Source: a virus | DNA length: 53,696 bases | IMG/VR virus record: IMGVR_UViG_3300025450_000802 | Location: 1-53,696 of that record | Strand: one strand, 5' to 3' | In this document: positions 1-53,696 of the stretch, in pieces | How the letters are laid out: each line of letters starts with the position of its first letter | Numbering within the stretch: the stretch's first letter is position 1 | The notes under the pieces: model-generated | Seen by the model: the letters and a program-made list of their open reading frames with translations, nothing else | The model's database searches: none | Told to the model about the DNA's origin: nothing | Translations under genes and position numbers: made by a program

Positions 1-1380
1 TAGCATAGGGCAACCTGTAATTTCACACCAACGTTCTAACAATTTTCTAATACCACTGCCATCGTTAGGTACTGTTTGTACACGACTACTGTTATCAGCG
101 TGTACAATAGCAGGATATAAGTCTGGATATTTACAACCTGCAACAACTTGCATGTATCTACTATCATTCCAGTGACGGGGCATAACAAAATAATTATGCA
201 CCGTTTCTTCTAATATAATGGGAGCAAATGGTCTAAATTTTTGTCTGCGTTTAATTTCATTTACTTTATCTTTAATTTCAGTTCCACGTGGGTCTGCTAA
301 TAAACTGCGATTGCCCAATGCTCTTGGTCCAAACTCGGCTCGTCCACTAGCAACACCTACCATTTTATTTGTAATTAATTCATTTATAATATCATCTACT
401 GGGTAGGGACCTTTAATTTCATGACCCAAAAAAGCATCGCGCCATGCTACTTCTTTACCATAACTTAATGCTGCTGCACCTAAACTATTGCCAGCATCGC
501 CTGGGTTAGGCATAATCCATATCTTGTTAAAATAATTACCTAACAATCTATTTGCTAGACAGTTAAGTGCTACGCCACCGCCATATACTAAGTTACGACT
601 GCGCCCTAACTTAACAGCAAGTTTCATAACATTACATATTAAATCTTCTGTGATCTTTTGTGTACAAGCAGCAATATCCATGTCACTTAAATGTGACATG
701 AAATTATCATCTACGCCTATATGTAGATTATTTTTAAATTGAAAGTTTTTAGCACTGTCTAATACTTCAAACTTCATTATGTCTGCTAATGTACTGCTTC
801 CATAAGCAACCATGCCCATGAGAATATATTCTTCGTCTAATGGTTTAAGCCCCGCACGCTTTGTCATAGCACTATAGAATAAACCTATACTATCAGGATA
901 ACTTTTACTCCATAGTTTTTTGTACTGTGCTATGCCATGACGATTGTAACGTGCGTCCCATATACTAATTGTGTCCATTTCACCTATAGCATCAATAACA
1001 ACTACGGTTGCGTCAGTGAAATGACTTGTTTGGAATCCAGCAGCAGCGTGACATTTGTGATGACTATGTGTTTTTACATGTTGTGTATCAAAACAATCCA
1101 ACACTTTTGTGCCTATTACTTTTTTAGCACTTGGATAAGTTAAATCTTGTCCTGCACGAAATTGACGATATAGTTTTAACCAGGGTTTTTCATAGTAATT
1201 AAGTGTATAGGGACCATGCATATAATTCAATGCATCTTCTACTATTTCAGTACATAGGTCTTTATCGTGTTTAACTTTACTATAACGCTCACTGTGACTG
1301 GCAAATCTTATTTCGCCGTCAGCACTGATAACAGTTAAACCTGCATCGTGAAATCCGCAACTTAATCCTATATGATTCAT
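1..1380 (-). CDS. NodU/CmcH-family O-carbamoyltransferase (3' end outside window)
   Basis: The frame opens with ATG at 1380 and stays open to base 1, giving 460 codons with no stop, so the C-terminus lies outside the window. By family knowledge these enzymes move a carbamoyl group from carbamoyl phosphate, through an adenylate, onto a hydroxyl of a sugar or other small molecule. Visible family signatures in order: an N-terminal HDAG with GEI and a SER-Y segment; HSHHKCHAAA (His107, His108, His111) as in the Kae1-like metal/nucleotide site; MGMVAYG; YGGGVALN near 266-273; GRAEFGPRALGNRS near 346-359; FRPFAPIIL; HADNSSRVQTV. The window ends just before the expected NTSFN block. The start overlaps the stop of the upstream SGNH gene as ATGA. 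Family assignment is firm. The acceptor is unknown; the neighbours suggest a glycan or modified amino acid rather than an antibiotic. Confidence 0.93.
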   Translation of the reverse strand, partial: MNHIGLSCGFHDAGLTVISADGEIRFASHSERYSKVKHDKDLCTEIVEDALNYMHGPYTLNYYEKPWLKLYRQFRAGQDLTYPSAKKVIGTKVLDCFDTQHVKTHSHHKCHAAAGFQTSHFTDATVVVIDAIGEMDTISIWDARYNRHGIAQYKKLWSKSYPDSIGLFYSAMTKRAGLKPLDEEYILMGMVAYGSSTLADIMKFEVLDSAKNFQFKNNLHIGVDDNFMSHLSDMDIAACTQKITEDLICNVMKLAVKLGRSRNLVYGGGVALNCLANRLLGNYFNKIWIMPNPGDAGNSLGAAALSYGKEVAWRDAFLGHEIKGPYPVDDIINELITNKMVGVASGRAEFGPRALGNRSLLADPRGTEIKDKVNEIKRRQKFRPFAPIILEETVHNYFVMPRHWNDSRYMQVVAGCKYPDLYPAIVHADNSSRVQTVPNDGSGIRKLLERWCEITGCPML

Positions 1381-2186
1381 TTAATAAATCCTTTAATTTG
1401 ATTCATCCATTTAACATGATGCAGAGGTCCAGGATGTTTTTTGTCTCGTGCTTTGTCATCTATTGGTACATATTGTGAAGTCCACTCAGGTAACAATACA
1501 ATAGACTCTAACTCCATTAATTTTAAAAAATTATATGTTTGATTTTCCCATGAACTAATGTATATGGATATATTCCTCAATCTTGCTATATAGTCTAGCA
1601 GATAAATTTGGTTTTTGCAAATTTTATACATATCTTCTAAAGGTATGGATCGATATATATCACTCGAATCAACACCAAAATCTTTGTTTACAGCCGAATT
1701 AACATCATTGCATATGTTAAGATGTGTAAGTATATCTAAATTTGGGTGATTTTTTGCTATTTGTAATCTGGTTAAACTAGGGAATAAGAAAACAGCATTT
1801 TTTATTTGTATATGTTGTGATAATATTAAAAACATATCAATCATTGAAGATATAGACCTACTAGGCAATCCAAAATTTACAGAGGTTTTATTTAATTCTA
1901 CAGACAATAATCTATGCCATAGCATTTTTTCAGGCAATCCAGTACCAAAAGTAAAACTACAGCCAAATGCTGCTATATCGGTACTATTGGGTAAATCAGT
2001 TCCCCTAAATCCATAATTGTTTATTTTATAATTAAAATGTTCTTTCTGCCAAGAATCAGAATATTTAATATCATCGTGCCCAAAAAAATCAGTTGTATAA
2101 TTTATTTCATTAGGATATGATGTGCTGTATGATAAAATATCATCTAATGATTTTGAATTTAACAAATTTAATTTTGCAAGTTTCAT
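1377..2186 (-). CDS. SGNH/GDSL hydrolase-like protein
   Basis: 269 residues. The block I serine motif GCSFTFGTG lies near residue 75, after NYGFRG, a combination common in SGNH-hydrolase-like proteins of glycan gene clusters. FGLPSRS fits the block II glycine. The C-terminal DKKHPGPLHH contains a DxxH that fits block V. SGNH enzymes are esterases, lipases or O-acyl-transfer enzymes, so this could add or remove an acyl group on a sugar; the substrate cannot be read from sequence. It starts at ATG 2186, overlapping the stop of the next SGNH gene by ATGA, and ends over the carbamoyltransferase start, so the three are likely translated as a coupled unit. No signal peptide or membrane segment is visible, which points to a cytoplasmic or virion-bound role. 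Confidence 0.7.
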   Translation of the reverse strand: MKLAKLNLLNSKSLDDILSYSTSYPNEINYTTDFFGHDDIKYSDSWQKEHFNYKINNYGFRGTDLPNSTDIAAFGCSFTFGTGLPEKMLWHRLLSVELNKTSVNFGLPSRSISSMIDMFLILSQHIQIKNAVFLFPSLTRLQIAKNHPNLDILTHLNICNDVNSAVNKDFGVDSSDIYRSIPLEDMYKICKNQIYLLDYIARLRNISIYISSWENQTYNFLKLMELESIVLLPEWTSQYVPIDDKARDKKHPGPLHHVKWMNQIKGFIK

Positions 2187-2920
2187 AATAAGTTTTTTCT
2201 TTTAATTTCATTAAACAAGATATCAGCCCATTGTTTATGTCCTAACTCACTGGGGTGTGAACCTATAACTGTATCTATGTTTGATGCTAACATATTATAA
2301 ACCAATGGATCATCTTTTAACCAATTAAACTGTGATAATAATTTTGTATATTCTAATTGATTTTTCTGATAGATATAATCCCAACCTGTGTGTTTAAAAA
2401 ACAAGTATGGAATATTATGTACTTTAAAAAAGTTACCTAATGTTGTTACATGTTGTATGTAAGTTTTAATGTCTTGTATATTAGAATTAAAATTTTTGTA
2501 ATAATATTCATGATCATTTAATACTTGACTGTTATTTGATACTTTGTGTTCATATAACATAGATGCAGGAGTAAGTAGTGCCCATGATTTGTTTGTTTCA
2601 CTGTAATATTCATAACGACTAGGCTCAGTCCATTGAATAGTTACAAAATGATTTGAGATATCTTTGTCTTGTAATAACAGATTGTGAAAGTAGTCAAGTG
2701 TTGTTCTAACAATGCGATAGTTTGATCCAGCACCTAAACTATCATTTATAACTTCATCAGCATTTATTAATTGACCTAAATGATATGGATATACAGTTTT
2801 TAATCTTTTTTGATTAAAGGGGTGGCTAGCAGGTTGATCGGGCAACCATACGTTATAATGATCAAAATTGAATAGTGAGCCGCCCCAAGTATAGCTGCAT
2901 CCATTTGCATAGTAAATCAT
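2183..2920 (-). CDS. SGNH/GDSL hydrolase-like protein
   Basis: 245 residues. Starts YANGCSYTWGG, a block I serine motif almost at the N-terminus, followed by GAGSNYR (block II/III-like) and a C-terminal SHPSELGHKQWAD that matches the block V histidine region (HPs..GH...A). The Asp expected three residues before this His is not obvious (IGSH), so the triad may be degenerate or use another acid. It differs clearly in sequence from the adjacent SGNH gene, so the two are not a recent duplication. Both ends overlap neighbours by ATGA. Probable role: acyl ester chemistry on the product of the cluster (inference). Confidence 0.66.
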   Translation of the reverse strand: MIYYANGCSYTWGGSLFNFDHYNVWLPDQPASHPFNQKRLKTVYPYHLGQLINADEVINDSLGAGSNYRIVRTTLDYFHNLLLQDKDISNHFVTIQWTEPSRYEYYSETNKSWALLTPASMLYEHKVSNNSQVLNDHEYYYKNFNSNIQDIKTYIQHVTTLGNFFKVHNIPYLFFKHTGWDYIYQKNQLEYTKLLSQFNWLKDDPLVYNMLASNIDTVIGSHPSELGHKQWADILFNEIKRKNLL

Positions 2921-3021
2921 TTGTAGATAAAAGGATCTCTTTTACGCAATTCTTTAAGCTTTTTACGATAGCTAATTTCTAATTTAATTTTGTACCAAAT
3001 ATTACGAAAAAATCTTATCAT
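2917..3021 (-). CDS. Small basic 34-residue protein
   Basis: Short ORF that exactly fills the space between two longer genes. ATG at 3021 overlaps the stop of the amidinotransferase gene (ATGA), and its TGA at 2917-2919 overlaps the ATG of the SGNH gene. The product is 34 residues, rich in Lys/Arg and aromatic residues, and ends KELRKRDPFIYK. Perfect coupling at both ends is strong evidence that it is translated. I recall similar very short basic proteins in T4-like marine phages, but cannot check this here. No Cys, no transmembrane segment and no leader-core pattern of a RiPP precursor. Function unknown; it could be a helical adaptor for a neighbouring enzyme. Confidence 0.72.
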   Translation of the reverse strand: MIRFFRNIWYKIKLEISYRKKLKELRKRDPFIYK

Positions 3022-4070
3022 TTGTAATCTCCATATTCATCGTCACGCACAGTATCTAATGTAGCGCAATGAGGACCACCTGATAATGTTCTACAATGAC
3101 GCATTTGAATTGGCATTACATCAAAGCCATTACTTTCTAATTGTTTAATGATATTAGTTTGTCGATTTTCTACGGCAACTAATTTGTCGCTAATGCTTAA
3201 AACATTCATACCTAACCATGGGCTAGCAGGAGCCCAGTTTTCTAAGTAAGGGGTTTCTTCAGGTTTTTCACAATAAATCTTTTTCCAAGATTTAAAGTAT
3301 TCCGGACAGTTATTTTCATTAACACGATCAGGATTTAATAATACTACACCTGGTGCTAATGGCATAATGCTTGTATCTAAGTGTACGTAAGCATAGATAT
3401 TTTCTAATATGTGTACTGTATACTTGTCACCTAAAATAGTTTGCAACCATTGTGCACCAATTTTGTTACCACTGTTGCTTACAAGATAAAATAAATCCTT
3501 ACCACACTTAACAACATTAGCAGCATCAAACGCTGGTTCAAAGTCTGTAAGTGTAGGTTTACTCAAATCTGTACGGTCATATAACTCATCTAACAATTCA
3601 GGTTTAGGAGCTGAAATCCATTTGCTACCTGCTTTAAAATATTCTTTAAAAATATTTCTATAAGCATATGTTTCAAAAAAGCGTGATCTAAGTACCATTG
3701 GAGTTTCAATAAGCATGTCACCTATTACTAACACACTATCTCTAGGACAATAGCTGTAATAACCATCAGTTGTCCAATTTGGGCTAGAATGATATTTGGC
3801 ATGATTAACAATATCAGGTCGCAATACTTTTACTCCAACACTTTCTAATTGAGTTTGAAATAAATTTAAGTCTTCTTTGGTTTCTTCTATTACCTGTGAA
3901 GGATAACTACCTCCAGGTAATTTATTAACCATGTCATAGTTTGCATAGTCTACACAGTGAATATCTTTATATTTGGTCACAGGAACTCTAGCGAACTCTG
4001 CATTACCTAGAATAACTTCTTTTAGTGTACCCCATTCCGTATTTGAATTAACTTTACTTAACATTTCCAT
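3018..4070 (-). CDS. Amidinotransferase (glycine/inosamine amidinotransferase family)
   Basis: 350 residues from ATG 4070. Family enzymes move the amidino group of arginine to an amine acceptor through a covalent Cys-amidino intermediate. Visible signatures: EWGTLKEVILG near 12-22, CPRD at 108-111, FEPAFDAAN at 177-185 (family Asp region), HLDTS with His230, and HCRTLSGGPHC at 325-335 with the candidate nucleophile Cys335. Length is near that of bacterial inosamine and glycine amidinotransferases. Start choice: an upstream open extension to 4109 uses TTG and lies inside the previous gene; ATG 4070 is preceded by GGGAGAAG, and ATG 4064 is a second candidate. Overlaps the B12 radical SAM gene by about 13 bases. 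The acceptor is unknown; the nearby aminotransferase suggests an amino sugar or amine made in the same pathway (inference). Confidence 0.88.
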   Translation of the reverse strand: MEMLSKVNSNTEWGTLKEVILGNAEFARVPVTKYKDIHCVDYANYDMVNKLPGGSYPSQVIEETKEDLNLFQTQLESVGVKVLRPDIVNHAKYHSSPNWTTDGYYSYCPRDSVLVIGDMLIETPMVLRSRFFETYAYRNIFKEYFKAGSKWISAPKPELLDELYDRTDLSKPTLTDFEPAFDAANVVKCGKDLFYLVSNSGNKIGAQWLQTILGDKYTVHILENIYAYVHLDTSIMPLAPGVVLLNPDRVNENNCPEYFKSWKKIYCEKPEETPYLENWAPASPWLGMNVLSISDKLVAVENRQTNIIKQLESNGFDVMPIQMRHCRTLSGGPHCATLDTVRDDEYGDYK

Positions 4071-5797
4071 GCTTTCTTTCTTCTCCCGTACCAGTAAGTG
4101 TTTATACAAAATTGTTTAAATTCTATATTAGGTTTAACGATTTGCTTATCGATTTCGTCTACGATATTTATATTAAGGTCAAGTAGACATTTTTTAATAA
4201 ATTTTTGCAGGTCAGCAAAAAACTGATTTCTGTTTTGTTGATATACTATACAAGACGCACTATCGTAATCCCAATATATATCATCGTCACCAAACATTTG
4301 TCTGCCCCAAAAATCATTGTTGGTTATTGTATTTTCTAATGCATTTTTGGTTGCGTAATATTGATCACGCATTAAACAATCATTATTTTTCATATACTCA
4401 TATAACAATATGTAAAAGCTACTAAGTTTCATACCTGATGATTTGCTTAAAAGATTAGTCCAGCCTAAGCTATGACTACTAATTAAAAACCATTTAAATA
4501 AAAAACATTCCAAATATTCTTCAGTAGTCAGTGTGTTAGTTGCCATTACATAATTACCGTACTCAATAGGAATATTCTTATTTCGTTTAGCAAAAAAACT
4601 TACTTGAGGTGTATAAGCAAATTTTAGTCCATGCTTTTGAATATAATCTATATCACTAAACTCAGTATTCTTGTATGCCTCTAGAGGATGCCCAAATATC
4701 CAACCCTCAGGATTAATGTCTAACACATTTAATAATCCCTCAGTCCAACTCTGTAGAGTTTCACCTGGTAACCCAACAATAAAGTCGTGATAAGTTTGCA
4801 TATTATTGTCGGCATATCGTTTACTGATTTCTGCTAATTTATCATTTGCAATATTAATTCGTTTAATGTTCATTAAGGTAGCTTTATTGCTGCTTTGTAA
4901 CGCTAATGTTACACCGCCCCTATTCATACTATCTAATATTTTACTCATTTCAAATATACGATCGGGGCTGCTTTTTGCCCAAGTAGCACTAATCTTTTCT
5001 GGGTATCCAGTAGATAGATGTTGCTGTCTTATATATTTTACCAATTCTAAATCTCGTTTGATAATGCCAAAATTAGCATCAGCAACTTCGATGTATTCGG
5101 TTTTCTTTTTAGTGAAATAATCAATTTCAGCAAATAACCTTTCATCACTAAACTGATAAACTTTACTATAATAATCTGCGCCTAAATCACAGAATGTGCA
5201 ACTATAAGGACATCCTCTGTTAGTTTCCCAAACAGGCATAAAGTTATAATCATATCTTTCATAAAAACTATCAAACAGTCCAGTTAAATAAGGACTTGGT
5301 ATCACGTTAACATCTTTTAATCGTTCACGTGTAGGTGTAAGTGTATATGTGTTGTTTTGTATATAGGCTAATCCATTAACTGTAGATAAATCTGTGTTAT
5401 TAAGTAATGCACGTAACAGTTCTAAAAGAGTTTGTTCGCCTTCCCCCCAAACACTTATATCTACATAACTATGCTCTTGTAAATAAGTTTGATCTTGTTG
5501 AGCATTAGGACCGCCTATTATAATTTTACAATTAGGGTATTTTTCTTTAATTAATTTAGCAATAGTTAAATGATATGTTGTGTTCCAACCATAATTACTG
5601 AATAATGCAACGTCGGGGTCTACAATTTTTTCAATATATAAATTTGGATCAATTTTTTCAAAATAGATATCAATTAGTTTATAATTATCTGTAATATCTT
5701 TATGTTGACTTACATATGTCCAAAGTATTCCTGAACTATAAGGCAAATACATATTGCCGTTAAAGTCTTCTTGGCATTGAAAAAAGTACACATTCAT
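4058..5797 (-). CDS. B12-binding-domain radical SAM protein
   Basis: 579 residues. The N-terminal 1-140 resembles a cobalamin-binding Rossmann domain (DVALFSNYGWN, KIIIGGPNAQ, DISVWGEGE), without a DxHxxG motif, as in many class B radical SAM proteins. The radical SAM core follows with CPYSCTFC, Cys196/Cys200/Cys203, the CxxxCxxC that binds the 4Fe-4S cluster. Later signatures include DANFGI and GLPGET, usual in the methylthiotransferase/methyltransferase-like class. Such enzymes methylate unactivated carbons or rearrange rings; the specific reaction is not deducible. ATG 5797 overlaps the TAA of the aminotransferase (TAATG). It differs in architecture from the seven N-twitch radical SAM proteins upstream and is not their paralog. 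Confidence 0.9.
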   Translation of the reverse strand: MNVYFFQCQEDFNGNMYLPYSSGILWTYVSQHKDITDNYKLIDIYFEKIDPNLYIEKIVDPDVALFSNYGWNTTYHLTIAKLIKEKYPNCKIIIGGPNAQQDQTYLQEHSYVDISVWGEGEQTLLELLRALLNNTDLSTVNGLAYIQNNTYTLTPTRERLKDVNVIPSPYLTGLFDSFYERYDYNFMPVWETNRGCPYSCTFCDLGADYYSKVYQFSDERLFAEIDYFTKKKTEYIEVADANFGIIKRDLELVKYIRQQHLSTGYPEKISATWAKSSPDRIFEMSKILDSMNRGGVTLALQSSNKATLMNIKRINIANDKLAEISKRYADNNMQTYHDFIVGLPGETLQSWTEGLLNVLDINPEGWIFGHPLEAYKNTEFSDIDYIQKHGLKFAYTPQVSFFAKRNKNIPIEYGNYVMATNTLTTEEYLECFLFKWFLISSHSLGWTNLLSKSSGMKLSSFYILLYEYMKNNDCLMRDQYYATKNALENTITNNDFWGRQMFGDDDIYWDYDSASCIVYQQNRNQFFADLQKFIKKCLLDLNINIVDEIDKQIVKPNIEFKQFCINTYWYGRRKKAWKC

Positions 5798-6444
5798 TAG
5801 GCTAAATATGGCTCAAATACTGGTTGCTTAGATAAATCTTTGTAAGTTTTACTACTACCTGTTACTGGATTGTCATCGGCTATATCTTCTAACAACAATA
5901 AACCTTTAACTGCTTCTTCAGGAGTCATATACATATGATAACCAATACATTCATAATTATCAACATCGTGCATAACTTCTTTATGACGTCCATCGTAAAT
6001 CATAGGTCTACACCAATTTACAAAGTTAATGTTATTAGTTAGTATAACACCACCGCGACCTATTTTCAATGTTTTTCTATGATGAAAACTCACACAAAAA
6101 TATGAATCTTGAACATACATGCCTTTATTAAAGCAAACAGCTCCATCGATAATGTGCGTGTTGCCCAAATTGTAGTATCCTGACCAATCTTGATCTACAA
6201 ATCGTATTTTATTTCCAGCATGAATGCATTGCATAGGTACGCTGGCATATGTATGTTTTGGGAGTGTGATAACTTGATCGGTAATGTTTAAATATTTCAT
6301 ACACAAGAATAACGCACTACTGCAACTATCTACACATACAGCATACTTTGATCCTGCATATTCTGCTAATTTGTTTTCAAATATTGTTACACAATCCCAA
6401 GGATCGTTAATGTTATATCCTTTACTTATGAGTTGGGATATCAT
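5797..6444 (-). CDS. Half-size DegT/DnrJ/EryC1-type PLP aminotransferase
   Basis: 215 residues against the usual 360-400. The N-terminal two thirds are recognisable: YAGSKYAVCVDSCSSALFL (PLP phosphate region), PKHTYASVP, IIDGAVCF (PLP ring Asp region), and SFHHRKTLKIGRGGVILTN, where the Lys of SFHHRK matches the PLP lysine of SFHxxK in sugar aminotransferases. The C-terminal small domain is missing and the protein ends soon after the MTPEEAVKGLLLLE helix. Start ATG 6444 has a strong AGGAG eight bases upstream and lies inside the end of the dioxygenase gene. No frameshift remnant follows: the next gene begins at the stop codon. It may be a genuine minimal enzyme making an amino sugar or amine, or a dehydratase-like or structural variant. 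Confidence 0.82.
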   Translation of the reverse strand: MISQLISKGYNINDPWDCVTIFENKLAEYAGSKYAVCVDSCSSALFLCMKYLNITDQVITLPKHTYASVPMQCIHAGNKIRFVDQDWSGYYNLGNTHIIDGAVCFNKGMYVQDSYFCVSFHHRKTLKIGRGGVILTNNINFVNWCRPMIYDGRHKEVMHDVDNYECIGYHMYMTPEEAVKGLLLLEDIADDNPVTGSSKTYKDLSKQPVFEPYLA

Positions 6445-7162
6445 ATGGTTCTCCTAATTCTTTATCAAACCAATATAAACTGCGATGAGGGCGATCATCG
6501 GTTTTATGTTGAGCATCACTATAATAATAAAATAATCTAAAAGTATTTCTACTCATGCCTTCAGGACAAGTTAATGGATCAGGATAACCATGAAAGCCAC
6601 GTTTATGATAACGCCATATAATTGCACGATTGAACAATGGTGGTATACGTTGAATTCGTTTTTCATTATTAAAGTCGTTGAAGTCTAATGCTCCTCCCCA
6701 TTCTTCTTTCCAATTAGGATTTAAGTAGATAATAAAACTAAGCATTCTATGCACTTTAATTTGTTCATTCCAGTTAAAGTCAGTGTGCATTTTTAAACTA
6801 TCACCTGTAAAGCTACGACTATAACCAGCACCTGTTAAATAAGGATCAGGAATTAAATCTTTTATTCCTGTAACATTGCAAATCCATTCCATACCCAATG
6901 CACTGTGCATTTGATTTACAAATTCATACGCAACTGGTGCATGTTCTACTTTTTTACATTCTTTCATGTAGCTGCCTTTGCGTGTAAACTCTGTCCAATA
7001 CTGATCAGGTATAGTTTCGCATTCATTAGCTAATTTTAATGCAAAATCTTCAGGTAAAAAGTTGTCTAAAACTATCATCGGGAATGGTGGAGTTCCAACA
7101 AATTTATTATTCAATTCTTGAAAATTACCAAAGTTATTTTTTAAATGCTTAATGATTTGCAT
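6422..7162 (-). CDS. 2OG-Fe(II) dioxygenase, prolyl-4-hydroxylase-like
   Basis: 246 residues. The Fe(II) triad is visible: MHTDF (His126, Asp128) and GFHGY (His191), followed by SRNTFRLFYYY, whose Arg205 (or Arg209) would bind 2-oxoglutarate. LSFIIYLNPNW and EWGGALDF are typical beta-strand signatures of P4H-like oxygenases. These enzymes hydroxylate protein side chains or small molecules. The gene is first on the minus strand after the divergent region at 7163-7238, with AAGGAC before ATG 7162 and an AATAAATA late-promoter-like site further upstream, so it probably heads a transcript through 1. Similar dioxygenases are common in T4-like marine phages near tail genes. The substrate is unknown; a hydroxyl it makes could be the acceptor for the downstream carbamoyltransferase (inference). 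Confidence 0.88.
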   Translation of the reverse strand: MQIIKHLKNNFGNFQELNNKFVGTPPFPMIVLDNFLPEDFALKLANECETIPDQYWTEFTRKGSYMKECKKVEHAPVAYEFVNQMHSALGMEWICNVTGIKDLIPDPYLTGAGYSRSFTGDSLKMHTDFNWNEQIKVHRMLSFIIYLNPNWKEEWGGALDFNDFNNEKRIQRIPPLFNRAIIWRYHKRGFHGYPDPLTCPEGMSRNTFRLFYYYSDAQHKTDDRPHRSLYWFDKELGEPYDIPTHK

Positions 7163-7182
7163 GGTATTGTCCTTATATTAGG

Positions 7183-7190
7183 TATTTATT
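7183..7190 (-). promoter_or_regulatory. Late-promoter-like AATAAATA
   Basis: AATAAATA on the minus strand, about 20 bases before ATG 7162. It is one mismatch from the T4 late octamer TATAAATA and has nearly the same distance to the start codon as the perfect plus-strand copy at 7208-7215. The two point away from each other. Confidence 0.5.
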
Positions 7191-7207
7191 GGTTGTTTTA
7201 TAGGTGT

Positions 7208-7215
7208 TATAAATA
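7208..7215 (+). promoter_or_regulatory. T4-type late promoter TATAAATA
   Basis: Perfect TATAAATA on the plus strand, 23 bases before ATG 7239. In T4 this octamer is recognised by the late sigma factor gp55 and transcription starts a few bases downstream. Between it and the ATG there is GGGAG as ribosome binding site. This is the cleanest late promoter in the window. Confidence 0.75.
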
Positions 7216-7238
7216 CTTTATTAGACGGGAGTTTATTT

Positions 7239-7910
7239 ATGATACTTGATTGGCAGTATAATGTTAATACTAAAATTGCATCAGTAGATGTAGTACCAGG
7301 TTTACGATACGAAACCCCAGACGGTGGACAAACTATTAATAAATTTGTAGATGGTGAACTAGTAAGTACTTTCCACAAGTTTGGACCTGATAAAAAATTC
7401 ACAGGAGCTGACCCACAAGGTTCTGGACGTTTTGGTATTCCAGCAGATGAGATTTATGATGACTGGCCTGCTGAAGTTATGTGGATAGCTAAAACATATC
7501 CTGATGTAGTAGGTGAATTAATTCCCGATTGGGACAAGGGCTTTTTAAATAAAAACGGTGAAATAGAAGATATCGGTAAAAAACGCGGCATGGGTGTTGT
7601 AAGTTCAGATAAGCCAGTAAGTATTAACCGCATCTGTCAACCTGCTTGGGTTCAAGAGTGGTGGGATTGGGATACTGTTGCTGTTAACCCTAATAAAAAA
7701 TTAGACGAAAATTGTCATTTTGGCATTGAATGGAAACGCAATAAAGCAACAGGTAAAATTGTAAGAATAGGTAACAGACATCCGCAAGTTCCATGTTGTG
7801 TGTTCCCACACTTACATGGTCCATATGAAGTAACTGCTGATGATATTGTTAAAAACGAAGGAACTTGGTTAAACAATTGGTCTTTTGAAAAATTACAAAG
7901 CGTTGGCTAA
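7239..7910 (+). CDS. Uncharacterised protein, lone plus-strand gene
   Basis: 223 residues, not recognised. It is the only convincing plus-strand gene. It has its own perfect late octamer, an SD (GGGAG) at proper distance and phage-like codon use. The sequence is Trp- and Asp-rich, with GRFGIPADEIYDDWPAEV, QPAWVQEWWDWDTV and a C-terminal PQVPCCVFPHLHGPYEVT region that could be a small metal site (two Cys, two His), but no named fold is evident. It has no signal peptide or membrane segment. The last 18 bases overlap tail to tail with the end of the minus-strand gene 7893-9083, and no terminator separates them, so the two transcripts would be antisense at their 3' ends. Possible roles: late virion-associated or enzyme-partner protein. 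Confidence 0.82.
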   Translation: MILDWQYNVNTKIASVDVVPGLRYETPDGGQTINKFVDGELVSTFHKFGPDKKFTGADPQGSGRFGIPADEIYDDWPAEVMWIAKTYPDVVGELIPDWDKGFLNKNGEIEDIGKKRGMGVVSSDKPVSINRICQPAWVQEWWDWDTVAVNPNKKLDENCHFGIEWKRNKATGKIVRIGNRHPQVPCCVFPHLHGPYEVTADDIVKNEGTWLNNWSFEKLQSVG

Positions 7911-9083
7911 AAATCTTTCTTGATTGTATTTTGCAATAGCCTGCATCTGTTCATAGATTTCTTTGAATTGTGCAGGCTTTTCCATTCTTAAAGTTTGTAG
8001 TCGTGACAATTCTTGCGCGATCATTAACACTCTGCGACCATTATCAATTTCATCATCGTAGTCTTCATTAATATAAGGACTAAATGTTTTATATCCTAGG
8101 CTACGTAGACCTTTTAATGAATGTACTGCGTTTAATTGTATAAAGGGTTTCCCTAATTTAATTGACCAAAACGATTTTTCACTGAAAAACTGTTCTTTGT
8201 TGAAGCGTGTTTCTGTTACTAACTCTATTAATGAGTTAATCCTAGCTTCATAACCCGGCGCTTTATATACTAAATCATATAACGGAAAGTCTGTATTACG
8301 ATTAAACGTAGTTCTGTCATCAAGTATCAACGGATATTTGTTTCTTAAATTGTTTAATCGATCTAATATGTCTGGTAATTCAGGTTGCCCAATCAAATAT
8401 GATTGACTACCTCTAACTAACAATTGAAAATCTTGTTCAGGATTATATTTAAACTTATCAATACCTGGACTTGTAACATAACCTTGATCGATCAAATCAT
8501 AATAATTCAATGCAGCGATAATTGCTAATCTATGATGCCAAGCATTCCAGTTAAAACAACAATATAGTTTTTTATCTTCATATGCTAATTCTTTTACAGG
8601 TATGGTTGGGTCACGATAAACACTATGATTATAATTATTATAACAATTGTTCTCGTAGCATTTAGCTAATCTATTGGTTATGTTATTATTGTCACAAAAT
8701 TCTGTGTATATATCTTGTACGTTTGTCGCACAGTTAAAATAATAACATTTGCTGGCATCTAGTTTACAAAAATCAATAGTTGCGTGTATTGCTTTGAAAA
8801 TCTCGTCTGTGCAATACCCTTCTGTTGTATTGAAAAATAATGTTGTACCTGACTTTAAATCTGTTGGGTATTTAACTTGATCACGATTGTTGAGCAAATC
8901 AGACAATACTGACCAATGTCCATCACTACTCCATCCGTCTAACCAAAAATAGTTGTCATAGTTTCTATCATTGCCCGGATGAGCTTCTGGTATAGCTTGA
9001 AATCTACTAGCAAGATTTCTATCTATGATTAAGGCATCGTTAAGTTTAATAAACTCTGCCCAATAATTTTTTAACGGTGTCAT
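7893..9083 (-). CDS. Putative exostosin/glycosyltransferase-like protein
   Basis: 396 residues. Function is not certain. The C-terminal third, EKSFWSIKLGKPFIQLNAV followed by LRSLGYKTFSPYINEDYD (about 300-345), resembles the end of exostosin- or fucosyltransferase-like proteins (SEKTWKPI..., PFI..G....L..LG..TF....DE.YD), a signature frequent in proteins of marine T4-like phages. The N-terminal half is not recognised and is Asn/Tyr/Cys-rich. ATG 9083 overlaps the stop of the upstream SGNH gene (ATGA); the 3' end overlaps the plus-strand gene by 18 bases. Best guess is a glycan-transfer enzyme. The alternative is a conserved phage protein with only a similar C-terminal motif. Confidence 0.72.
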   Translation of the reverse strand: MTPLKNYWAEFIKLNDALIIDRNLASRFQAIPEAHPGNDRNYDNYFWLDGWSSDGHWSVLSDLLNNRDQVKYPTDLKSGTTLFFNTTEGYCTDEIFKAIHATIDFCKLDASKCYYFNCATNVQDIYTEFCDNNNITNRLAKCYENNCYNNYNHSVYRDPTIPVKELAYEDKKLYCCFNWNAWHHRLAIIAALNYYDLIDQGYVTSPGIDKFKYNPEQDFQLLVRGSQSYLIGQPELPDILDRLNNLRNKYPLILDDRTTFNRNTDFPLYDLVYKAPGYEARINSLIELVTETRFNKEQFFSEKSFWSIKLGKPFIQLNAVHSLKGLRSLGYKTFSPYINEDYDDEIDNGRRVLMIAQELSRLQTLRMEKPAQFKEIYEQMQAIAKYNQERFLANAL

Positions 9084-9739
9084 TTTAATAAGTTTTTATC
9101 TAGAATTTCTTTATATGCAAGTTTAGCAAAATCTGTATGTGCATCTAACCTATAATGATACCAACTTGTATGACTATAATTGTTACGTTCAGCCCATTCC
9201 CAATATGAAGTTTCTGGAAATAACCAATTCAATGATTCTTTCCCTGGAAAATTCATTGGCATAAAAGCATCTAAATTAACAATAGGAATATTTTTAAGCT
9301 TTGCTAACGTGTTTCCTGCAATAATGTTCTTGACTTTGTTTAATTGCCCGCGTATACCTAACTTATCAGCCATTAATCTTGCAAACAAATCATAAAAAGC
9401 CTGATGTGTTTTAGTATACTTTGATGCACTTAAGTCCATACCTTTACTAAACTGTAGCCATTCTTCTAATATTTCATCATAAATTTCAATACGTTCAGTT
9501 CCAGTCCATACAGCAATAATTAAATCATTGGGTGTTGCGTTTACTTCGTGTATCATTCTATAAATGTAATCGTTGCTCCCCCCAGGAAATCCTTTATTTA
9601 CAGGAGTATAGCCAAGCATTCTTGCTAATTGACTAGTAAAACTGTTTTCTAAGTTATACGGAGTGCAACTCCCTATACCTGGGGCTTCTATTTCACTACC
9701 CATGCTGTGGCTGCAGCCAAAGATATATGCTGTATTCAT
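9080..9739 (-). CDS. SGNH/GDSL hydrolase-like protein
   Basis: 219 residues. Block I FGCSHSMGSE with Ser10, PGGSNDYIYR as block II/III-like, VWTGTER where the block III/IV Asn would fall, and C-terminal RLDAHTDFAKLAYKEIL resembling the block V Asp-x-His. It is the third SGNH-type gene of the cluster and differs from the other two in order and sequence. ATG 9739 overlaps the TAA of the radical SAM gene upstream (TAATG), and the stop overlaps the next start by ATGA. Probable acyl esterase or acyl-transfer function; the substrate is unknown. No export signal. Confidence 0.68.
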   Translation of the reverse strand: MNTAYIFGCSHSMGSEIEAPGIGSCTPYNLENSFTSQLARMLGYTPVNKGFPGGSNDYIYRMIHEVNATPNDLIIAVWTGTERIEIYDEILEEWLQFSKGMDLSASKYTKTHQAFYDLFARLMADKLGIRGQLNKVKNIIAGNTLAKLKNIPIVNLDAFMPMNFPGKESLNWLFPETSYWEWAERNNYSHTSWYHYRLDAHTDFAKLAYKEILDKNLLK

Positions 9740-11049
9740 TAGACATTACCTTTATATAACAATTCATGTAGTTCAGGGATAGATTCACTCATACTTTGCT
9801 TACGTTTTAAATCTAACAAATCGGTATATCTGTGAAATATCTTTAATTGTTCTTCCCAATCGTCATGACGGTTTTCTTTTAATGCATTGATTGTGGCTTG
9901 TATAGCCTGCATATTGTTTTCACGTTTAGTTAACACTTTACTAGTAGGAATCCATGCTTCTAATTTATCAATAGCTTTGATTCTTACACTATCGGGTAAA
10001 ATACGAAAGTCTAAACTACGAGGATAATCATTAATTAAGAATGTAACGTGAATTTCTCGACCATATTCTAATTCTAAACTTTCTGCGTAATCAAGTAATT
10101 CAGTGATGTTTAAGATGTTATATACTTGAATAACAGGTGAGAACAACAAATTACCAACTACTTTACTTTCACAATACAATCTTACGTTTTTGTCAACTGT
10201 GTTCCAATGACTTGTACCTCTGATATATTCATTTAATGAACCATATGCGTCTACACTGATACACATCAATACACTTTTAAATTTTTCTACTAAATTAATA
10301 AAACGTGGTTTAATATTAGTCATATTGCTATTGAATACCAATTCAATATTTTGTGCTATTCCCAATTCAACACATTTTTCCATAATCCAATATACACGTT
10401 CAATCAATGTAGGTTCACCACCTGTAAAGTATAACTTAACTACGCTAGGCAACCATTCACTAACTTGTTGTAAGAATCTAGGGTCATCTTGCCATGGTGT
10501 TAAGTTGTCTACAAACTGACCCCATGTAAAGTTTTGTTTAATAAAATTACCGTCATTTTGATTTTCTAATTCAATACTTTTATATTCTTTTTGTATTTGA
10601 CTGCTATTTTGCGGTTGGCACATACGACATTTAAGATTACATAGATTTCCTAAACGAAAATCTAAGTACAAAGGTGCTTCTTCTACACGATAGTCATTTT
10701 TTATGCTACGTTCAATGCGTTGCATAATTGATTCTCCATGACCACTGTATTCAAACCAGTCACGTATATAATTAATTCGATAACTAGGAAAACCCATATT
10801 TTCTAAATCATAACAATGTTCACAACCCTTTACAGTTTCTCCGTCAAGCATCTGTTGACGAATCTTGCGCATGTGATTACTGTTCCAAGTATCAGCAATA
10901 TTATGCCCACGGTTAAGATCAAACATTGTGCCGTCATCATTTTTAAAATTGTCACGTGCAACACAACACCAGCTGGCAGTACCAGTAGGTTGTGTCATTA
11001 TATGTATCCAAGGATACGGGCAAAAGGTCTTACTATCTTTGATGTTCAT
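9739..11049 (-). CDS. N-twitch radical SAM protein
   Basis: 436 residues from ATG 11049. The N-terminal Cys-rich module has CPYPWIH (Cys10), WCC (Cys28, Cys29) and CEHCY (Cys76, Cys79), a pattern like an auxiliary-cluster twitch/SPASM domain. The radical SAM core follows: CNLKCRMC (Cys137, 141, 144) and TGGEPTL (GGEP 210-213, SAM-binding). The radical SAM part cleaves SAM to make a 5'-deoxyadenosyl radical; SPASM/twitch relatives usually act on peptides or small amines. Start choice: an open extension to 11085 uses TTG, ATG 11064 lacks an SD, and ATG 11049 has GAGA nine bases upstream. It overlaps the end of the previous radical SAM gene by 17 bases. The substrate is unknown. Confidence 0.92.
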   Translation of the reverse strand: MNIKDSKTFCPYPWIHIMTQPTGTASWCCVARDNFKNDDGTMFDLNRGHNIADTWNSNHMRKIRQQMLDGETVKGCEHCYDLENMGFPSYRINYIRDWFEYSGHGESIMQRIERSIKNDYRVEEAPLYLDFRLGNLCNLKCRMCQPQNSSQIQKEYKSIELENQNDGNFIKQNFTWGQFVDNLTPWQDDPRFLQQVSEWLPSVVKLYFTGGEPTLIERVYWIMEKCVELGIAQNIELVFNSNMTNIKPRFINLVEKFKSVLMCISVDAYGSLNEYIRGTSHWNTVDKNVRLYCESKVVGNLLFSPVIQVYNILNITELLDYAESLELEYGREIHVTFLINDYPRSLDFRILPDSVRIKAIDKLEAWIPTSKVLTKRENNMQAIQATINALKENRHDDWEEQLKIFHRYTDLLDLKRKQSMSESIPELHELLYKGNV

Positions 11050-12244
11050 GTATAATTCTCGCATATTCGGGAAAGGTTGTAGCAAAATTTTCTTCCCTGA
11101 CTTGATCTATTTTAGATGTCCAGATTAGAAATTGTTGAAAGTGATCACTGTTGTCTTGATCTTCAATGTATTTAATAATGTTTTCAAACTGATCACTATA
11201 TTTGCTGTGCATCAAATGTTCTCGTATCTTTGTTTTAACACCTGAAGGCAAACATTTAGCAGAATAATGTTCTGGTGCATAGACCATGTTCCAATGTAGG
11301 TAACAGTTGGAATATTGTGCAGCCCAATCTGCTACTTCTTCTAAATACCAAATATTAAATGCACTGACGCTACAGAAAAAAGCTACTTCAATGTTCTTTG
11401 GTCCATGTTCTAATAGGTCATTTATATTTTTATTGACTTGATTCCAAGGTGCAGGATGACGTAAATATGTGAAACGTTCACCTACCCCGTCTATGCTAAA
11501 GAACACCTGTACCTTTTTAAACTTACTCCAAGCATTATAATAACGTGACAAATCTTGTGTGCCATTGGTATTATAACTTAACAGTTTGTTTTCTGTGCCA
11601 CCAATCTCTACTAATTTGTTCAAGTATAGTGCGTGTTCTTTAAGTAACATTGGTTCGCCACCAAATAACTCAAGAGTATCAACTTTGTCTGAGATTGAAT
11701 AAAGATTGTCCCAAAATGCATTATTATCCTTGGGCCACTTTCCCATTTCAATCATACGATCAGCATGATGTTGATTGCCAATGCCACTGCGTACTTCATC
11801 GTCAGCCCATTTACTACTAGCAAAGCTGGTGCAAATACGACATTTAAGATTACAGATGTTGCCAAACTTTAAATCTAAATAATGAATCTCTGGATTGTTG
11901 ATCACGTCTGGCATACGATCTTGAAAACGAATAACTTCACGTAGACGTTTGCTGGTTAATCCTGCACGTTCTTCGTCCCAGCAATTATAACAACTTTTAA
12001 CTTGTTCATTGTTTAAAAAGTCTTTGCGTATATTTTGCATCCATTTACTAGTAAACACATCAACAATATTAACATCTTTAAAGTTAAACGGTTTTCCGTT
12101 AATATCTTTTGCTGATTCTTGTTGTACACAACAAACACTAGCTTCACCTGTGGTTTTACATTCTAAACCTAAAAAAGGCAATACGCAGAAATTTTCTGGC
12201 AAGTTTTTATCTTTTAATATTTGTTTAGCTTGTTCTGAATTCAT
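11033..12244 (-). CDS. N-twitch radical SAM protein
   Basis: 403 residues. N-terminal module: FCVLPF (Cys20), VCC (Cys38, Cys39), CYNCW (Cys85, Cys88). Radical SAM core: CNLKCRIC (Cys131, 135, 138) followed by SFASSKW, and FGGEPML (GGEP 195-198). The C-terminal DQVREENFATTFPEYA matches the end seen in the neighbouring paralogs (R..F...FPE). ATG 12244 overlaps the previous stop as ATGA. It belongs to the same subgroup as 12241-13458 and 13962-15152, with which it shares the SSxW sequence after the cluster motif and the iDkxRexxFxxxFPE tail. Confidence 0.93.
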   Translation of the reverse strand: MNSEQAKQILKDKNLPENFCVLPFLGLECKTTGEASVCCVQQESAKDINGKPFNFKDVNIVDVFTSKWMQNIRKDFLNNEQVKSCYNCWDEERAGLTSKRLREVIRFQDRMPDVINNPEIHYLDLKFGNICNLKCRICTSFASSKWADDEVRSGIGNQHHADRMIEMGKWPKDNNAFWDNLYSISDKVDTLELFGGEPMLLKEHALYLNKLVEIGGTENKLLSYNTNGTQDLSRYYNAWSKFKKVQVFFSIDGVGERFTYLRHPAPWNQVNKNINDLLEHGPKNIEVAFFCSVSAFNIWYLEEVADWAAQYSNCYLHWNMVYAPEHYSAKCLPSGVKTKIREHLMHSKYSDQFENIIKYIEDQDNSDHFQQFLIWTSKIDQVREENFATTFPEYARIIHEHQR

Positions 12245-13458
12245 AGTTTGTACTCTGGAAATGTTTTATAAAAGTCTTGTTCACGTAGTTTGTCTAGGGT
12301 GTTAGTTAAATTAATAAACTTATCCCATTGTTGTTCGTGTAAGTCTTGTTGTTTCATATAACCAATAGCACTACGATATCCATTAACTGCACGATTTGCA
12401 CCTAGTTGTTTTTCTAACCAAGATACCATTGACTCATATTGCTGTAGAAATTGATCTTTAATATGTTGCGGCAATATCTGAAATCTATAATGTTCTGGGT
12501 GTTGTAACACATTTACATCCCAATCACCGGGTTTAATTAACCCCTGATCTACCATATACATATGAAATTTAGGCATATGTAACGCATTAAAAACACTTAG
12601 TGTACAACTAATATAAATGTCAACGTTTGGCATTTCACTTTTCAATCGTTTGAAATTATCAACAAAACGTTCCCATTTAAATCCATTTCTAATATACTCG
12701 CCTTGTTCAAACATTCCATCAATGCTAGCACCAATACGTATTGGGCGTTTAAATTGTTTCCATAATTGAATTACGTCTTGATCTTTGTATTTTAATGTGG
12801 TAAAGTTAGTATTATAATTGATAGTTACATCAAGCTTATTATTGTCAATTAGATAATTTAAAATGCGATAGTGTTCTTCCATCATTAAAGGTTCGCCACC
12901 TGCAAAATATATACCTTCTACGTGTTGTAAATTAGGTTCTAATTCACTCCATAAATCGTCAACTGTGCTACGTAATCTTTGAAACTTAGGGGTATCTTTA
13001 GTTATATTACCTAATTCTATACCATCTTCATACCAACTACTACTTAATTCTGGACCGCAAGTGCGACAACTTAAATTACAAAGATTACTAAATCTTAGGT
13101 CTAGATAAACTAAACGCATTTCATCTACTGAACCATCATTGTTAGTGTTGTTTAACGCATAATCAAACCAATGATTATAATCTCTATTAGCATTAACACG
13201 CAAACTTTCATATCCTGTGCTTTCGTGTTCATAACAACGTGTACAGCCTACACTGGGTTTATCATTAAGCATATTAAGACGCAACTCTCGCATCTTTTCG
13301 CTATTCCAGACCTTTTTTAACCCTATATTTGCATCACCTATATCATTTTCATAGGGTGTCAAACAACAAGGAAACGTTTTACCATTGGGCCATACGTGCA
13401 TATGTATCCAAGGCAGAACACAAAAATGTTTGCTATCACTAACTTGTTTTTTGTCCAT
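12241..13458 (-). CDS. N-twitch radical SAM protein
   Basis: 405 residues. N-terminal module: FCVLPWIH (Cys13), PNGKTFPCC (Cys31, Cys32), VWNSEKMRELR, CTRCYEHE (Cys72, Cys75). This is the clearest SPASM-like layout in the set, but it sits before the catalytic domain. Radical SAM core: CNLSCRTC (Cys127, 131, 134) and FAGGEPLM (GGEP 187-190). The C-terminus DKLREQDFYKTFPEY is shared with paralogs. ATG 13458 lies 20 bases inside the preceding gene and the SD is weak, so translation is probably coupled. Confidence 0.93.
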   Translation of the reverse strand: MDKKQVSDSKHFCVLPWIHMHVWPNGKTFPCCLTPYENDIGDANIGLKKVWNSEKMRELRLNMLNDKPSVGCTRCYEHESTGYESLRVNANRDYNHWFDYALNNTNNDGSVDEMRLVYLDLRFSNLCNLSCRTCGPELSSSWYEDGIELGNITKDTPKFQRLRSTVDDLWSELEPNLQHVEGIYFAGGEPLMMEEHYRILNYLIDNNKLDVTINYNTNFTTLKYKDQDVIQLWKQFKRPIRIGASIDGMFEQGEYIRNGFKWERFVDNFKRLKSEMPNVDIYISCTLSVFNALHMPKFHMYMVDQGLIKPGDWDVNVLQHPEHYRFQILPQHIKDQFLQQYESMVSWLEKQLGANRAVNGYRSAIGYMKQQDLHEQQWDKFINLTNTLDKLREQDFYKTFPEYKL

Positions 13459-13957
13459 TAGTGTATTGTAAGTTTGTAAGTTTATCTTTTCTATTGTGTT
13501 TTTTCTTAATAACCTGGTACCAATCTAGTTCTTCTTTAGGTGGAGGCAGTTTAATTGCGCAGGGTGTTGTAATTCTAAATGAGCGTTCTTTTAAACTCTT
13601 TGCCCAATTTTCAAAAACACTAGCAAGCCAATCATAAAATCTTACACGCAAGCAATTGTTTTTTTGTTCTAATTCTTCAAACTTATTGATAAGGTCAGCA
13701 ATGCCCATATGTAAGTTTTCAGAAGCAATTGCTTGACGAATATTGCCTGATAATATATTAAGACTTGTTAACTTTGCTGTTTCAAAAACCCTATTTTCAT
13801 CAGTTGCTAACATATAATGTAGATAATCCCATTGTTTAAGGATAGCAGTATTTGTTTGGTCATACAATTTTTCAAGTTGATCTTTATTATAGGTTTTTTT
13901 CAATCTATAAGCAGACCAGTTTAAGTGTTCTGAGATGTAGGGCAAGGCTTCAGTCAT
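13439..13957 (-). CDS. Uncharacterised helical protein between radical SAM genes
   Basis: 172 residues, not recognised. Predicted by eye to be mostly alpha-helical and charged in the first 125 residues (for example INKFEELEQKNN), with a short Pro-rich linker LPPPKEE and a basic tail. No catalytic motif, no membrane segment and only two Cys. ATG 13957 has a strong AAAGGAGT, which itself overlaps the last codons and stop of the upstream radical SAM gene. The 3' end overlaps the next radical SAM gene by 20 bases. Its position between two radical SAM enzymes suggests an accessory, chaperone or substrate-presenting protein, which is inference only. Confidence 0.8.
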   Translation of the reverse strand: MTEALPYISEHLNWSAYRLKKTYNKDQLEKLYDQTNTAILKQWDYLHYMLATDENRVFETAKLTSLNILSGNIRQAIASENLHMGIADLINKFEELEQKNNCLRVRFYDWLASVFENWAKSLKERSFRITTPCAIKLPPPKEELDWYQVIKKKHNRKDKLTNLQYTNGQKTS

Positions 13958-13961
13958 AATT

Positions 13962-15152
13962 TTACTCCTTTAATAATTTATTTAATTCTGGAAATACTTC
14001 TGCAAACTTTTCATCACGACTATTATCTAACCATTGTGTATATTGTAAAAATCTTTCAACTGCAACACTATCACTGGGCTTACTAAGAGTTTGCTCTATG
14101 TTATGTAGATCCCAAGGTTGCATAACTTTACTACAATCTATAATTATTTGTTTTTTTATATTTTCGGGCAACGTCCATGGGCTTAGATAACTAGGATCAT
14201 AACACCAATTCAAGTGTACGTGCAACCCCATTTGATTTTTAAAAAAGTCATAAAATTCTGGGAGATATAATGCACTGTAGGTACTAATAGTTTGTACGAT
14301 ACTTAAGTCAATAAAATCATAACCTTGTAACTTCTTTAAGTTATTTAATGTTGTATTCCAATCGCTGCCTGAGCGTATATAACTATTGCGTTTGTCTAAA
14401 TCATCAATACTGGCACTAACACTAATACTTTTAAATTGACTCCAAAGATTAACTAATTCTTCAGGTACTTGTGTAAGATTAATATTATACCATAAGTCTA
14501 CTTGATGGTGCAAGCCTCGTTTAATTAACATTTCCAAATATCGAAAATGCTTTTTAACCATGGTAGGTTCGCCACCATTGACATAAATGCGTTTAAGACC
14601 ATTGCTCTTTTCTAACAATTCATCCCAAAACTTATCTTGTTCGAACCATTCTCCTTTTTCAATGTTACTATAATCTGTAACAAAGTTTAGGTCTTTTTGT
14701 AATTTTTTATATTCAGCGATCCATTTACTGCTGCTAACAGGATTACAAGTGCGGCAGCGTAAATTGCAGATGTTGCCAAGTCTGAGTTCAATAAAACGAA
14801 AATCAACATTGACAGTTCCATCGGGTAACATGCTATCGATGATAACTCTGCTATCTTGTAAATATCTTTCATTTTCTTCTAACCTCTTAGATTTAATACC
14901 TGCACGTTCTTCGTCATAGCAACGCTTACATGCATTGGGTTCAATACCATCACGCATCTCACAGCGAGTTTTCTTATAGAAATCACTGTTCATCACACTT
15001 TCAATACTATCTTTATTAAGACTTAATATTTTATCATTAGTACGTGCGTTACTAGCTGCATGGGTATGATCGCTAATACAACAAAGTGTTGCGCCACCAT
15101 GTGGATGTGTAGCCAAATGAGTAAAGGGCAATACGCAGATTTTATCAGTCAT
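13962..15152 (-). CDS. N-twitch radical SAM protein
   Basis: 396 residues. N-terminal module: ICVLPFTH (Cys6), HGGATLCC (Cys24, Cys25), CKRCYDEERAG (Cys75, Cys78). Radical SAM core: CNLRCRTC (Cys129, 133, 136) with NPVSSSKW, and NGGEPTM (GGEP 193-196). The C-terminal LDNSRDEKFAEVFPE matches the paralogs at 11033-13458. ATG 15152 overlaps the end of the preceding unknown gene by 8 bases. Its closest relative in the window appears to be the 11033-12244 product (shared EERAG.KSKRL after the CxxC), pointing to local duplication. Confidence 0.93.
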   Translation of the reverse strand: MTDKICVLPFTHLATHPHGGATLCCISDHTHAASNARTNDKILSLNKDSIESVMNSDFYKKTRCEMRDGIEPNACKRCYDEERAGIKSKRLEENERYLQDSRVIIDSMLPDGTVNVDFRFIELRLGNICNLRCRTCNPVSSSKWIAEYKKLQKDLNFVTDYSNIEKGEWFEQDKFWDELLEKSNGLKRIYVNGGEPTMVKKHFRYLEMLIKRGLHHQVDLWYNINLTQVPEELVNLWSQFKSISVSASIDDLDKRNSYIRSGSDWNTTLNNLKKLQGYDFIDLSIVQTISTYSALYLPEFYDFFKNQMGLHVHLNWCYDPSYLSPWTLPENIKKQIIIDCSKVMQPWDLHNIEQTLSKPSDSVAVERFLQYTQWLDNSRDEKFAEVFPELNKLLKE

Positions 15153-16173
15153 GAATTAATGTCCCGTCATCATTTGTTATATAGTATCCTAAAAACACTG
15201 GAGTTGTAGAAATAATTTTTTCATAAAAATCTTTACCAGTAATTATTTGGCCATCAATAGAACCTAAAATATGTCTTCCCGGAGTATACATAGCATCTGT
15301 TGTATCAATATAATTACCTAAATTATTTTGTTCTATCCAATGATAAAATGATCGTCTTCCATCATACATATCTGCACGTTTGGTATTATCAAAATGCATG
15401 AATATATAATCTGTTAATATTGTTTGTGGTTTAACCTCGCCCCTGCGAACTAATTCTAAATCGTTAGTACAAAAACAAGAATTTAAATCTTTGCCTACTG
15501 TACTAAAGTCAGCAACCAAATCTCCACCGCAGGGTAAGCTAAAGTTTAGATAATCAATTGGTTCTAATTGTGTATAGTTAGTACTATTAAATTCAATAGT
15601 GTTATTACGCACAGACATGTTAAACACGCTATCACGTTCAACATTAGCCCATTCTTCTGGTACTTTAGGTGTGCGTTCAATAAAGTGCACAAGGTTGTTT
15701 ACTTTCTCTAATAAAAAATATTTTTCAACATAAACAGGATCGCCGTTTGGATCGTTTGGATCAGATTTTAAATCAATTGCCTCTTTTTCAAATCTAAAAT
15801 GCAATTCGTTTAATTTGTTTAACTCTGGATCCATTACGTCAGTTAAGTTTAAATGCAATGCAGTATCCATTGGAATACCTAATTGGTTAAGACGGTTGAT
15901 TGTATTATTCATAGCCACACGTGCTTGTGCCAATAACTCAGGGGTAACTGAAGGATAATAATTTGTATGAAAGATCATTTTAGAAATGTCAAAAGAATTA
16001 CGCAATCGTAAGAATTGTGACACGAACTTTTTAGTAAGCGGAAAGTTATTTAATGTATAAGTCAACGTTTGAGTTGGTGACATATTTAATAATTCAGTTA
16101 CTGAATGCCCTTTCACTGCGTTTGTTGTATGATAATCATTTTCGCCTGGGCCGAATACTGCTTTAAGTTTCAT
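15145..16173 (-). CDS. Uncharacterised protein, tandem paralog B
   Basis: 342 residues, family not recognised. It is clearly paralogous to the next gene upstream (16185-17201). Both start MK.xxVF, share PLTKKF, KLNELHF.FEKE and EKVNN.VHFIE, and share an exactly conserved GGDLVADFSTVGKDL at about 219-233, followed by CxCTND.ELVRRGEVK. Both end with PGRHILG and GIITGKDFY, then DDGT. The strict conservation of the central block against divergent flanks suggests an active or binding site; the CxC could bind metal. No radical SAM, PLP or nucleotide motif. SD AAGAGAT before ATG 16173. Flanked by N-twitch radical SAM genes, it could be their substrate or partner protein (inference). Confidence 0.85.
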   Translation of the reverse strand: MKLKAVFGPGENDYHTTNAVKGHSVTELLNMSPTQTLTYTLNNFPLTKKFVSQFLRLRNSFDISKMIFHTNYYPSVTPELLAQARVAMNNTINRLNQLGIPMDTALHLNLTDVMDPELNKLNELHFRFEKEAIDLKSDPNDPNGDPVYVEKYFLLEKVNNLVHFIERTPKVPEEWANVERDSVFNMSVRNNTIEFNSTNYTQLEPIDYLNFSLPCGGDLVADFSTVGKDLNSCFCTNDLELVRRGEVKPQTILTDYIFMHFDNTKRADMYDGRRSFYHWIEQNNLGNYIDTTDAMYTPGRHILGSIDGQIITGKDFYEKIISTTPVFLGYYITNDDGTLIHD

Positions 16174-16184
16174 AATTTTATCTC

Positions 16185-17201
16185 TTAATAAATTGGAGTT
16201 CCATCATCTTCGCTCAAGTAACATCCTAACAATGCAGGAGTACGTGAAATAACATAGTCGTAAAAATCTTTACCTGTAATAATACCTTGATCGTTTTTCC
16301 CTAAAATATGTCTTCCTGGATTATATCTAGGTTGATTATAATCAAGATATTGATCAACTTTATTATCTTGGCACCATTTATAATGTCTAGATTTCATTAT
16401 TGGATCAAGTGTGAAGTTATTAAACATTAAAAATACATAATCAGTTAAAAAACGTTGCTGCTTTACTTCTCCTCTACGTACCAATTCCATGTCATTGGTG
16501 CATGAGCAAACAAACAAATCTTTACCTACTGTACTAAAATCAGCTACTAAATCACCACCAAGTGGTTGTCCAAAATCAGCGTAATCTATATCTTGTAATT
16601 CATAGTATTTGGCTTTGCTATTAGTGCGAATAGCCATGTTTAAATTGCTTATTTTAGTTATGCTATCCCATTTATCACGTTGCGGAGTTAACTCAATAAA
16701 GTGAACTACGTTATTGACTTTTTCAAACAATTCATACAATCGTTGATAATTTGAACCTACACTGTCATCAAATTCTAACTTGATTAACTCTTTTTCAAAA
16801 ACAAAATGTAGTTCATTTAGTTTATCATGTTCTGGTTCATACACATCATTATTAAGAAATAGATTGTCATCAATTGTATAACCATATGTTCTTAATTCAG
16901 TTAGTGTTTCATTCATTTCTTTTTTGGCTTGTAGTAATGATGTTTCACTAACATTTGTATAGTAGTTATATCTATAATCTAAAATGTCTGTACCGTCTTT
17001 TTCTTTAAAGTTTTCAGCCTGCTGTTTTCTATACTCAGGCCACAAATTTAAAAACTTTTTAGTTAATGGTAAATCATTAAAACTATAAGTTAATTTTGTA
17101 TTATTAGGATTATCTTTAATATCCATAAAGTTACGTGTATACGCAACATTTGATGTAAAAAAATCCGCTTTTCCTTGTGTAAAAACTACATTAAATTTCA
17201 T
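16185..17201 (-). CDS. Uncharacterised protein, tandem paralog A
   Basis: 338 residues from ATG 17201 (MKFNVVF), which overlaps the stop of the upstream radical SAM gene as ATGA. An open extension to 17222 uses TTG and would start inside that gene. The sequence aligns end to end with paralog B, including the invariant GGDLVADFSTVGKDL and CSCTNDMELVRRGEVK, and the C-terminal PGRHILG...GIITGKDFY. Rich in Asp, Asn and aromatic residues; no signal peptide or membrane helix. The two copies have diverged well outside the block, so both are probably kept under selection. Function unknown. Confidence 0.85.
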   Translation of the reverse strand: MKFNVVFTQGKADFFTSNVAYTRNFMDIKDNPNNTKLTYSFNDLPLTKKFLNLWPEYRKQQAENFKEKDGTDILDYRYNYYTNVSETSLLQAKKEMNETLTELRTYGYTIDDNLFLNNDVYEPEHDKLNELHFVFEKELIKLEFDDSVGSNYQRLYELFEKVNNVVHFIELTPQRDKWDSITKISNLNMAIRTNSKAKYYELQDIDYADFGQPLGGDLVADFSTVGKDLFVCSCTNDMELVRRGEVKQQRFLTDYVFLMFNNFTLDPIMKSRHYKWCQDNKVDQYLDYNQPRYNPGRHILGKNDQGIITGKDFYDYVISRTPALLGCYLSEDDGTPIY

Positions 17202-18589
17202 GGTATTTCTCTTTTCCACCAAGCTAATAATTCTGGATCAAGGCTATAAATTGTCTCAATGTTTACTTTATCTTTACGAATAGCGTTTAATTGCGTTTGA
17301 TAGTGTCTACCATTTTTAAATTGTTCATTATGTATATCAGGCCATTGTTCTGCAAACGTTGGTCTGTTCTTCATCTCTTTTAAAGTATTTACTAATGTGT
17401 ACTGTTTACGTGTTGACCTTGGTTCCATGTATTCTAACAATTGATCAATATGTCGATCTAATACGTTACGTGGCCAAGCAAATGGACTAAACACAATATC
17501 AGGATGAAATGCAAACATAATTTTAGTTTCTATCTTAACATCTAATTCTATACTTAAATCAAACAAATCTTTAAGACTAAACATGCCAGGACCCGTTATA
17601 GTTAAATCTAATAGCATTCTGTCTTGTCCACCGGGCAATGTTAATCCTTCTTTAAAGTTATTTAACCATTGCTCCCAAACAATACCCTTGCGTATAAATT
17701 CAACTATTTCTCCTGTGCCATCTATACTAGCACACATTAGCCAATCTTTAAATAGTGGTAAGTACTCATACAAGTTTTTACCAAAGTATTTTGTACGACT
17801 TAGATTACTGTTATAACGCAAGTAACAATTTTTAGCGCTGCCATTCTTAACCATTTCTTCTAATGCCCACCAATGTATTTCATACATCAATGGTTCGCCA
17901 CCTACCCAATAGCATTCTTCAACTATGCCGCGACTAATAGCATCACGAAATTCAGGTTCAACTACTTCAACTTGAAATTTTTGCATTTTAGCTTTAACTT
18001 CAGGAATCATAAATGGTTGCCATTTAGGTGACCACATATTATGTTGTTTCTTTTCAGCTTCCCAACTACTGCTTAATTGCTCACCGCACATTCTGCATTT
18101 AAAGTTACAAAGATTGCTATAACGATAATCAAATGATATAGGTTCCATTGTAGTATACCCTGTATCATCGGTTTTGTCAAAACATTCATCAATTTTATCA
18201 ATAAACAAATTACCAGTAAACCAACGACGGTAGTTACTTACACTAAGTATATCATCGTTACAGACATCACATTGTGGAATACGTTCGCCGCGCATTAATT
18301 TAACACGTATGTCACGCATATATTCACTGTTCCAGTGTTCCTTTAAACTTACTGGATTAAAATCGTCTGCTTCTGTTTTACTTTCAGTTACCTTACCGTA
18401 CTTTTCATCGTTGCTACTATCAATATACTGTTTTTGGAAACTATGTTGTTCTCTGCTAGCGCAGCACAATCTTCGTTCACCTTGAGGGCTAATATATGTA
18501 TGAGTCCAAGGCGCTGTACAAAATACAGGATTAGGATTATTTTCTGCAGGACTACCATGTTCCCAAATTGGTATAATTCGCTTACTCAT
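17198..18589 (-). CDS. N-twitch radical SAM protein
   Basis: 463 residues. N-terminal module: FCTAPWTH (Cys24), LCC (Cys42, Cys43), EHWNSEYMRDIR, CDVC (Cys107, Cys110), with an insertion between the CC and CxxC pairs compared with the shorter paralogs. Radical SAM core: CNFKCRMC (Cys161, 165, 168) with QLSSSWE, and VGGEPLM (GGEP 230-233). The C-terminal third is divergent and lacks the FPE tail. Starts at ATG 18589, overlapping the previous gene by 8 bases (ATGAGTAA), and ends over the start of unknown paralog A, which links the two genes functionally. Confidence 0.92.
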   Translation of the reverse strand: MSKRIIPIWEHGSPAENNPNPVFCTAPWTHTYISPQGERRLCCASREQHSFQKQYIDSSNDEKYGKVTESKTEADDFNPVSLKEHWNSEYMRDIRVKLMRGERIPQCDVCNDDILSVSNYRRWFTGNLFIDKIDECFDKTDDTGYTTMEPISFDYRYSNLCNFKCRMCGEQLSSSWEAEKKQHNMWSPKWQPFMIPEVKAKMQKFQVEVVEPEFRDAISRGIVEECYWVGGEPLMYEIHWWALEEMVKNGSAKNCYLRYNSNLSRTKYFGKNLYEYLPLFKDWLMCASIDGTGEIVEFIRKGIVWEQWLNNFKEGLTLPGGQDRMLLDLTITGPGMFSLKDLFDLSIELDVKIETKIMFAFHPDIVFSPFAWPRNVLDRHIDQLLEYMEPRSTRKQYTLVNTLKEMKNRPTFAEQWPDIHNEQFKNGRHYQTQLNAIRKDKVNIETIYSLDPELLAWWKREIP

Positions 18590-20135
18590 TGATTCCTAAC
18601 TCATCTTTCTTAGTATTCCAACCATGTGCTACTTCATCACTTACATATCCTGACTCAGTTGTAGCAGGATCTCCGCCAAGTTCAGCAATGGTATTAACTT
18701 CGTCACGATAGTTTGATGTAAGAATTTCTTGTTCTGTAGGAACAGGAACATCAATGCTATCTAACCATTCTACATATTCTTGTGGGAAAGTTTTACGAAA
18801 GTCTTTACCACGGCGAACATCATATTGCAAGTAGAAATTTTTAAAATCATTCCATAATTGAGGTTGTTCGCTTGTATTACGATGTGGGGTTTTAATAACG
18901 TCAAGATAATCAACTAAACGTTGTACGTGTGCGATTTCCATGTCAGTAAACAATTGTACGCCATGTTTATCTTTTTCATTACGTGCAACTACATTATTAA
19001 GCCATTTCTCAATCTTTTCTTTATACATAGTTTTAATATGTTCGGGAAGAATAGCTGGACTTTGAAAGCTAGGGAAACGCAATAGATTTAATGTCATTGT
19101 AGGATAACGTGCGCCATATTTGCGTTTAATCTCAATCATTTCATCCATGAACTCTGTAATGCTTGCTAAACACAAACCATTAATAGTCATCATAATATGC
19201 AATGCTTTTAAATTACCTTCATTGATAATACGATGAATGTTTTGTTTCCATTGATCATAAATCATACCGTCACGAATATAATCAGCTTGTATGCCTAATG
19301 CTTCCTGACTAGTGTAAATTTCAAAGTCTGGTACATAGTGACTCATTTCGATAAGTTTATCCATTAATGCTTTTTTAGGCACTAAATTGCTATTCATAGC
19401 ATAGCGCAAACGTTTGGCTTTATCTGGATTTTCTTTAAACCAATTAAATAGTTTCCAAACGCCAGCAGCCATTAATGGTTCTCCACCTGTAATGCGTATT
19501 TCTTCTAAGTTGTCTTGTAGACCTTCTTCCCACCAACGCCAAAAAGCACGTATATAAGGATTTTCATCATCATTGTCATAACCCTTAGCCCATGGTGCGG
19601 TATCAACAAAGTGACCACGACCATCGCTTTGAATATTTCTATAAGGGCCGAACTTCTTAATATCTTTTACCCATGTAGTTGAGAATGCAGGATTACAATA
19701 ACTACAAGCAAAGTTACAAGTACGGTCAAAGCTAATCTCTAATGTTCTTAACATTACGTTAGCTTCCCAAGGCATCTTAGCTGCTGCTATAAGATCAGAA
19801 TCACGAAAGATTTCAGTTTTATAAACACGATCACTGATATTTTCACGACCAATATCTTCTACTTTCCAACAGTATTCACATTCATTAGGACGATCACCTT
19901 CTTGCATATACTTGCGCATAAGCTTTTTGTGTTGAGTATTGTGAATAGCACTTGGATTTGCTTCTAATTCACTTGCATCAATATAATGTCCAGGTGGATG
20001 GTGACAACTAGCAGTTTGTCCATGTCCTAACCAAATCGTAGCATTGTACCATTTAGCTCCACAAAAAGTTTCACTAATGGGATCAATAACTCTTATCTTG
20101 TAATCTTTAAATCCTTCGCCGGGTTTTCTAGCCAT
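18582..20135 (-). CDS. N-twitch radical SAM protein, variant KW/CHHPP subgroup
   Basis: 517 residues from ATG 20135; a longer reading to 20159 uses TTG. The N-terminal module differs from the others: FCGAKW (Cys25) and ASCHHPPGH (Cys44) in place of the CC pair, then CEYCW (Cys86, Cys89). Radical SAM core: CNFACSYC (Cys140, 144, 147) with FSTTW, and TGGEPLM (GGEP 217-220). All key positions coincide with those of the next gene upstream, marking a tandem pair. The C-terminal tail after about 440, including FRKTFPQEY, is longer than in the paralogs. Seven bases separate it from the preceding stop; the SD (GTGAG) overlaps that stop. Confidence 0.92.
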   Translation of the reverse strand: MARKPGEGFKDYKIRVIDPISETFCGAKWYNATIWLGHGQTASCHHPPGHYIDASELEANPSAIHNTQHKKLMRKYMQEGDRPNECEYCWKVEDIGRENISDRVYKTEIFRDSDLIAAAKMPWEANVMLRTLEISFDRTCNFACSYCNPAFSTTWVKDIKKFGPYRNIQSDGRGHFVDTAPWAKGYDNDDENPYIRAFWRWWEEGLQDNLEEIRITGGEPLMAAGVWKLFNWFKENPDKAKRLRYAMNSNLVPKKALMDKLIEMSHYVPDFEIYTSQEALGIQADYIRDGMIYDQWKQNIHRIINEGNLKALHIMMTINGLCLASITEFMDEMIEIKRKYGARYPTMTLNLLRFPSFQSPAILPEHIKTMYKEKIEKWLNNVVARNEKDKHGVQLFTDMEIAHVQRLVDYLDVIKTPHRNTSEQPQLWNDFKNFYLQYDVRRGKDFRKTFPQEYVEWLDSIDVPVPTEQEILTSNYRDEVNTIAELGGDPATTESGYVSDEVAHGWNTKKDELGINE

Positions 20136-20142
20136 ATATTTC

Positions 20143-21783
20143 TCACTGTTTAATTGCAATGTTCATACATTCTTTGTAATACTGTTGCATTTCGGGGAAT
20201 GTATCATTAAATTTAGTACCACGTCTACGATCATACTCTTTAATAAACAAATAAAAATTCATTTTATTAGTAAGTTGCTGATCTACTGGTAATTCTTGTT
20301 TCATTATAGCAAGATCACGTTTTAATTTAAGAATTTCATAAGGCTTAAATCCCTCAAAAGTCTCAAGATAATCGTCACCTTGTACGTTTTCCTCCATATA
20401 CTTTAACACACGTTCTACGTATTTAATACCCCACTCACCTGCATTTTGTACACTAAACCAAGGTGGGTAACGTAATAATGGGATATCAAACCAAATACGT
20501 TGAAAGGGTTTATCATTTGCTTGTGCGCGTCCACCAAATTCTTTACGTAGTTCAAGAATCATTTCCATAAACTTCTTTAAACTAGGTATGCTCATAATAT
20601 TAAATGTATTAATAAAACTCACACTAGTTAATTTAGTTTCACGTAAGAATGTGCGAACATTTTGTAATAAACGATCAAAATCTAATCCAGTACGCATGTA
20701 TTCAGCTTGCTCACCAAATCCATCTAAACTTACAAACAACATAAAGTGCTTGTAAGCCTTGTCATTATAATTATATATGTAAGTAAAACTATTATCGTCA
20801 GTTTCTAAACATTGCCCAACTTTAGGAAATGTTTGTTTAATTTCACTACGTTCAATGCTAGGCAATGAACTGTTGTGATATTTTTTCATGTCACTGCCAA
20901 TAATATAGTTTTGCCATGTTTGCCAAGGCGTGCCGTCTTTTGGATCAGGTACATAACATTCTGTTGAATACTGTACATTGTCTAAACGTTTGACCTTTTC
21001 AATAAACTTATCAAATAGTTTTTGATCGGGTGGGCACATATTACTAGTAATGCTAAGTTCTAATTCTTTATGTGGGTGTTCATAGACATAATCTAATACT
21101 TTAAAAGTATTAACGTCCATTAATGGTTCACCACCTGTCATACGGAAAACGCGCAAGTCATAATAAACATTAGGCCACCATTGCCAAAATGCCTGTAGAT
21201 AAGGATTATCTTTTGTAGAAACTTTTAATGGCATCATGCCGCGCTTTTCTAATGATTCAATATGATTGTGCTCCATATTAGAAAGTTTATATGGACCATG
21301 TTTTTCAATCTCATCTTGCCAAGTAGTACTTAAATGCGGACTACAATACATACATTTAAAATTACAGGCTTGATTAAAATTTACTTCTACATATCTCGGT
21401 GTAACGTCATAATCAAAACTATTGTTAGTAACTTCATCAAATGTAGGAGCAGCCCACCATTCGCTACTACGATAATGACGATCACTTAAATGATTGCCCT
21501 CAGCATCTTCAATTTTCCAACAATAACTACATCCTTCAGGACGTGTGCCTTCTAGCATCTGTTTGCGTTCATACATTTTAAATTTTGTATTATGTAATGC
21601 TGATGGATTATCTGTTAATTCTTCTAATGGAATTTTATGAGTGGGCGGATGATAACAGCTTTGTGTTAATCCACTTGGTAAATGTAAACTTACTTGTGTC
21701 CATTTAGCCAAACACATAGAGGGGCTGACCTTATTTAAACGGTCGCGCATATCTCTTGCTGATTGATCGTATTCTCCGCTCAT
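20143..21783 (-). CDS. N-twitch radical SAM protein, variant KW/CYHPP subgroup
   Basis: 546 residues. N-terminal module: MCLAKW (Cys24), QSCYHPPTH (Cys43), CSYCW (Cys85, Cys88). Radical SAM core: CNFKCMYC (Cys140, 144, 147) with LSTTW, and TGGEPLM (GGEP 217-220). An extra segment of roughly 80 residues between about 250 and 335 lies inside the radical SAM barrel compared with its partner at 18582-20135. Ends NDTFPEM-type tail. ATG 21783 overlaps the TAA of the preceding gene (TAATG). Same chemistry class as its partner; substrate unknown. Confidence 0.92.
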   Translation of the reverse strand: MSGEYDQSARDMRDRLNKVSPSMCLAKWTQVSLHLPSGLTQSCYHPPTHKIPLEELTDNPSALHNTKFKMYERKQMLEGTRPEGCSYCWKIEDAEGNHLSDRHYRSSEWWAAPTFDEVTNNSFDYDVTPRYVEVNFNQACNFKCMYCSPHLSTTWQDEIEKHGPYKLSNMEHNHIESLEKRGMMPLKVSTKDNPYLQAFWQWWPNVYYDLRVFRMTGGEPLMDVNTFKVLDYVYEHPHKELELSITSNMCPPDQKLFDKFIEKVKRLDNVQYSTECYVPDPKDGTPWQTWQNYIIGSDMKKYHNSSLPSIERSEIKQTFPKVGQCLETDDNSFTYIYNYNDKAYKHFMLFVSLDGFGEQAEYMRTGLDFDRLLQNVRTFLRETKLTSVSFINTFNIMSIPSLKKFMEMILELRKEFGGRAQANDKPFQRIWFDIPLLRYPPWFSVQNAGEWGIKYVERVLKYMEENVQGDDYLETFEGFKPYEILKLKRDLAIMKQELPVDQQLTNKMNFYLFIKEYDRRRGTKFNDTFPEMQQYYKECMNIAIKQ

Positions 21784-22736
21784 TACCAGCCTTCAATCCT
21801 GCGAATAACATCCATTTCAGTTACTAACGGACCTAAGTTATGTTTATCTGCATTGTAATGACGTTTAAAAAACTTACTTTGTTCTGGGCTAAGTGTACAG
21901 ATCGGCAATCCCAATTTGTCTTTAAGTATTTCACCGATATCATCTATTTTGTGTGCTGGGTCCATGTCACCATATTCTTTCCACAATTGTATATAGTTAT
22001 CAAACCATTGAACATTGTGTGCGTTCCAGTCTGTGAGCATTGTTAGATATGTGCCTAATCTAGCACCATATATTGCCCACATGCCATTTTCAACATCTGC
22101 ACCTACATTATGCCAAATTGTAAGGTTGTTTAGATTGCGACTGGCAACTGATTCTTTGAATTCGTCTACTGTTGGTACTGCACCGCGAACTAAACACATT
22201 TTGACACCTTCACGAAAACCTGCACGCCATGCTTGAAATGATGTATAATTAGGGTATGTTGTGCTATAACAATCATGCATAGCCCAATACAAATTATCTT
22301 TGCTATCTAAACAAAAGTCAGCAATACGTGAAACATCGCCTTCAGTTTGATTTTCGTGTGTTTTCATATTAGCAACATAAGTCTTTGTCCAACTACTCAT
22401 TCCGCCGTTTCCATAACGTAGTCCGTTAATAGCGTTAACTGCCTTCCAACGAAACTGTGCTTGTTTAAATGAAGGATCTTTATCTGTAAAATCTAATTGT
22501 ATATTAAAGAATTCTTCATTAGGCATATTATCGCCATCGATAAGAATAAAACGTTCTGTATCACTTGCTTCACCTGCGGCTTTGTGTGCGGCATCACTGC
22601 CCTTGACACCATCAACACGTTTTGCCCAAGGCACTATGTTTTTGATCTTAAGCCAAAATTCTTCTTTTTGTGGTTCGTCATAACTTAGATATATGCAATC
22701 CAAATCGGCTACGTCAATAATATTATCAGTACTCAT
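21783..22736 (-). CDS. Glycosyltransferase-like (GT-A fold) protein
   Basis: 317 residues. The N-terminal DLDCIYLSYDEPQ, then VDGVKGSDAAHKAA and RFILIDGDNMPNEEFF (about 83-98), read like the nucleotide-sugar half of a GT-A glycosyltransferase: a short beta strand, a helix, and a DGDN metal-binding motif in place of DxD. The rest is Trp- and Tyr-rich and unassigned. Sequence relatives of this type are, to my recollection, present in T4-like marine phages without a proven role. It starts inside the end of the 115-residue gene. Donor and acceptor unknown; a glycan-modifying role fits the cluster. Confidence 0.75.
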   Translation of the reverse strand: MSTDNIIDVADLDCIYLSYDEPQKEEFWLKIKNIVPWAKRVDGVKGSDAAHKAAGEASDTERFILIDGDNMPNEEFFNIQLDFTDKDPSFKQAQFRWKAVNAINGLRYGNGGMSSWTKTYVANMKTHENQTEGDVSRIADFCLDSKDNLYWAMHDCYSTTYPNYTSFQAWRAGFREGVKMCLVRGAVPTVDEFKESVASRNLNNLTIWHNVGADVENGMWAIYGARLGTYLTMLTDWNAHNVQWFDNYIQLWKEYGDMDPAHKIDDIGEILKDKLGLPICTLSPEQSKFFKRHYNADKHNLGPLVTEMDVIRRIEGW

Positions 22737-23073
22737 TTGTAATTAAGTTCCATTTTTGAGTTTCTACGTCTACGTTTGGTTCTACAATAATGCTCATATC
22801 TTCAACGTGACAATCTATTCCCTCTGAGTCGTGCGGTTGTAGTTTAGAAATAACTAAATGCGATGCTACAGTTGATAATTTACCGTTGACTACCCTAACG
22901 TCAGGTCTACCAATAGCAAAAGTCTGTGCATCAATTACAATATAGTTACCTTCTAACTTCTCACAAGTATAACATATTACTTTGCCTTTGTCATCATAAT
23001 ATAGTCTAAATTCGGGAGGAATAATTTTTGGAGCTTCGTATAGTATAACAGTGTCATTATTTTCTTGTTCCAT
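22726..23073 (-). CDS. Uncharacterised 115-residue protein
   Basis: Not recognised. The product is acidic and beta-rich in appearance, with FRLYYDDKGKVICYTCEKLEG near 22-42, a region reading like a small beta-sheet domain with a CxxC of unclear role. No membrane segment. ATG 23073 comes right after the TAA of the preceding gene (TAATATG), and its end overlaps the glycosyltransferase-like gene by 11 bases, so it is co-translated with its neighbours. It could be a tail-associated or accessory protein. Confidence 0.72.
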   Translation of the reverse strand: MEQENNDTVILYEAPKIIPPEFRLYYDDKGKVICYTCEKLEGNYIVIDAQTFAIGRPDVRVVNGKLSTVASHLVISKLQPHDSEGIDCHVEDMSIIVEPNVDVETQKWNLITNEY

Positions 23074-23074
23074 A

Positions 23075-23872
23075 TTATACTCCTAATTTGTCAGCAAATG
23101 ATTTTATATGATAATGAAAGGGATATTGTTGTGGATAAGTATTTACTCGCAATGTATGTGGTAAAATCTCATAAGCTAAAATATCTGTCCAGTTTTCAGT
23201 TGGTAATCCATTTACCCATTGTTTCATATGTATCATGCTCATTTCTTTAAATTGAGGTAATGTTGTGTTTTCTACACCTAATACATGGCACGCAATAGCA
23301 TATGCCCAATCAGTCGTGACCTCTTCGTCTGGGTTACATTTTAAGCTAGCTTTCCATTCTTTCCAATTTTCAAATACATTTTTAACTATCTCAAAAAATT
23401 GTTTTGCCATATCAGATTTTTTAAAGTATGTAATAGCATTATAACAATCTGGTAATTTATTATCATCAATAAATTTACGATATGTTCTGGCATCTGAAAT
23501 GTTTTGTTTAAAATCTCTAATAGTAGTTGACACTACTATATCTCTTTCATATAATATATCCCACCAATACTCAATAGACTTAGGCAAATACATATCTGCT
23601 TCTAATTTAATAGTATATTCATATGGACTTGCTTCATAAACTTGCCAATCATTAATAAGTTTCCAATCACTATCTGGAGCAAGATCACCGTGAGGCAATT
23701 CAATCTCATAATCAAACACAGACCAATCACATCTGTTGTTTGTTATGATAGCTACGCTAGCATCAGGCATGACTTGTTTGATACTCATTGCTAATTTTTC
23801 TGCACAGTCTGTATAGCTTGTACTCTTTGTATTCTGTGCTAGTATTACAAAACCTTTATCCATTAGTTTCAT
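23075..23872 (-). CDS. Glycosyltransferase-like protein (paralog of next gene)
   Basis: 265 residues. GFVILAQNT at the start, VAIITNN, then SPYEYTIKLEADMYL (about 83-97), where EAD takes the place of the metal-binding DxD. YNAITYFKKSDMAKQFFE follows. The same layout (start strand, IVTD/ITNN, SPYD-T-LLDVD, aromatic FRK..A..IFE) occurs in 23856-24671, so the two are diverged tandem paralogs of a GT-A-like family seen in marine T4-like phages. ATG 23872 has GGAGAT upstream, inside the previous gene. Likely sugar transfer onto a phage or host glycan; not proven. Confidence 0.76.
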   Translation of the reverse strand: MKLMDKGFVILAQNTKSTSYTDCAEKLAMSIKQVMPDASVAIITNNRCDWSVFDYEIELPHGDLAPDSDWKLINDWQVYEASPYEYTIKLEADMYLPKSIEYWWDILYERDIVVSTTIRDFKQNISDARTYRKFIDDNKLPDCYNAITYFKKSDMAKQFFEIVKNVFENWKEWKASLKCNPDEEVTTDWAYAIACHVLGVENTTLPQFKEMSMIHMKQWVNGLPTENWTDILAYEILPHTLRVNTYPQQYPFHYHIKSFADKLGV

Positions 23873-24671
23873 TTATGATCTCCACAAAATTAGCTTTATT
23901 CATTACGTGAAAGTCCATATCTTTTATCGTAATATATTCTTTACGAACTTTAGCACGTTGCCAGTTGTCAAACATTACAGTATACTCAGTATTAAATTTT
24001 TCACTAGAATCCGAGTATACTCTTGTATTTTTACCAACGTGTACTAAATTCCATGGAATAATATCACCCGGTAATATTGTATGTCCATTAACAATACGCA
24101 ATGCCAATGTTAATGCATAATCGTTGCGATACACACCACCCACAAAGTTATGTATATTACCATAATGTTCATAATTCTTTTGAACCATTTCTAAACATTC
24201 AAAAATCTGTTTTGCACGTTTAGTTTTTCTAAAAGCAATTACTGTTGCCCAAAGTGTATTATAGCTATAAACACTAAGCATTTCTTGGGCAGCATTAGGA
24301 TGCATCAAAAAGTTAGTAGTATCATGACAACAAAAATCTTCTGTAACATCAAATGCTTTTAATGTTTTATTACTGTTTACCATGTAGTCAACGTCTAATA
24401 GTAGTGTTTCGTCATAAGGACTTAATTCATATGCTTGATATCTACCCTTATTAATCCAAACACCAAAATCTCTAATATTGTTTTTATCAGGTGTAACTTG
24501 TATTACTTTATCAAATTTATAATCAGGGTCTTTAGGTACAGAATCTTTATCAGTTACAATTGTAACCGGTAAATCCAAAAAGTGATTAATACGTCTAGCA
24601 GTATAAACTGCCATGTCGTAATAATTATAAGCAGGCGAATTGAAGGCAAATAGTATTGCGCCTCGGCTCAT
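23856..24671 (-). CDS. Glycosyltransferase-like protein
   Basis: 271 residues. GAILFAFNSPAYNYYDMAV, VTIVTDKDSV, and SPYDETLLLDVDYMV near 83-97 with DVD as probable metal/nucleotide-sugar DxD, followed by NTLWATVIAFRKTKRAKQIFE. This is the layout of GT8- or GT32-like GT-A enzymes. ATG 24671 overlaps the previous stop as ATGA. It is the better conserved of the tandem pair. The donor sugar cannot be inferred. Confidence 0.78.
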   Translation of the reverse strand: MSRGAILFAFNSPAYNYYDMAVYTARRINHFLDLPVTIVTDKDSVPKDPDYKFDKVIQVTPDKNNIRDFGVWINKGRYQAYELSPYDETLLLDVDYMVNSNKTLKAFDVTEDFCCHDTTNFLMHPNAAQEMLSVYSYNTLWATVIAFRKTKRAKQIFECLEMVQKNYEHYGNIHNFVGGVYRNDYALTLALRIVNGHTILPGDIIPWNLVHVGKNTRVYSDSSEKFNTEYTVMFDNWQRAKVRKEYITIKDMDFHVMNKANFVEIINETNG

Positions 24672-24973
24672 CTTTTAGCCTCTAATTCTTTCCATTCTGT
24701 AAGCCATTGTGACATAACATCAGTATAAACATCTTTTAATCTAGTTAAAAGTTCAACACGATCTACTTCTACTGGGTTATCAAAGGTGTCGATTAGTATT
24801 ACTTTATCTGTTGTAAATAAAGTTAAAAGATTAATAGTATTACTGTCTGCTCTCCAAAGTCCTCCTTGTTCGGCAACAAGAAGTTTATTATTATATTTTT
24901 CTTTGAGATATGATTTGGCTGAGTTATGATTAAATCTAGCCTTGGCTTCGGTAATTAAAGTTTTAGTATCCAT
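24668..24973 (-). CDS. Conserved phage protein, 101 residues
   Basis: 101 residues with a strong AGGAG SD before ATG 24973. It begins KTLITEAKARFNHNSAKSYLKEKY, a helical segment, then LLVAEQGGLWRADSNTINLL and a C-terminal helix with WLTEWKELEAKR. I recall near-identical starts in T4-like cyanophage and pelagiphage proteins lying next to tail-fibre genes, possibly a fibre assembly factor, but have no way to confirm this. GCTAAATA, a weak late-octamer variant, precedes it at 24989-24996. Confidence 0.8.
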   Translation of the reverse strand: MDTKTLITEAKARFNHNSAKSYLKEKYNNKLLVAEQGGLWRADSNTINLLTLFTTDKVILIDTFDNPVEVDRVELLTRLKDVYTDVMSQWLTEWKELEAKR

Positions 24974-24988
24974 GTGTACTCCTACTTC

Positions 24989-24996
24989 TATTTAGC
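24989..24996 (-). promoter_or_regulatory. Weak late-promoter-like GCTAAATA
   Basis: GCTAAATA on the minus strand, 15 bases before ATG 24973, in the short gap after the HNH gene. It differs from TATAAATA at two positions and would let the operon downstream of the endonuclease be expressed independently of it. Confidence 0.3.
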
Positions 24997-25004
24997 CAGG
25001 ACAT

Positions 25005-25592
25005 TCATGTTGTCTTTTTTTTGCATTTATCCCCGTGATATTTGGCAAACGGACCAGCACTCACTGTTTTATCGCAGTGCGGACAAGTTTTTATAACTTG
25101 TGAAGAATGTTTGCCGGCACTTAGCATTTTTTGATTAACTGATGCGCCTAGGAATGGACTAGTTCCGTTCTTTGCTCGGTCTAATGCTAGACTTGTCCCG
25201 TCTGCTCTTTTTAAGAAATGATGTGTTCCGGATATTACCTTGTCAGTTGCTTGACTTGTTCCGTCAGGTCGGCGCTGCCATGGATGTGAGCCGTTCTTTA
25301 CTCTATCAAGTTGCACTGCTTTAGATAATTTTGAAATTTCTTCCGGGCTTTTATTCATGCGCTGTATAGCCATAAGGTAACAGGCATAATAATCTCCTTG
25401 AGCATAATGAATATCATAATGCTCTTGAATAGTAACTGCTTTTAGATTAGATGGATGATTATTAGAATGATCTCCGTCTATATGATGAATGTCATAAGAC
25501 CGACCGTCGCTGTCTTTTGGAATATGACCAAAGTAATCTTCATATATCTTTCGGAATACGTGACCGGGTGTGCGTGATGAATAAATATTCAT
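25005..25592 (-). CDS. HNH homing endonuclease (NUMOD-like repeats, C-terminal zinc-finger-like)
   Basis: 195 residues from ATG 25592. The HNH core is YDIHHIDGDHSNNHPSNL (His36, His37, Asn45/Asn49) with His58 downstream. Three copies of an NGT/S-H/S-P/H-F type motif (KNGSHPW, SGTHHFL, KNGTSPF) follow, spaced by RPDGTS/RADGTS, like the NUMOD3-type DNA-binding repeats of phage homing endonucleases. The C-terminus CPHCDK...H...KC could bind zinc. It cuts DNA to spread its own gene to related phages. Start choice: ATG 25592 has AAGGAG; the ATG at 25613 lies upstream of that SD and is itself part of a hairpin. It stands alone between the fibre genes and the 24973 operon and is probably selfish. 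Confidence 0.9.
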   Translation of the reverse strand: MNIYSSRTPGHVFRKIYEDYFGHIPKDSDGRSYDIHHIDGDHSNNHPSNLKAVTIQEHYDIHYAQGDYYACYLMAIQRMNKSPEEISKLSKAVQLDRVKNGSHPWQRRPDGTSQATDKVISGTHHFLKRADGTSLALDRAKNGTSPFLGASVNQKMLSAGKHSSQVIKTCPHCDKTVSAGPFAKYHGDKCKKKTT

Positions 25593-25596
25593 GCTG

Positions 25597-25613
25597 ATGC
25601 TCCTTCTTAGCAT
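25597..25613 (-). promoter_or_regulatory. Hairpin with SD in the loop before the HNH gene
   Basis: On the RNA strand ATGCT and AGCAT pair around the loop AAGAAGG. The loop plus the first stem base give AAGGAG, the SD of ATG 25592. A short hairpin presenting or hiding the SD could tune endonuclease translation, as described for T4 I-TevI leaders. Confidence 0.45.
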
Positions 25614-25617
25614 TAGA

Positions 25618-25647
25618 GTGAGTGGGGATTGCAGTCCCGCGACTCAC
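25618..25647 (-). promoter_or_regulatory. Strong leader hairpin upstream of the HNH gene
   Basis: Inverted repeat with outer arms GTGAGT and ACTCAC, inner arms GGGA and TCCC and a six-base loop, with small internal bulges. It lies between an AATAAATA site (25651-25658) and the HNH start, so it would be at the 5' end of the late transcript. No T-run follows on either strand, so it is not a simple terminator. It may stabilise or regulate the endonuclease mRNA. Confidence 0.55.
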
Positions 25648-25650
25648 ACT

Positions 25651-25658
25651 TATTTATT
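25651..25658 (-). promoter_or_regulatory. Late-promoter-like AATAAATA
   Basis: AATAAATA on the minus strand in the gap after the fibre gene ending at 25673. It would drive the HNH gene and perhaps the downstream cluster. One mismatch from TATAAATA. Confidence 0.4.
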
Positions 25659-25672
25659 CATCATAACAAAAA

Positions 25673-26626
25673 TTATGAACCAGTTACTGATCCAGCTAAT
25701 GTAATTGCGCCCCAAGTATTTGATATATTTGTTGATTCAGGAGGTCTTGCTGTTAATGTTGTAGCAGTGCCACTACTTGCTGTTAACCCAGTTGGGATTT
25801 CTGTCCATAAACAGTAGATTGTAATAATGCTACCTGCGTCTCCGTTAGAGCCTTGTGTACCGTTACTCTTTACCAAAAACTTAATGTTTGTGCTTAAGTA
25901 ACCACTTGGGCCTGTGCTTGCTGATTGTTGGAAAACGTTTGCGTTACTTGTTGTTAGTGCGAAGTAACCGTTGTTTGTTAAGTATGGGCTAGGAGCATTA
26001 CCGCCACCGCCTACTTTTGTAATACCTGAATAGCTTGTGCTACTAATTGTTACTGTACCTGAAGTAGGTGCTGACATAACAACTGTACCAACGTTACTTG
26101 CTAAGTTGTTTAACAATAAGTTAATACCTGTACCAGTTGGGTGTGAAACAGTCATTGCTAACTGTCCACCTGAGTTAAAGAAGTAACGTGCTGCGTCGCC
26201 GTTAGCAAATGTAGCAGTAAATGTAAATGTTAACGCACTGCTCCATGTGCTACCAAATGTTGCTGTATTACTAGTTGTTGATCCTTGTGATGCAGCGTTC
26301 AATCTACTGTTATAAATTGTTGTTAAGTTAGTTGGGATAGCTGAGTTATATGTAATAGTATTACCTGTTGATGGAGCAGTTACAGCAGTAATTGATGTAC
26401 CTTGGTGTGTAGCTGCGTTAGCTGTGTTGTTAATTAAGTTTGCCCAATTCGTAGCTGCTACTGTTGCACCTACGCTTACTTGAGAAACTGCTGTTTGACC
26501 ATATCCTGCGCTAGTTCCACCTGTTGACCATACTGTATTAAGTGTACCTGATGTAGTGTTGGGGTTGGTTCCCACTAATCCGTTATAGTCTGCTGCTAAT
26601 ATTGTACTACCTTGTGCGTATGTCAT
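25673..26626 (-). CDS. Tail-fibre-type structural protein
   Basis: 317 residues, rich in Thr, Ser, Gly and Asn. Begins MTYAQGSTILAADYNGLVG, a start I associate with fibre or structural proteins of T4-like cyanophages, followed by imperfect repeats around WSTGGTSAGYGQ. A beta-rich distal part contains KVGGGGNAPSPYL and a small C-terminal domain with TEIPTGLTASSGTATTL. The composition fits a trimeric beta-structured fibre or its tip. SD TAGGG before ATG 26626. It is the last gene of the tail-fibre group. Receptor specificity cannot be read. Confidence 0.78.
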   Translation of the reverse strand: MTYAQGSTILAADYNGLVGTNPNTTSGTLNTVWSTGGTSAGYGQTAVSQVSVGATVAATNWANLINNTANAATHQGTSITAVTAPSTGNTITYNSAIPTNLTTIYNSRLNAASQGSTTSNTATFGSTWSSALTFTFTATFANGDAARYFFNSGGQLAMTVSHPTGTGINLLLNNLASNVGTVVMSAPTSGTVTISSTSYSGITKVGGGGNAPSPYLTNNGYFALTTSNANVFQQSASTGPSGYLSTNIKFLVKSNGTQGSNGDAGSIITIYCLWTEIPTGLTASSGTATTLTARPPESTNISNTWGAITLAGSVTGS

Positions 26627-26638
26627 TTTATAACCCTA

Positions 26639-27874
26639 TTATCTAATCATAACGATGGCTTCTACTGTGCCAACGTCATCTGTAAGTTTGTCTGCTAATG
26701 CTCGTCCAATTGTATTGAATGCTGTAGCTTCGCCTGATTTAGCTGCGCGTGCTATGCCTTCGCCTGCACTTACTAAACGATCACCTTTATTTACTTTTCC
26801 TGTAACTTTAACTTCTACACGACCGGTAACAGCTACTGGTGGGTGAGTATTGTCATCACCTGCACCTGCGTTCATTAAGTAAGCAGCAGTGTTACTAATA
26901 ACACCAAATACATCTTCACTTAATTCGTATTGAACTGCTGTGATTTCTGCTTTACCGCCCAATTGAACAACAGTACCTGGAGCATACACATCGTCCGCAG
27001 CAAAACGTTCCGCCAAGTCAGCGTATGTAGCATTCAATCTTGAACCTGCACTTAGTGACCAGTTTCCTGTAATTGTACCAGAGTTAGTATTGGCGCCAGT
27101 TGATAATGTTGAACCATTGAACACTGCTGCACCACCTGATAGACCAACATTACCTGAATAAGTTGGAAGATATGCTTGAACGTTTGAGTTACTATATGTA
27201 CCAGCAAAGCTAATTGGATTACCATTTGCATAGTAGTAATAATCTGTTCTAATACCAATATTGCCACCACCTTGAATTAACAAGTTGCCGCCTGTGACCC
27301 ACATACTTGTACCTGCAGTACCGTTTGCAGTTCCTGAGCCATTTGCTGTCCAAACACCAGTTAATGTACCTGATGTTGATTGTGAACCTGCAGTAATAAC
27401 TTGTGTTGTTAATGTACCAATATTAGCAGAAGTGATATTTGCATTGCCAATATTAGCGTTAGATGCGATAGTTGCAAAGTTTACAGAAATAAGATTTGCT
27501 GTAATTGTGTTTGTAATATTTGCATTACCTGCTGTGATGTTTCCTGAAACAGTAACATTACCGAATGTTGTTGTACCTGAGCTACCTGATTGTGCCAATG
27601 ACAACCATGCATTAGCATTTGTGGTACCTTGTGCGGGGCATACAAGAAGCGTGTTTGTATTTGTATTAAACCAAAGTTGACCTGCTAGTGGATGAGCAGG
27701 GGGAGTAGCGTTAGCAAAATTTTCAGTTAGCCATACAAAGTTTTCATCTACGGGTTGTCCGTAACCTGCATAGTTTCTACCGGGCAAGCCTAATGATGTA
27801 CTGGTTGTATTAATGGTACCGTCTGGAATGGTTGTAAGTACTGTACCATTAGTTAAAAGTATTGTATATGACAT
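26639..27874 (-). CDS. Tail-fibre-type structural protein with conserved C-terminal domain
   Basis: 411 residues. N-terminal 1-75 has LTNGTVLTTIPDGTIN and a YGQPVDENFVWLTENFA segment followed by LAGQLWFNT, a tail-attachment-like start seen in phage fibres. The middle (about 95-250) is Asn/Thr/Gly-rich with repeats of the NITxANI type, suggesting a beta-helical shaft. The C-terminal ADLAERFAADDVYAPGTVV, then DVFGVIS, AYLMNAG, HPPVAVTGRV and KGDRLVSAG is a domain recurrent in marine phage structural proteins and reminiscent of the peptidase G2 autoproteolytic region (resemblance only; no catalytic residue is claimed). ATG 27874 has GCGGAG as SD and GATAAATA 22 bases upstream. Confidence 0.82.
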   Translation of the reverse strand: MSYTILLTNGTVLTTIPDGTINTTSTSLGLPGRNYAGYGQPVDENFVWLTENFANATPPAHPLAGQLWFNTNTNTLLVCPAQGTTNANAWLSLAQSGSSGTTTFGNVTVSGNITAGNANITNTITANLISVNFATIASNANIGNANITSANIGTLTTQVITAGSQSTSGTLTGVWTANGSGTANGTAGTSMWVTGGNLLIQGGGNIGIRTDYYYYANGNPISFAGTYSNSNVQAYLPTYSGNVGLSGGAAVFNGSTLSTGANTNSGTITGNWSLSAGSRLNATYADLAERFAADDVYAPGTVVQLGGKAEITAVQYELSEDVFGVISNTAAYLMNAGAGDDNTHPPVAVTGRVEVKVTGKVNKGDRLVSAGEGIARAAKSGEATAFNTIGRALADKLTDDVGTVEAIVMIR

Positions 27875-27896
27875 AGTTTCAATAGCTCCGCTTTCT

Positions 27897-27904
27897 TATT
27901 TATC
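27897..27904 (-). promoter_or_regulatory. Late-promoter-like GATAAATA
   Basis: GATAAATA on the minus strand, 22 bases before ATG 27874, immediately after the stop of the 204-residue gene. The spacing matches the perfect late promoter at 7208-7215, which supports promoter function. Confidence 0.5.
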
Positions 27905-28519
27905 TTAAGTTGTAATCAAGTTAGTTAGGGCTTGTATTCTAACTGTATAATCTATCTGTATTTGTCTATTTAATGATTTTTGTACAGGGTGAAATACCAC
28001 GTGTGTCAATAAGCTGGTAATTACGTTACCATTGCTATCTGTGCCATTATTAGACAATAATCCCAATTCATCAAAAACATATATGGAATCGGTTTGTGTG
28101 CTGTTATCAAACGCATTTTGACCAGCAGGTTCGCCGTAATCCAACAAACATTGAACTAAAATGTCAGTATAAACGTTACCTGAAGTATGATATACTGTCA
28201 TATTATTACGTGTAGGGTCTAGGTTAAACACACTGTTATCGTCTACAATCTTTGAATAAGTCTGATTGTATAACGCAACATTTTGACCAGTTACGTTTGG
28301 TGGCAAGTATGTAATTACCCCTGTGCTATCTACTGATGCAGCACCGTTACCAAACGCCATTTCATAAATCTCACCATAACCACGTGCGCTAAGTGTATTA
28401 GCTATTGCTATGGACATATTCTCATAGTTAATGGCATTTTTCTTATCTACAAAGATTTCCCCATTGTTTGGGTCATAAATCTTTAAAAATCCTTCAACTT
28501 TATAAGCTAAATTAATCAT
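27905..28519 (-). CDS. Phage structural protein, 204 residues
   Basis: Begins INLAYKVEGFLKIYDPNNG and EIFVDKKNAINYENMSIAIA, then YEMAFGNGAASVD, TYLPPNVTGQNA-like text, and ends HVVFHPVQKSLNRQIQIDYT. I recall this set of motifs from conserved virion structural proteins of T4-like cyanophages encoded beside baseplate genes. No enzymatic motif. ATG 28519 abuts the stop of the 54-residue ORF (TAAATG). The N-terminal KI-DPN-E-VDK motif also occurs in that small ORF. Probable baseplate or fibre-adaptor component. Confidence 0.8.
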   Translation of the reverse strand: MINLAYKVEGFLKIYDPNNGEIFVDKKNAINYENMSIAIANTLSARGYGEIYEMAFGNGAASVDSTGVITYLPPNVTGQNVALYNQTYSKIVDDNSVFNLDPTRNNMTVYHTSGNVYTDILVQCLLDYGEPAGQNAFDNSTQTDSIYVFDELGLLSNNGTDSNGNVITSLLTHVVFHPVQKSLNRQIQIDYTVRIQALTNLITT

Positions 28520-28684
28520 TTAATCGGCCCTCTTATCAACCAACACTTCTTTAGTGTTAGGATCAGTAATTTTTACGTGGGAAGAAAATTGCAAAGTTCC
28601 CAACTCATTGGGCTTTTTCTGGGGTGTGGATACCTTAGAATTAATATTTTTTGAATTATCTGATTTCATAGAATTATTTATCAT
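28520..28684 (-). CDS. Small 54-residue phage protein
   Basis: ORF between the giant structural gene and the 204-residue gene, with starts at ATG 28684 or, in frame, ATG 28669, and TAA directly joined to the next ATG. The N-terminal part is polar (Asn, Ser, Lys). The C-terminal HVKITDPNTKEVLVDKRAD mirrors the start of the next protein (FLKIYDPNNGEIFVDKK), so it is probably a paralogous fragment or a matched small partner. The giant gene's stop lies only a few bases upstream. Coupling at both sides and the shared motif argue that it is real. Confidence 0.7.
   Translation of the reverse strand: MINNSMKSDNSKNINSKVSTPQKKPNELGTLQFSSHVKITDPNTKEVLVDKRAD
28675..28682 (-). promoter_or_regulatory. GATAAATA at the start of the 54-residue ORF
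   Basis: GATAAATA on the minus strand five bases before ATG 28669, overlapping ATG 28684. It could be a late promoter for the downstream genes or a leader element. The same close spacing is found at 51744-51751 and, for a weaker variant, at 47830-47837. Confidence 0.35.
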
Positions 28685-28687
28685 TAC

Positions 28688-31600
28688 TTATTGCCCCGTA
28701 TTTAAGAAATTAGCAGGAGCAGTCTGTGCTAGCTGTAAAGGATCGCCCTCAGTTGTATTATAAATTCCTGGAATTGGATTCCAAGTTACGTTATAATAAA
28801 TGTTTGACAATTGATTTGTAGACAATAATCCTAACACTTGTGTAAATGCAGGGATAAATGTTTGCGTTCCTGTTCCGTTAGCTCCACGAGTTAATTGACT
28901 GATTGTATTATCAGTGAAGTTTACCGATCCAAACATAATTTGTTCGCCGTTGACATAAATCAAATTACCCTGTAATGAAATAATTGTCAATGAGTCACCG
29001 GTGCTTACACCTGCTGTTATCTCTAATGTTGGTGCCAAGTCAATAACTTGTACATAATAATCACTACTTGGTAAAGTTTGACCAGTAGTATTGTTGTAAA
29101 CTGATACATTAGTTAATGTGCGTTTGTCTACAGTTAACCCAATATTGATAATACCATTTACAGCACTAGGAGCTGTGACATTTTGTACGATTGTTTCTGT
29201 AATTTGAGTTACATCATTTACGTAAATTGTTGTGTCAAGGTCACCTAATGCACGTGTCAACCAAGTTTTTGCCATATTAGCGTTGTATACAGTTGGTACT
29301 TGTACTTGATTTACGTTCATGTAGTAAGTCATTTGATTTGGTGTTGCTGAAGGCATCATACTTGTTATAATTACTTCATCACCTGGCACAATAGTTGTCA
29401 ATATGCTTACATCATTGCCTGGATTAATACGTAATGAACTACTTGGCAAGCGATAGCCATTTACAGTCACCCATAATCTGTCAACATTAGTTTGTTGCCA
29501 TTGTGTTACATTTATTGATCCTGTGCCACTTGTTAATGCTAAATTACTACCAAATTGAGTTGCAGAAACATAGAACTCAGTTTCACTTAAAATTTCGCTT
29601 ACATAATATTCTTGACCTGCAATTAAGCCACCTAATAATGTTGAACCTAATGTTACTCCTGTTTCTGTAAAGTAAACTGGGGTACCTACAATTAATCCTA
29701 ATGCAGAACCAGCAGTAATTTTACCATCTGTTGCTGTAGCTGTTGCCACTGTATCAATAATTGTGAATAGTCCATCTCTCCAAACATAACCACCACCAGT
29801 GTATGAAGAAATGTTAGTGACTGGATAATTTGTTGCGTTATATGCAGGACTATATGGTTGTGTATAGATAGCAAATTGTGTTGTAGAAATTACCTTAGCA
29901 TAATATGTGTTATTATTAAGTTGAGTCGAACCTGTAGTACCATCAATTCTTACAATAACGTTAGTTTGTAAACCATGAGGTATACCAGTTGTTATTGTAA
30001 CTGAAGTGTTACCGCCTTCTGTAACTACTACATCACCAGAAGCATTACTTAAACCAATTGTGTTTCCGTTTTCATCTGCAATGGTAAATGTTGTTCCAGA
30101 TGCGATAGTTTTTACAAAGTATGTTTCACCTAACAAGTCAATATTACCAAATGTTGCTAACAATACAGTACCTGTACCTGAAGCAGCAGAACCATTATAT
30201 ATAAATGTTATGCCTACTGTGTTTGATGCAGCACCTAATGCAGTAAAGTCAGTTGTACCAATACTTATAATTTGATAGGTATCACCGTTACTCATAGATG
30301 TTACTGGAATAATTGTAGATGAGAATTGTACAGGTTGACCAGCAACAAATCCTGAAGTTGAACTACATGTAATTAAGTTACCTGTTGAAGCTGTAGCTGT
30401 TGCAGTTGTAACAGTTGGTGCTGTTATTGTATTATTAATACTGATAATGTCGGCTACTGTAATACCGTTAATTGTACCTGTCATCAATCCACTATCAGTT
30501 GTTACTGTTACTGGTGAGCCACCTGCTTCTGTTGATATTACAAAATCAGTAGAATTTATTATTTGTGTTATGTAATAACTTGCACCTGCAACTAAGCCAC
30601 CTATTACTGGGCTAGAGAATACAATCACTTGTCCTACTGTGAATTCTGATGTTGTATATCCAGTGTCGAGTGTTAAGTAATTCAATAATTCATCGTAAAG
30701 ATCGGTGCTATATCCAGTTGTACCACCTTCATCATAAGAAACTACAGTATGTGTTGTGGCAGAAACAACAACTGTTACAGATTGTGAAAGTGTTGAACCA
30801 CTAATACCATATTGTGTGTTTAAATATTGATTGTCTGTTAAGTTATATGATGTTACAGCAACTGTCTCTCCATTAGCAGGAGGGGTAGTGAATACGATTG
30901 TTTTAGCAATATCATCAATTGCATATTGTGATGATGTTTGTCTTAACCCATTTACTTCTACAATAGCATTAGTTGGGTTAGCTTCACCTATATAGTTAGA
31001 TAATGTAAATGATGATTGCGCTCCGTTGCCAATATACACTTGAGTTTCTGGAAGTGTGTATCCATATTGTACAGGTTGTGTTTCACCAAATAATGTATAA
31101 GTCAAGTAATCTACACTAGTGTCATAAGGAGCAGCAAATACTAATTTAGCTGAAATACCGTTAGCAGCTAACGCAACTGCATAATCGCTGGTTATAAATG
31201 AAGCTCCACCTACTGCGTCAGTTAATTGTACTGTTTGACCATTTGGTGTTGTAGAAATTGTAAAATTGTTAAAGTCAACAATTTGTTTGATATAATATGT
31301 TGTTAACGGAGTAATGCCACCAAACATTGTATTGCTAAATGTAATTGGTGTGTTCGCAACTAATCCACTTGTAGAGTTACATAATATTTGATTTGTAGCT
31401 GATGATGTTGCAGTTGCAAAGTTTATTGTGCCTGGAACTAGTTTTGTACCGTTATGTAATACGATTGGTGGGCTCCAGAATACACCATTGCCCGATTCAA
31501 TAATGCAAGTCATACTACCAACGGCATCGGTTAACACAACTGTAGCACCTGCTACACCATTGATAAGTGATGCGGAAACTGTAATACTGTCTGATACTTG

Positions 31601-34600
31601 ACTAATAGATTTTACATAATACTCTTGATTTTCAACGATGTTACCAAATGTTGTACCTTCGAAGAATACTGAGCCGTTTAATACAAATTTTGATGCATCT
31701 GTAACTATAATTGAGTTTGTAGAACTTACTGTTGCTACAGCATCAGTTTGAATAGGTTGTGTTCCAGGACGTACTACGCCATTACCATTGGTAATTGTAC
31801 CACTATAGTTGCAATCTAATTCTATTTCATCAAATCCTGAATTAAAATTATTAACAATAGGATTGACTTTTGTGTTTGATTTAACTAATTCAAATCCATT
31901 ACCAACTTCATATACATCTATTCTTAATTTGTCAGACGGTGAATATGACAACGGAGTTGTTAATGTTATAGTGTTGTTAATCCAATCTACTGTATATCCT
32001 ATATCATTATAGATCGCTGTACATAAGTTTGTGGTATAACTAATTGTATAAACTGCAATTTGTGCTGGAGTTTGAACAGCATTATCAAAACTATAAACTG
32101 TTTGAGATACTGATGTAGGTGACAACTCTAATGAAACTACGTTGTACCCATTGTGTGCATACTCAGCAGGATTCCAATTTGTTCCTGGAAGTGTGTTTAC
32201 AATCATTGATAGATTGTCAGATACAACACCCGGTACTAATTCTTCTGGACCAAAGCCATCGGTAAATGCAGAACCTTGAACGTCATAGACTGCCGGTGCT
32301 ACAGTAAATGTTGCTGTATCAGTCCAACTTGTCAAGTTTGTAGATTGTAATATTGTATTATTGTAACCTACAATTGTATATGTACCTGCATGATATGTTA
32401 CATCATCAAGATTCTCAGTTGTGCCTGATGTTTGTGTTGTCCAGTTAATGCCATCTGTGCTTGTTCTTATTAATCCGTTTGCGCCAATCGCTACAAAGTT
32501 ACCATTTAAATATCTTACAGTATTCAAATCTGATGTTTGAGGATATGCGTACAACATAGTTAATGTTGTTGGACTGTTTGTATTCAGTGTTAATACACTG
32601 CCACCTGATGTTATGCTGATTGTTATTTGAGAGGAGTTTACAATACTCTTTACGTAATATGTAGTTCCTGCTGAGATAACATTGAAGCTAGCACTAAATC
32701 TAATTGGTTGATTTAATGTTAATCCTATAGTGCTACCAACGTTTAAATTATTATTTGTAGCGCCGAATACATTAGTTTCAGTTATACCAAACCAAGTACT
32801 ACCATTAACGCTAGTGTAAATTGCACCATTTTGTCCTACTGCTACAATTGTAGATGTTGACGCATCTACACCATATAAGCCGCTGTAAGTAATTGATGTT
32901 GGTTGATTTAATGAATTACTGAATGGGTTAACTTGTGTCCAGTTTGTACCATCATAACTAATCAATATAATGTCAGTTGCTACAATTTCTCTGAATCCTG
33001 TTGATACATCATAGCGTTGTCCTTGACCTACTGCTACAAATCCTTTAAACGCGGGGATATTAACATATGTTACACCATATAATATATTTGTCAATGTACC
33101 TGAGAATGTATAAGTTTCTTTCCAGTTAATACCATCGATACTTGTAATAATGCTACTACCTACAGCAACATATACCCCATTACCATATGTTGAATTATAT
33201 AACTCTAATCCTGCTAAATTCAATGAAGTAGTATTGTTAGCTGTGTAATAACCTAATGATGACCAAGTTACTGCATCTAAACTTCTTAGAATTGGAGTTG
33301 CACTGTTGGTTGAGGTAACTATGTATAAACCATTGTTGTAGTTAATAGAAGTTAACCCAGATTGTGATGTAGTTAAGTCTTTAACAAACCATGTGTTATC
33401 TGTTAAGTTTGTAACAGTTGCTGCGCCAGTAGAAATGTTTGCAGTTGCGATATAAGTTAGACCGTTGTATACTACGCCATTTAAATTAATATCAGATGGG
33501 TAGAAAGGTTCATCTTGTAATTCTACAGTAATTGGTAATTGCTGACTTGGTTGGAATGGATTACCAAGATATGTGCTGTTTGGATATGTAATACCACTTA
33601 CTAATTGTGATAAATCAATACTAGGTGTACTTGTTTGTAATGATGTTTGTTGATAATAACTTATTCCTGGCATATCAACAGTTGGTTGATAATAACCAAC
33701 AATTCTATCTAATGCGTTAATTCTATTGTCACTTGAATCTAATAATTGCCATTTACCATATATAAATTCACTGTCATTGTTACTTACAATACAAATGTAA
33801 AGCTGATTGTTAAATCTTACAATACTTTGATTGAAGTAGAATGGTTCAGGTAAGAACGCAAATGATCCATAAGTTGCTATTGTAAAGTTTACAGCTTCAG
33901 TAGGTAATGTAACTGCTGAACCTCCTGGTGACGTACTAATTGTCATTGTTGTTGAAGAAGGAATTGTCAATACATAATAAGTTACACCGGCTGTAATGTT
34001 TGGAATATTACTTGGAACGTTGCCAGTAAAGATTACAGGATCGTTAATAGCAAAATCTGATGCGTTTGATATTGTTAATAAATTAGAACCAGTAGTTGTA
34101 TTAGTTACTGTACCAGTTGTAAATCCTTTATAGTTAAAGTCTAGCCCACTTACAGGAACTGTCATTAATGGGTTACTGTAAACTTCAAATGTGTTTGTTC
34201 CAGTAACTCTTAGATAATATTGTTGTTGTGTGCCTGCAGGAGTTGTTCCTGAAACAATAACACTTAATATTGCACCATTGCTATCAATTGAATTGACGGT
34301 AAGAGTTACATCATTTGCAGGACTTAGACCGCCTACTTCTGTTCCACTAATAGTAATTGTATTAGTTAATGCAAATCCAGAACCATTGTTTACTATAATT
34401 GCATTATAACCACCTGCCAAATAACTCATTGTAAAGCTAGCACTAGATGTAGGAACTTGTTCAAATGTTACAGGACCTGATACACTTGTTAATGATACAG
34501 CACTGCCACCTGAAGATGTTGATACTGTTACGTATGGTTCGCCTGTACCAGTCATTGATCCGTTATCTGTAGTTAATACAAATGTAGCTCCGCCTTTTGT

Positions 34601-37600
34601 TGCACTAATAGTAAAGTGTGTAGAATCTACAATTGATTTTACAAAATATGTTTGACCAATACTTATACCACCTAAAGATGTTCCTGTGAACACAATTGGC
34701 ATATTGACAAATAATGATGATGTGCTACTTGTAGTTAAACGATTTGTACTTGATGCTGTAGCGGTAACTATTACAGATATAGTACCAATTGAGGTTACAT
34801 AATATGTTGTGCCAGTGGTTAATCCACCAATGTTTGCACCTACTTGTAATGGCATGTTTACATAGAAGTTTGTTGTACCCGAACTTGAAGAAATAGCGAC
34901 ATAATTCAATGATGATCCAATTGTAGCACCAATTGTTCCTGCTAATTGATTCGAAATGGTTCCATTGCTAATATTAGGATATTGTGATGATGTTTCATAT
35001 AATGTAAATAATTGTCCATTAACTTGACCTGGGCTTACTGGTAATGAGATGTTCATTGTCATACTGCCAGTGCCGCTAGTTAATAGTATAGTATTAGATT
35101 GATTAATTAATGTCGCGTATGTATCATCTGCTTCGGTTACATCACCTAACACAAATACACTACCGTTATAATCAGTTGAAATTGTTATGTTGAATCCATC
35201 AATTATTTCATTGACATAGTAAATGACGTTTGGTAAAATGTTACCAAAACTTGTTACTGATTCATCATTAATTGTTAAATTGTTTATAACGATAGGATCA
35301 TTTACTTTCAATCCTACTGTAGTACCTAGTGTAACATAATTAGTACTTGAACTTGTAGATTTTACTTCAAGTGTCAGCAATTCTGTAGTTGATGATAATG
35401 TAAAGTTTTGATTGTCTAAAATTGTGTTAACATAATATGTTTGGTTTGGTATTATTCCACCAAACACATTGCCTGTAAAGAATACTGGTACACCAACATA
35501 CATGCCTTGTGTGCCACCTGTACCTACAACGCTTGTTGGTACTGTGAAATATCCTGTATTTGTTAATACATTAGCAGTTGTACTTGTAACTTGTCTTATT
35601 CCTGGATAGTTTACTGTTAGTGTTGCTGTATTGACTACTTGTGCAACAGTACATGTTAACCCTGATGACACTATCACTTGATCTGCTAAATCTAATACGC
35701 TACCATTTACGGTTGTAGAAATTGTAAAGTCGGTTAAACTTAATACTTCAGCAACATAATATACAACACCAACTGACAATCCGCTTACGCCAACTGCACC
35801 GGCAAACTGTATTGGCATACCAACTGTCATACCAATTGTAGAACCTGACGCATTTGTTAAATCACTAGAATAAGGAACTAAACGTATAGCGTTTGTAGCA
35901 GAAATAGTTTGTCCAACATTACGAACAAGTGATGACCATTCAACTTGTTGTTTGTTGCCCACATCAACTATTTCAAATAAACATCCATGTGCACTAGCAA
36001 ATATAGTATTAATATTAGGCTGTGTGCTTTGTAATAATATATTAGAACTTGACACTTGTTGTACATTTAATAAGTCGCCAGCAAAGAATGAGCCATAGAA
36101 TGCATCTGCCTTCCAATCTGTTACTTGAGAATTATAAGTGGTTCTATCGAATTTTAATGTGATATTGTTTTCTCTTACCGGAACAGCGGTAGAAATAGCA
36201 GAGGCTTTTGCACCTAAGTTTAATGTATGGTCACTTCCAGTACCTTGATTGTATAATTTCACTCTGTTAGTGTCGTTAATTGCATCTGCGTAAGTAGTAT
36301 AAAGCGCCACAATAACAGCAGGGGCATTTTGTAATACATTTACATAATACCATTGATTATTTTCCAATCCACCTACTGCTGTGCCGCCTAGTGATTGAAT
36401 GTATTTTACTAAGTCACCAGTTTGTAATAATGGAGCATAAATTTGAATTGTGTTCAATAATACGTTTACACTTGAACTTGCAAATATGATTTGTTCAGAA
36501 AAATCAATTAGAATTTCTGGTAGAACAGCATAACCTTCACCTGGATTAATTACGTTTACACCTACTACAGTATCTAAACTCATCACAGCTTCTAATACTG
36601 CAGGAGTTCTAGGAGCTGGGTAAATTGAAGTGTCTATGTAAGCAATTACTCTAGGTGGATTAATATATCCTCTGCCGCCGTTTAATAACAATACAGCAGG
36701 CAAATCAATATATATTTTTTCATTAGCTAAATGTGTGCTAATTGTAGTGCCGTTGTATCCTCTGATTAAATTACTTAATGTATTTGTTGCACGGTTTACT
36801 GTTGAGTAAGCAATTTGTTCAGTACCAATAGTAATTACACCATTTAATGGGAAGCCAGAAGCATTAGCTACTACAATAGTACTGCTACCTAAACTGATGT
36901 AACTTGCCACTGTACTAATTAAGAAATCGTTTTGACCAGTTAAACTTACACCATAATTGTTGAACCATTGATTATACTCGGGTTCTTGCCATATTGGGCT
37001 AGATGGTAAATATGTGTAAACATTATCAGGATTGCTATAGACTAATTGTGGTGAAACAAATTTTTCTATAGTTGTATTGTATTGTGCAGGTAAGTCAAAG
37101 TCACTTACATTACCTTGCCATAATTCATTGCCTGTATAGACATATGTAAATTCTTTAATGAATACGTGATAAGGTAATGCTTCTTGTAAGTAACCAGATA
37201 AGAAGTCTTGATTATCAGATTCATAATTTTCAATAGGTAATAAGTTTCTAATATTATGTGAAACGTCTACTACAGATGTTTTATTCAACCAAGTCAAGTA
37301 ATTTTGTGAAGATACTGATTCGCTTTGAATATATTGGAATAACAATATTAAACTTTGATTTCTGTAAATCAATAAATCATTTGTATAAATTTGTTCAGTT
37401 AATGCACGAACAATCCAATATGTTTCAACGTTTGGATAGGTATCATATGATGCTGTATCATAGAAGTTGTTGCCCCAACCAAATCCTGCACTTGCATAGT
37501 CCCATAAACTTGAATTAAATTGTATTGTACCATTTTGCAAGCCAATGCGTGTCCATATATTACCTGTTTCGTAAATATACCATTCAGATTTACCAGCACC

Positions 37601-40600
37601 GTTAGTTTGTACTTTTACAATAGTTCCCGGTGCTACGCTTAATGTTGACAAATCAGCATAGTAAGGTACTACTGTTGATGATCTAATAGAATCGTCATAA
37701 CCACTAGCCCACCAGTTTACATATGTCCAATAATCTGCTGTGTTGTAGTAAGGACCACTTTCAAATAGATAAGTTGCGCCTTCTCTGATTTCAGTAATAG
37801 GATATTGTAACATTACTGTGTTAGCATATTGCAGGTAATTTTGCAATGCCAAGAAACGATCTAAGAAGAAACTTTGACTTGGGCGTGCTGCAATACCTGA
37901 TTGTACTCTAATTGGTAAGTATGGGTTAGGAACTAACTGTGTTGTAACAGTTGGATCACTTGAAATTGTAGTTCCTGCTAAACTAAACAATAAACGTTGA
38001 TACAACAATGTTGGATTAATGTTGTTTAGTGTTGGCAATCCTGGTAAGAAGTCTTCAGCATAATTTTCTTTAATCAATGCGTATTCAGTATGATATTCAT
38101 CATCGGTTGTGCCAGTTGCATAGCCAATGTTTAATACACTGTCTGTCCCATTTAAATATTCCTGTGAATTATATACTGAAAATACATTAGGCAATACAGG
38201 ACTAATAAAACTAATACCTGAATTAATTGGATTACTAATATATGATTCTAATACTGTATCGGATAATGTTTTATTTTGTTGTGTAAAGATAATATTGCTA
38301 TTTCTTACCCAAAAGTAGTAAGTAGGTATTGCTGCTTGTGAAGCATTCAATGTTACTTCTACTGAATATAATGTAGTATCATATGGGGTTCCTGGACCTT
38401 GATAATTGCTAGGTGGAACATTGCTTGCAATCCATGAGTAAACTGCTACATCACTACCTGGGAATACTGCGCCCCAGTATGTACTATTATAAACTACATC
38501 GTCTTGGTGATAGTTAATAAACTTAACATTAGTTATGTCGAACCATAAATTACCAAGATGTTCCGAGCCCCATACTAACGCACGTTGTGTTACATTACCA
38601 TTGTTATAACTTGCAGGGTCAGTATTTGAAATTACATCTAGGTTTTCTGCTACTGCGCCTAATAATTTGTTTTGCAATGGATCAAAATAATCTAAGTTTA
38701 CTAATGTGTTATTAGTTTGTGCGCTGAAAATTTGCATATAACCAATACGGCTAGTGTCAACGATTGGAGCTGTTTGTCTATATACAGACCAGTCTTGCAT
38801 TCCTGTTGAATTACTGTATGAAATTACTTGACCATAACTTTGTAGTTTGCCATCAGTTGCAACGCCTGAACCCGCACCTGCACCTGTAGCGGTAAACACT
38901 ACACCCACTGTGTTTGATTTTGCGCCAATTAATGTAAAATCTGTTGTACCAACAAATACAATTGTATATGTTGTACCGACTTCAAAAGAACCCGCGTTAG
39001 TATCATAGTTACTCATATTAGGAGTACCAATTAATACTGTGTCGTCTATAAAGTCAAGTGCTGTACCATATCTTGGTTGTGCGCCATATGTTAAGTTAGG
39101 TGCGTTTACATTTTGTGCATATACATATGCACCGCTGTTATAAACAGTTTCATTATACACGCCCAAGTAATCAAACATATATACTGCGCCAGCATTTGGG
39201 AATGTGTCAATAAATTGTGTAGTATTATTGTCAAAAATTGTGTCGTTATCAGGATATTCTACAACGTCAAATGTAGTATCTTCATATCGTGTACCAACTG
39301 GTGCACTAGCTACAAATGAACCAGACTCATTAAATTTAACAGTTGTACCAAATTGTGTTGGACCGTCAGTATGCGGGCAAAGAACGGTTTGTGTTTGAGT
39401 ATAAGGAGTAATACCTAACTCAGTGAATGTGGCTTTATTTAAAGCTGTAACTAATAATTTTTCATTAATTTGTGCTAGCGCATTATTAATTAAACTAATG
39501 ATTAATGTGTTGTTTGCAGTTGCTTGAGCCTGTACGTTAATAATATTAGCTTCATTAATTGTGTTTGCTGCTATAGTTGCGTTAGCGCCAGATGGGATAG
39601 TTACTGCAAAACCATTAATTAACAATGTACGTGCTGCTGTTGTAGCTACAGGAGTTGTGCCATATACTTGACCATAACTGCCGCCACCATTAGTAAATCT
39701 ATATACTGCACCTTCTACTAACTGTTGTGTTAATTCAAATGGTGCGCCGACAATAATTTCACTAGCATAAGTTGTTGTATCTAATGATAAACCAAATTGT
39801 ACGCCAACTTGTGGAGTATTTTGTGTTGTAAGTGTTTGTACGTTAGTGAATATATTGTCGCTTACATTAATAATGTCACCGGCTGTTAATGAGCCTGTGT
39901 AAATTAATTTTGAACCAACTACAGCATAGTTGTTATCTTGTACAGTTGTGCCGTTAACACTTACGTATAATGGATCTGACTGAATGTATGCTTCACCTGC
40001 TGTCAATGATCCATTTGTTAATGTTATTGCTGAGGCACTATTTCTTGAAGCTTTAATAGTAATATTGCTACCAACAATACTGTTCACATAGTAAACTACA
40101 TATTGTTGTAATCCTGTACTACCAAAACTTGTACCAGTAAACATTACAGGATCATTGACATTGATTCCTGTAACACTGTTTAATATAATTTGACTACCTG
40201 TTGTTACAGCACTAGCACTAGTGCTAGTAGTTGTAGGTGTCCATGCTAATTGGAATGTAGAATAACCTGTTGTATTTGTATATTGTGCTACAAGGTTTTG
40301 TACACTTCTTTCGTATACATAAGCTGAACCCCAATTAGATATGTCACCACTTGCTACGTCAGGAGCACCAATCACTACAGTATCACCATAATAATCAGTT
40401 GCTAATGAATAACCAAAATTGTCGCCTGATGATGAAAAACCTGAACCATCAATTACAGTTGAATATTTGTATGTACATTGTGTTGCGGTGCCTGTACCAG
40501 ACCCTGCACCTGTTGCTACAAAGACAATACCAACTTTATTTTCAACTGCGCCAATTGCGGTAAAATCTGTAGTTCCTAAACTTGTAATAGTATATGTTTC

Positions 40601-43600
40601 ACCTGAAGTAAAATGTCCTGCGTCTAATAATATATTTTGTTTTCTATAAACATATACTTTGTTATGTCCTGTATCAGAAATATATAACCAATTTGTATCG
40701 CCTGATAATGCTAATGCACTACCCCAGTTAGATACTCCACCTGGAGCAGAAATACCTGTTTGATAAGGTGTCATTTGATTTGATACTATAGAATTATTAA
40801 TTGCGTAGATGTAAACTGTTGGAGTACCTGTTGGTTGAGATATTACAAATGTTGATCCTTCATTGACCATTGAAGAACCAAATGATGCAGTTTGTGTGAT
40901 TGTCTGCAACAAGTCATATGCACCAGTGATTACATTATAATTGTATTTGTAAATCTTACTTGAGTTAGGATCACCTATCAAGTAAACTTGAAACTCATTG
41001 TTGTAAACTACAGAAGTACCAAATGATAAACTTACGTTTTGATCTTGAGTAATTTCTTCTTGCAATTGGTAGTTGATATTTTTCTGATAAACAGCCCAAC
41101 TACCATCTGTGTTGATATCTGTCCAAACAGTGTTTGGCACAAACTCCGAACTATCTAATGGTAAGTTTACGATGTCAGCAGGTGTTGTAACACGTTGTGA
41201 TGATAAGTACATACCAACACCCTGACCTACTATTTGTGTTTGACTTGCGGTAAGCGTTAATGAGATAACAACTTGATTGTTGTTTACTACGTTAAGAACT
41301 GTGTAATATCCATTAACTGCACTATTAAAGTTCGCAATAGCAAACAAGTCAAATTGTTTTAAACCATGTGCCTGTGTAAATGTTACAGTACTAGTATTGT
41401 CTAAGTTTGATCTTACAAGTACAATTGGACCAAGAGAAATAGCAGTGTAGACATTCCATTGATTCAAGTAATTTGCTAACCAAACATAATCACCTACGTA
41501 GAAATTCTGTAACGGAACTATTACACCATTTTTGTTAATAGCAGTAGGTAGTTGTGAATAGAAATATGCTGACATCTTAACGTCATTAAGATTTACATAA
41601 CCTGCTGTTGGGAATAATGTAGATTCTACATATTCAGTTGTAGGTAAAATGTTAGGATCAGTTGGTAATGAACTATAGTTATATAATGAGTATAAAGGAA
41701 CTTCTTGTTCAACACCATTTGTATATGTACCGTTTGTTAATCCTGCGATAAAAGGATTGCCCATTAATTCACTAGCATTAAGTTTGAATTGTACAAAGTT
41801 ATTGTTTAATACACCACCGTATTTGCTGGTTTGTATTGCCCAGTTTTCATAAACATTGTAATCAATTCCACCTTGCGGTAATGTTGCACCTTTAAATGCG
41901 TCAACAGCATTAGTACTACCTTTAGTTTTAATTAAGTTTTGATAAACATTAATTTGTGTAACATCAGTTAAATCTACTAATGCACTGTAATCTCTTGGTC
42001 TATAACCAATCAAACTATAACTTAATAAGTTAGCATCTGGGTTAAGCGCAGTTTGATCACTACTATAATAACGTGTGCTATCTAATGAATTGGTGCTTGA
42101 GTTAGGCAACAATCCTGTTTGAATTTCTTTATAGTTTGACAACAACCAATATTTTTGTTGGAAAGTTGCACTTGGTTGAACAATATCTTGTGCGATCCAA
42201 TATTGATTTTTATAAAGAACAATTTGCCCTTTAGTGTATTTGGCAGCAGGATCCCATTGTTTAACATTATTTTGATTGATGATAAATCCTGATGCTGTGT
42301 ATGTACCGTTCCACGCAGCAGTTTTAGCACCACGTAGATAAATTCTGTTTTGTCTTAATCCTACTGTCAAGTCATAAATTGTATCACCAAACAATGTATA
42401 ATTGTCAAATACGCAAGCATTTTCAAAGTTGCTTAAGTTAAATTGCCCATAAGCAATTGTATCACCTGCGTTTAATGGTGTTACACTAAAGTGTGTACCA
42501 TCTCTTACAATAGACAAGTCTACATTTTTAATAGGGTATAAGTTTTGATTTAATACAAAGTTGGCACCTTGTACACTTAAAGGTTGTACAATTTGATTTT
42601 CTCTGTCAATTGTTAATTCATAAGCAGCAGGGTTCAATGTAGTTATTGCACCTGGTTGCCATCCTGTTTGTGCCCAGTATAAAAACTCAGCAACCATTTG
42701 TGACCAATTGATTGCAATTGCATTAGTTTGATATTCATATGTTGCACCATTGGCTTCTAAGTAAGCACCATAACTCATTAAGAATTGAGCCAAGTCCTGA
42801 GCAGTTTCAAATACTGTGCCATAAGGAACTATTTCTTCTGTGTTTGTATAATTATTAGCTACCTTAACAGATAGATTATCAATCTTTATTGTACTATTGT
42901 TGCCATCTGTTTTTGGCAAGTATGTTGTAAAATAAGCTGAGTTTTGTGAATTACCGTGTACAGCATATTGATTTTGTGCGGTTAACTGAACAATCACACT
43001 TGAATATTGTAACACACCATATGGTGGGTTGCTGTAAAGTAATACTTGATAGCTTTCATTTGGTATCAACAACGAAGAATTGTTGGCGTTTGGATTTGTA
43101 CTTTGAATATAAAAATTCAATAAGTTTTGATCACTGAAACCTGCTAGTCGGTAAACTAAACGAACATCTAAATTGTTTAATAGTGTTGTGATAGCTGTTG
43201 TAGCATCAATGCCATATTGTTTTTGATAATCAACAATCCAGTTAATATAACTTGTAACTGGTGTTCCACTACCATATACAGGAACTTCATTAGGAACTAA
43301 ATGACTTCTTCCGCCTACTAAGTATTGATTAAATTCTGTGTTGTATTTGTAGTTGTCTACCCAAACACCTAAATTGAAAAATTCTGCTGGTTCAGTTAAT
43401 GCTAAAATGCGCATTAAATCAAATGGCCAGCTACTGCTTCTTCTATAACTGAATTCTACTGGGCCGTCATCGCCAACTACCCAGTCATTATCAAATGAAG
43501 GTGTGTAATAATTTTTAACTACACTGTTAAATGGGCTTACTAAATTACCTTGACTATCAACAGGTAAAACTTTTAATAAACCATCGCGTATTGCTTGAGG

Positions 43601-46600
43601 TATAATTCTAGGATTACCGTCATTGTAATCGTAACCTGCTGCTAAATCTCCCCATAACACTAAGTTGTTACTTGTATAAGGAGCAGCACCATAGCGTGCT
43701 GTCCACCAACTTGGTTCATTAGCATAGCCTAACATTTCCCATGGTGTAGACTCTGGAGTTGTTGTGTCGTAGAAATAACTATAAACACCTCTCCAGTAAC
43801 CAATGTCGATAATAGTATTATCTACTTTGTTAGAAGTACCTTTATAATTCCAAGTATATTGATTGTTAGGATTATAGAATTGTTGTTGATAATTTAATCT
43901 GTTTTGACCAACCCAATTTAAGAAACCAGGTGTGTAAATTTCTAACCATTCATCATATGAGTAATCTGTTGTTCTAAAGAAGCCTGGAGTTACTTCATAT
44001 GCTTGAATTGGAATAGTGTTACTTAACTTAAGGTTATTATAAACACGTTTTTCAAATTCTAATAATGCTTGATCTCTAAAGTCTACAAGTGTATCTGTAG
44101 CCGGTATATAATCGCCATATAACTTGTTATATGAACCATCATGACCTTTAATAAAATATGTTGGTTGTTGATAACCAGTGTCTAATACTACTTCAGGAAT
44201 AAATGCAGGATACAATCCTAATTTAGTAGGAGTGTTTGGAACATATGATCCATAAGTTTGATTGTATTCGTTAATAGTTACAACGTCGCCTGGAATTAAA
44301 TCTATTGTGATTTCTAATGAAGGTGCAGTTGTACTTACTGTATATTCTTGACCTTTAACTAACTGTTTAGTTGTTGTTAATCCATTAACTGTTCTAGCCA
44401 AATATACTAACACACCATTGTAATTTGCTGTAGCAAAATTATAGGTTTGTGTTAATGGATAAATTGTTTGTTGTAAATTACTGTTAAAGGTATATGTATT
44501 AGATGCATATGGAGCTTTAGCAGGAATCATATCACTCCAGAAGAATGATTGACTATTGTCCTTAGTAGCAGTGATAAGATCAATTGCTGTGTTCAACACA
44601 TATGCTGGATCATATCTTTGATCAAATGGGTAACTGTTGACTGTGTAAACAATCAAGTTTTTATATTCAACATATTTTTTGCTGTTATAAGCTAAAGAAT
44701 CAAATATGTTGTAATTTAAGTTACGCAAGAATGTTGCAGGCAATACTAAGCTTGCACTGTTTTGAATAATAACATTGCCATATGGTACTAAGTTACCTAA
44801 ATCACGATAATTGTTTGGACCAAATACTATACCTGTTGTGTTTGGACAATTATTAAAGATGCTTGTATATTGTCTTCTAATATCACCTACGTTTGTTGTG
44901 GTAATATCTGTATTGAATGGGTTATTACTTAAGTTAATAGGTATTGTATAGAATGCAGAATTGCTTACCTGATCACTTAATATTAAAATTTGTACAAGTG
45001 TATTTGTTATTTCATTAGGAATATTAATTGTTACAGTAGTTGAATCACTTGTAGTTGCAACAGTGTAATTTGTAGATGGTTGTAATGTGTTGTTTACATA
45101 TACTTCTAAGATTGGCCAAGGCTCAACACCCGATGCTATTGGGGCAACATCTAATAAGAAACTATTGTTAGGAGTTACATAATTTCTAACATAGTTATAT
45201 TCAAATACTTGATATTGTACACTAGGTCCAATTGCTGTTTGCCAGCCTAATAATCTTTCATATGTTTCCAATCCAGTAGAATTGTAAACAAATCCTGTGT
45301 TTACATTTTCAGTTACGGGAGAAGAACTATTGACATATGTAAATGTGTCTGAGTTGAAAGGTACGTCAAAGCTTATATCGCCGATGTTATTTACTGAACT
45401 ATAGCGTAATGGGAAACCTAATACCGCATCTTTTACACCAGTTCCAACACCATATGAGAATAATTTTGTACCTTTAAATGAAGTGCCTAAATAATAAGCA
45501 GGGTTACCAAAGCTGTTACCATTTGCGTCAAATACATCAAACAACGGAGCTTGGTTGTTTGTTACTTTTTGTTGTGCTTGTATCCAAACAATTGCATTAT
45601 AATAGAAACTATAACCTTGATAATTATACCCTCTGAGTACTACTAACAAATCATTTTCAACTAATTCACCATTTGGTGCTTCACTTAATGTAATAACTGG
45701 TTTAGAACCTGATGTTAATGTTGAAAAACTTACTATGTAAATTTTTGTATTTTGATTTGGGTCATTGGCAAATACTATTCTAGCACCTGAGAACAATGCA
45801 AAATTGTCGTTGCTTGAAGGATTTGCTATAAGTGAAACATTTGATGTAGCAGGGATAGTTGTAGCATTTGCCCATTCTACAGTAATAGTTAATGTTGTAG
45901 TTCCTGCAATTTGTGTAATTTGACTGTTTTGAGGCAATATATTTTGTGAATCATTAATATACATTCCCACTTCAAAAGTACCTGTAACTGCACTTGCATT
46001 TACTGTAACAGTAGTTGAAGTTGCTGATGTTGCTGGATTAATAGTTGCTGTGTATGTTGTGTATACATCAACGTCTGGATAATAAACAAGTTGTCCTGCT
46101 ACATCGTTCAATGCATCAGTTGTTCTAAAATCAATAAAATCAATTGGATTTTTACCAACTGTACCATAATTGAATAGTTGTAAGTTTGGGTAAAATTCTA
46201 TAATTGGTCTTGCTGCTTTATTAGCCTGTGTAGCATATGTAGTAATGATATCTGGATCATTGTTATATTGTGCGGTTGCTGTAATTACGTCAATATGGAA
46301 CCAGCGATTACTGCGTGACCAAGCATTTCTGTTTAATGCTTCTTTGGCAATGGTAATATAATCAGGTGTTACAGGAATATAAAGTGAATCATCATAGTTG
46401 CCTATATCCCATGCTGTAGTATCCCAAGGCGTGTAAATGTTGCCAGTAAATGGTTCTGGGACAATAAAATCAGATACAGGCAATAATTGAATTGCAGTAC
46501 CTACACCTTGAACATAATATTCGCCACTCAAATAACTAGTTGGTATAACATCGCCATTGAATTGTACTTTAAGTCCATTTGTAAATACTACACCATTTGA

Positions 46601-47824
46601 TGATGTAAAATTCTTTTTACCTAAAATTTGTGTTTCAACATCTAATTGATTAGTAATATTATTGTCAATAATATTGATTACACCTACTTTTGTAGGATCT
46701 GTGCCATCTTGATAATAAAGAGTAGTTAATGGTGCTGAAATATAAGGTATCTCAACTATGTTACCATAAGTGTCTAAGTAAAAATTTAATCCGCCGTATG
46801 TGTTACCGTATACTGCTGTAATTTTTTGATTGATTGGTATTTGTCCAGCAACGCTTAAACTAATAATAGGATTATTGCTGTCACCAACATATGTAATTTT
46901 ATAAAAACTTGAAGTATAACCTTGTTCATCGACTACGCCTGTGTCATAGAACATTACGGTTAAGCCATTTAATGATGTTACTCCATCAATGTTTCCTAAA
47001 ACTGATAAAGGTTGACCATTAATGTTAGCATATGGAACATTACTTACAATACTTACTAAATTGTTACCTGGAAGTATATATTGATTTTGTGCGTCTGCGT
47101 TAGGTACGGTGAATACTACTGTACCTGTTTCAGCACCGTTGTTATCTACACCATATACTTGACGAACTGATTGATTAGGATTTGTTGCACTTTTTCCTGA
47201 AACTCCTGGCTCGCCTTGAATCCAAAACTGTGTAGGTTGATTGACATTAAAGTTATATACACCACCTCTTAATAAAGTAAGTGTGGGATTAATACTTCCT
47301 GATTCTGATCCTAATGCAGTGATTTCATAACCAATTGGTTGATCTGTAACTACATAATCTTCTGCTGAATAAACTGTGGCTGCTGATACTGTAACAGCAG
47401 GAGGTCCTTCAGGCAACCAGTAGTATTGGTTAAAGTTAATTAATGGATCTAAATTTGTAAAACTATCCCAGCTATAAAACTGACTGTTAAACAATCTACT
47501 ATTATTGTTTGCTAAACCACCTGCTACATTAATTGAATTTAATATGCCAGGGTAACTGATAAAATCTGTTGCTGTATTGGTACCTGGTTTTGTAAATACA
47601 ACACCTGGGTCTAATTGATAATTTGTACGTGTAGCATCTGGTTCTGTTACATAATAATCGTTAGCATTTACGCCATAGCCAAAACGACTACCTACATAAC
47701 CTTGCAATTGTTGTAAATCTGGTGCGTTGACTAATTGGTCAAGTGTTGCACTCAAAAACTGTTGGTTAGTGGGTGTTTGAAATATCTCGGGCAGAAAATC
47801 TAATGTTCTTATTCTTGTCGCCAT
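28688..47824 (-). CDS. Giant virion structural protein (6378 residues), multi-module
   Basis: A single uninterrupted frame of 19 kb. The N-terminus (RTLDFLPEIFQTPTNQQFL, then GYVGSRFGYGVNANDYYV, DPGVVFTKPG and FNQYYWLPEG) matches my memory of the conserved large structural protein placed after gp6 in T4-like cyanophages, possibly at the baseplate wedge gp7 position. Residues of about 1-2250 are Tyr/Asn-rich with repeated mixed beta segments. About 2258-3008 hold FG-GAP-like propeller repeats. About 3940-6110 hold many 75-80-residue TYYV modules, with an Asp-box propeller at about 4800-5170 embedded. The C-terminus is INGEQI..-like with a LTRGANGT motif. It is probably a baseplate-attached adhesin or tail-sheath-proximal fibre; function is inferred from position. 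Start ATG 47824 follows the gp6 stop by 13 bases with TATAGG upstream. Confidence 0.88.
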   Translation of the reverse strand: MATRIRTLDFLPEIFQTPTNQQFLSATLDQLVNAPDLQQLQGYVGSRFGYGVNANDYYVTEPDATRTNYQLDPGVVFTKPGTNTATDFISYPGILNSINVAGGLANNNSRLFNSQFYSWDSFTNLDPLINFNQYYWLPEGPPAVTVSAATVYSAEDYVVTDQPIGYEITALGSESGSINPTLTLLRGGVYNFNVNQPTQFWIQGEPGVSGKSATNPNQSVRQVYGVDNNGAETGTVVFTVPNADAQNQYILPGNNLVSIVSNVPYANINGQPLSVLGNIDGVTSLNGLTVMFYDTGVVDEQGYTSSFYKITYVGDSNNPIISLSVAGQIPINQKITAVYGNTYGGLNFYLDTYGNIVEIPYISAPLTTLYYQDGTDPTKVGVINIIDNNITNQLDVETQILGKKNFTSSNGVVFTNGLKVQFNGDVIPTSYLSGEYYVQGVGTAIQLLPVSDFIVPEPFTGNIYTPWDTTAWDIGNYDDSLYIPVTPDYITIAKEALNRNAWSRSNRWFHIDVITATAQYNNDPDIITTYATQANKAARPIIEFYPNLQLFNYGTVGKNPIDFIDFRTTDALNDVAGQLVYYPDVDVYTTYTATINPATSATSTTVTVNASAVTGTFEVGMYINDSQNILPQNSQITQIAGTTTLTITVEWANATTIPATSNVSLIANPSSNDNFALFSGARIVFANDPNQNTKIYIVSFSTLTSGSKPVITLSEAPNGELVENDLLVVLRGYNYQGYSFYYNAIVWIQAQQKVTNNQAPLFDVFDANGNSFGNPAYYLGTSFKGTKLFSYGVGTGVKDAVLGFPLRYSSVNNIGDISFDVPFNSDTFTYVNSSSPVTENVNTGFVYNSTGLETYERLLGWQTAIGPSVQYQVFEYNYVRNYVTPNNSFLLDVAPIASGVEPWPILEVYVNNTLQPSTNYTVATTSDSTTVTINIPNEITNTLVQILILSDQVSNSAFYTIPINLSNNPFNTDITTTNVGDIRRQYTSIFNNCPNTTGIVFGPNNYRDLGNLVPYGNVIIQNSASLVLPATFLRNLNYNIFDSLAYNSKKYVEYKNLIVYTVNSYPFDQRYDPAYVLNTAIDLITATKDNSQSFFWSDMIPAKAPYASNTYTFNSNLQQTIYPLTQTYNFATANYNGVLVYLARTVNGLTTTKQLVKGQEYTVSTTAPSLEITIDLIPGDVVTINEYNQTYGSYVPNTPTKLGLYPAFIPEVVLDTGYQQPTYFIKGHDGSYNKLYGDYIPATDTLVDFRDQALLEFEKRVYNNLKLSNTIPIQAYEVTPGFFRTTDYSYDEWLEIYTPGFLNWVGQNRLNYQQQFYNPNNQYTWNYKGTSNKVDNTIIDIGYWRGVYSYFYDTTTPESTPWEMLGYANEPSWWTARYGAAPYTSNNLVLWGDLAAGYDYNDGNPRIIPQAIRDGLLKVLPVDSQGNLVSPFNSVVKNYYTPSFDNDWVVGDDGPVEFSYRRSSSWPFDLMRILALTEPAEFFNLGVWVDNYKYNTEFNQYLVGGRSHLVPNEVPVYGSGTPVTSYINWIVDYQKQYGIDATTAITTLLNNLDVRLVYRLAGFSDQNLLNFYIQSTNPNANNSSLLIPNESYQVLLYSNPPYGVLQYSSVIVQLTAQNQYAVHGNSQNSAYFTTYLPKTDGNNSTIKIDNLSVKVANNYTNTEEIVPYGTVFETAQDLAQFLMSYGAYLEANGATYEYQTNAIAINWSQMVAEFLYWAQTGWQPGAITTLNPAAYELTIDRENQIVQPLSVQGANFVLNQNLYPIKNVDLSIVRDGTHFSVTPLNAGDTIAYGQFNLSNFENACVFDNYTLFGDTIYDLTVGLRQNRIYLRGAKTAAWNGTYTASGFIINQNNVKQWDPAAKYTKGQIVLYKNQYWIAQDIVQPSATFQQKYWLLSNYKEIQTGLLPNSSTNSLDSTRYYSSDQTALNPDANLLSYSLIGYRPRDYSALVDLTDVTQINVYQNLIKTKGSTNAVDAFKGATLPQGGIDYNVYENWAIQTSKYGGVLNNNFVQFKLNASELMGNPFIAGLTNGTYTNGVEQEVPLYSLYNYSSLPTDPNILPTTEYVESTLFPTAGYVNLNDVKMSAYFYSQLPTAINKNGVIVPLQNFYVGDYVWLANYLNQWNVYTAISLGPIVLVRSNLDNTSTVTFTQAHGLKQFDLFAIANFNSAVNGYYTVLNVVNNNQVVISLTLTASQTQIVGQGVGMYLSSQRVTTPADIVNLPLDSSEFVPNTVWTDINTDGSWAVYQKNINYQLQEEITQDQNVSLSFGTSVVYNNEFQVYLIGDPNSSKIYKYNYNVITGAYDLLQTITQTASFGSSMVNEGSTFVISQPTGTPTVYIYAINNSIVSNQMTPYQTGISAPGGVSNWGSALALSGDTNWLYISDTGHNKVYVYRKQNILLDAGHFTSGETYTITSLGTTDFTAIGAVENKVGIVFVATGAGSGTGTATQCTYKYSTVIDGSGFSSSGDNFGYSLATDYYGDTVVIGAPDVASGDISNWGSAYVYERSVQNLVAQYTNTTGYSTFQLAWTPTTTSTSASAVTTGSQIILNSVTGINVNDPVMFTGTSFGSTGLQQYVVYYVNSIVGSNITIKASRNSASAITLTNGSLTAGEAYIQSDPLYVSVNGTTVQDNNYAVVGSKLIYTGSLTAGDIINVSDNIFTNVQTLTTQNTPQVGVQFGLSLDTTTYASEIIVGAPFELTQQLVEGAVYRFTNGGGSYGQVYGTTPVATTAARTLLINGFAVTIPSGANATIAANTINEANIINVQAQATANNTLIISLINNALAQINEKLLVTALNKATFTELGITPYTQTQTVLCPHTDGPTQFGTTVKFNESGSFVASAPVGTRYEDTTFDVVEYPDNDTIFDNNTTQFIDTFPNAGAVYMFDYLGVYNETVYNSGAYVYAQNVNAPNLTYGAQPRYGTALDFIDDTVLIGTPNMSNYDTNAGSFEVGTTYTIVFVGTTDFTLIGAKSNTVGVVFTATGAGAGSGVATDGKLQSYGQVISYSNSTGMQDWSVYRQTAPIVDTSRIGYMQIFSAQTNNTLVNLDYFDPLQNKLLGAVAENLDVISNTDPASYNNGNVTQRALVWGSEHLGNLWFDITNVKFINYHQDDVVYNSTYWGAVFPGSDVAVYSWIASNVPPSNYQGPGTPYDTTLYSVEVTLNASQAAIPTYYFWVRNSNIIFTQQNKTLSDTVLESYISNPINSGISFISPVLPNVFSVYNSQEYLNGTDSVLNIGYATGTTDDEYHTEYALIKENYAEDFLPGLPTLNNINPTLLYQRLLFSLAGTTISSDPTVTTQLVPNPYLPIRVQSGIAARPSQSFFLDRFLALQNYLQYANTVMLQYPITEIREGATYLFESGPYYNTADYWTYVNWWASGYDDSIRSSTVVPYYADLSTLSVAPGTIVKVQTNGAGKSEWYIYETGNIWTRIGLQNGTIQFNSSLWDYASAGFGWGNNFYDTASYDTYPNVETYWIVRALTEQIYTNDLLIYRNQSLILLFQYIQSESVSSQNYLTWLNKTSVVDVSHNIRNLLPIENYESDNQDFLSGYLQEALPYHVFIKEFTYVYTGNELWQGNVSDFDLPAQYNTTIEKFVSPQLVYSNPDNVYTYLPSSPIWQEPEYNQWFNNYGVSLTGQNDFLISTVASYISLGSSTIVVANASGFPLNGVITIGTEQIAYSTVNRATNTLSNLIRGYNGTTISTHLANEKIYIDLPAVLLLNGGRGYINPPRVIAYIDTSIYPAPRTPAVLEAVMSLDTVVGVNVINPGEGYAVLPEILIDFSEQIIFASSSVNVLLNTIQIYAPLLQTGDLVKYIQSLGGTAVGGLENNQWYYVNVLQNAPAVIVALYTTYADAINDTNRVKLYNQGTGSDHTLNLGAKASAISTAVPVRENNITLKFDRTTYNSQVTDWKADAFYGSFFAGDLLNVQQVSSSNILLQSTQPNINTIFASAHGCLFEIVDVGNKQQVEWSSLVRNVGQTISATNAIRLVPYSSDLTNASGSTIGMTVGMPIQFAGAVGVSGLSVGVVYYVAEVLSLTDFTISTTVNGSVLDLADQVIVSSGLTCTVAQVVNTATLTVNYPGIRQVTSTTANVLTNTGYFTVPTSVVGTGGTQGMYVGVPVFFTGNVFGGIIPNQTYYVNTILDNQNFTLSSTTELLTLEVKSTSSSTNYVTLGTTVGLKVNDPIVINNLTINDESVTSFGNILPNVIYYVNEIIDGFNITISTDYNGSVFVLGDVTEADDTYATLINQSNTILLTSGTGSMTMNISLPVSPGQVNGQLFTLYETSSQYPNISNGTISNQLAGTIGATIGSSLNYVAISSSSGTTNFYVNMPLQVGANIGGLTTGTTYYVTSIGTISVIVTATASSTNRLTTSSTSSLFVNMPIVFTGTSLGGISIGQTYFVKSIVDSTHFTISATKGGATFVLTTDNGSMTGTGEPYVTVSTSSGGSAVSLTSVSGPVTFEQVPTSSASFTMSYLAGGYNAIIVNNGSGFALTNTITISGTEVGGLSPANDVTLTVNSIDSNGAILSVIVSGTTPAGTQQQYYLRVTGTNTFEVYSNPLMTVPVSGLDFNYKGFTTGTVTNTTTGSNLLTISNASDFAINDPVIFTGNVPSNIPNITAGVTYYVLTIPSSTTMTISTSPGGSAVTLPTEAVNFTIATYGSFAFLPEPFYFNQSIVRFNNQLYICIVSNNDSEFIYGKWQLLDSSDNRINALDRIVGYYQPTVDMPGISYYQQTSLQTSTPSIDLSQLVSGITYPNSTYLGNPFQPSQQLPITVELQDEPFYPSDINLNGVVYNGLTYIATANISTGAATVTNLTDNTWFVKDLTTSQSGLTSINYNNGLYIVTSTNSATPILRSLDAVTWSSLGYYTANNTTSLNLAGLELYNSTYGNGVYVAVGSSIITSIDGINWKETYTFSGTLTNILYGVTYVNIPAFKGFVAVGQGQRYDVSTGFREIVATDIILISYDGTNWTQVNPFSNSLNQPTSITYSGLYGVDASTSTIVAVGQNGAIYTSVNGSTWFGITETNVFGATNNNLNVGSTIGLTLNQPIRFSASFNVISAGTTYYVKSIVNSSQITISITSGGSVLTLNTNSPTTLTMLYAYPQTSDLNTVRYLNGNFVAIGANGLIRTSTDGINWTTQTSGTTENLDDVTYHAGTYTIVGYNNTILQSTNLTSWTDTATFTVAPAVYDVQGSAFTDGFGPEELVPGVVSDNLSMIVNTLPGTNWNPAEYAHNGYNVVSLELSPTSVSQTVYSFDNAVQTPAQIAVYTISYTTNLCTAIYNDIGYTVDWINNTITLTTPLSYSPSDKLRIDVYEVGNGFELVKSNTKVNPIVNNFNSGFDEIELDCNYSGTITNGNGVVRPGTQPIQTDAVATVSSTNSIIVTDASKFVLNGSVFFEGTTFGNIVENQEYYVKSISQVSDSITVSASLINGVAGATVVLTDAVGSMTCIIESGNGVFWSPPIVLHNGTKLVPGTINFATATSSATNQILCNSTSGLVANTPITFSNTMFGGITPLTTYYIKQIVDFNNFTISTTPNGQTVQLTDAVGGASFITSDYAVALAANGISAKLVFAAPYDTSVDYLTYTLFGETQPVQYGYTLPETQVYIGNGAQSSFTLSNYIGEANPTNAIVEVNGLRQTSSQYAIDDIAKTIVFTTPPANGETVAVTSYNLTDNQYLNTQYGISGSTLSQSVTVVVSATTHTVVSYDEGGTTGYSTDLYDELLNYLTLDTGYTTSEFTVGQVIVFSSPVIGGLVAGASYYITQIINSTDFVISTEAGGSPVTVTTDSGLMTGTINGITVADIISINNTITAPTVTTATATASTGNLITCSSTSGFVAGQPVQFSSTIIPVTSMSNGDTYQIISIGTTDFTALGAASNTVGITFIYNGSAASGTGTVLLATFGNIDLLGETYFVKTIASGTTFTIADENGNTIGLSNASGDVVVTEGGNTSVTITTGIPHGLQTNVIVRIDGTTGSTQLNNNTYYAKVISTTQFAIYTQPYSPAYNATNYPVTNISSYTGGGYVWRDGLFTIIDTVATATATDGKITAGSALGLIVGTPVYFTETGVTLGSTLLGGLIAGQEYYVSEILSETEFYVSATQFGSNLALTSGTGSINVTQWQQTNVDRLWVTVNGYRLPSSSLRINPGNDVSILTTIVPGDEVIITSMMPSATPNQMTYYMNVNQVQVPTVYNANMAKTWLTRALGDLDTTIYVNDVTQITETIVQNVTAPSAVNGIINIGLTVDKRTLTNVSVYNNTTGQTLPSSDYYVQVIDLAPTLEITAGVSTGDSLTIISLQGNLIYVNGEQIMFGSVNFTDNTISQLTRGANGTGTQTFIPAFTQVLGLLSTNQLSNIYYNVTWNPIPGIYNTTEGDPLQLAQTAPANFLNTGQ
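30150..30300 (-). repeat. GTTDFT-type module nested inside a TYYV module
   Basis: The encoded segment SNGDTYQIISIGTTDFTALG, continuing ASNTVGITF and ending GTGT, is a compact unit of about 42 residues. It splits a TYYV unit between the ...PVQFSST half and the FGN-to-GETYFVKTI half. Two more copies lie at 40480-40630 and 38850-39005. Confidence 0.75.
32310..33420 (-). repeat. Asp-box (BNR-like) beta-propeller repeats in the giant protein
   Basis: Recurrent S-x-D/N-G-x-x-W boxes: RSLDAVTW, TSIDGINW, ISYDGTNW, TSVNGSTW, TSTDGINW, TNLTSW. Each is preceded by a strand such as GVYVAVG or GNFVAIG. This is the Asp-box pattern of sialidase-like propellers, but no sialidase catalytic residue set is recognised, so a glycan-binding or structural propeller is more likely. 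A TYYV module interrupts it at 32540-32790. Confidence 0.75.
38850..39005 (-). repeat. GTTDFT-type module copy inside an FG-GAP blade
   Basis: Encodes SFEVGTTYTIVFVGTTDFTL, continuing IGAKSNTVGVVF and ATGAGAGSG. It sits between the VLIGTPN strand and the GQVISYS strand of one propeller blade. Same module type as 30150-30300 and 40480-40630. Confidence 0.75.
40480..40630 (-). repeat. GTTDFT-type module copy between FG-GAP blades
   Basis: Encodes HFTSGETYTITSLGTTDFTA, continuing IGAVENKVGIVF and ATGAGSGTGTA. It follows KVYVYRKQN of one blade and is directly followed by the next blade. Best-preserved copy of the module. Confidence 0.75.
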
Positions 47825-47829
47825 GTATG

Positions 47830-47837
47830 TATTTAAC
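47830..47837 (-). promoter_or_regulatory. GTTAAATA just before the giant gene
   Basis: GTTAAATA on the minus strand ends five bases before ATG 47824 and fills the 13-base gap after gp6. It is a weak relative of the late octamer, but the spacing to ATG equals that of GATAAATA at 51744-51751 and 28675-28682. Confidence 0.25.
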
Positions 47838-50800
47838 CTATAACGCTATCTGCAATTCCGCCGGTGTTAATGCAGGTATCACAACAATATTATTTGCGGT
47901 AGCTGCATTAACGAATATCTCATACGGCGCACATTGAATTTCATATAATGAGCCAAATGGTTGATTTGGATCATTAGCAACCAATACTGCTGAACTTACA
48001 TATTCACCTACGTTTGTATGTAAGTACGCAGCTAATTCAGAGAAATAAAATGTATCACCGAAGTTCCAATTATTTATGTCAAAATAATCATTCATCGCTG
48101 AAAGTACTGAACTAATAATTTCACTATTACTTGCATTTACACCAGCAACAGGAACTATTTTAATAGTGGCTTGAAGAGCAGGATCAGCCTTAGGTCCAAA
48201 CAATGGTTTGAATACTACGCTATTAGGTATTAAACTATCACTGACCATTTTATAATCTTGTAATTGTCCATAATCTTGATTTAATTCATCAATAGTTGGC
48301 ATGTTTGGTTTAGGTATTGTACCAGTTGTGTCTTGAATATAATTTTGATATTGTGTGTAATAACTTTGTGTAACGATATACAAATCAATAATATTTGTTG
48401 TAGTTGGATCAATGCGTGTAGTATTATTACTATTGTGACGGTATTGGAAACTTAATCCTTGTCTACCTGTTTTAATAGAATATTGTGGTTGAACTACCAA
48501 TACATAATCTGGGGTTGTTACACTTGGATTTTGTACAGTGGTGTAAAATACATTATCACTGTAAGCATAGAACAATTGACCCAATGGATAATCATATTTT
48601 ACTAATTCAATTTGTGTAACTGTTGGAAGATTCATATAAGCTACATCAGTTGAAGGAATAATTTGATATCTTGTTAAGTTTAAAGCATCTGTAATTTTTT
48701 CAAAGAATACATAAATGCCTGTGTTCGTAGAACCTTGTACGTAACCTGTAACAAAATTAAAGAAGTCAGGATTTAAAATAAGTTGTTTGTCATTGACATC
48801 AGTTGCGCTAACTTCAACTTGGAAATCGTCTGTGTAACCATCTGGTTCAACTGTTTGTCCAACAATGTTAACCTTTACGGGTACACTCAATGGATATGAC
48901 GAATTAGGTAATGTGTTTACTGGTAAAATGTTAATAAAGTCTTGTAATATTTTTCCAGAGAATGGGTCATAAACAATTGTGCCACTTGGTGGTGCAAAAC
49001 GTGTATCTGCTGCACTACCAAAATAGTATGTTAATTGATTATAAGTTATTGTATAGATATTTGCACCTGTTGTGCCTGTTGCTGAAAAATTCACAAACGC
49101 ATTAGGATCACCATAGTAACTTATTGACCAACGTTCTTGGTTAATAGGAATAGCATTGTTAAACACAAGACTAAAACTTAATTGTAATTGTAATTTAATT
49201 GTAGCTTCTTGTATAACGTCTGTTGGTAGTGAATTACCAAAAGTAGGAATAACAGTTGTTAATATAGCGTTGCTTGGTACATAGCCATTTAATACTACAG
49301 GACCTGTTCCATTACTAAAGCTGCCTAAGCCATTATTACTTCCGTCTCCGATTACGTTTAGTACAGTTGTCCAAAATCCTGTTATGTCAGTTGGTCCTGG
49401 AATGCCTGCAACCAATCTGTTATTGCCATCAAAATAATAACCAGTTGGTGCTGTGAAATATAACAGTGCACCTTGTGTTATATATTGTAAATTAGTTGTC
49501 GAATATGTACCTAATTGTACAGGAATGTTTTGATCGCCTGATACATAATAGAAATATCCTGATTCGCTACTAGCATCAACTGAACTTGTTTGCCATAATA
49601 TTGTACCAGGTGTAGTTGTTGCATTAATAGGGTATCTAGGATAATATTGTACATAATATTGATTTGCATTGTTACTTGCCAATGCTGCTGACAATGTAGA
49701 TGTTAAAAATACTAAAATATCACTATTACTATTAATAGTTAATGTTAAGAATCCTGGAGTATTGTCTTGATATAATGCACCGTCATTACCAAAACTATTG
49801 GTACTTGAATACTTTCCTGTGCTGTCAAGTAAGTCAATATTTTTACTGATGCCAATACTACTACGATTGATTGCTTGTGACTTAATAATTGAACTATAGT
49901 ATGAATATGGGAAATTATTATAGTCTTGACCGTTTACCATACGATTTTGTGTATAGTAACCAGCTGGTGCACGTTGTTTAATGTCTGCTATTGTTTCACG
50001 TGCTTGTGCGTTTGATACAGTTTCTTGTAATTCCAATGTAACTGTTAATGTTTCTGTTGTTCCTAAACGTGTAACATATGAAAATGCAATTGTAATACCT
50101 TGCATATCACTAGGATAAATTGTATATGTTAACGCATTACCTGCACGAACATATGCTAAGAAGTTTCCTACTGGTATTTCTGAAAATACACCGTCACCAA
50201 ATACATAACTTACTGTATCGTTAAATCCTGAAGTTACTGAGAAAATTGCTCTTTGTGAGCCTTCTGCTACTGATTGCAGATATGCATTAGCATAAACATT
50301 TTCTACTTGTTTCCAAAGTGCTGGACTAGCATTATTTGTAGTTAATTGATATAACCAAGTGTCAGTGTTGTTAACACCTTGAATATTACCAATATTAATA
50401 ACTTGGTTAGCAATTTGTTGTGCCAAGTTAAATGTATAACTTTGAAGTGTGCCTTGTTTAAAGTAAAAGAACCAACCTGTGTTTGGACTACCATATCCTA
50501 ATTGGTCATTGCGATATAAAATATTAAATTTACCACTTGGTGCAGGTGGTATTTCATATAGATAATCTTCACCCACACTAGTCATACTTGTTAATTCAAA
50601 AGCAGATGACTGTCCGTTAATTGTAGCATTGAACGGAACAATTGGTAAGCTAAGTGGTGGAATATTAATAGAATATTCACTTGTTGTAGTTCCTAAAATA
50701 TCTTGACTGTTGCCAGGACGTCCTACAAATTGTGAGTTTATCAATGTAGCATTGATAATTGTGTTAAATTGATCTTGCCAACTTGGGTTAGCAGGATCAT

Positions 50801-51236
50801 TCCATAAAATAGGTACATTACTTAGATTTAATCCATTGATATCAGTAATGTTTTGTGTTGTTTGTATACTGATTACTTTTAAGTAACCTTGACCAGCTAA
50901 GTTACGTTGTGGGGTATAGCTAACCAAATTAGCTAATTTGACTACACTGTCTCTACGTTCTGCTGTGTCAATAAAGTTTTCACGTGCGTTTAAGTCGTTG
51001 CGAAATGCTAGACCCTGACCCATGAACGCCATAACGTCAAGCAATGCGATAAACTCACTGCTTTCAATATAGTCATTGAATGTTTCTGGGTAATATATTT
51101 GTAGATAGTCTATGAAACTTTTACGTAATGTTTCATAGTTATAGCTGGTGAAATCTGCACCGGCGTAGGTTTGGTATATTTGTTGCCAATAATTTATACC
51201 AAAAAGATTACTTTGTCTATTACTTGTTACAGCCAT
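47838..51236 (-). CDS. 6: gp6-like baseplate wedge protein
   Basis: 1132 residues, much longer than the approximately 660 of T4 gp6, as in marine T4-like phages. The N-terminus carries the conserved wedge signatures NYWQQIYQTYAGADFTSYNY, FIDYLQIYYPETFNDYIESS, FIALLDVMAFMGQGLAFRND, LNARENFIDTAERRDSVVKL and YTPQRNLAGQGYL. The C-terminus has INNWNFGDTFYFSELAAYLH, typical of gp6/GpJ-like baseplate proteins. It forms the inner wedge ring with gp25. GATAAATA lies 18 bases before ATG 51236, within the 52-base gap after gp25. Assignment is confident; the extra length is beta-rich insertion. Confidence 0.93.
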   Translation of the reverse strand: MAVTSNRQSNLFGINYWQQIYQTYAGADFTSYNYETLRKSFIDYLQIYYPETFNDYIESSEFIALLDVMAFMGQGLAFRNDLNARENFIDTAERRDSVVKLANLVSYTPQRNLAGQGYLKVISIQTTQNITDINGLNLSNVPILWNDPANPSWQDQFNTIINATLINSQFVGRPGNSQDILGTTTSEYSINIPPLSLPIVPFNATINGQSSAFELTSMTSVGEDYLYEIPPAPSGKFNILYRNDQLGYGSPNTGWFFYFKQGTLQSYTFNLAQQIANQVINIGNIQGVNNTDTWLYQLTTNNASPALWKQVENVYANAYLQSVAEGSQRAIFSVTSGFNDTVSYVFGDGVFSEIPVGNFLAYVRAGNALTYTIYPSDMQGITIAFSYVTRLGTTETLTVTLELQETVSNAQARETIADIKQRAPAGYYTQNRMVNGQDYNNFPYSYYSSIIKSQAINRSSIGISKNIDLLDSTGKYSSTNSFGNDGALYQDNTPGFLTLTINSNSDILVFLTSTLSAALASNNANQYYVQYYPRYPINATTTPGTILWQTSSVDASSESGYFYYVSGDQNIPVQLGTYSTTNLQYITQGALLYFTAPTGYYFDGNNRLVAGIPGPTDITGFWTTVLNVIGDGSNNGLGSFSNGTGPVVLNGYVPSNAILTTVIPTFGNSLPTDVIQEATIKLQLQLSFSLVFNNAIPINQERWSISYYGDPNAFVNFSATGTTGANIYTITYNQLTYYFGSAADTRFAPPSGTIVYDPFSGKILQDFINILPVNTLPNSSYPLSVPVKVNIVGQTVEPDGYTDDFQVEVSATDVNDKQLILNPDFFNFVTGYVQGSTNTGIYVFFEKITDALNLTRYQIIPSTDVAYMNLPTVTQIELVKYDYPLGQLFYAYSDNVFYTTVQNPSVTTPDYVLVVQPQYSIKTGRQGLSFQYRHNSNNTTRIDPTTTNIIDLYIVTQSYYTQYQNYIQDTTGTIPKPNMPTIDELNQDYGQLQDYKMVSDSLIPNSVVFKPLFGPKADPALQATIKIVPVAGVNASNSEIISSVLSAMNDYFDINNWNFGDTFYFSELAAYLHTNVGEYVSSAVLVANDPNQPFGSLYEIQCAPYEIFVNAATANNIVVIPALTPAELQIAL

Positions 51237-51254
51237 AATTATTACCGTTTGTAT

Positions 51255-51262
51255 TATTTATC
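51255..51262 (-). promoter_or_regulatory. Late-promoter-like GATAAATA
   Basis: GATAAATA on the minus strand, 18 bases before ATG 51236, in the short non-coding gap between gp25 and gp6. Position and spacing fit a late promoter driving gp6 and the giant gene. Confidence 0.5.
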
Positions 51263-51288
51263 AATACAAAAAATGCTACTTTTAAAGG

Positions 51289-51738
51289 TTATTGAAGTAC
51301 TGCTGTATTGTTGGCTGGGTTAAAGAAAACACTGATTACGGCAGGATTATTAAAGGGATTTACTGCTACTTGAAGTTGTAAAAGTATTCCATTTTCTTGA
51401 GGATACACTTGAATTGAACCTAATTGAAGTCTAGGATCAAGCCCTACTATTCTTTTTAATTCATCTTCTAATTGAAACTGTGTATCTGCTGTATTTGGCT
51501 CAAAAATAAATGACCAAAGTGTTGTACCATATTGAGGTTGACCTACTTTTTGTCCTAAAGGTATATTGATAGCATTTAAAAAGTCTCTGATAACTAATTG
51601 CTCATCTACTGATTTAAATTTGTCGCCATAACTTACTGGATTGGTTATGCCGTTAGAACCGTTTCTAGCAGGACCATTTGAGTTGGTGCTTCTAGGTTGA
51701 TTAGCTTGTAATGATGAATATCCAATATATGTAGGCAT
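51289..51738 (-). CDS. 25: gp25-like baseplate wedge subunit
   Basis: 149 residues. The GPW/gp25 core is clear: VIRDFLNAINIPLGQKVGQP, then YGTTLWSFIFEPN, EDELKRIVGLDPRLQLGSI and a terminal strand set ILLQLQVAV...ISVFFN. gp25 joins gp6 and gp7 in the wedge and is universal in contractile tails. A disordered N-terminal segment of about 40 residues, Ser/Asn/Gly-rich, is longer than in T4. The start ATG 51738 is preceded by AGGGAG, 12-14 bases upstream, within GATAAATA-containing leader. Downstream gap 51237-51288 holds a promoter-like site. Confidence 0.95.
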   Translation of the reverse strand: MPTYIGYSSLQANQPRSTNSNGPARNGSNGITNPVSYGDKFKSVDEQLVIRDFLNAINIPLGQKVGQPQYGTTLWSFIFEPNTADTQFQLEDELKRIVGLDPRLQLGSIQVYPQENGILLQLQVAVNPFNNPAVISVFFNPANNTAVLQ

Positions 51739-51743
51739 AAAAA

Positions 51744-51751
51744 TATTTATC
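51744..51751 (-). promoter_or_regulatory. GATAAATA just before gp25
   Basis: GATAAATA ends five bases before ATG 51738 and overlaps the AGGGAG SD. If used as a promoter the transcript would be nearly leaderless for gp25, so it may instead act in the RNA or serve by chance. See the related close-spaced copies. Confidence 0.3.
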
Positions 51752-51769
51752 TCCCTAATGATCTGAAAT

Positions 51770-53695
51770 TTACCATAAAGTCAAACTTCCATCTGTTGAA
51801 GTATAACCAAGATCCTTTTGATATTGTATAAATGTAGGATCGCTGCTAGCAGCAATCCATGCTTGCTTTGCAGACTCTATTCCAGGATCTCCTTGTGGAA
51901 GTGTTTGTTTTGCATTTTGATATGCATCAATTGCAGGTTGAAGTGTATTTTTTATATAATTGTCTATATAATTTTGTTTATCTTGTGCGACCTTTTGGGC
52001 TTGCTTTTGTGCATCTGCTGCCGCAGTAGCTTGAGGTGATATTATTCCTAAGAAGTTTGGAGCTGGAATCTTAGGATTACCTAAAACGTTAGTAATTCCT
52101 GCTGTAATTTCACTACGATTAGTAGTATTAACACCCACAGTTGGCAATTTAACTGGGCTTGCGCCACCTGATGCTAGTGATGATATAGAACCTTGCAATT
52201 GTGATAATGCCCCTGATGATAATCCTAATCCAGCTAATGCTGTTAAACTGCCACCTGCTTGATTAATTACGCTTGAAACGCTTGGTAATCCTTTAGATAA
52301 TGATGCTACACCACCTGCTAAACTACTACCTAAACTACTAGCACTTGGAACAATATTGTTCAATGCGCTGCTTGATGCGTTTTGAGCCAAACTAGTTACT
52401 GAACTTAATCCAGGAACTGACGAAACTGAACTGCCTGTTTTGTTTACTACAGATGCAATTGTATTTGTACCACCTGGTAATAAACTTACACCGCTAGCTG
52501 TTGCTGATACAGTATTTTGTAATGCTCCTGCACCTGCTGATTGAGCAGCTTGTTGTAAGCCTGATGCTGTAGTTGATAATGACGATGTGCTTGCAAATCC
52601 ACCAACAGTAGGAAGTGTGTTTGTGTTTGATACACTTGAAACTAATGATGCTGCCCCTGAACTTGTCAATGCTTTAATTCCATTTACTGCATTTGTAACA
52701 ACTGAACTTGGTAAACTGCTTTTTATAGTTGTTAATGAAGCACCTACTGCGGCTAAAGGAGATTTAGTTCCCAAACCACCAATTGTGCTTCCTATAGCAC
52801 TACCTATAACACTGCCAAGTGCTCCTTGTGCGGCCGCACTTACTGATCCGCCCGATACTGAAGCAGCAGCGGTTTTAATTGCGGCTGCTTTAGCTAATGT
52901 TGTAAGATTTTGAGGTACTCCGGCTTTCATAGCAACAAAACTACTTGCAATAGCTTTAAACGCTGATGCTGATGCACCTTGAGTAGACAGTGACAAGTTT
53001 GACAAGCTTGGAATTTTAGCTAATGCGCTAACTGATGATGTTATAGAACTTAAACTTGACACAGATACACCAGACAATCCTGCTGCAAAGTTACCTTTGC
53101 TAATCGCAGATAATGCAGAACTGCTAGCTCCTGATATAGCCTTAGTAGCAGAACTTACTGCTCCCCCTGCTAGTGAATTAATAGAACCTGATCCAGTTGC
53201 TGTTATTGATCCTGCTGCGCTGCCCAATCCATTAGTTATACCAGTTACATTTGGTATTTGACTGCTTGATACGCCACCTGCAAAACTTGATACTGTTCCT
53301 GCAGCGGTAGTAGTTGCTGCTCCACCTACAGATGCCAAAGCAGTTGATGGTGAGGCTAAACCTAATCCTGATGGTGCGGTAGTAGCGACAGATCCTGTTG
53401 CTGATGCTAATGCAGGAGTCACACTGTTTACTGAATTTACTGCACTGATTGTTTGAGGTACACCTACAGTTGCGCCAGATAGTACTAATCCAGAAATTTG
53501 TGTTGAATGTTCTGCACCAGTAATTACACCTGCGTTGGTCAACTGTGTTTGTGATTGTTGTAATGTTGCTACAGCTACATTTGCTTGAGCATTAGGATTA
53601 TTTACAAATGCATTTAAGCTGTTTATACCATTTGAGTTTGTAAACAGATTTGGAGGCATAGCTGCTTGTACACTTGACCCACTTGCTACTGCTGA
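51770..53695 (-). CDS. Ala/Ser/Gly-rich structural protein (5' end outside window)
   Basis: The frame is open to the window edge. The first ATG inside (53659) has no SD, and twelve sense codons (SAVASG..VQAA) precede it, so the true start lies beyond the window and at least 641 residues are encoded. The body is a low-complexity series of Ala/Ser/Gly/Thr-Leu-Val segments (SSALSAIS, GGVASLSKGL, SVINQAGG and similar), reading like a beta-helix or amphipathic-helix repeat. A more normal C-terminus of about 100 residues has a Gln/Ala-rich coiled segment and ends DLGYTSTDGSLTLW. It lies directly before gp25, where marine T4-like phages carry baseplate hub/spike-related proteins, but no lysozyme motif is seen in this part. 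Function uncertain. Confidence 0.78.
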   Translation of the reverse strand, partial: SAVASGSSVQAAMPPNLFTNSNGINSLNAFVNNPNAQANVAVATLQQSQTQLTNAGVITGAEHSTQISGLVLSGATVGVPQTISAVNSVNSVTPALASATGSVATTAPSGLGLASPSTALASVGGAATTTAAGTVSSFAGGVSSSQIPNVTGITNGLGSAAGSITATGSGSINSLAGGAVSSATKAISGASSSALSAISKGNFAAGLSGVSVSSLSSITSSVSALAKIPSLSNLSLSTQGASASAFKAIASSFVAMKAGVPQNLTTLAKAAAIKTAAASVSGGSVSAAAQGALGSVIGSAIGSTIGGLGTKSPLAAVGASLTTIKSSLPSSVVTNAVNGIKALTSSGAASLVSSVSNTNTLPTVGGFASTSSLSTTASGLQQAAQSAGAGALQNTVSATASGVSLLPGGTNTIASVVNKTGSSVSSVPGLSSVTSLAQNASSSALNNIVPSASSLGSSLAGGVASLSKGLPSVSSVINQAGGSLTALAGLGLSSGALSQLQGSISSLASGGASPVKLPTVGVNTTNRSEITAGITNVLGNPKIPAPNFLGIISPQATAAADAQKQAQKVAQDKQNYIDNYIKNTLQPAIDAYQNAKQTLPQGDPGIESAKQAWIAASSDPTFIQYQKDLGYTSTDGSLTLW

Positions 53696-53696
53696 A

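Follow-up and report, generated by a model that had tools for sequence, protein, structure and literature searches.

We analysed a 53,696-nucleotide window (positions 1 to 53,696 of IMG/VR record IMGVR_UViG_3300025450_000802) from a bacterial virus of the RaK2-like jumbo lineage. Right behind its tail genes, the window carries a long series of mostly minus-strand genes that overlap or abut. Seven of these encode N-twitch radical SAM (rSAM) enzymes, and they are accompanied by a B12-binding rSAM protein, predicted glycosyltransferases, and several other putative tailoring enzymes. The features of the locus are as follows.

1 to 1380, minus strand: O-carbamoyltransferase (NodU/TobZ/NovN type), cut by the contig end
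1377 to 2186, minus: SGNH-like protein 1, with a GCSFT motif
2183 to 2920, minus: SGNH-like protein 2 (DUF6071)
3018 to 4109, minus: L-arginine amidinotransferase, StrB1 type
4165 to 4172, minus: late-promoter-like TATAAATA upstream of the amidinotransferase
4058 to 5797, minus: B12-binding rSAM protein, probable C-methyltransferase
5797 to 6444, minus: compact (215 aa) DegT/DnrJ-type protein, putative sugar aminotransferase
6422 to 7162, minus: 2OG-Fe(II) oxygenase
7208 to 7215, plus: late-promoter-like TATAAATA upstream of the plus-strand gene
7239 to 7910, plus: gene without a family hit
7893 to 9083, minus: probable GT-B glycosyltransferase
9080 to 9739, minus: SGNH-like protein 3
9739 to 11085, minus: N-twitch rSAM rS448, on an orphan branch of the tree
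11033 to 12244, minus: N-twitch rSAM rS403 (accessory)
12241 to 13458, minus: N-twitch rSAM rS405 (accessory)
13439 to 13957, minus: 172 aa protein, found only in one near-identical contig among the 80 loci
13962 to 15152, minus: N-twitch rSAM rS396 (core, single-copy orthologue)
15145 to 16173, minus: 342 aa protein, paralogue of the next (44% identity)
16185 to 17222, minus: 345 aa protein, with a relative in only one IMG/VR contig, the near-identical one
17198 to 18589, minus: N-twitch rSAM rS463 (core, single-copy orthologue)
18582 to 20159, minus: N-twitch rSAM rS525 (core)
20143 to 21783, minus: N-twitch rSAM rS546 (core), with 97 IMG/VR relatives
21783 to 22736, minus: predicted GT-A glycosyltransferase
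22726 to 23073, minus: conserved 115 aa protein (c9), in 19 sister loci
23075 to 23872, minus: GT8-like glycosyltransferase a
23856 to 24671, minus: GT8-like glycosyltransferase b
24668 to 24973, minus: conserved 101 aa protein (c5), after the c4 gene in 66 of 67 loci
24989 to 24995, minus: late-promoter-like CTAAATA in front of the cassette
25673 to 26626, minus: Ser/Thr-rich (31%) protein in the tail module (c4), candidate acceptor
26639 to 27874, minus: tail protein (c7), with a weak Peptidase_G2 match below the cut-off and a homologue in phage Phosso
28688 to 47824, minus: giant 6378 aa protein, inferred to be a virion structural protein by position, as annotated structural giants lie at the same position in RaK2 and Phosso

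Enzyme families at the locus

We first asked whether the rSAM assignments were robust. All seven N-twitch proteins exceeded the curated NF033640 cut-off of 170 bits, with scores of 359 (rS448), 336 (rS403), 421 (rS405), 356 (rS396), 306 (rS463), 300 (rS525), and 297 (rS546). Each retains CxxxCxxC and GGEP, and an alignment showed auxiliary-cluster cysteines, C...C(C/H/Y)...CxxC, before the core in all seven. Pairwise identity is at most 39% and mostly 20-31%, indicating old paralogues. Open-frame lengths initially suggested fused rSAM genes, but these proved to be separate ORFs. The eighth rSAM has a B12-binding plus an rSAM domain in Pfam and is nearest to the methyltransferases TokK (E = 6e-72) and CysS. 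However, it scored only 238.6 bits against the KedN5 model (cut-off 700) and is therefore only a distant relative of KedN5-type C-methyltransferases.

The remaining enzymes were assigned with varying support. The carbamoyltransferase has both Carbam_trans_N and Carbam_trans_C domains over the Pfam cut-offs, although its C-terminus is lost at the contig end, and it matches phrog_1601 and, in the PDB, decarbamoylnovobiocin carbamoyltransferase and TobZ. The amidinotransferase is an excellent near-full-length match to StrB1 (1bwd, E = 1.3e-106 over 337 residues) with its HCATLD active-site block kept. The 2OG oxygenase (E = 1.5e-14) and the DegT protein were over Pfam cut-offs. The latter is a compact form also present in sister phages, and keeps the Lys and Asp blocks. 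The SGNH assignments are weaker, as only SGNH-like protein 2 has a Pfam hit (DUF6071, E = 4e-11), although the aligned family, including SGNH-like protein 3, shows a conserved G[CD]S...H block pattern. SGNH-like protein 1 was recognized by motif only, without a Pfam hit, and has phmmer relatives in sister loci.

Glycosyltransferases were predicted from profiles and structure models. A family profile of the GT8-like proteins matched glycogenin (E = 8.5e-4) over about 95 positions, and the DxD position reads DVD in GT8b but EAD in GT8a. The AlphaFold2 model of the GT-A protein (pLDDT 83) had as its best Foldseek hit the PBCV-1 capsid-glycosylating enzyme 2p6w (E = 2e-4), and nearly all top hits were glycosyltransferases. 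The model of the probable GT-B protein (pLDDT 74) matched trehalose-6-P synthases, OGT, and T4 BGT. Sequence searches of solved structures with an N-twitch protein, the GT-A, and the GT-B returned nothing useful.

These results confirm what a preliminary description of the sequence had observed, namely seven N-twitch and one B12-type rSAM proteins, a 2OG dioxygenase, a DegT-type enzyme, an amidinotransferase, a carbamoyltransferase, and three SGNH proteins in mostly overlapping genes over about 22 kb behind the tail-fibre genes. Three corrections apply. The functional unit extends to about 24973 and includes glycosyltransferases that had not been noticed, the phage is RaK2-like jumbo rather than a standard marine T4-like phage, and the gene at 7239 to 7910 lies on the plus strand inside the block.

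Conservation of the cassette in sister phages

We next compared the locus with those of sister viruses, which hold 2-19 N-twitch rSAMs per record. The order tail protein-GT8-GT8-GT-A-rSAM array is almost invariant, with the c4 gene followed by GT8-GT8-GT-A in 66 of 67 loci and an rSAM present in 64. Four rSAMs form orthologous clades, with support of 94 (rS546), 96 (rS525), 100 (rS463, in 17 phages), and 98 (rS396, in 17 phages). The order GT8-GT8-GT-A-rS546-rS525-rS463-rS396 was fixed in 29 of 29 loci having all four rSAMs. Among full-length sister rSAMs, 308 of 309 keep CxxxCxxC. Searches of INPHARED by tblastn returned no match for rS546, the GT-A, or c4, and only weak N-twitch matches, nearly all in Vibrio phages.

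The preliminary description had proposed one dedicated pathway whose target could be a virion protein, virion glycan, or host surface, an interpretation that our comparison supports only in part. It holds for the core, and the outcome named beforehand as refuting it, unrelated rSAM singletons in sister phages, did not occur. It does not hold for the B12 rSAM, 2OG, DegT, amidinotransferase, carbamoyltransferase, and SGNH genes, which are exchangeable accessories found in other sister phages. In those phages DegT, amidinotransferase, and carbamoyltransferase travel as a trio next to a single rSAM, and the trio sits beside rS546 in 6 loci. The region is variable, accessory genes differ between sister phages, and rSAM cassettes come and go in pelagimyophages (PMC7029224), which could suggest unconnected auxiliary genes gathered by chance in a plastic tail region. 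However, the fixed order of four orthologues and the glycosyltransferase linkage make this very unlikely.

Genomic context offered further clues. Sister loci add UDP-Glc/GDP-Man dehydrogenase and NAD epimerase near rS546. An A-type Fe-S carrier occurs in 16 of 37 distinct sister records, including 7 of the 8 records of at least 229 kb, and in none of 4 cultured relatives without N-twitch proteins over the cut-off. However, some arrays sit away from tail genes, beside an endolysin gene or a DNA ligase. Bacterial N-twitch neighbourhoods showed no sugar theme and no dominant theme of any kind among 102 neighbours, although some Bacteroidetes contigs carry rSAM-carbamoyltransferase pairs.

Late-promoter-like boxes were also examined. 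The window contains only 2 copies of TATAAATA, whereas 13 are expected by chance. Either CTAAATA or TATAAATA occurs at the place in front of the cassette in 15 of 25 distinct upstream sequences. As a word, CTAAATA is not enriched upstream of ORFs in sister loci (9% against 7-10% for control words), although TATAAATA is (27%).

Inferred function and rival explanations

Our best reading is a late, cytoplasmic glycan-building and radical-tailoring cassette attached to the tail module, which we hold tentatively. In this view, the GT8-like and GT-A enzymes would attach sugars to a Ser/Thr-rich tail-module protein, for which c4 is the best candidate. The core enzymes rS546, rS525, rS463, and rS396 would then modify the sugars by hydrogen abstraction (epimerization, dehydrogenation, deoxygenation, or cross-linking), while exchangeable accessory enzymes would add amino, guanidino, carbamoyl, methyl, and hydroxyl groups. 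The product would be a diversified, unusual glycan on the particle, useful for host binding or for shielding. Our analysis directly establishes the gene content, conserved order, orthology, and intact catalytic motifs, and it lends support to the glycosyltransferase folds and the late-promoter-like box. That a glycan is present on a virion protein, that sugars are the rSAM substrate, that c4 is the acceptor, and that the phage benefits are all inferences. Conserved synteny in phages does not prove that c4 is the acceptor.

Alternatively, the cassette may modify the host's envelope glycan (O-antigen or capsule) to exclude other phages or help release, with phage enzymes altering nucleotide or lipid-linked sugars in the cytoplasm and the host exporting them. 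This is the published reading of sugar clusters in jumbo cyanophages (PMC7824862) and pelagimyophages (PMC7029224), and the nucleotide-sugar enzymes near rS546 in sister phages speak for it. However, no membrane protein, flippase, polymerase, or lipid-linked transferase was seen in the window cassette. No window protein tested had a 19-residue stretch with mean hydropathy of 1.8 or more, and a membrane helix was predicted by hydropathy in only 26 of 911 genes in or near sister arrays. Late-promoter-like control and the fixed tail linkage fit virion decoration better, and we consider a host-envelope target unlikely, though it remains possible.

SPASM/twitch rSAMs often modify peptides, and the rSAMs could instead act directly on a virion protein, cross-linking or epimerizing residues in a RiPP-like chemistry. 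Cultured relatives Phosso (a phage of S. meliloti) and Atu_ph07 (a phage of A. tumefaciens C58) carry, in the same genomic slot, a different rSAM set (four SPASM-type) flanking a ~300 aa protein with a conserved tail, DxCHxSCHASCHxSRSRR. By our count this protein is Atu_ph07 gp170, the first gene of the virion cluster defined by mass spectrometry, CDS 170-215 (PMC6102473). Its counterpart in Phosso is XYS97446. However, no such tail exists in the window or the sister loci, and the 342 and 345 aa window proteins were rejected as homologues of the Phosso protein h285. The Phosso and Atu_ph07 rSAMs score 20-24 bits against the N-twitch model, which represents a separate family, and glycosyltransferases dominate the conserved core. 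There is also no intergenic room for RiPP precursors, as 188 of 222 adjacent rSAM genes overlap or abut and none are 90 nt or more apart, while c9, conserved along most of its length, and c5 show no leader/core pattern. A His-Xaa-Ser system was not supported either, with HxsB scores of 15 bits in the window and 33.7 in Phosso (cut-off 370) and no HxsA match. Direct protein modification is unlikely but not excluded.

Finally, the DegT protein, StrB1-type amidinotransferase, O-carbamoyltransferase, and B12 methylase all resemble antibiotic tailoring enzymes, which could imply a diffusible aminocyclitol-like small molecule (streptidine/bluensidine logic) made during infection. We regard this as very unlikely, since no resistance or export gene was recognized, control is late-promoter-like, and most sister cassettes lack the trio. 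A bolder version of our main reading, possible but doubtful, is that a jumbo-phage lineage widespread in virus metagenomes decorates its own tail with an antibiotic-like glycan (guanidino, carbamoyl, C-methyl, radically epimerized or cross-linked sugars) made by an array of 2-19 N-twitch enzymes. This would be a first substrate class for N-twitch enzymes and a first case of radical tailoring chemistry on a virion. N-twitch rSAM proteins are a large family for which we found no characterized member, and the conserved, ordered core with glycosyltransferases gives a defined set of substrates to test. If correct, some jumbo phages carry out radical tailoring chemistry on their own particles, which would explain earlier unexplained counts of many rSAM genes and Fe-S carriers in phage genomes and offers a source of new sugar-modifying enzymes.

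Comparison with known systems

Phages with multiple rSAM genes were noted before, and the conserved cassette of glycosyltransferases and rSAMs is a new variation on them. The T4-like environmental viral genome TARA_ERS488813_N000010 has 12 rSAM genes together with an A-type carrier (PMC5332604), but the relevant passage counts genes only, without describing glycosyltransferase linkage, fixed order, an orthologous core, or a late-promoter box. The host recognition cluster of pelagimyophages (PMC7029224) is a tail-fibre region with glycosyltransferases, of which GT8 is the most represented in these phages, and rSAM cassettes. It belongs to a different phage lineage, its authors propose host O-chain modification, and its freshwater members lack rSAM genes. 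Jumbo cyanophages have sugar and halogenated-metabolite clusters (PMC7824862) with glycosyltransferases, epimerases, 2OG oxygenases, and carbamoyltransferases, but a search of the main text found no mention of radical enzymes, and no fixed tail linkage is described in the section on these clusters that we examined. The streptidine/bluensidine and 2-deoxystreptamine pathways (StsC, StrB1, carbamoyltransferases, BtrN) share with the window a DegT-type protein, a StrB1-type amidinotransferase, an O-carbamoyltransferase, and a twitch rSAM, which in these pathways acts on aminocyclitols. In the window no cyclitol dehydrogenase or kinase was recognized, and glycosyltransferases and a tail module are found instead. 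Although it shares 13% identity and comes from a eukaryotic virus without rSAM enzymes in its system, the PBCV-1 capsid glycosyltransferase (2p6w) is the best fold match of the protein at 21783 to 22736 and is itself a virus enzyme acting on a virion protein.

Enzymes of the proposed tailoring block

We first asked whether the eight radical SAM (rSAM) enzymes and accompanying genes proposed in the preliminary description withstand profile and structure searches. The observation held. All seven N-twitch rSAM proteins encoded in the 53.7 kb IMG/VR virus record are real, scoring 297-421 bits against NF033640 (cut-off of 170 bits), and each has CxxxCxxC and GGEP. They are old paralogues, sharing at most 39% and mostly 20-31% identity. 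The eighth rSAM carries a B12 domain and resembles the TokK and CysS methyltransferases. The carbamoyltransferase, DegT protein, and 2OG oxygenase passed their Pfam cut-offs, with the DegT protein being a compact 215 aa form that is also present in sister phages. The amidinotransferase matched StrB1, the inosamine-phosphate amidinotransferase of streptomycin synthesis, at E 1e-106 over 337 residues with the HCATLD active-site block. In contrast, assignments to SGNH rest mostly on motifs.

The preliminary description missed the glycosyltransferases. Just upstream of the array lie two GT8-like proteins, whose family profile matched glycogenin with E 8.5e-4, and a GT-A protein. The AlphaFold model of the latter (pLDDT 83) retrieved almost only glycosyltransferases, the best being the PBCV-1 capsid-glycosylating enzyme. 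Other features in or near the block were as follows:

7239-7910, + strand: lone gene inside the minus-strand block, with its own TATAAATA box
7893-9083: protein modeled as a GT-B fold (pLDDT 74)
15145-17222: two paralogous proteins (44% identity) inside the rSAM array, with no relatives found outside the near-identical contig
28688-47824: 6378 aa ORF (21% Ser/Thr) at the position of the RaK2/Phosso giant structural gene, but about twice the RaK2 length

Lineage and conservation of the gene order

The baseplate wedge protein matched RaK2-like jumbo phages at 30-33% identity, and the 6378 aa ORF occupies the position of their giant structural gene. Sister records reach 525 kb. To determine whether the genes co-occur in related phages, we searched IMG/VR with the N-twitch protein rS546 and obtained 97 relatives. 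Whole sister records of the first set hold 2-19 N-twitch rSAMs and, of 14 records reached through the gene for c4 (a Ser/Thr-rich tail-module protein), 13 hold N-twitch matches. Across 80 loci, 281 of 340 rSAM genes neighbor another rSAM gene, and 188 of 222 consecutive pairs overlap or abut. A FastTree phylogeny of 157 rSAMs gave single-copy clades for the N-twitch proteins rS463 (support 100) and rS396 (98) in 17 phages each, as well as clades for rS525 (96) and rS546 (94). Where all four occur, their order was the same in 29/29 loci. When searching with c4, 66 of 67 loci with enough sequence continued with c5 (a conserved 101 aa protein), GT8, GT8, and a GT-A gene, and 64 had an rSAM within the retrieved sequence. 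The cluster motif was kept by 308 of 309 full-length sister rSAMs.

The remaining chemistry is exchangeable. UDP-sugar dehydrogenase and epimerase occur near rS546 in some sister phages, and a trio of DegT, amidinotransferase, and carbamoyltransferase sits beside an rS546 gene in six loci. The proposal that the whole set forms one dedicated pathway was therefore only partly supported. Furthermore, seven loci (L016-L020, L028, and L029) have rSAM arrays in other genome positions, near endolysin or DNA ligase genes, so the tail position is not universal.

Contigs binned as Pelagibacter, Rickettsiales, Betaproteobacteria, and Rhodobacteraceae MAGs (L085, L086, L089, and L135) carry a GT-A gene followed by rSAM genes in the layout of the cassette and look like mis-binned phage, with L085 also having a carbamoyltransferase and a full-length DegT. 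One bacterial bin, the Elusimicrobia MAG MJ-2014_bin-0981 (L099-L128), has about 20 contigs with N-twitch rSAM proteins, many of which are 600-1200 aa long and in tandem. Bacteroidetes contigs (L104, L142, and L151) have an N-twitch rSAM directly followed by a carbamoyltransferase and a row of 320-380 aa genes. The cultured Vibrio phages K566 and F86 (L081 and L082) carry small groups of rSAM genes, some resembling the N-twitch family, without detectable relatives of these glycosyltransferases.

Regulation, compartment, and possible substrates

We next considered when and where the cassette might act. The T4 late-promoter word, TATAAATA, occurs only twice in the window, compared with 13 expected by chance, and both times just upstream of genes of the block. 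CTAAATA stands 16 nt upstream of the first cassette gene, and CTAAATA or TATAAATA is found there in 15 of 25 distinct sister upstream sequences. However, CTAAATA as a word is not generally enriched upstream of ORFs, so this rests on position. No cassette protein in the window has a membrane helix by hydropathy. An A-type Fe-S carrier occurs in 10 of 24 and 7 of 14 sister records, with one record being in both sets, and in 7 of the 8 records of at least 229 kb. The carrier is absent from four cultured jumbo relatives, none of which has an N-twitch protein over cut-off. This is consistent with supplying Fe-S clusters, although the comparison is small and non-random.

The simplest reading is that the glycosyltransferases would assemble a glycan on a tail protein, followed or accompanied by rSAM tailoring, in the cytoplasm late in infection. 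That sugars are the rSAM substrate is inferred from the company the genes keep, and that c4 is the acceptor is inferred from linkage and composition. Host-envelope glycans remain possible. Direct modification of a protein also remains possible, because two cultured relatives have a different rSAM set in the same slot behind the tail genes:

Phosso 179870-195666 (L245:3871-19667)
Atu_ph07 115997-123646 (L246:17998-25647)

In both, four SPASM-type rSAM genes lie around a ~300 aa protein ending in a conserved DxCHxSCHASCHxSRSRR tail (D[YF]CH[ST]SCHASCH[SN]SRSRR), possibly an rSAM-modified virion protein. By our gene count, anchored on lysin gp141 and baseplate gp181/182, this protein is gp170, the first gene of the MS-defined virion cluster CDS 170-215 of Atu_ph07, although the text of that study (PMC6102473) does not name gp170 itself. 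The motif was absent from the window and from all other loci retrieved.

Relation to published phage gene clusters

In a literature search limited to open papers, we found no description of the conserved cassette of glycosyltransferases and rSAMs, its ordered core, or its accessory logic. Its elements do have published counterparts, including phages with up to 12 rSAM genes and Fe-S carriers (PMC5332604), rSAM cassettes in the tail regions of pelagimyophages (PMC7029224), and sugar clusters in jumbo cyanophages (PMC7824862).

Follow-up and report, generated by a model that had tools for sequence, protein, structure and literature searches.

The tandem gene pair at positions 15145–17201 of IMGVR_UViG_3300025450_000802, a virus record of 53.7 kb analysed at its full length (the window), encodes two members of a wider family of phage proteins. 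In our preferred reading, to which we give about an even chance, the pair is a duplicated, exchangeable accessory gene of a radical SAM (rSAM) modification cassette and probably encodes an enzyme.

The tandem pair and its rSAM operon

The pair is located within a run of seven N-twitch rSAM genes that occupies about 12 kb on one strand of the window (9739–21783). These genes are lettered here from A (upstream, 20143) to G (downstream, 9739), and all of them score above the 170-bit cut-off of the NCBIfam profile N_Twi_rSAM (NF033640), at 297–422 bits. The features are as follows:

20143–21783, minus strand: N-twitch rSAM A (NF033640)
18582–20159, minus strand: N-twitch rSAM B (NF033640)
17198–18589, minus strand: N-twitch rSAM C, 463 aa, flanking the pair (NF033640, 306 bits)
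16185–17201, minus strand: paralog 2, 338 aa from the ATG at 17201 (ORF and pairwise alignment with paralog 1)
16515–16559, minus strand: GGDLVADFSTVGKDL block of paralog 2, residues 215–229 (pairwise comparison)
15145–16173, minus strand: paralog 1, 342 aa (ORF, family profile match, AlphaFold2 model with pLDDT 86)
15634–15948, minus strand: predicted helical-bundle insertion of paralog 1, residues 76–180 (secondary structure of the model; VIA matches to 76–180)
15484–15528, minus strand: GGDLVADFSTVGKDL block of paralog 1, residues 216–230, with the family-invariant DFxTxGKDL inside
13962–15152, minus strand: N-twitch rSAM D, 396 aa, flanking the pair (NF033640, 356 bits; 30 IMG/VR relatives)
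13439–13957, minus strand: protein without assigned family, 172 aa, same operon (ORF; no significant Pfam or PHROGs match)
12241–13458, minus strand: N-twitch rSAM E (NF033640)
11033–12244, minus strand: N-twitch rSAM F (NF033640)
9739–11085, minus strand: N-twitch rSAM G (NF033640)

The preliminary description of this DNA had proposed tandem paralogs among radical SAM genes, coupled by ATGA to one of these genes and overlapping the next, and the analysis bears this out. Both ORFs are present, with 154 identical residues in 328 aligned columns (47%; BLASTP E 6e-92). For paralog 2 the ORF tool reported 16185–17222 (minus strand, 345 aa) with a TTG start at 17222; the ATG at 17201 was taken as the natural start, and it overlaps the stop codon of rSAM gene C as ATGA. 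Paralog 1 shares 8 nt with the start of rSAM gene D. Neither protein matched the N_Twi_rSAM profile (N-twitch, CxxxCxxC), i.e. the pair are not rSAM proteins themselves.

The conserved stretches that had been pointed out in the pair were also recovered, namely the block GGDLVADFSTVGKDL, all 15 residues of which are the same in both paralogs, and the CxCTNDxELVRRGEVK stretch. When the matched columns of the two paralogs were shuffled 20,000 times, an identical run of at least 15 residues arose in 30 cases, which makes a chance origin unlikely, and the codons differ synonymously at 6 of the 15 positions of the block, which rules out recent gene conversion as its source. Judged from these sequence comparisons, the identity of the block is therefore kept by selection at the protein level.

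One side of the window carries a 6378-aa ORF for a virion structural protein (28688–47824, matching the family phrog_10938) as well as genes of the baseplate wedge, and these structural genes are consistent with a T4-like phage as the source. A B12-binding radical SAM protein (4058–5797), a partial DegT-type aminotransferase (5797–6444) and a 2OG-Fe(II) oxygenase (6422–7162) are encoded in a row elsewhere in the window. Over 21 kb, a second record, IMGVR_UViG_3300000439_000045, matches the window at 99.86% identity, and a related record of 68.9 kb holds 17 matches to N_Twi_rSAM, some of them below the cut-off.

Membership and evolution of the family

The family was confirmed by profile in 26 IMG/VR records, several of which are near-duplicates of each other and many of which are short fragments; E-values of the tblastn confirmation were computed on candidate stretches only. 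A degenerate DNA pattern for DFxTxGKDLxxC retrieved 21 IMG/VR stretches, every one a true family member; earlier peptide-pattern searches had given two loci only. Since the IMG/VR pattern searches require the exact motif, the family is under-sampled.

No match was obtained when 15 members were scanned against Pfam and PHROGs and the pair against NCBIfam (best E about 0.008), or when seven members were compared by tblastn with 50,697 phage records. A tblastn match in Vibrio phage 172P1 (E 0.3) is a different protein without profile similarity to the family, and six matches of the DFxTxGKDLxxC pattern in bacterial and archaeal genomes were judged to be due to chance, leaving no real cellular member. 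The literature search found no paper on the family. The earlier suggestion of a new family is thus backed by the empty Pfam, PHROGs and NCBIfam scans together with the 26 viral records, and at the level of sequence this is a real, conserved, unnamed phage protein family absent from these three collections.

Across 20 members with 22–35% identity, about 26 residues are invariant, i.e. (paralog 1 numbering) Tyr73, Asn89, Asn122, His125, Phe128, Glu129, Asn159, Val162, His163, Glu166, Tyr208, Asp222, Phe223, Thr225, Gly227, Lys228, Asp229, Leu230, Thr236, Asp238, Leu241, Gln250, Trp279, Gly299, Arg300 and Pro325. They include DFxTxGKDL and two Asn-His-Glu helices, and many of them are polar (Tyr, Asn, His, Glu, Asp, Thr, Lys, Gln, Arg, Trp), with no cysteine among them; Cys233 of the CxCTND motif varies in the family, and the block cysteine is replaced by alanine in some members.

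In the maximum-likelihood tree of 22 rows, the two window proteins pair together (96/94) with member L042 as their sister (96/96), which indicates that the pair arose by a single tandem duplication within the clade that they form with L042.

Genomic context of the family gene

Operons were compared across the records by best match to the window rSAM genes A–G, with FAM denoting the family gene. The window order is A-B-C-FAM-FAM-D-E-F, and the corresponding orders are A/B-B-FAM-C-D-E-F (L111), A, B-FAM-C (L112 and L113), A-B-FAM(fused), E-D (L114), A-B-C-FAM (L116) and FAM-D (L117). The family gene is found in the same rSAM operon (A-B-C-D-E-F) in four branches of the tree, in slots that differ. 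It directly adjoins an N-twitch rSAM gene in six of the eight records that have such genes (P 0.001 for random gene placement; P 0.006 once the record of L113, a close relative, is left out). In a seventh record, that of L116, just a 109-aa ORF resembling the N-terminal half of the family stands between the family gene and the rSAM gene. The family gene there (1507–2363) is seemingly split into ORFs of 109 and 170 aa, either by a real break or by an assembly error.

That the family gene repeatedly occupies adjacent slots of a single operon, in four branches of the tree, argues, together with the common strand and the starts and stops overlapping with those of rSAM genes, against the pair being an unrelated accessory gene, e.g. 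for counter-defence, that happens to lie in an island of T4-like phage genomes which is hypervariable and rich in rSAM genes. That explanation, which would agree with the hypervariability of the island in the passages of PMC7029224 and with the occurrence of the family in contexts lacking rSAM genes, is in our estimation quite improbable.

The linkage dissolves from both sides. An N_Twi_rSAM match above the cut-off was found in 11 of the 26 family records and in none of the other 15, the longest of which are 57 and 87 kb; the records are fragments and many of the rSAM-less ones are short, so these absences weigh little. Conversely, of the 30 records in which rSAM D was found, only 3 contain the family. 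L007/L118 and the other records most closely related to the window keep rSAM B, C and D, with B and C 75–78% identical to those of the window, and have a different 410-aa rSAM in the C-D slot and no family member. rSAM-type proteins of 410–413 aa hold this slot at L118 6104–7336 and also in L007, L009, L010 and L032.

This dissociation in both directions disfavours the family as an obligatory substrate, and it bears on the proposal that the paralogs are proteins modified in the GGDLVADFSTVGKDL/CxCTND region by the neighbouring N-twitch rSAM enzymes. The tight coupling of the pair between rSAM C and D and, in several lineages, the recurring position of the family between rSAM B, C and D are what such substrates might display; the pair, however, is devoid of a leader/core arrangement and of a hypervariable tail, and the alanine found in place of the block cysteine in some members likewise speaks against this proposal, which we regard as improbable. 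Co-occurrence with N-twitch rSAM genes in other genomes, the lack of which the preliminary description had named as refuting its proposal, held in part, being seen as operon linkage in four tree branches and not as an obligatory association.

The family gene also has neighbours of other kinds. In L102, L103 and L105–L107, a group without rSAM genes, it comes after PhyH-like oxygenase genes; upstream of these, L105 carries SufC, SufD/B, SufS and FeS_assembly_P genes together (2818–6151), and L102, L106 and L107 have similar-looking genes there. In L117 a 2OG-Fe(II) oxygenase gene precedes the family gene. L038, L048 and L056 encode fusions of the family with a class I methyltransferase (Pfam was run on L048 only), and in another record the methyltransferase is a separate gene neighbouring the family gene.

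Predicted structure

Paralog 1 and the distant member L068, about 26–28% identical to each other, were modelled with AlphaFold2 at mean pLDDT values of 86.0 and 86.5, respectively. Foldseek returned no significant match in the PDB for either model. With VIA, cyclophilins headed the full-length matches of one model and were among the best for the other, i.e. 5a0e for one model (Z 7.8, 139 of 165 residues aligned, rmsd 3.8) and 2mvz for the other (Z 8.8, 133 of 146, rmsd 4.0), as well as 3s6m (Z 8.4, 139 of 163 residues), where by the statement of VIA itself a Z of 7–8 is the typical best score for models without a clear match. Since two separate models agree and the order of strands and helices fits, the family fold may be a cyclophilin-like eight-stranded barrel with a helical bundle of about 100 residues that follows the third barrel strand as an insertion; the call is kept tentative because the Z scores are near the background of the tool. 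Matches of the bundle to pectin methylesterase inhibitor and talin were set aside for function, such bundles being common. The family profile gave no cyclophilin up to E 10 among PDB sequences and no match to any solved enzyme; matches to 1kcf and an ABC transporter (E 0.09–0.65) were judged to be due to chance.

In the model of paralog 1, the helical insertion holds the invariant residues Asn89, Asn122, His125, Glu129, Asn159, His163 and Glu166, and the inserted helices are predicted to bear two Asn-His-Glu faces. The DFxTxGKDL loop and the Gly-Arg strand are placed by the prediction in the barrel part.

The cyclophilin matches could also be taken to mean that the family proteins catalyse no reaction themselves and, as cyclophilin-like binding or folding proteins, present a substrate to enzymes of the rSAM, oxygenase or methyltransferase type. 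A small single-domain protein coupled to enzymes and in some members fused to a methyltransferase would suit this role, which we consider possible but rather doubtful given the absent sequence match to cyclophilins and invariant residues rich in His, Glu, Asp and Lys, as is typical of active sites.

Proposed role

Of the two options originally offered, enzyme or protein substrate, the former is the better supported. The polar invariant residues, the methyltransferase fusion and the high-confidence predicted fold point to a probable enzyme, and the substrate option is disfavoured by the family records without N_Twi_rSAM and by the flanking rSAM genes that persist without the pair. The invariant polar residues could alternatively serve in binding or folding.

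As an exchangeable accessory enzyme, the family protein would act as a tailoring enzyme on whichever glycan, peptide or small molecule is the target of the rSAM, methyltransferase, 2OG-oxygenase and sugar-type genes, and its gene would be gained and lost as a cassette of the phage host-recognition region. The His/Glu helices may make the enzyme metal-dependent. Taken to its full extent, the model would describe a new class of metalloenzymes in which a cyclophilin-type barrel is combined with a helical bundle, a metal is held by the two Asn-His-Glu faces and the enzyme is a partner of several rSAM proteins in a phage pathway acting on a glycan, peptide or small molecule; we think this unlikely as a whole.

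Open-water T4-like phages carry up to 17 rSAM matches per contig, and the family is a second, non-rSAM component of the same operon, so that this recurrent gene offers a handle on what the rSAM pathway makes.

Comparison with known systems

The family models have in common with the cyclophilin (PPIase) fold, e.g. PDB 2mvz, 3s6m and 5a0e, the order b1 b2 a1 b3 (insert) b4-b7 a2 b8, with 133–139 residues aligned in two independent models. They differ from it in the helical insertion, in the lack of a sequence match and in Z scores near background.

Nine proteins in BFVD are clearly related to the family model in structure, and every one of them is an uncharacterised phage protein. Among them, proteins of uncultured Caudovirales (A0A6J5TBJ9, A0A6J5KUF4 and others) are predicted to fold in the same way (Foldseek E down to 2.7e-16, TM up to 0.71), with no function assigned to any. 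A protein of about 300 aa from Agrobacterium phage Atu_ph07 (BFVD A0A2L0UZJ4, probably AUZ94948.1, an assignment made by the 300-aa length and VGR motif only) is a weaker match (Foldseek E 4.8e-8) with a VGR segment; unlike the family, it superimposes poorly (rmsd 16) and has no GKDL, and a search of Atu_ph07 with the family profile gave no match.

RiPP-type precursors or substrates of rSAM enzymes co-occur with their maturase, whereas the family does so in 11 of 26 records and in 3 of the 30 with rSAM D, all counted on fragments.

The nearest parallel in gene content comes from T4-like phages with many rSAM genes. The passages of PMC7029224 and PMC5332604 that concern them do not describe the present family; they report on a T4-like genome that carries 12 rSAM genes (PMC5332604) and on the host-recognition cluster of pelagimyophages, which contains both rSAM cassettes and glycosyltransferases (PMC7029224). 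By analogy with these passages, the island of the window may have the same role in host recognition as the pelagimyophage clusters.
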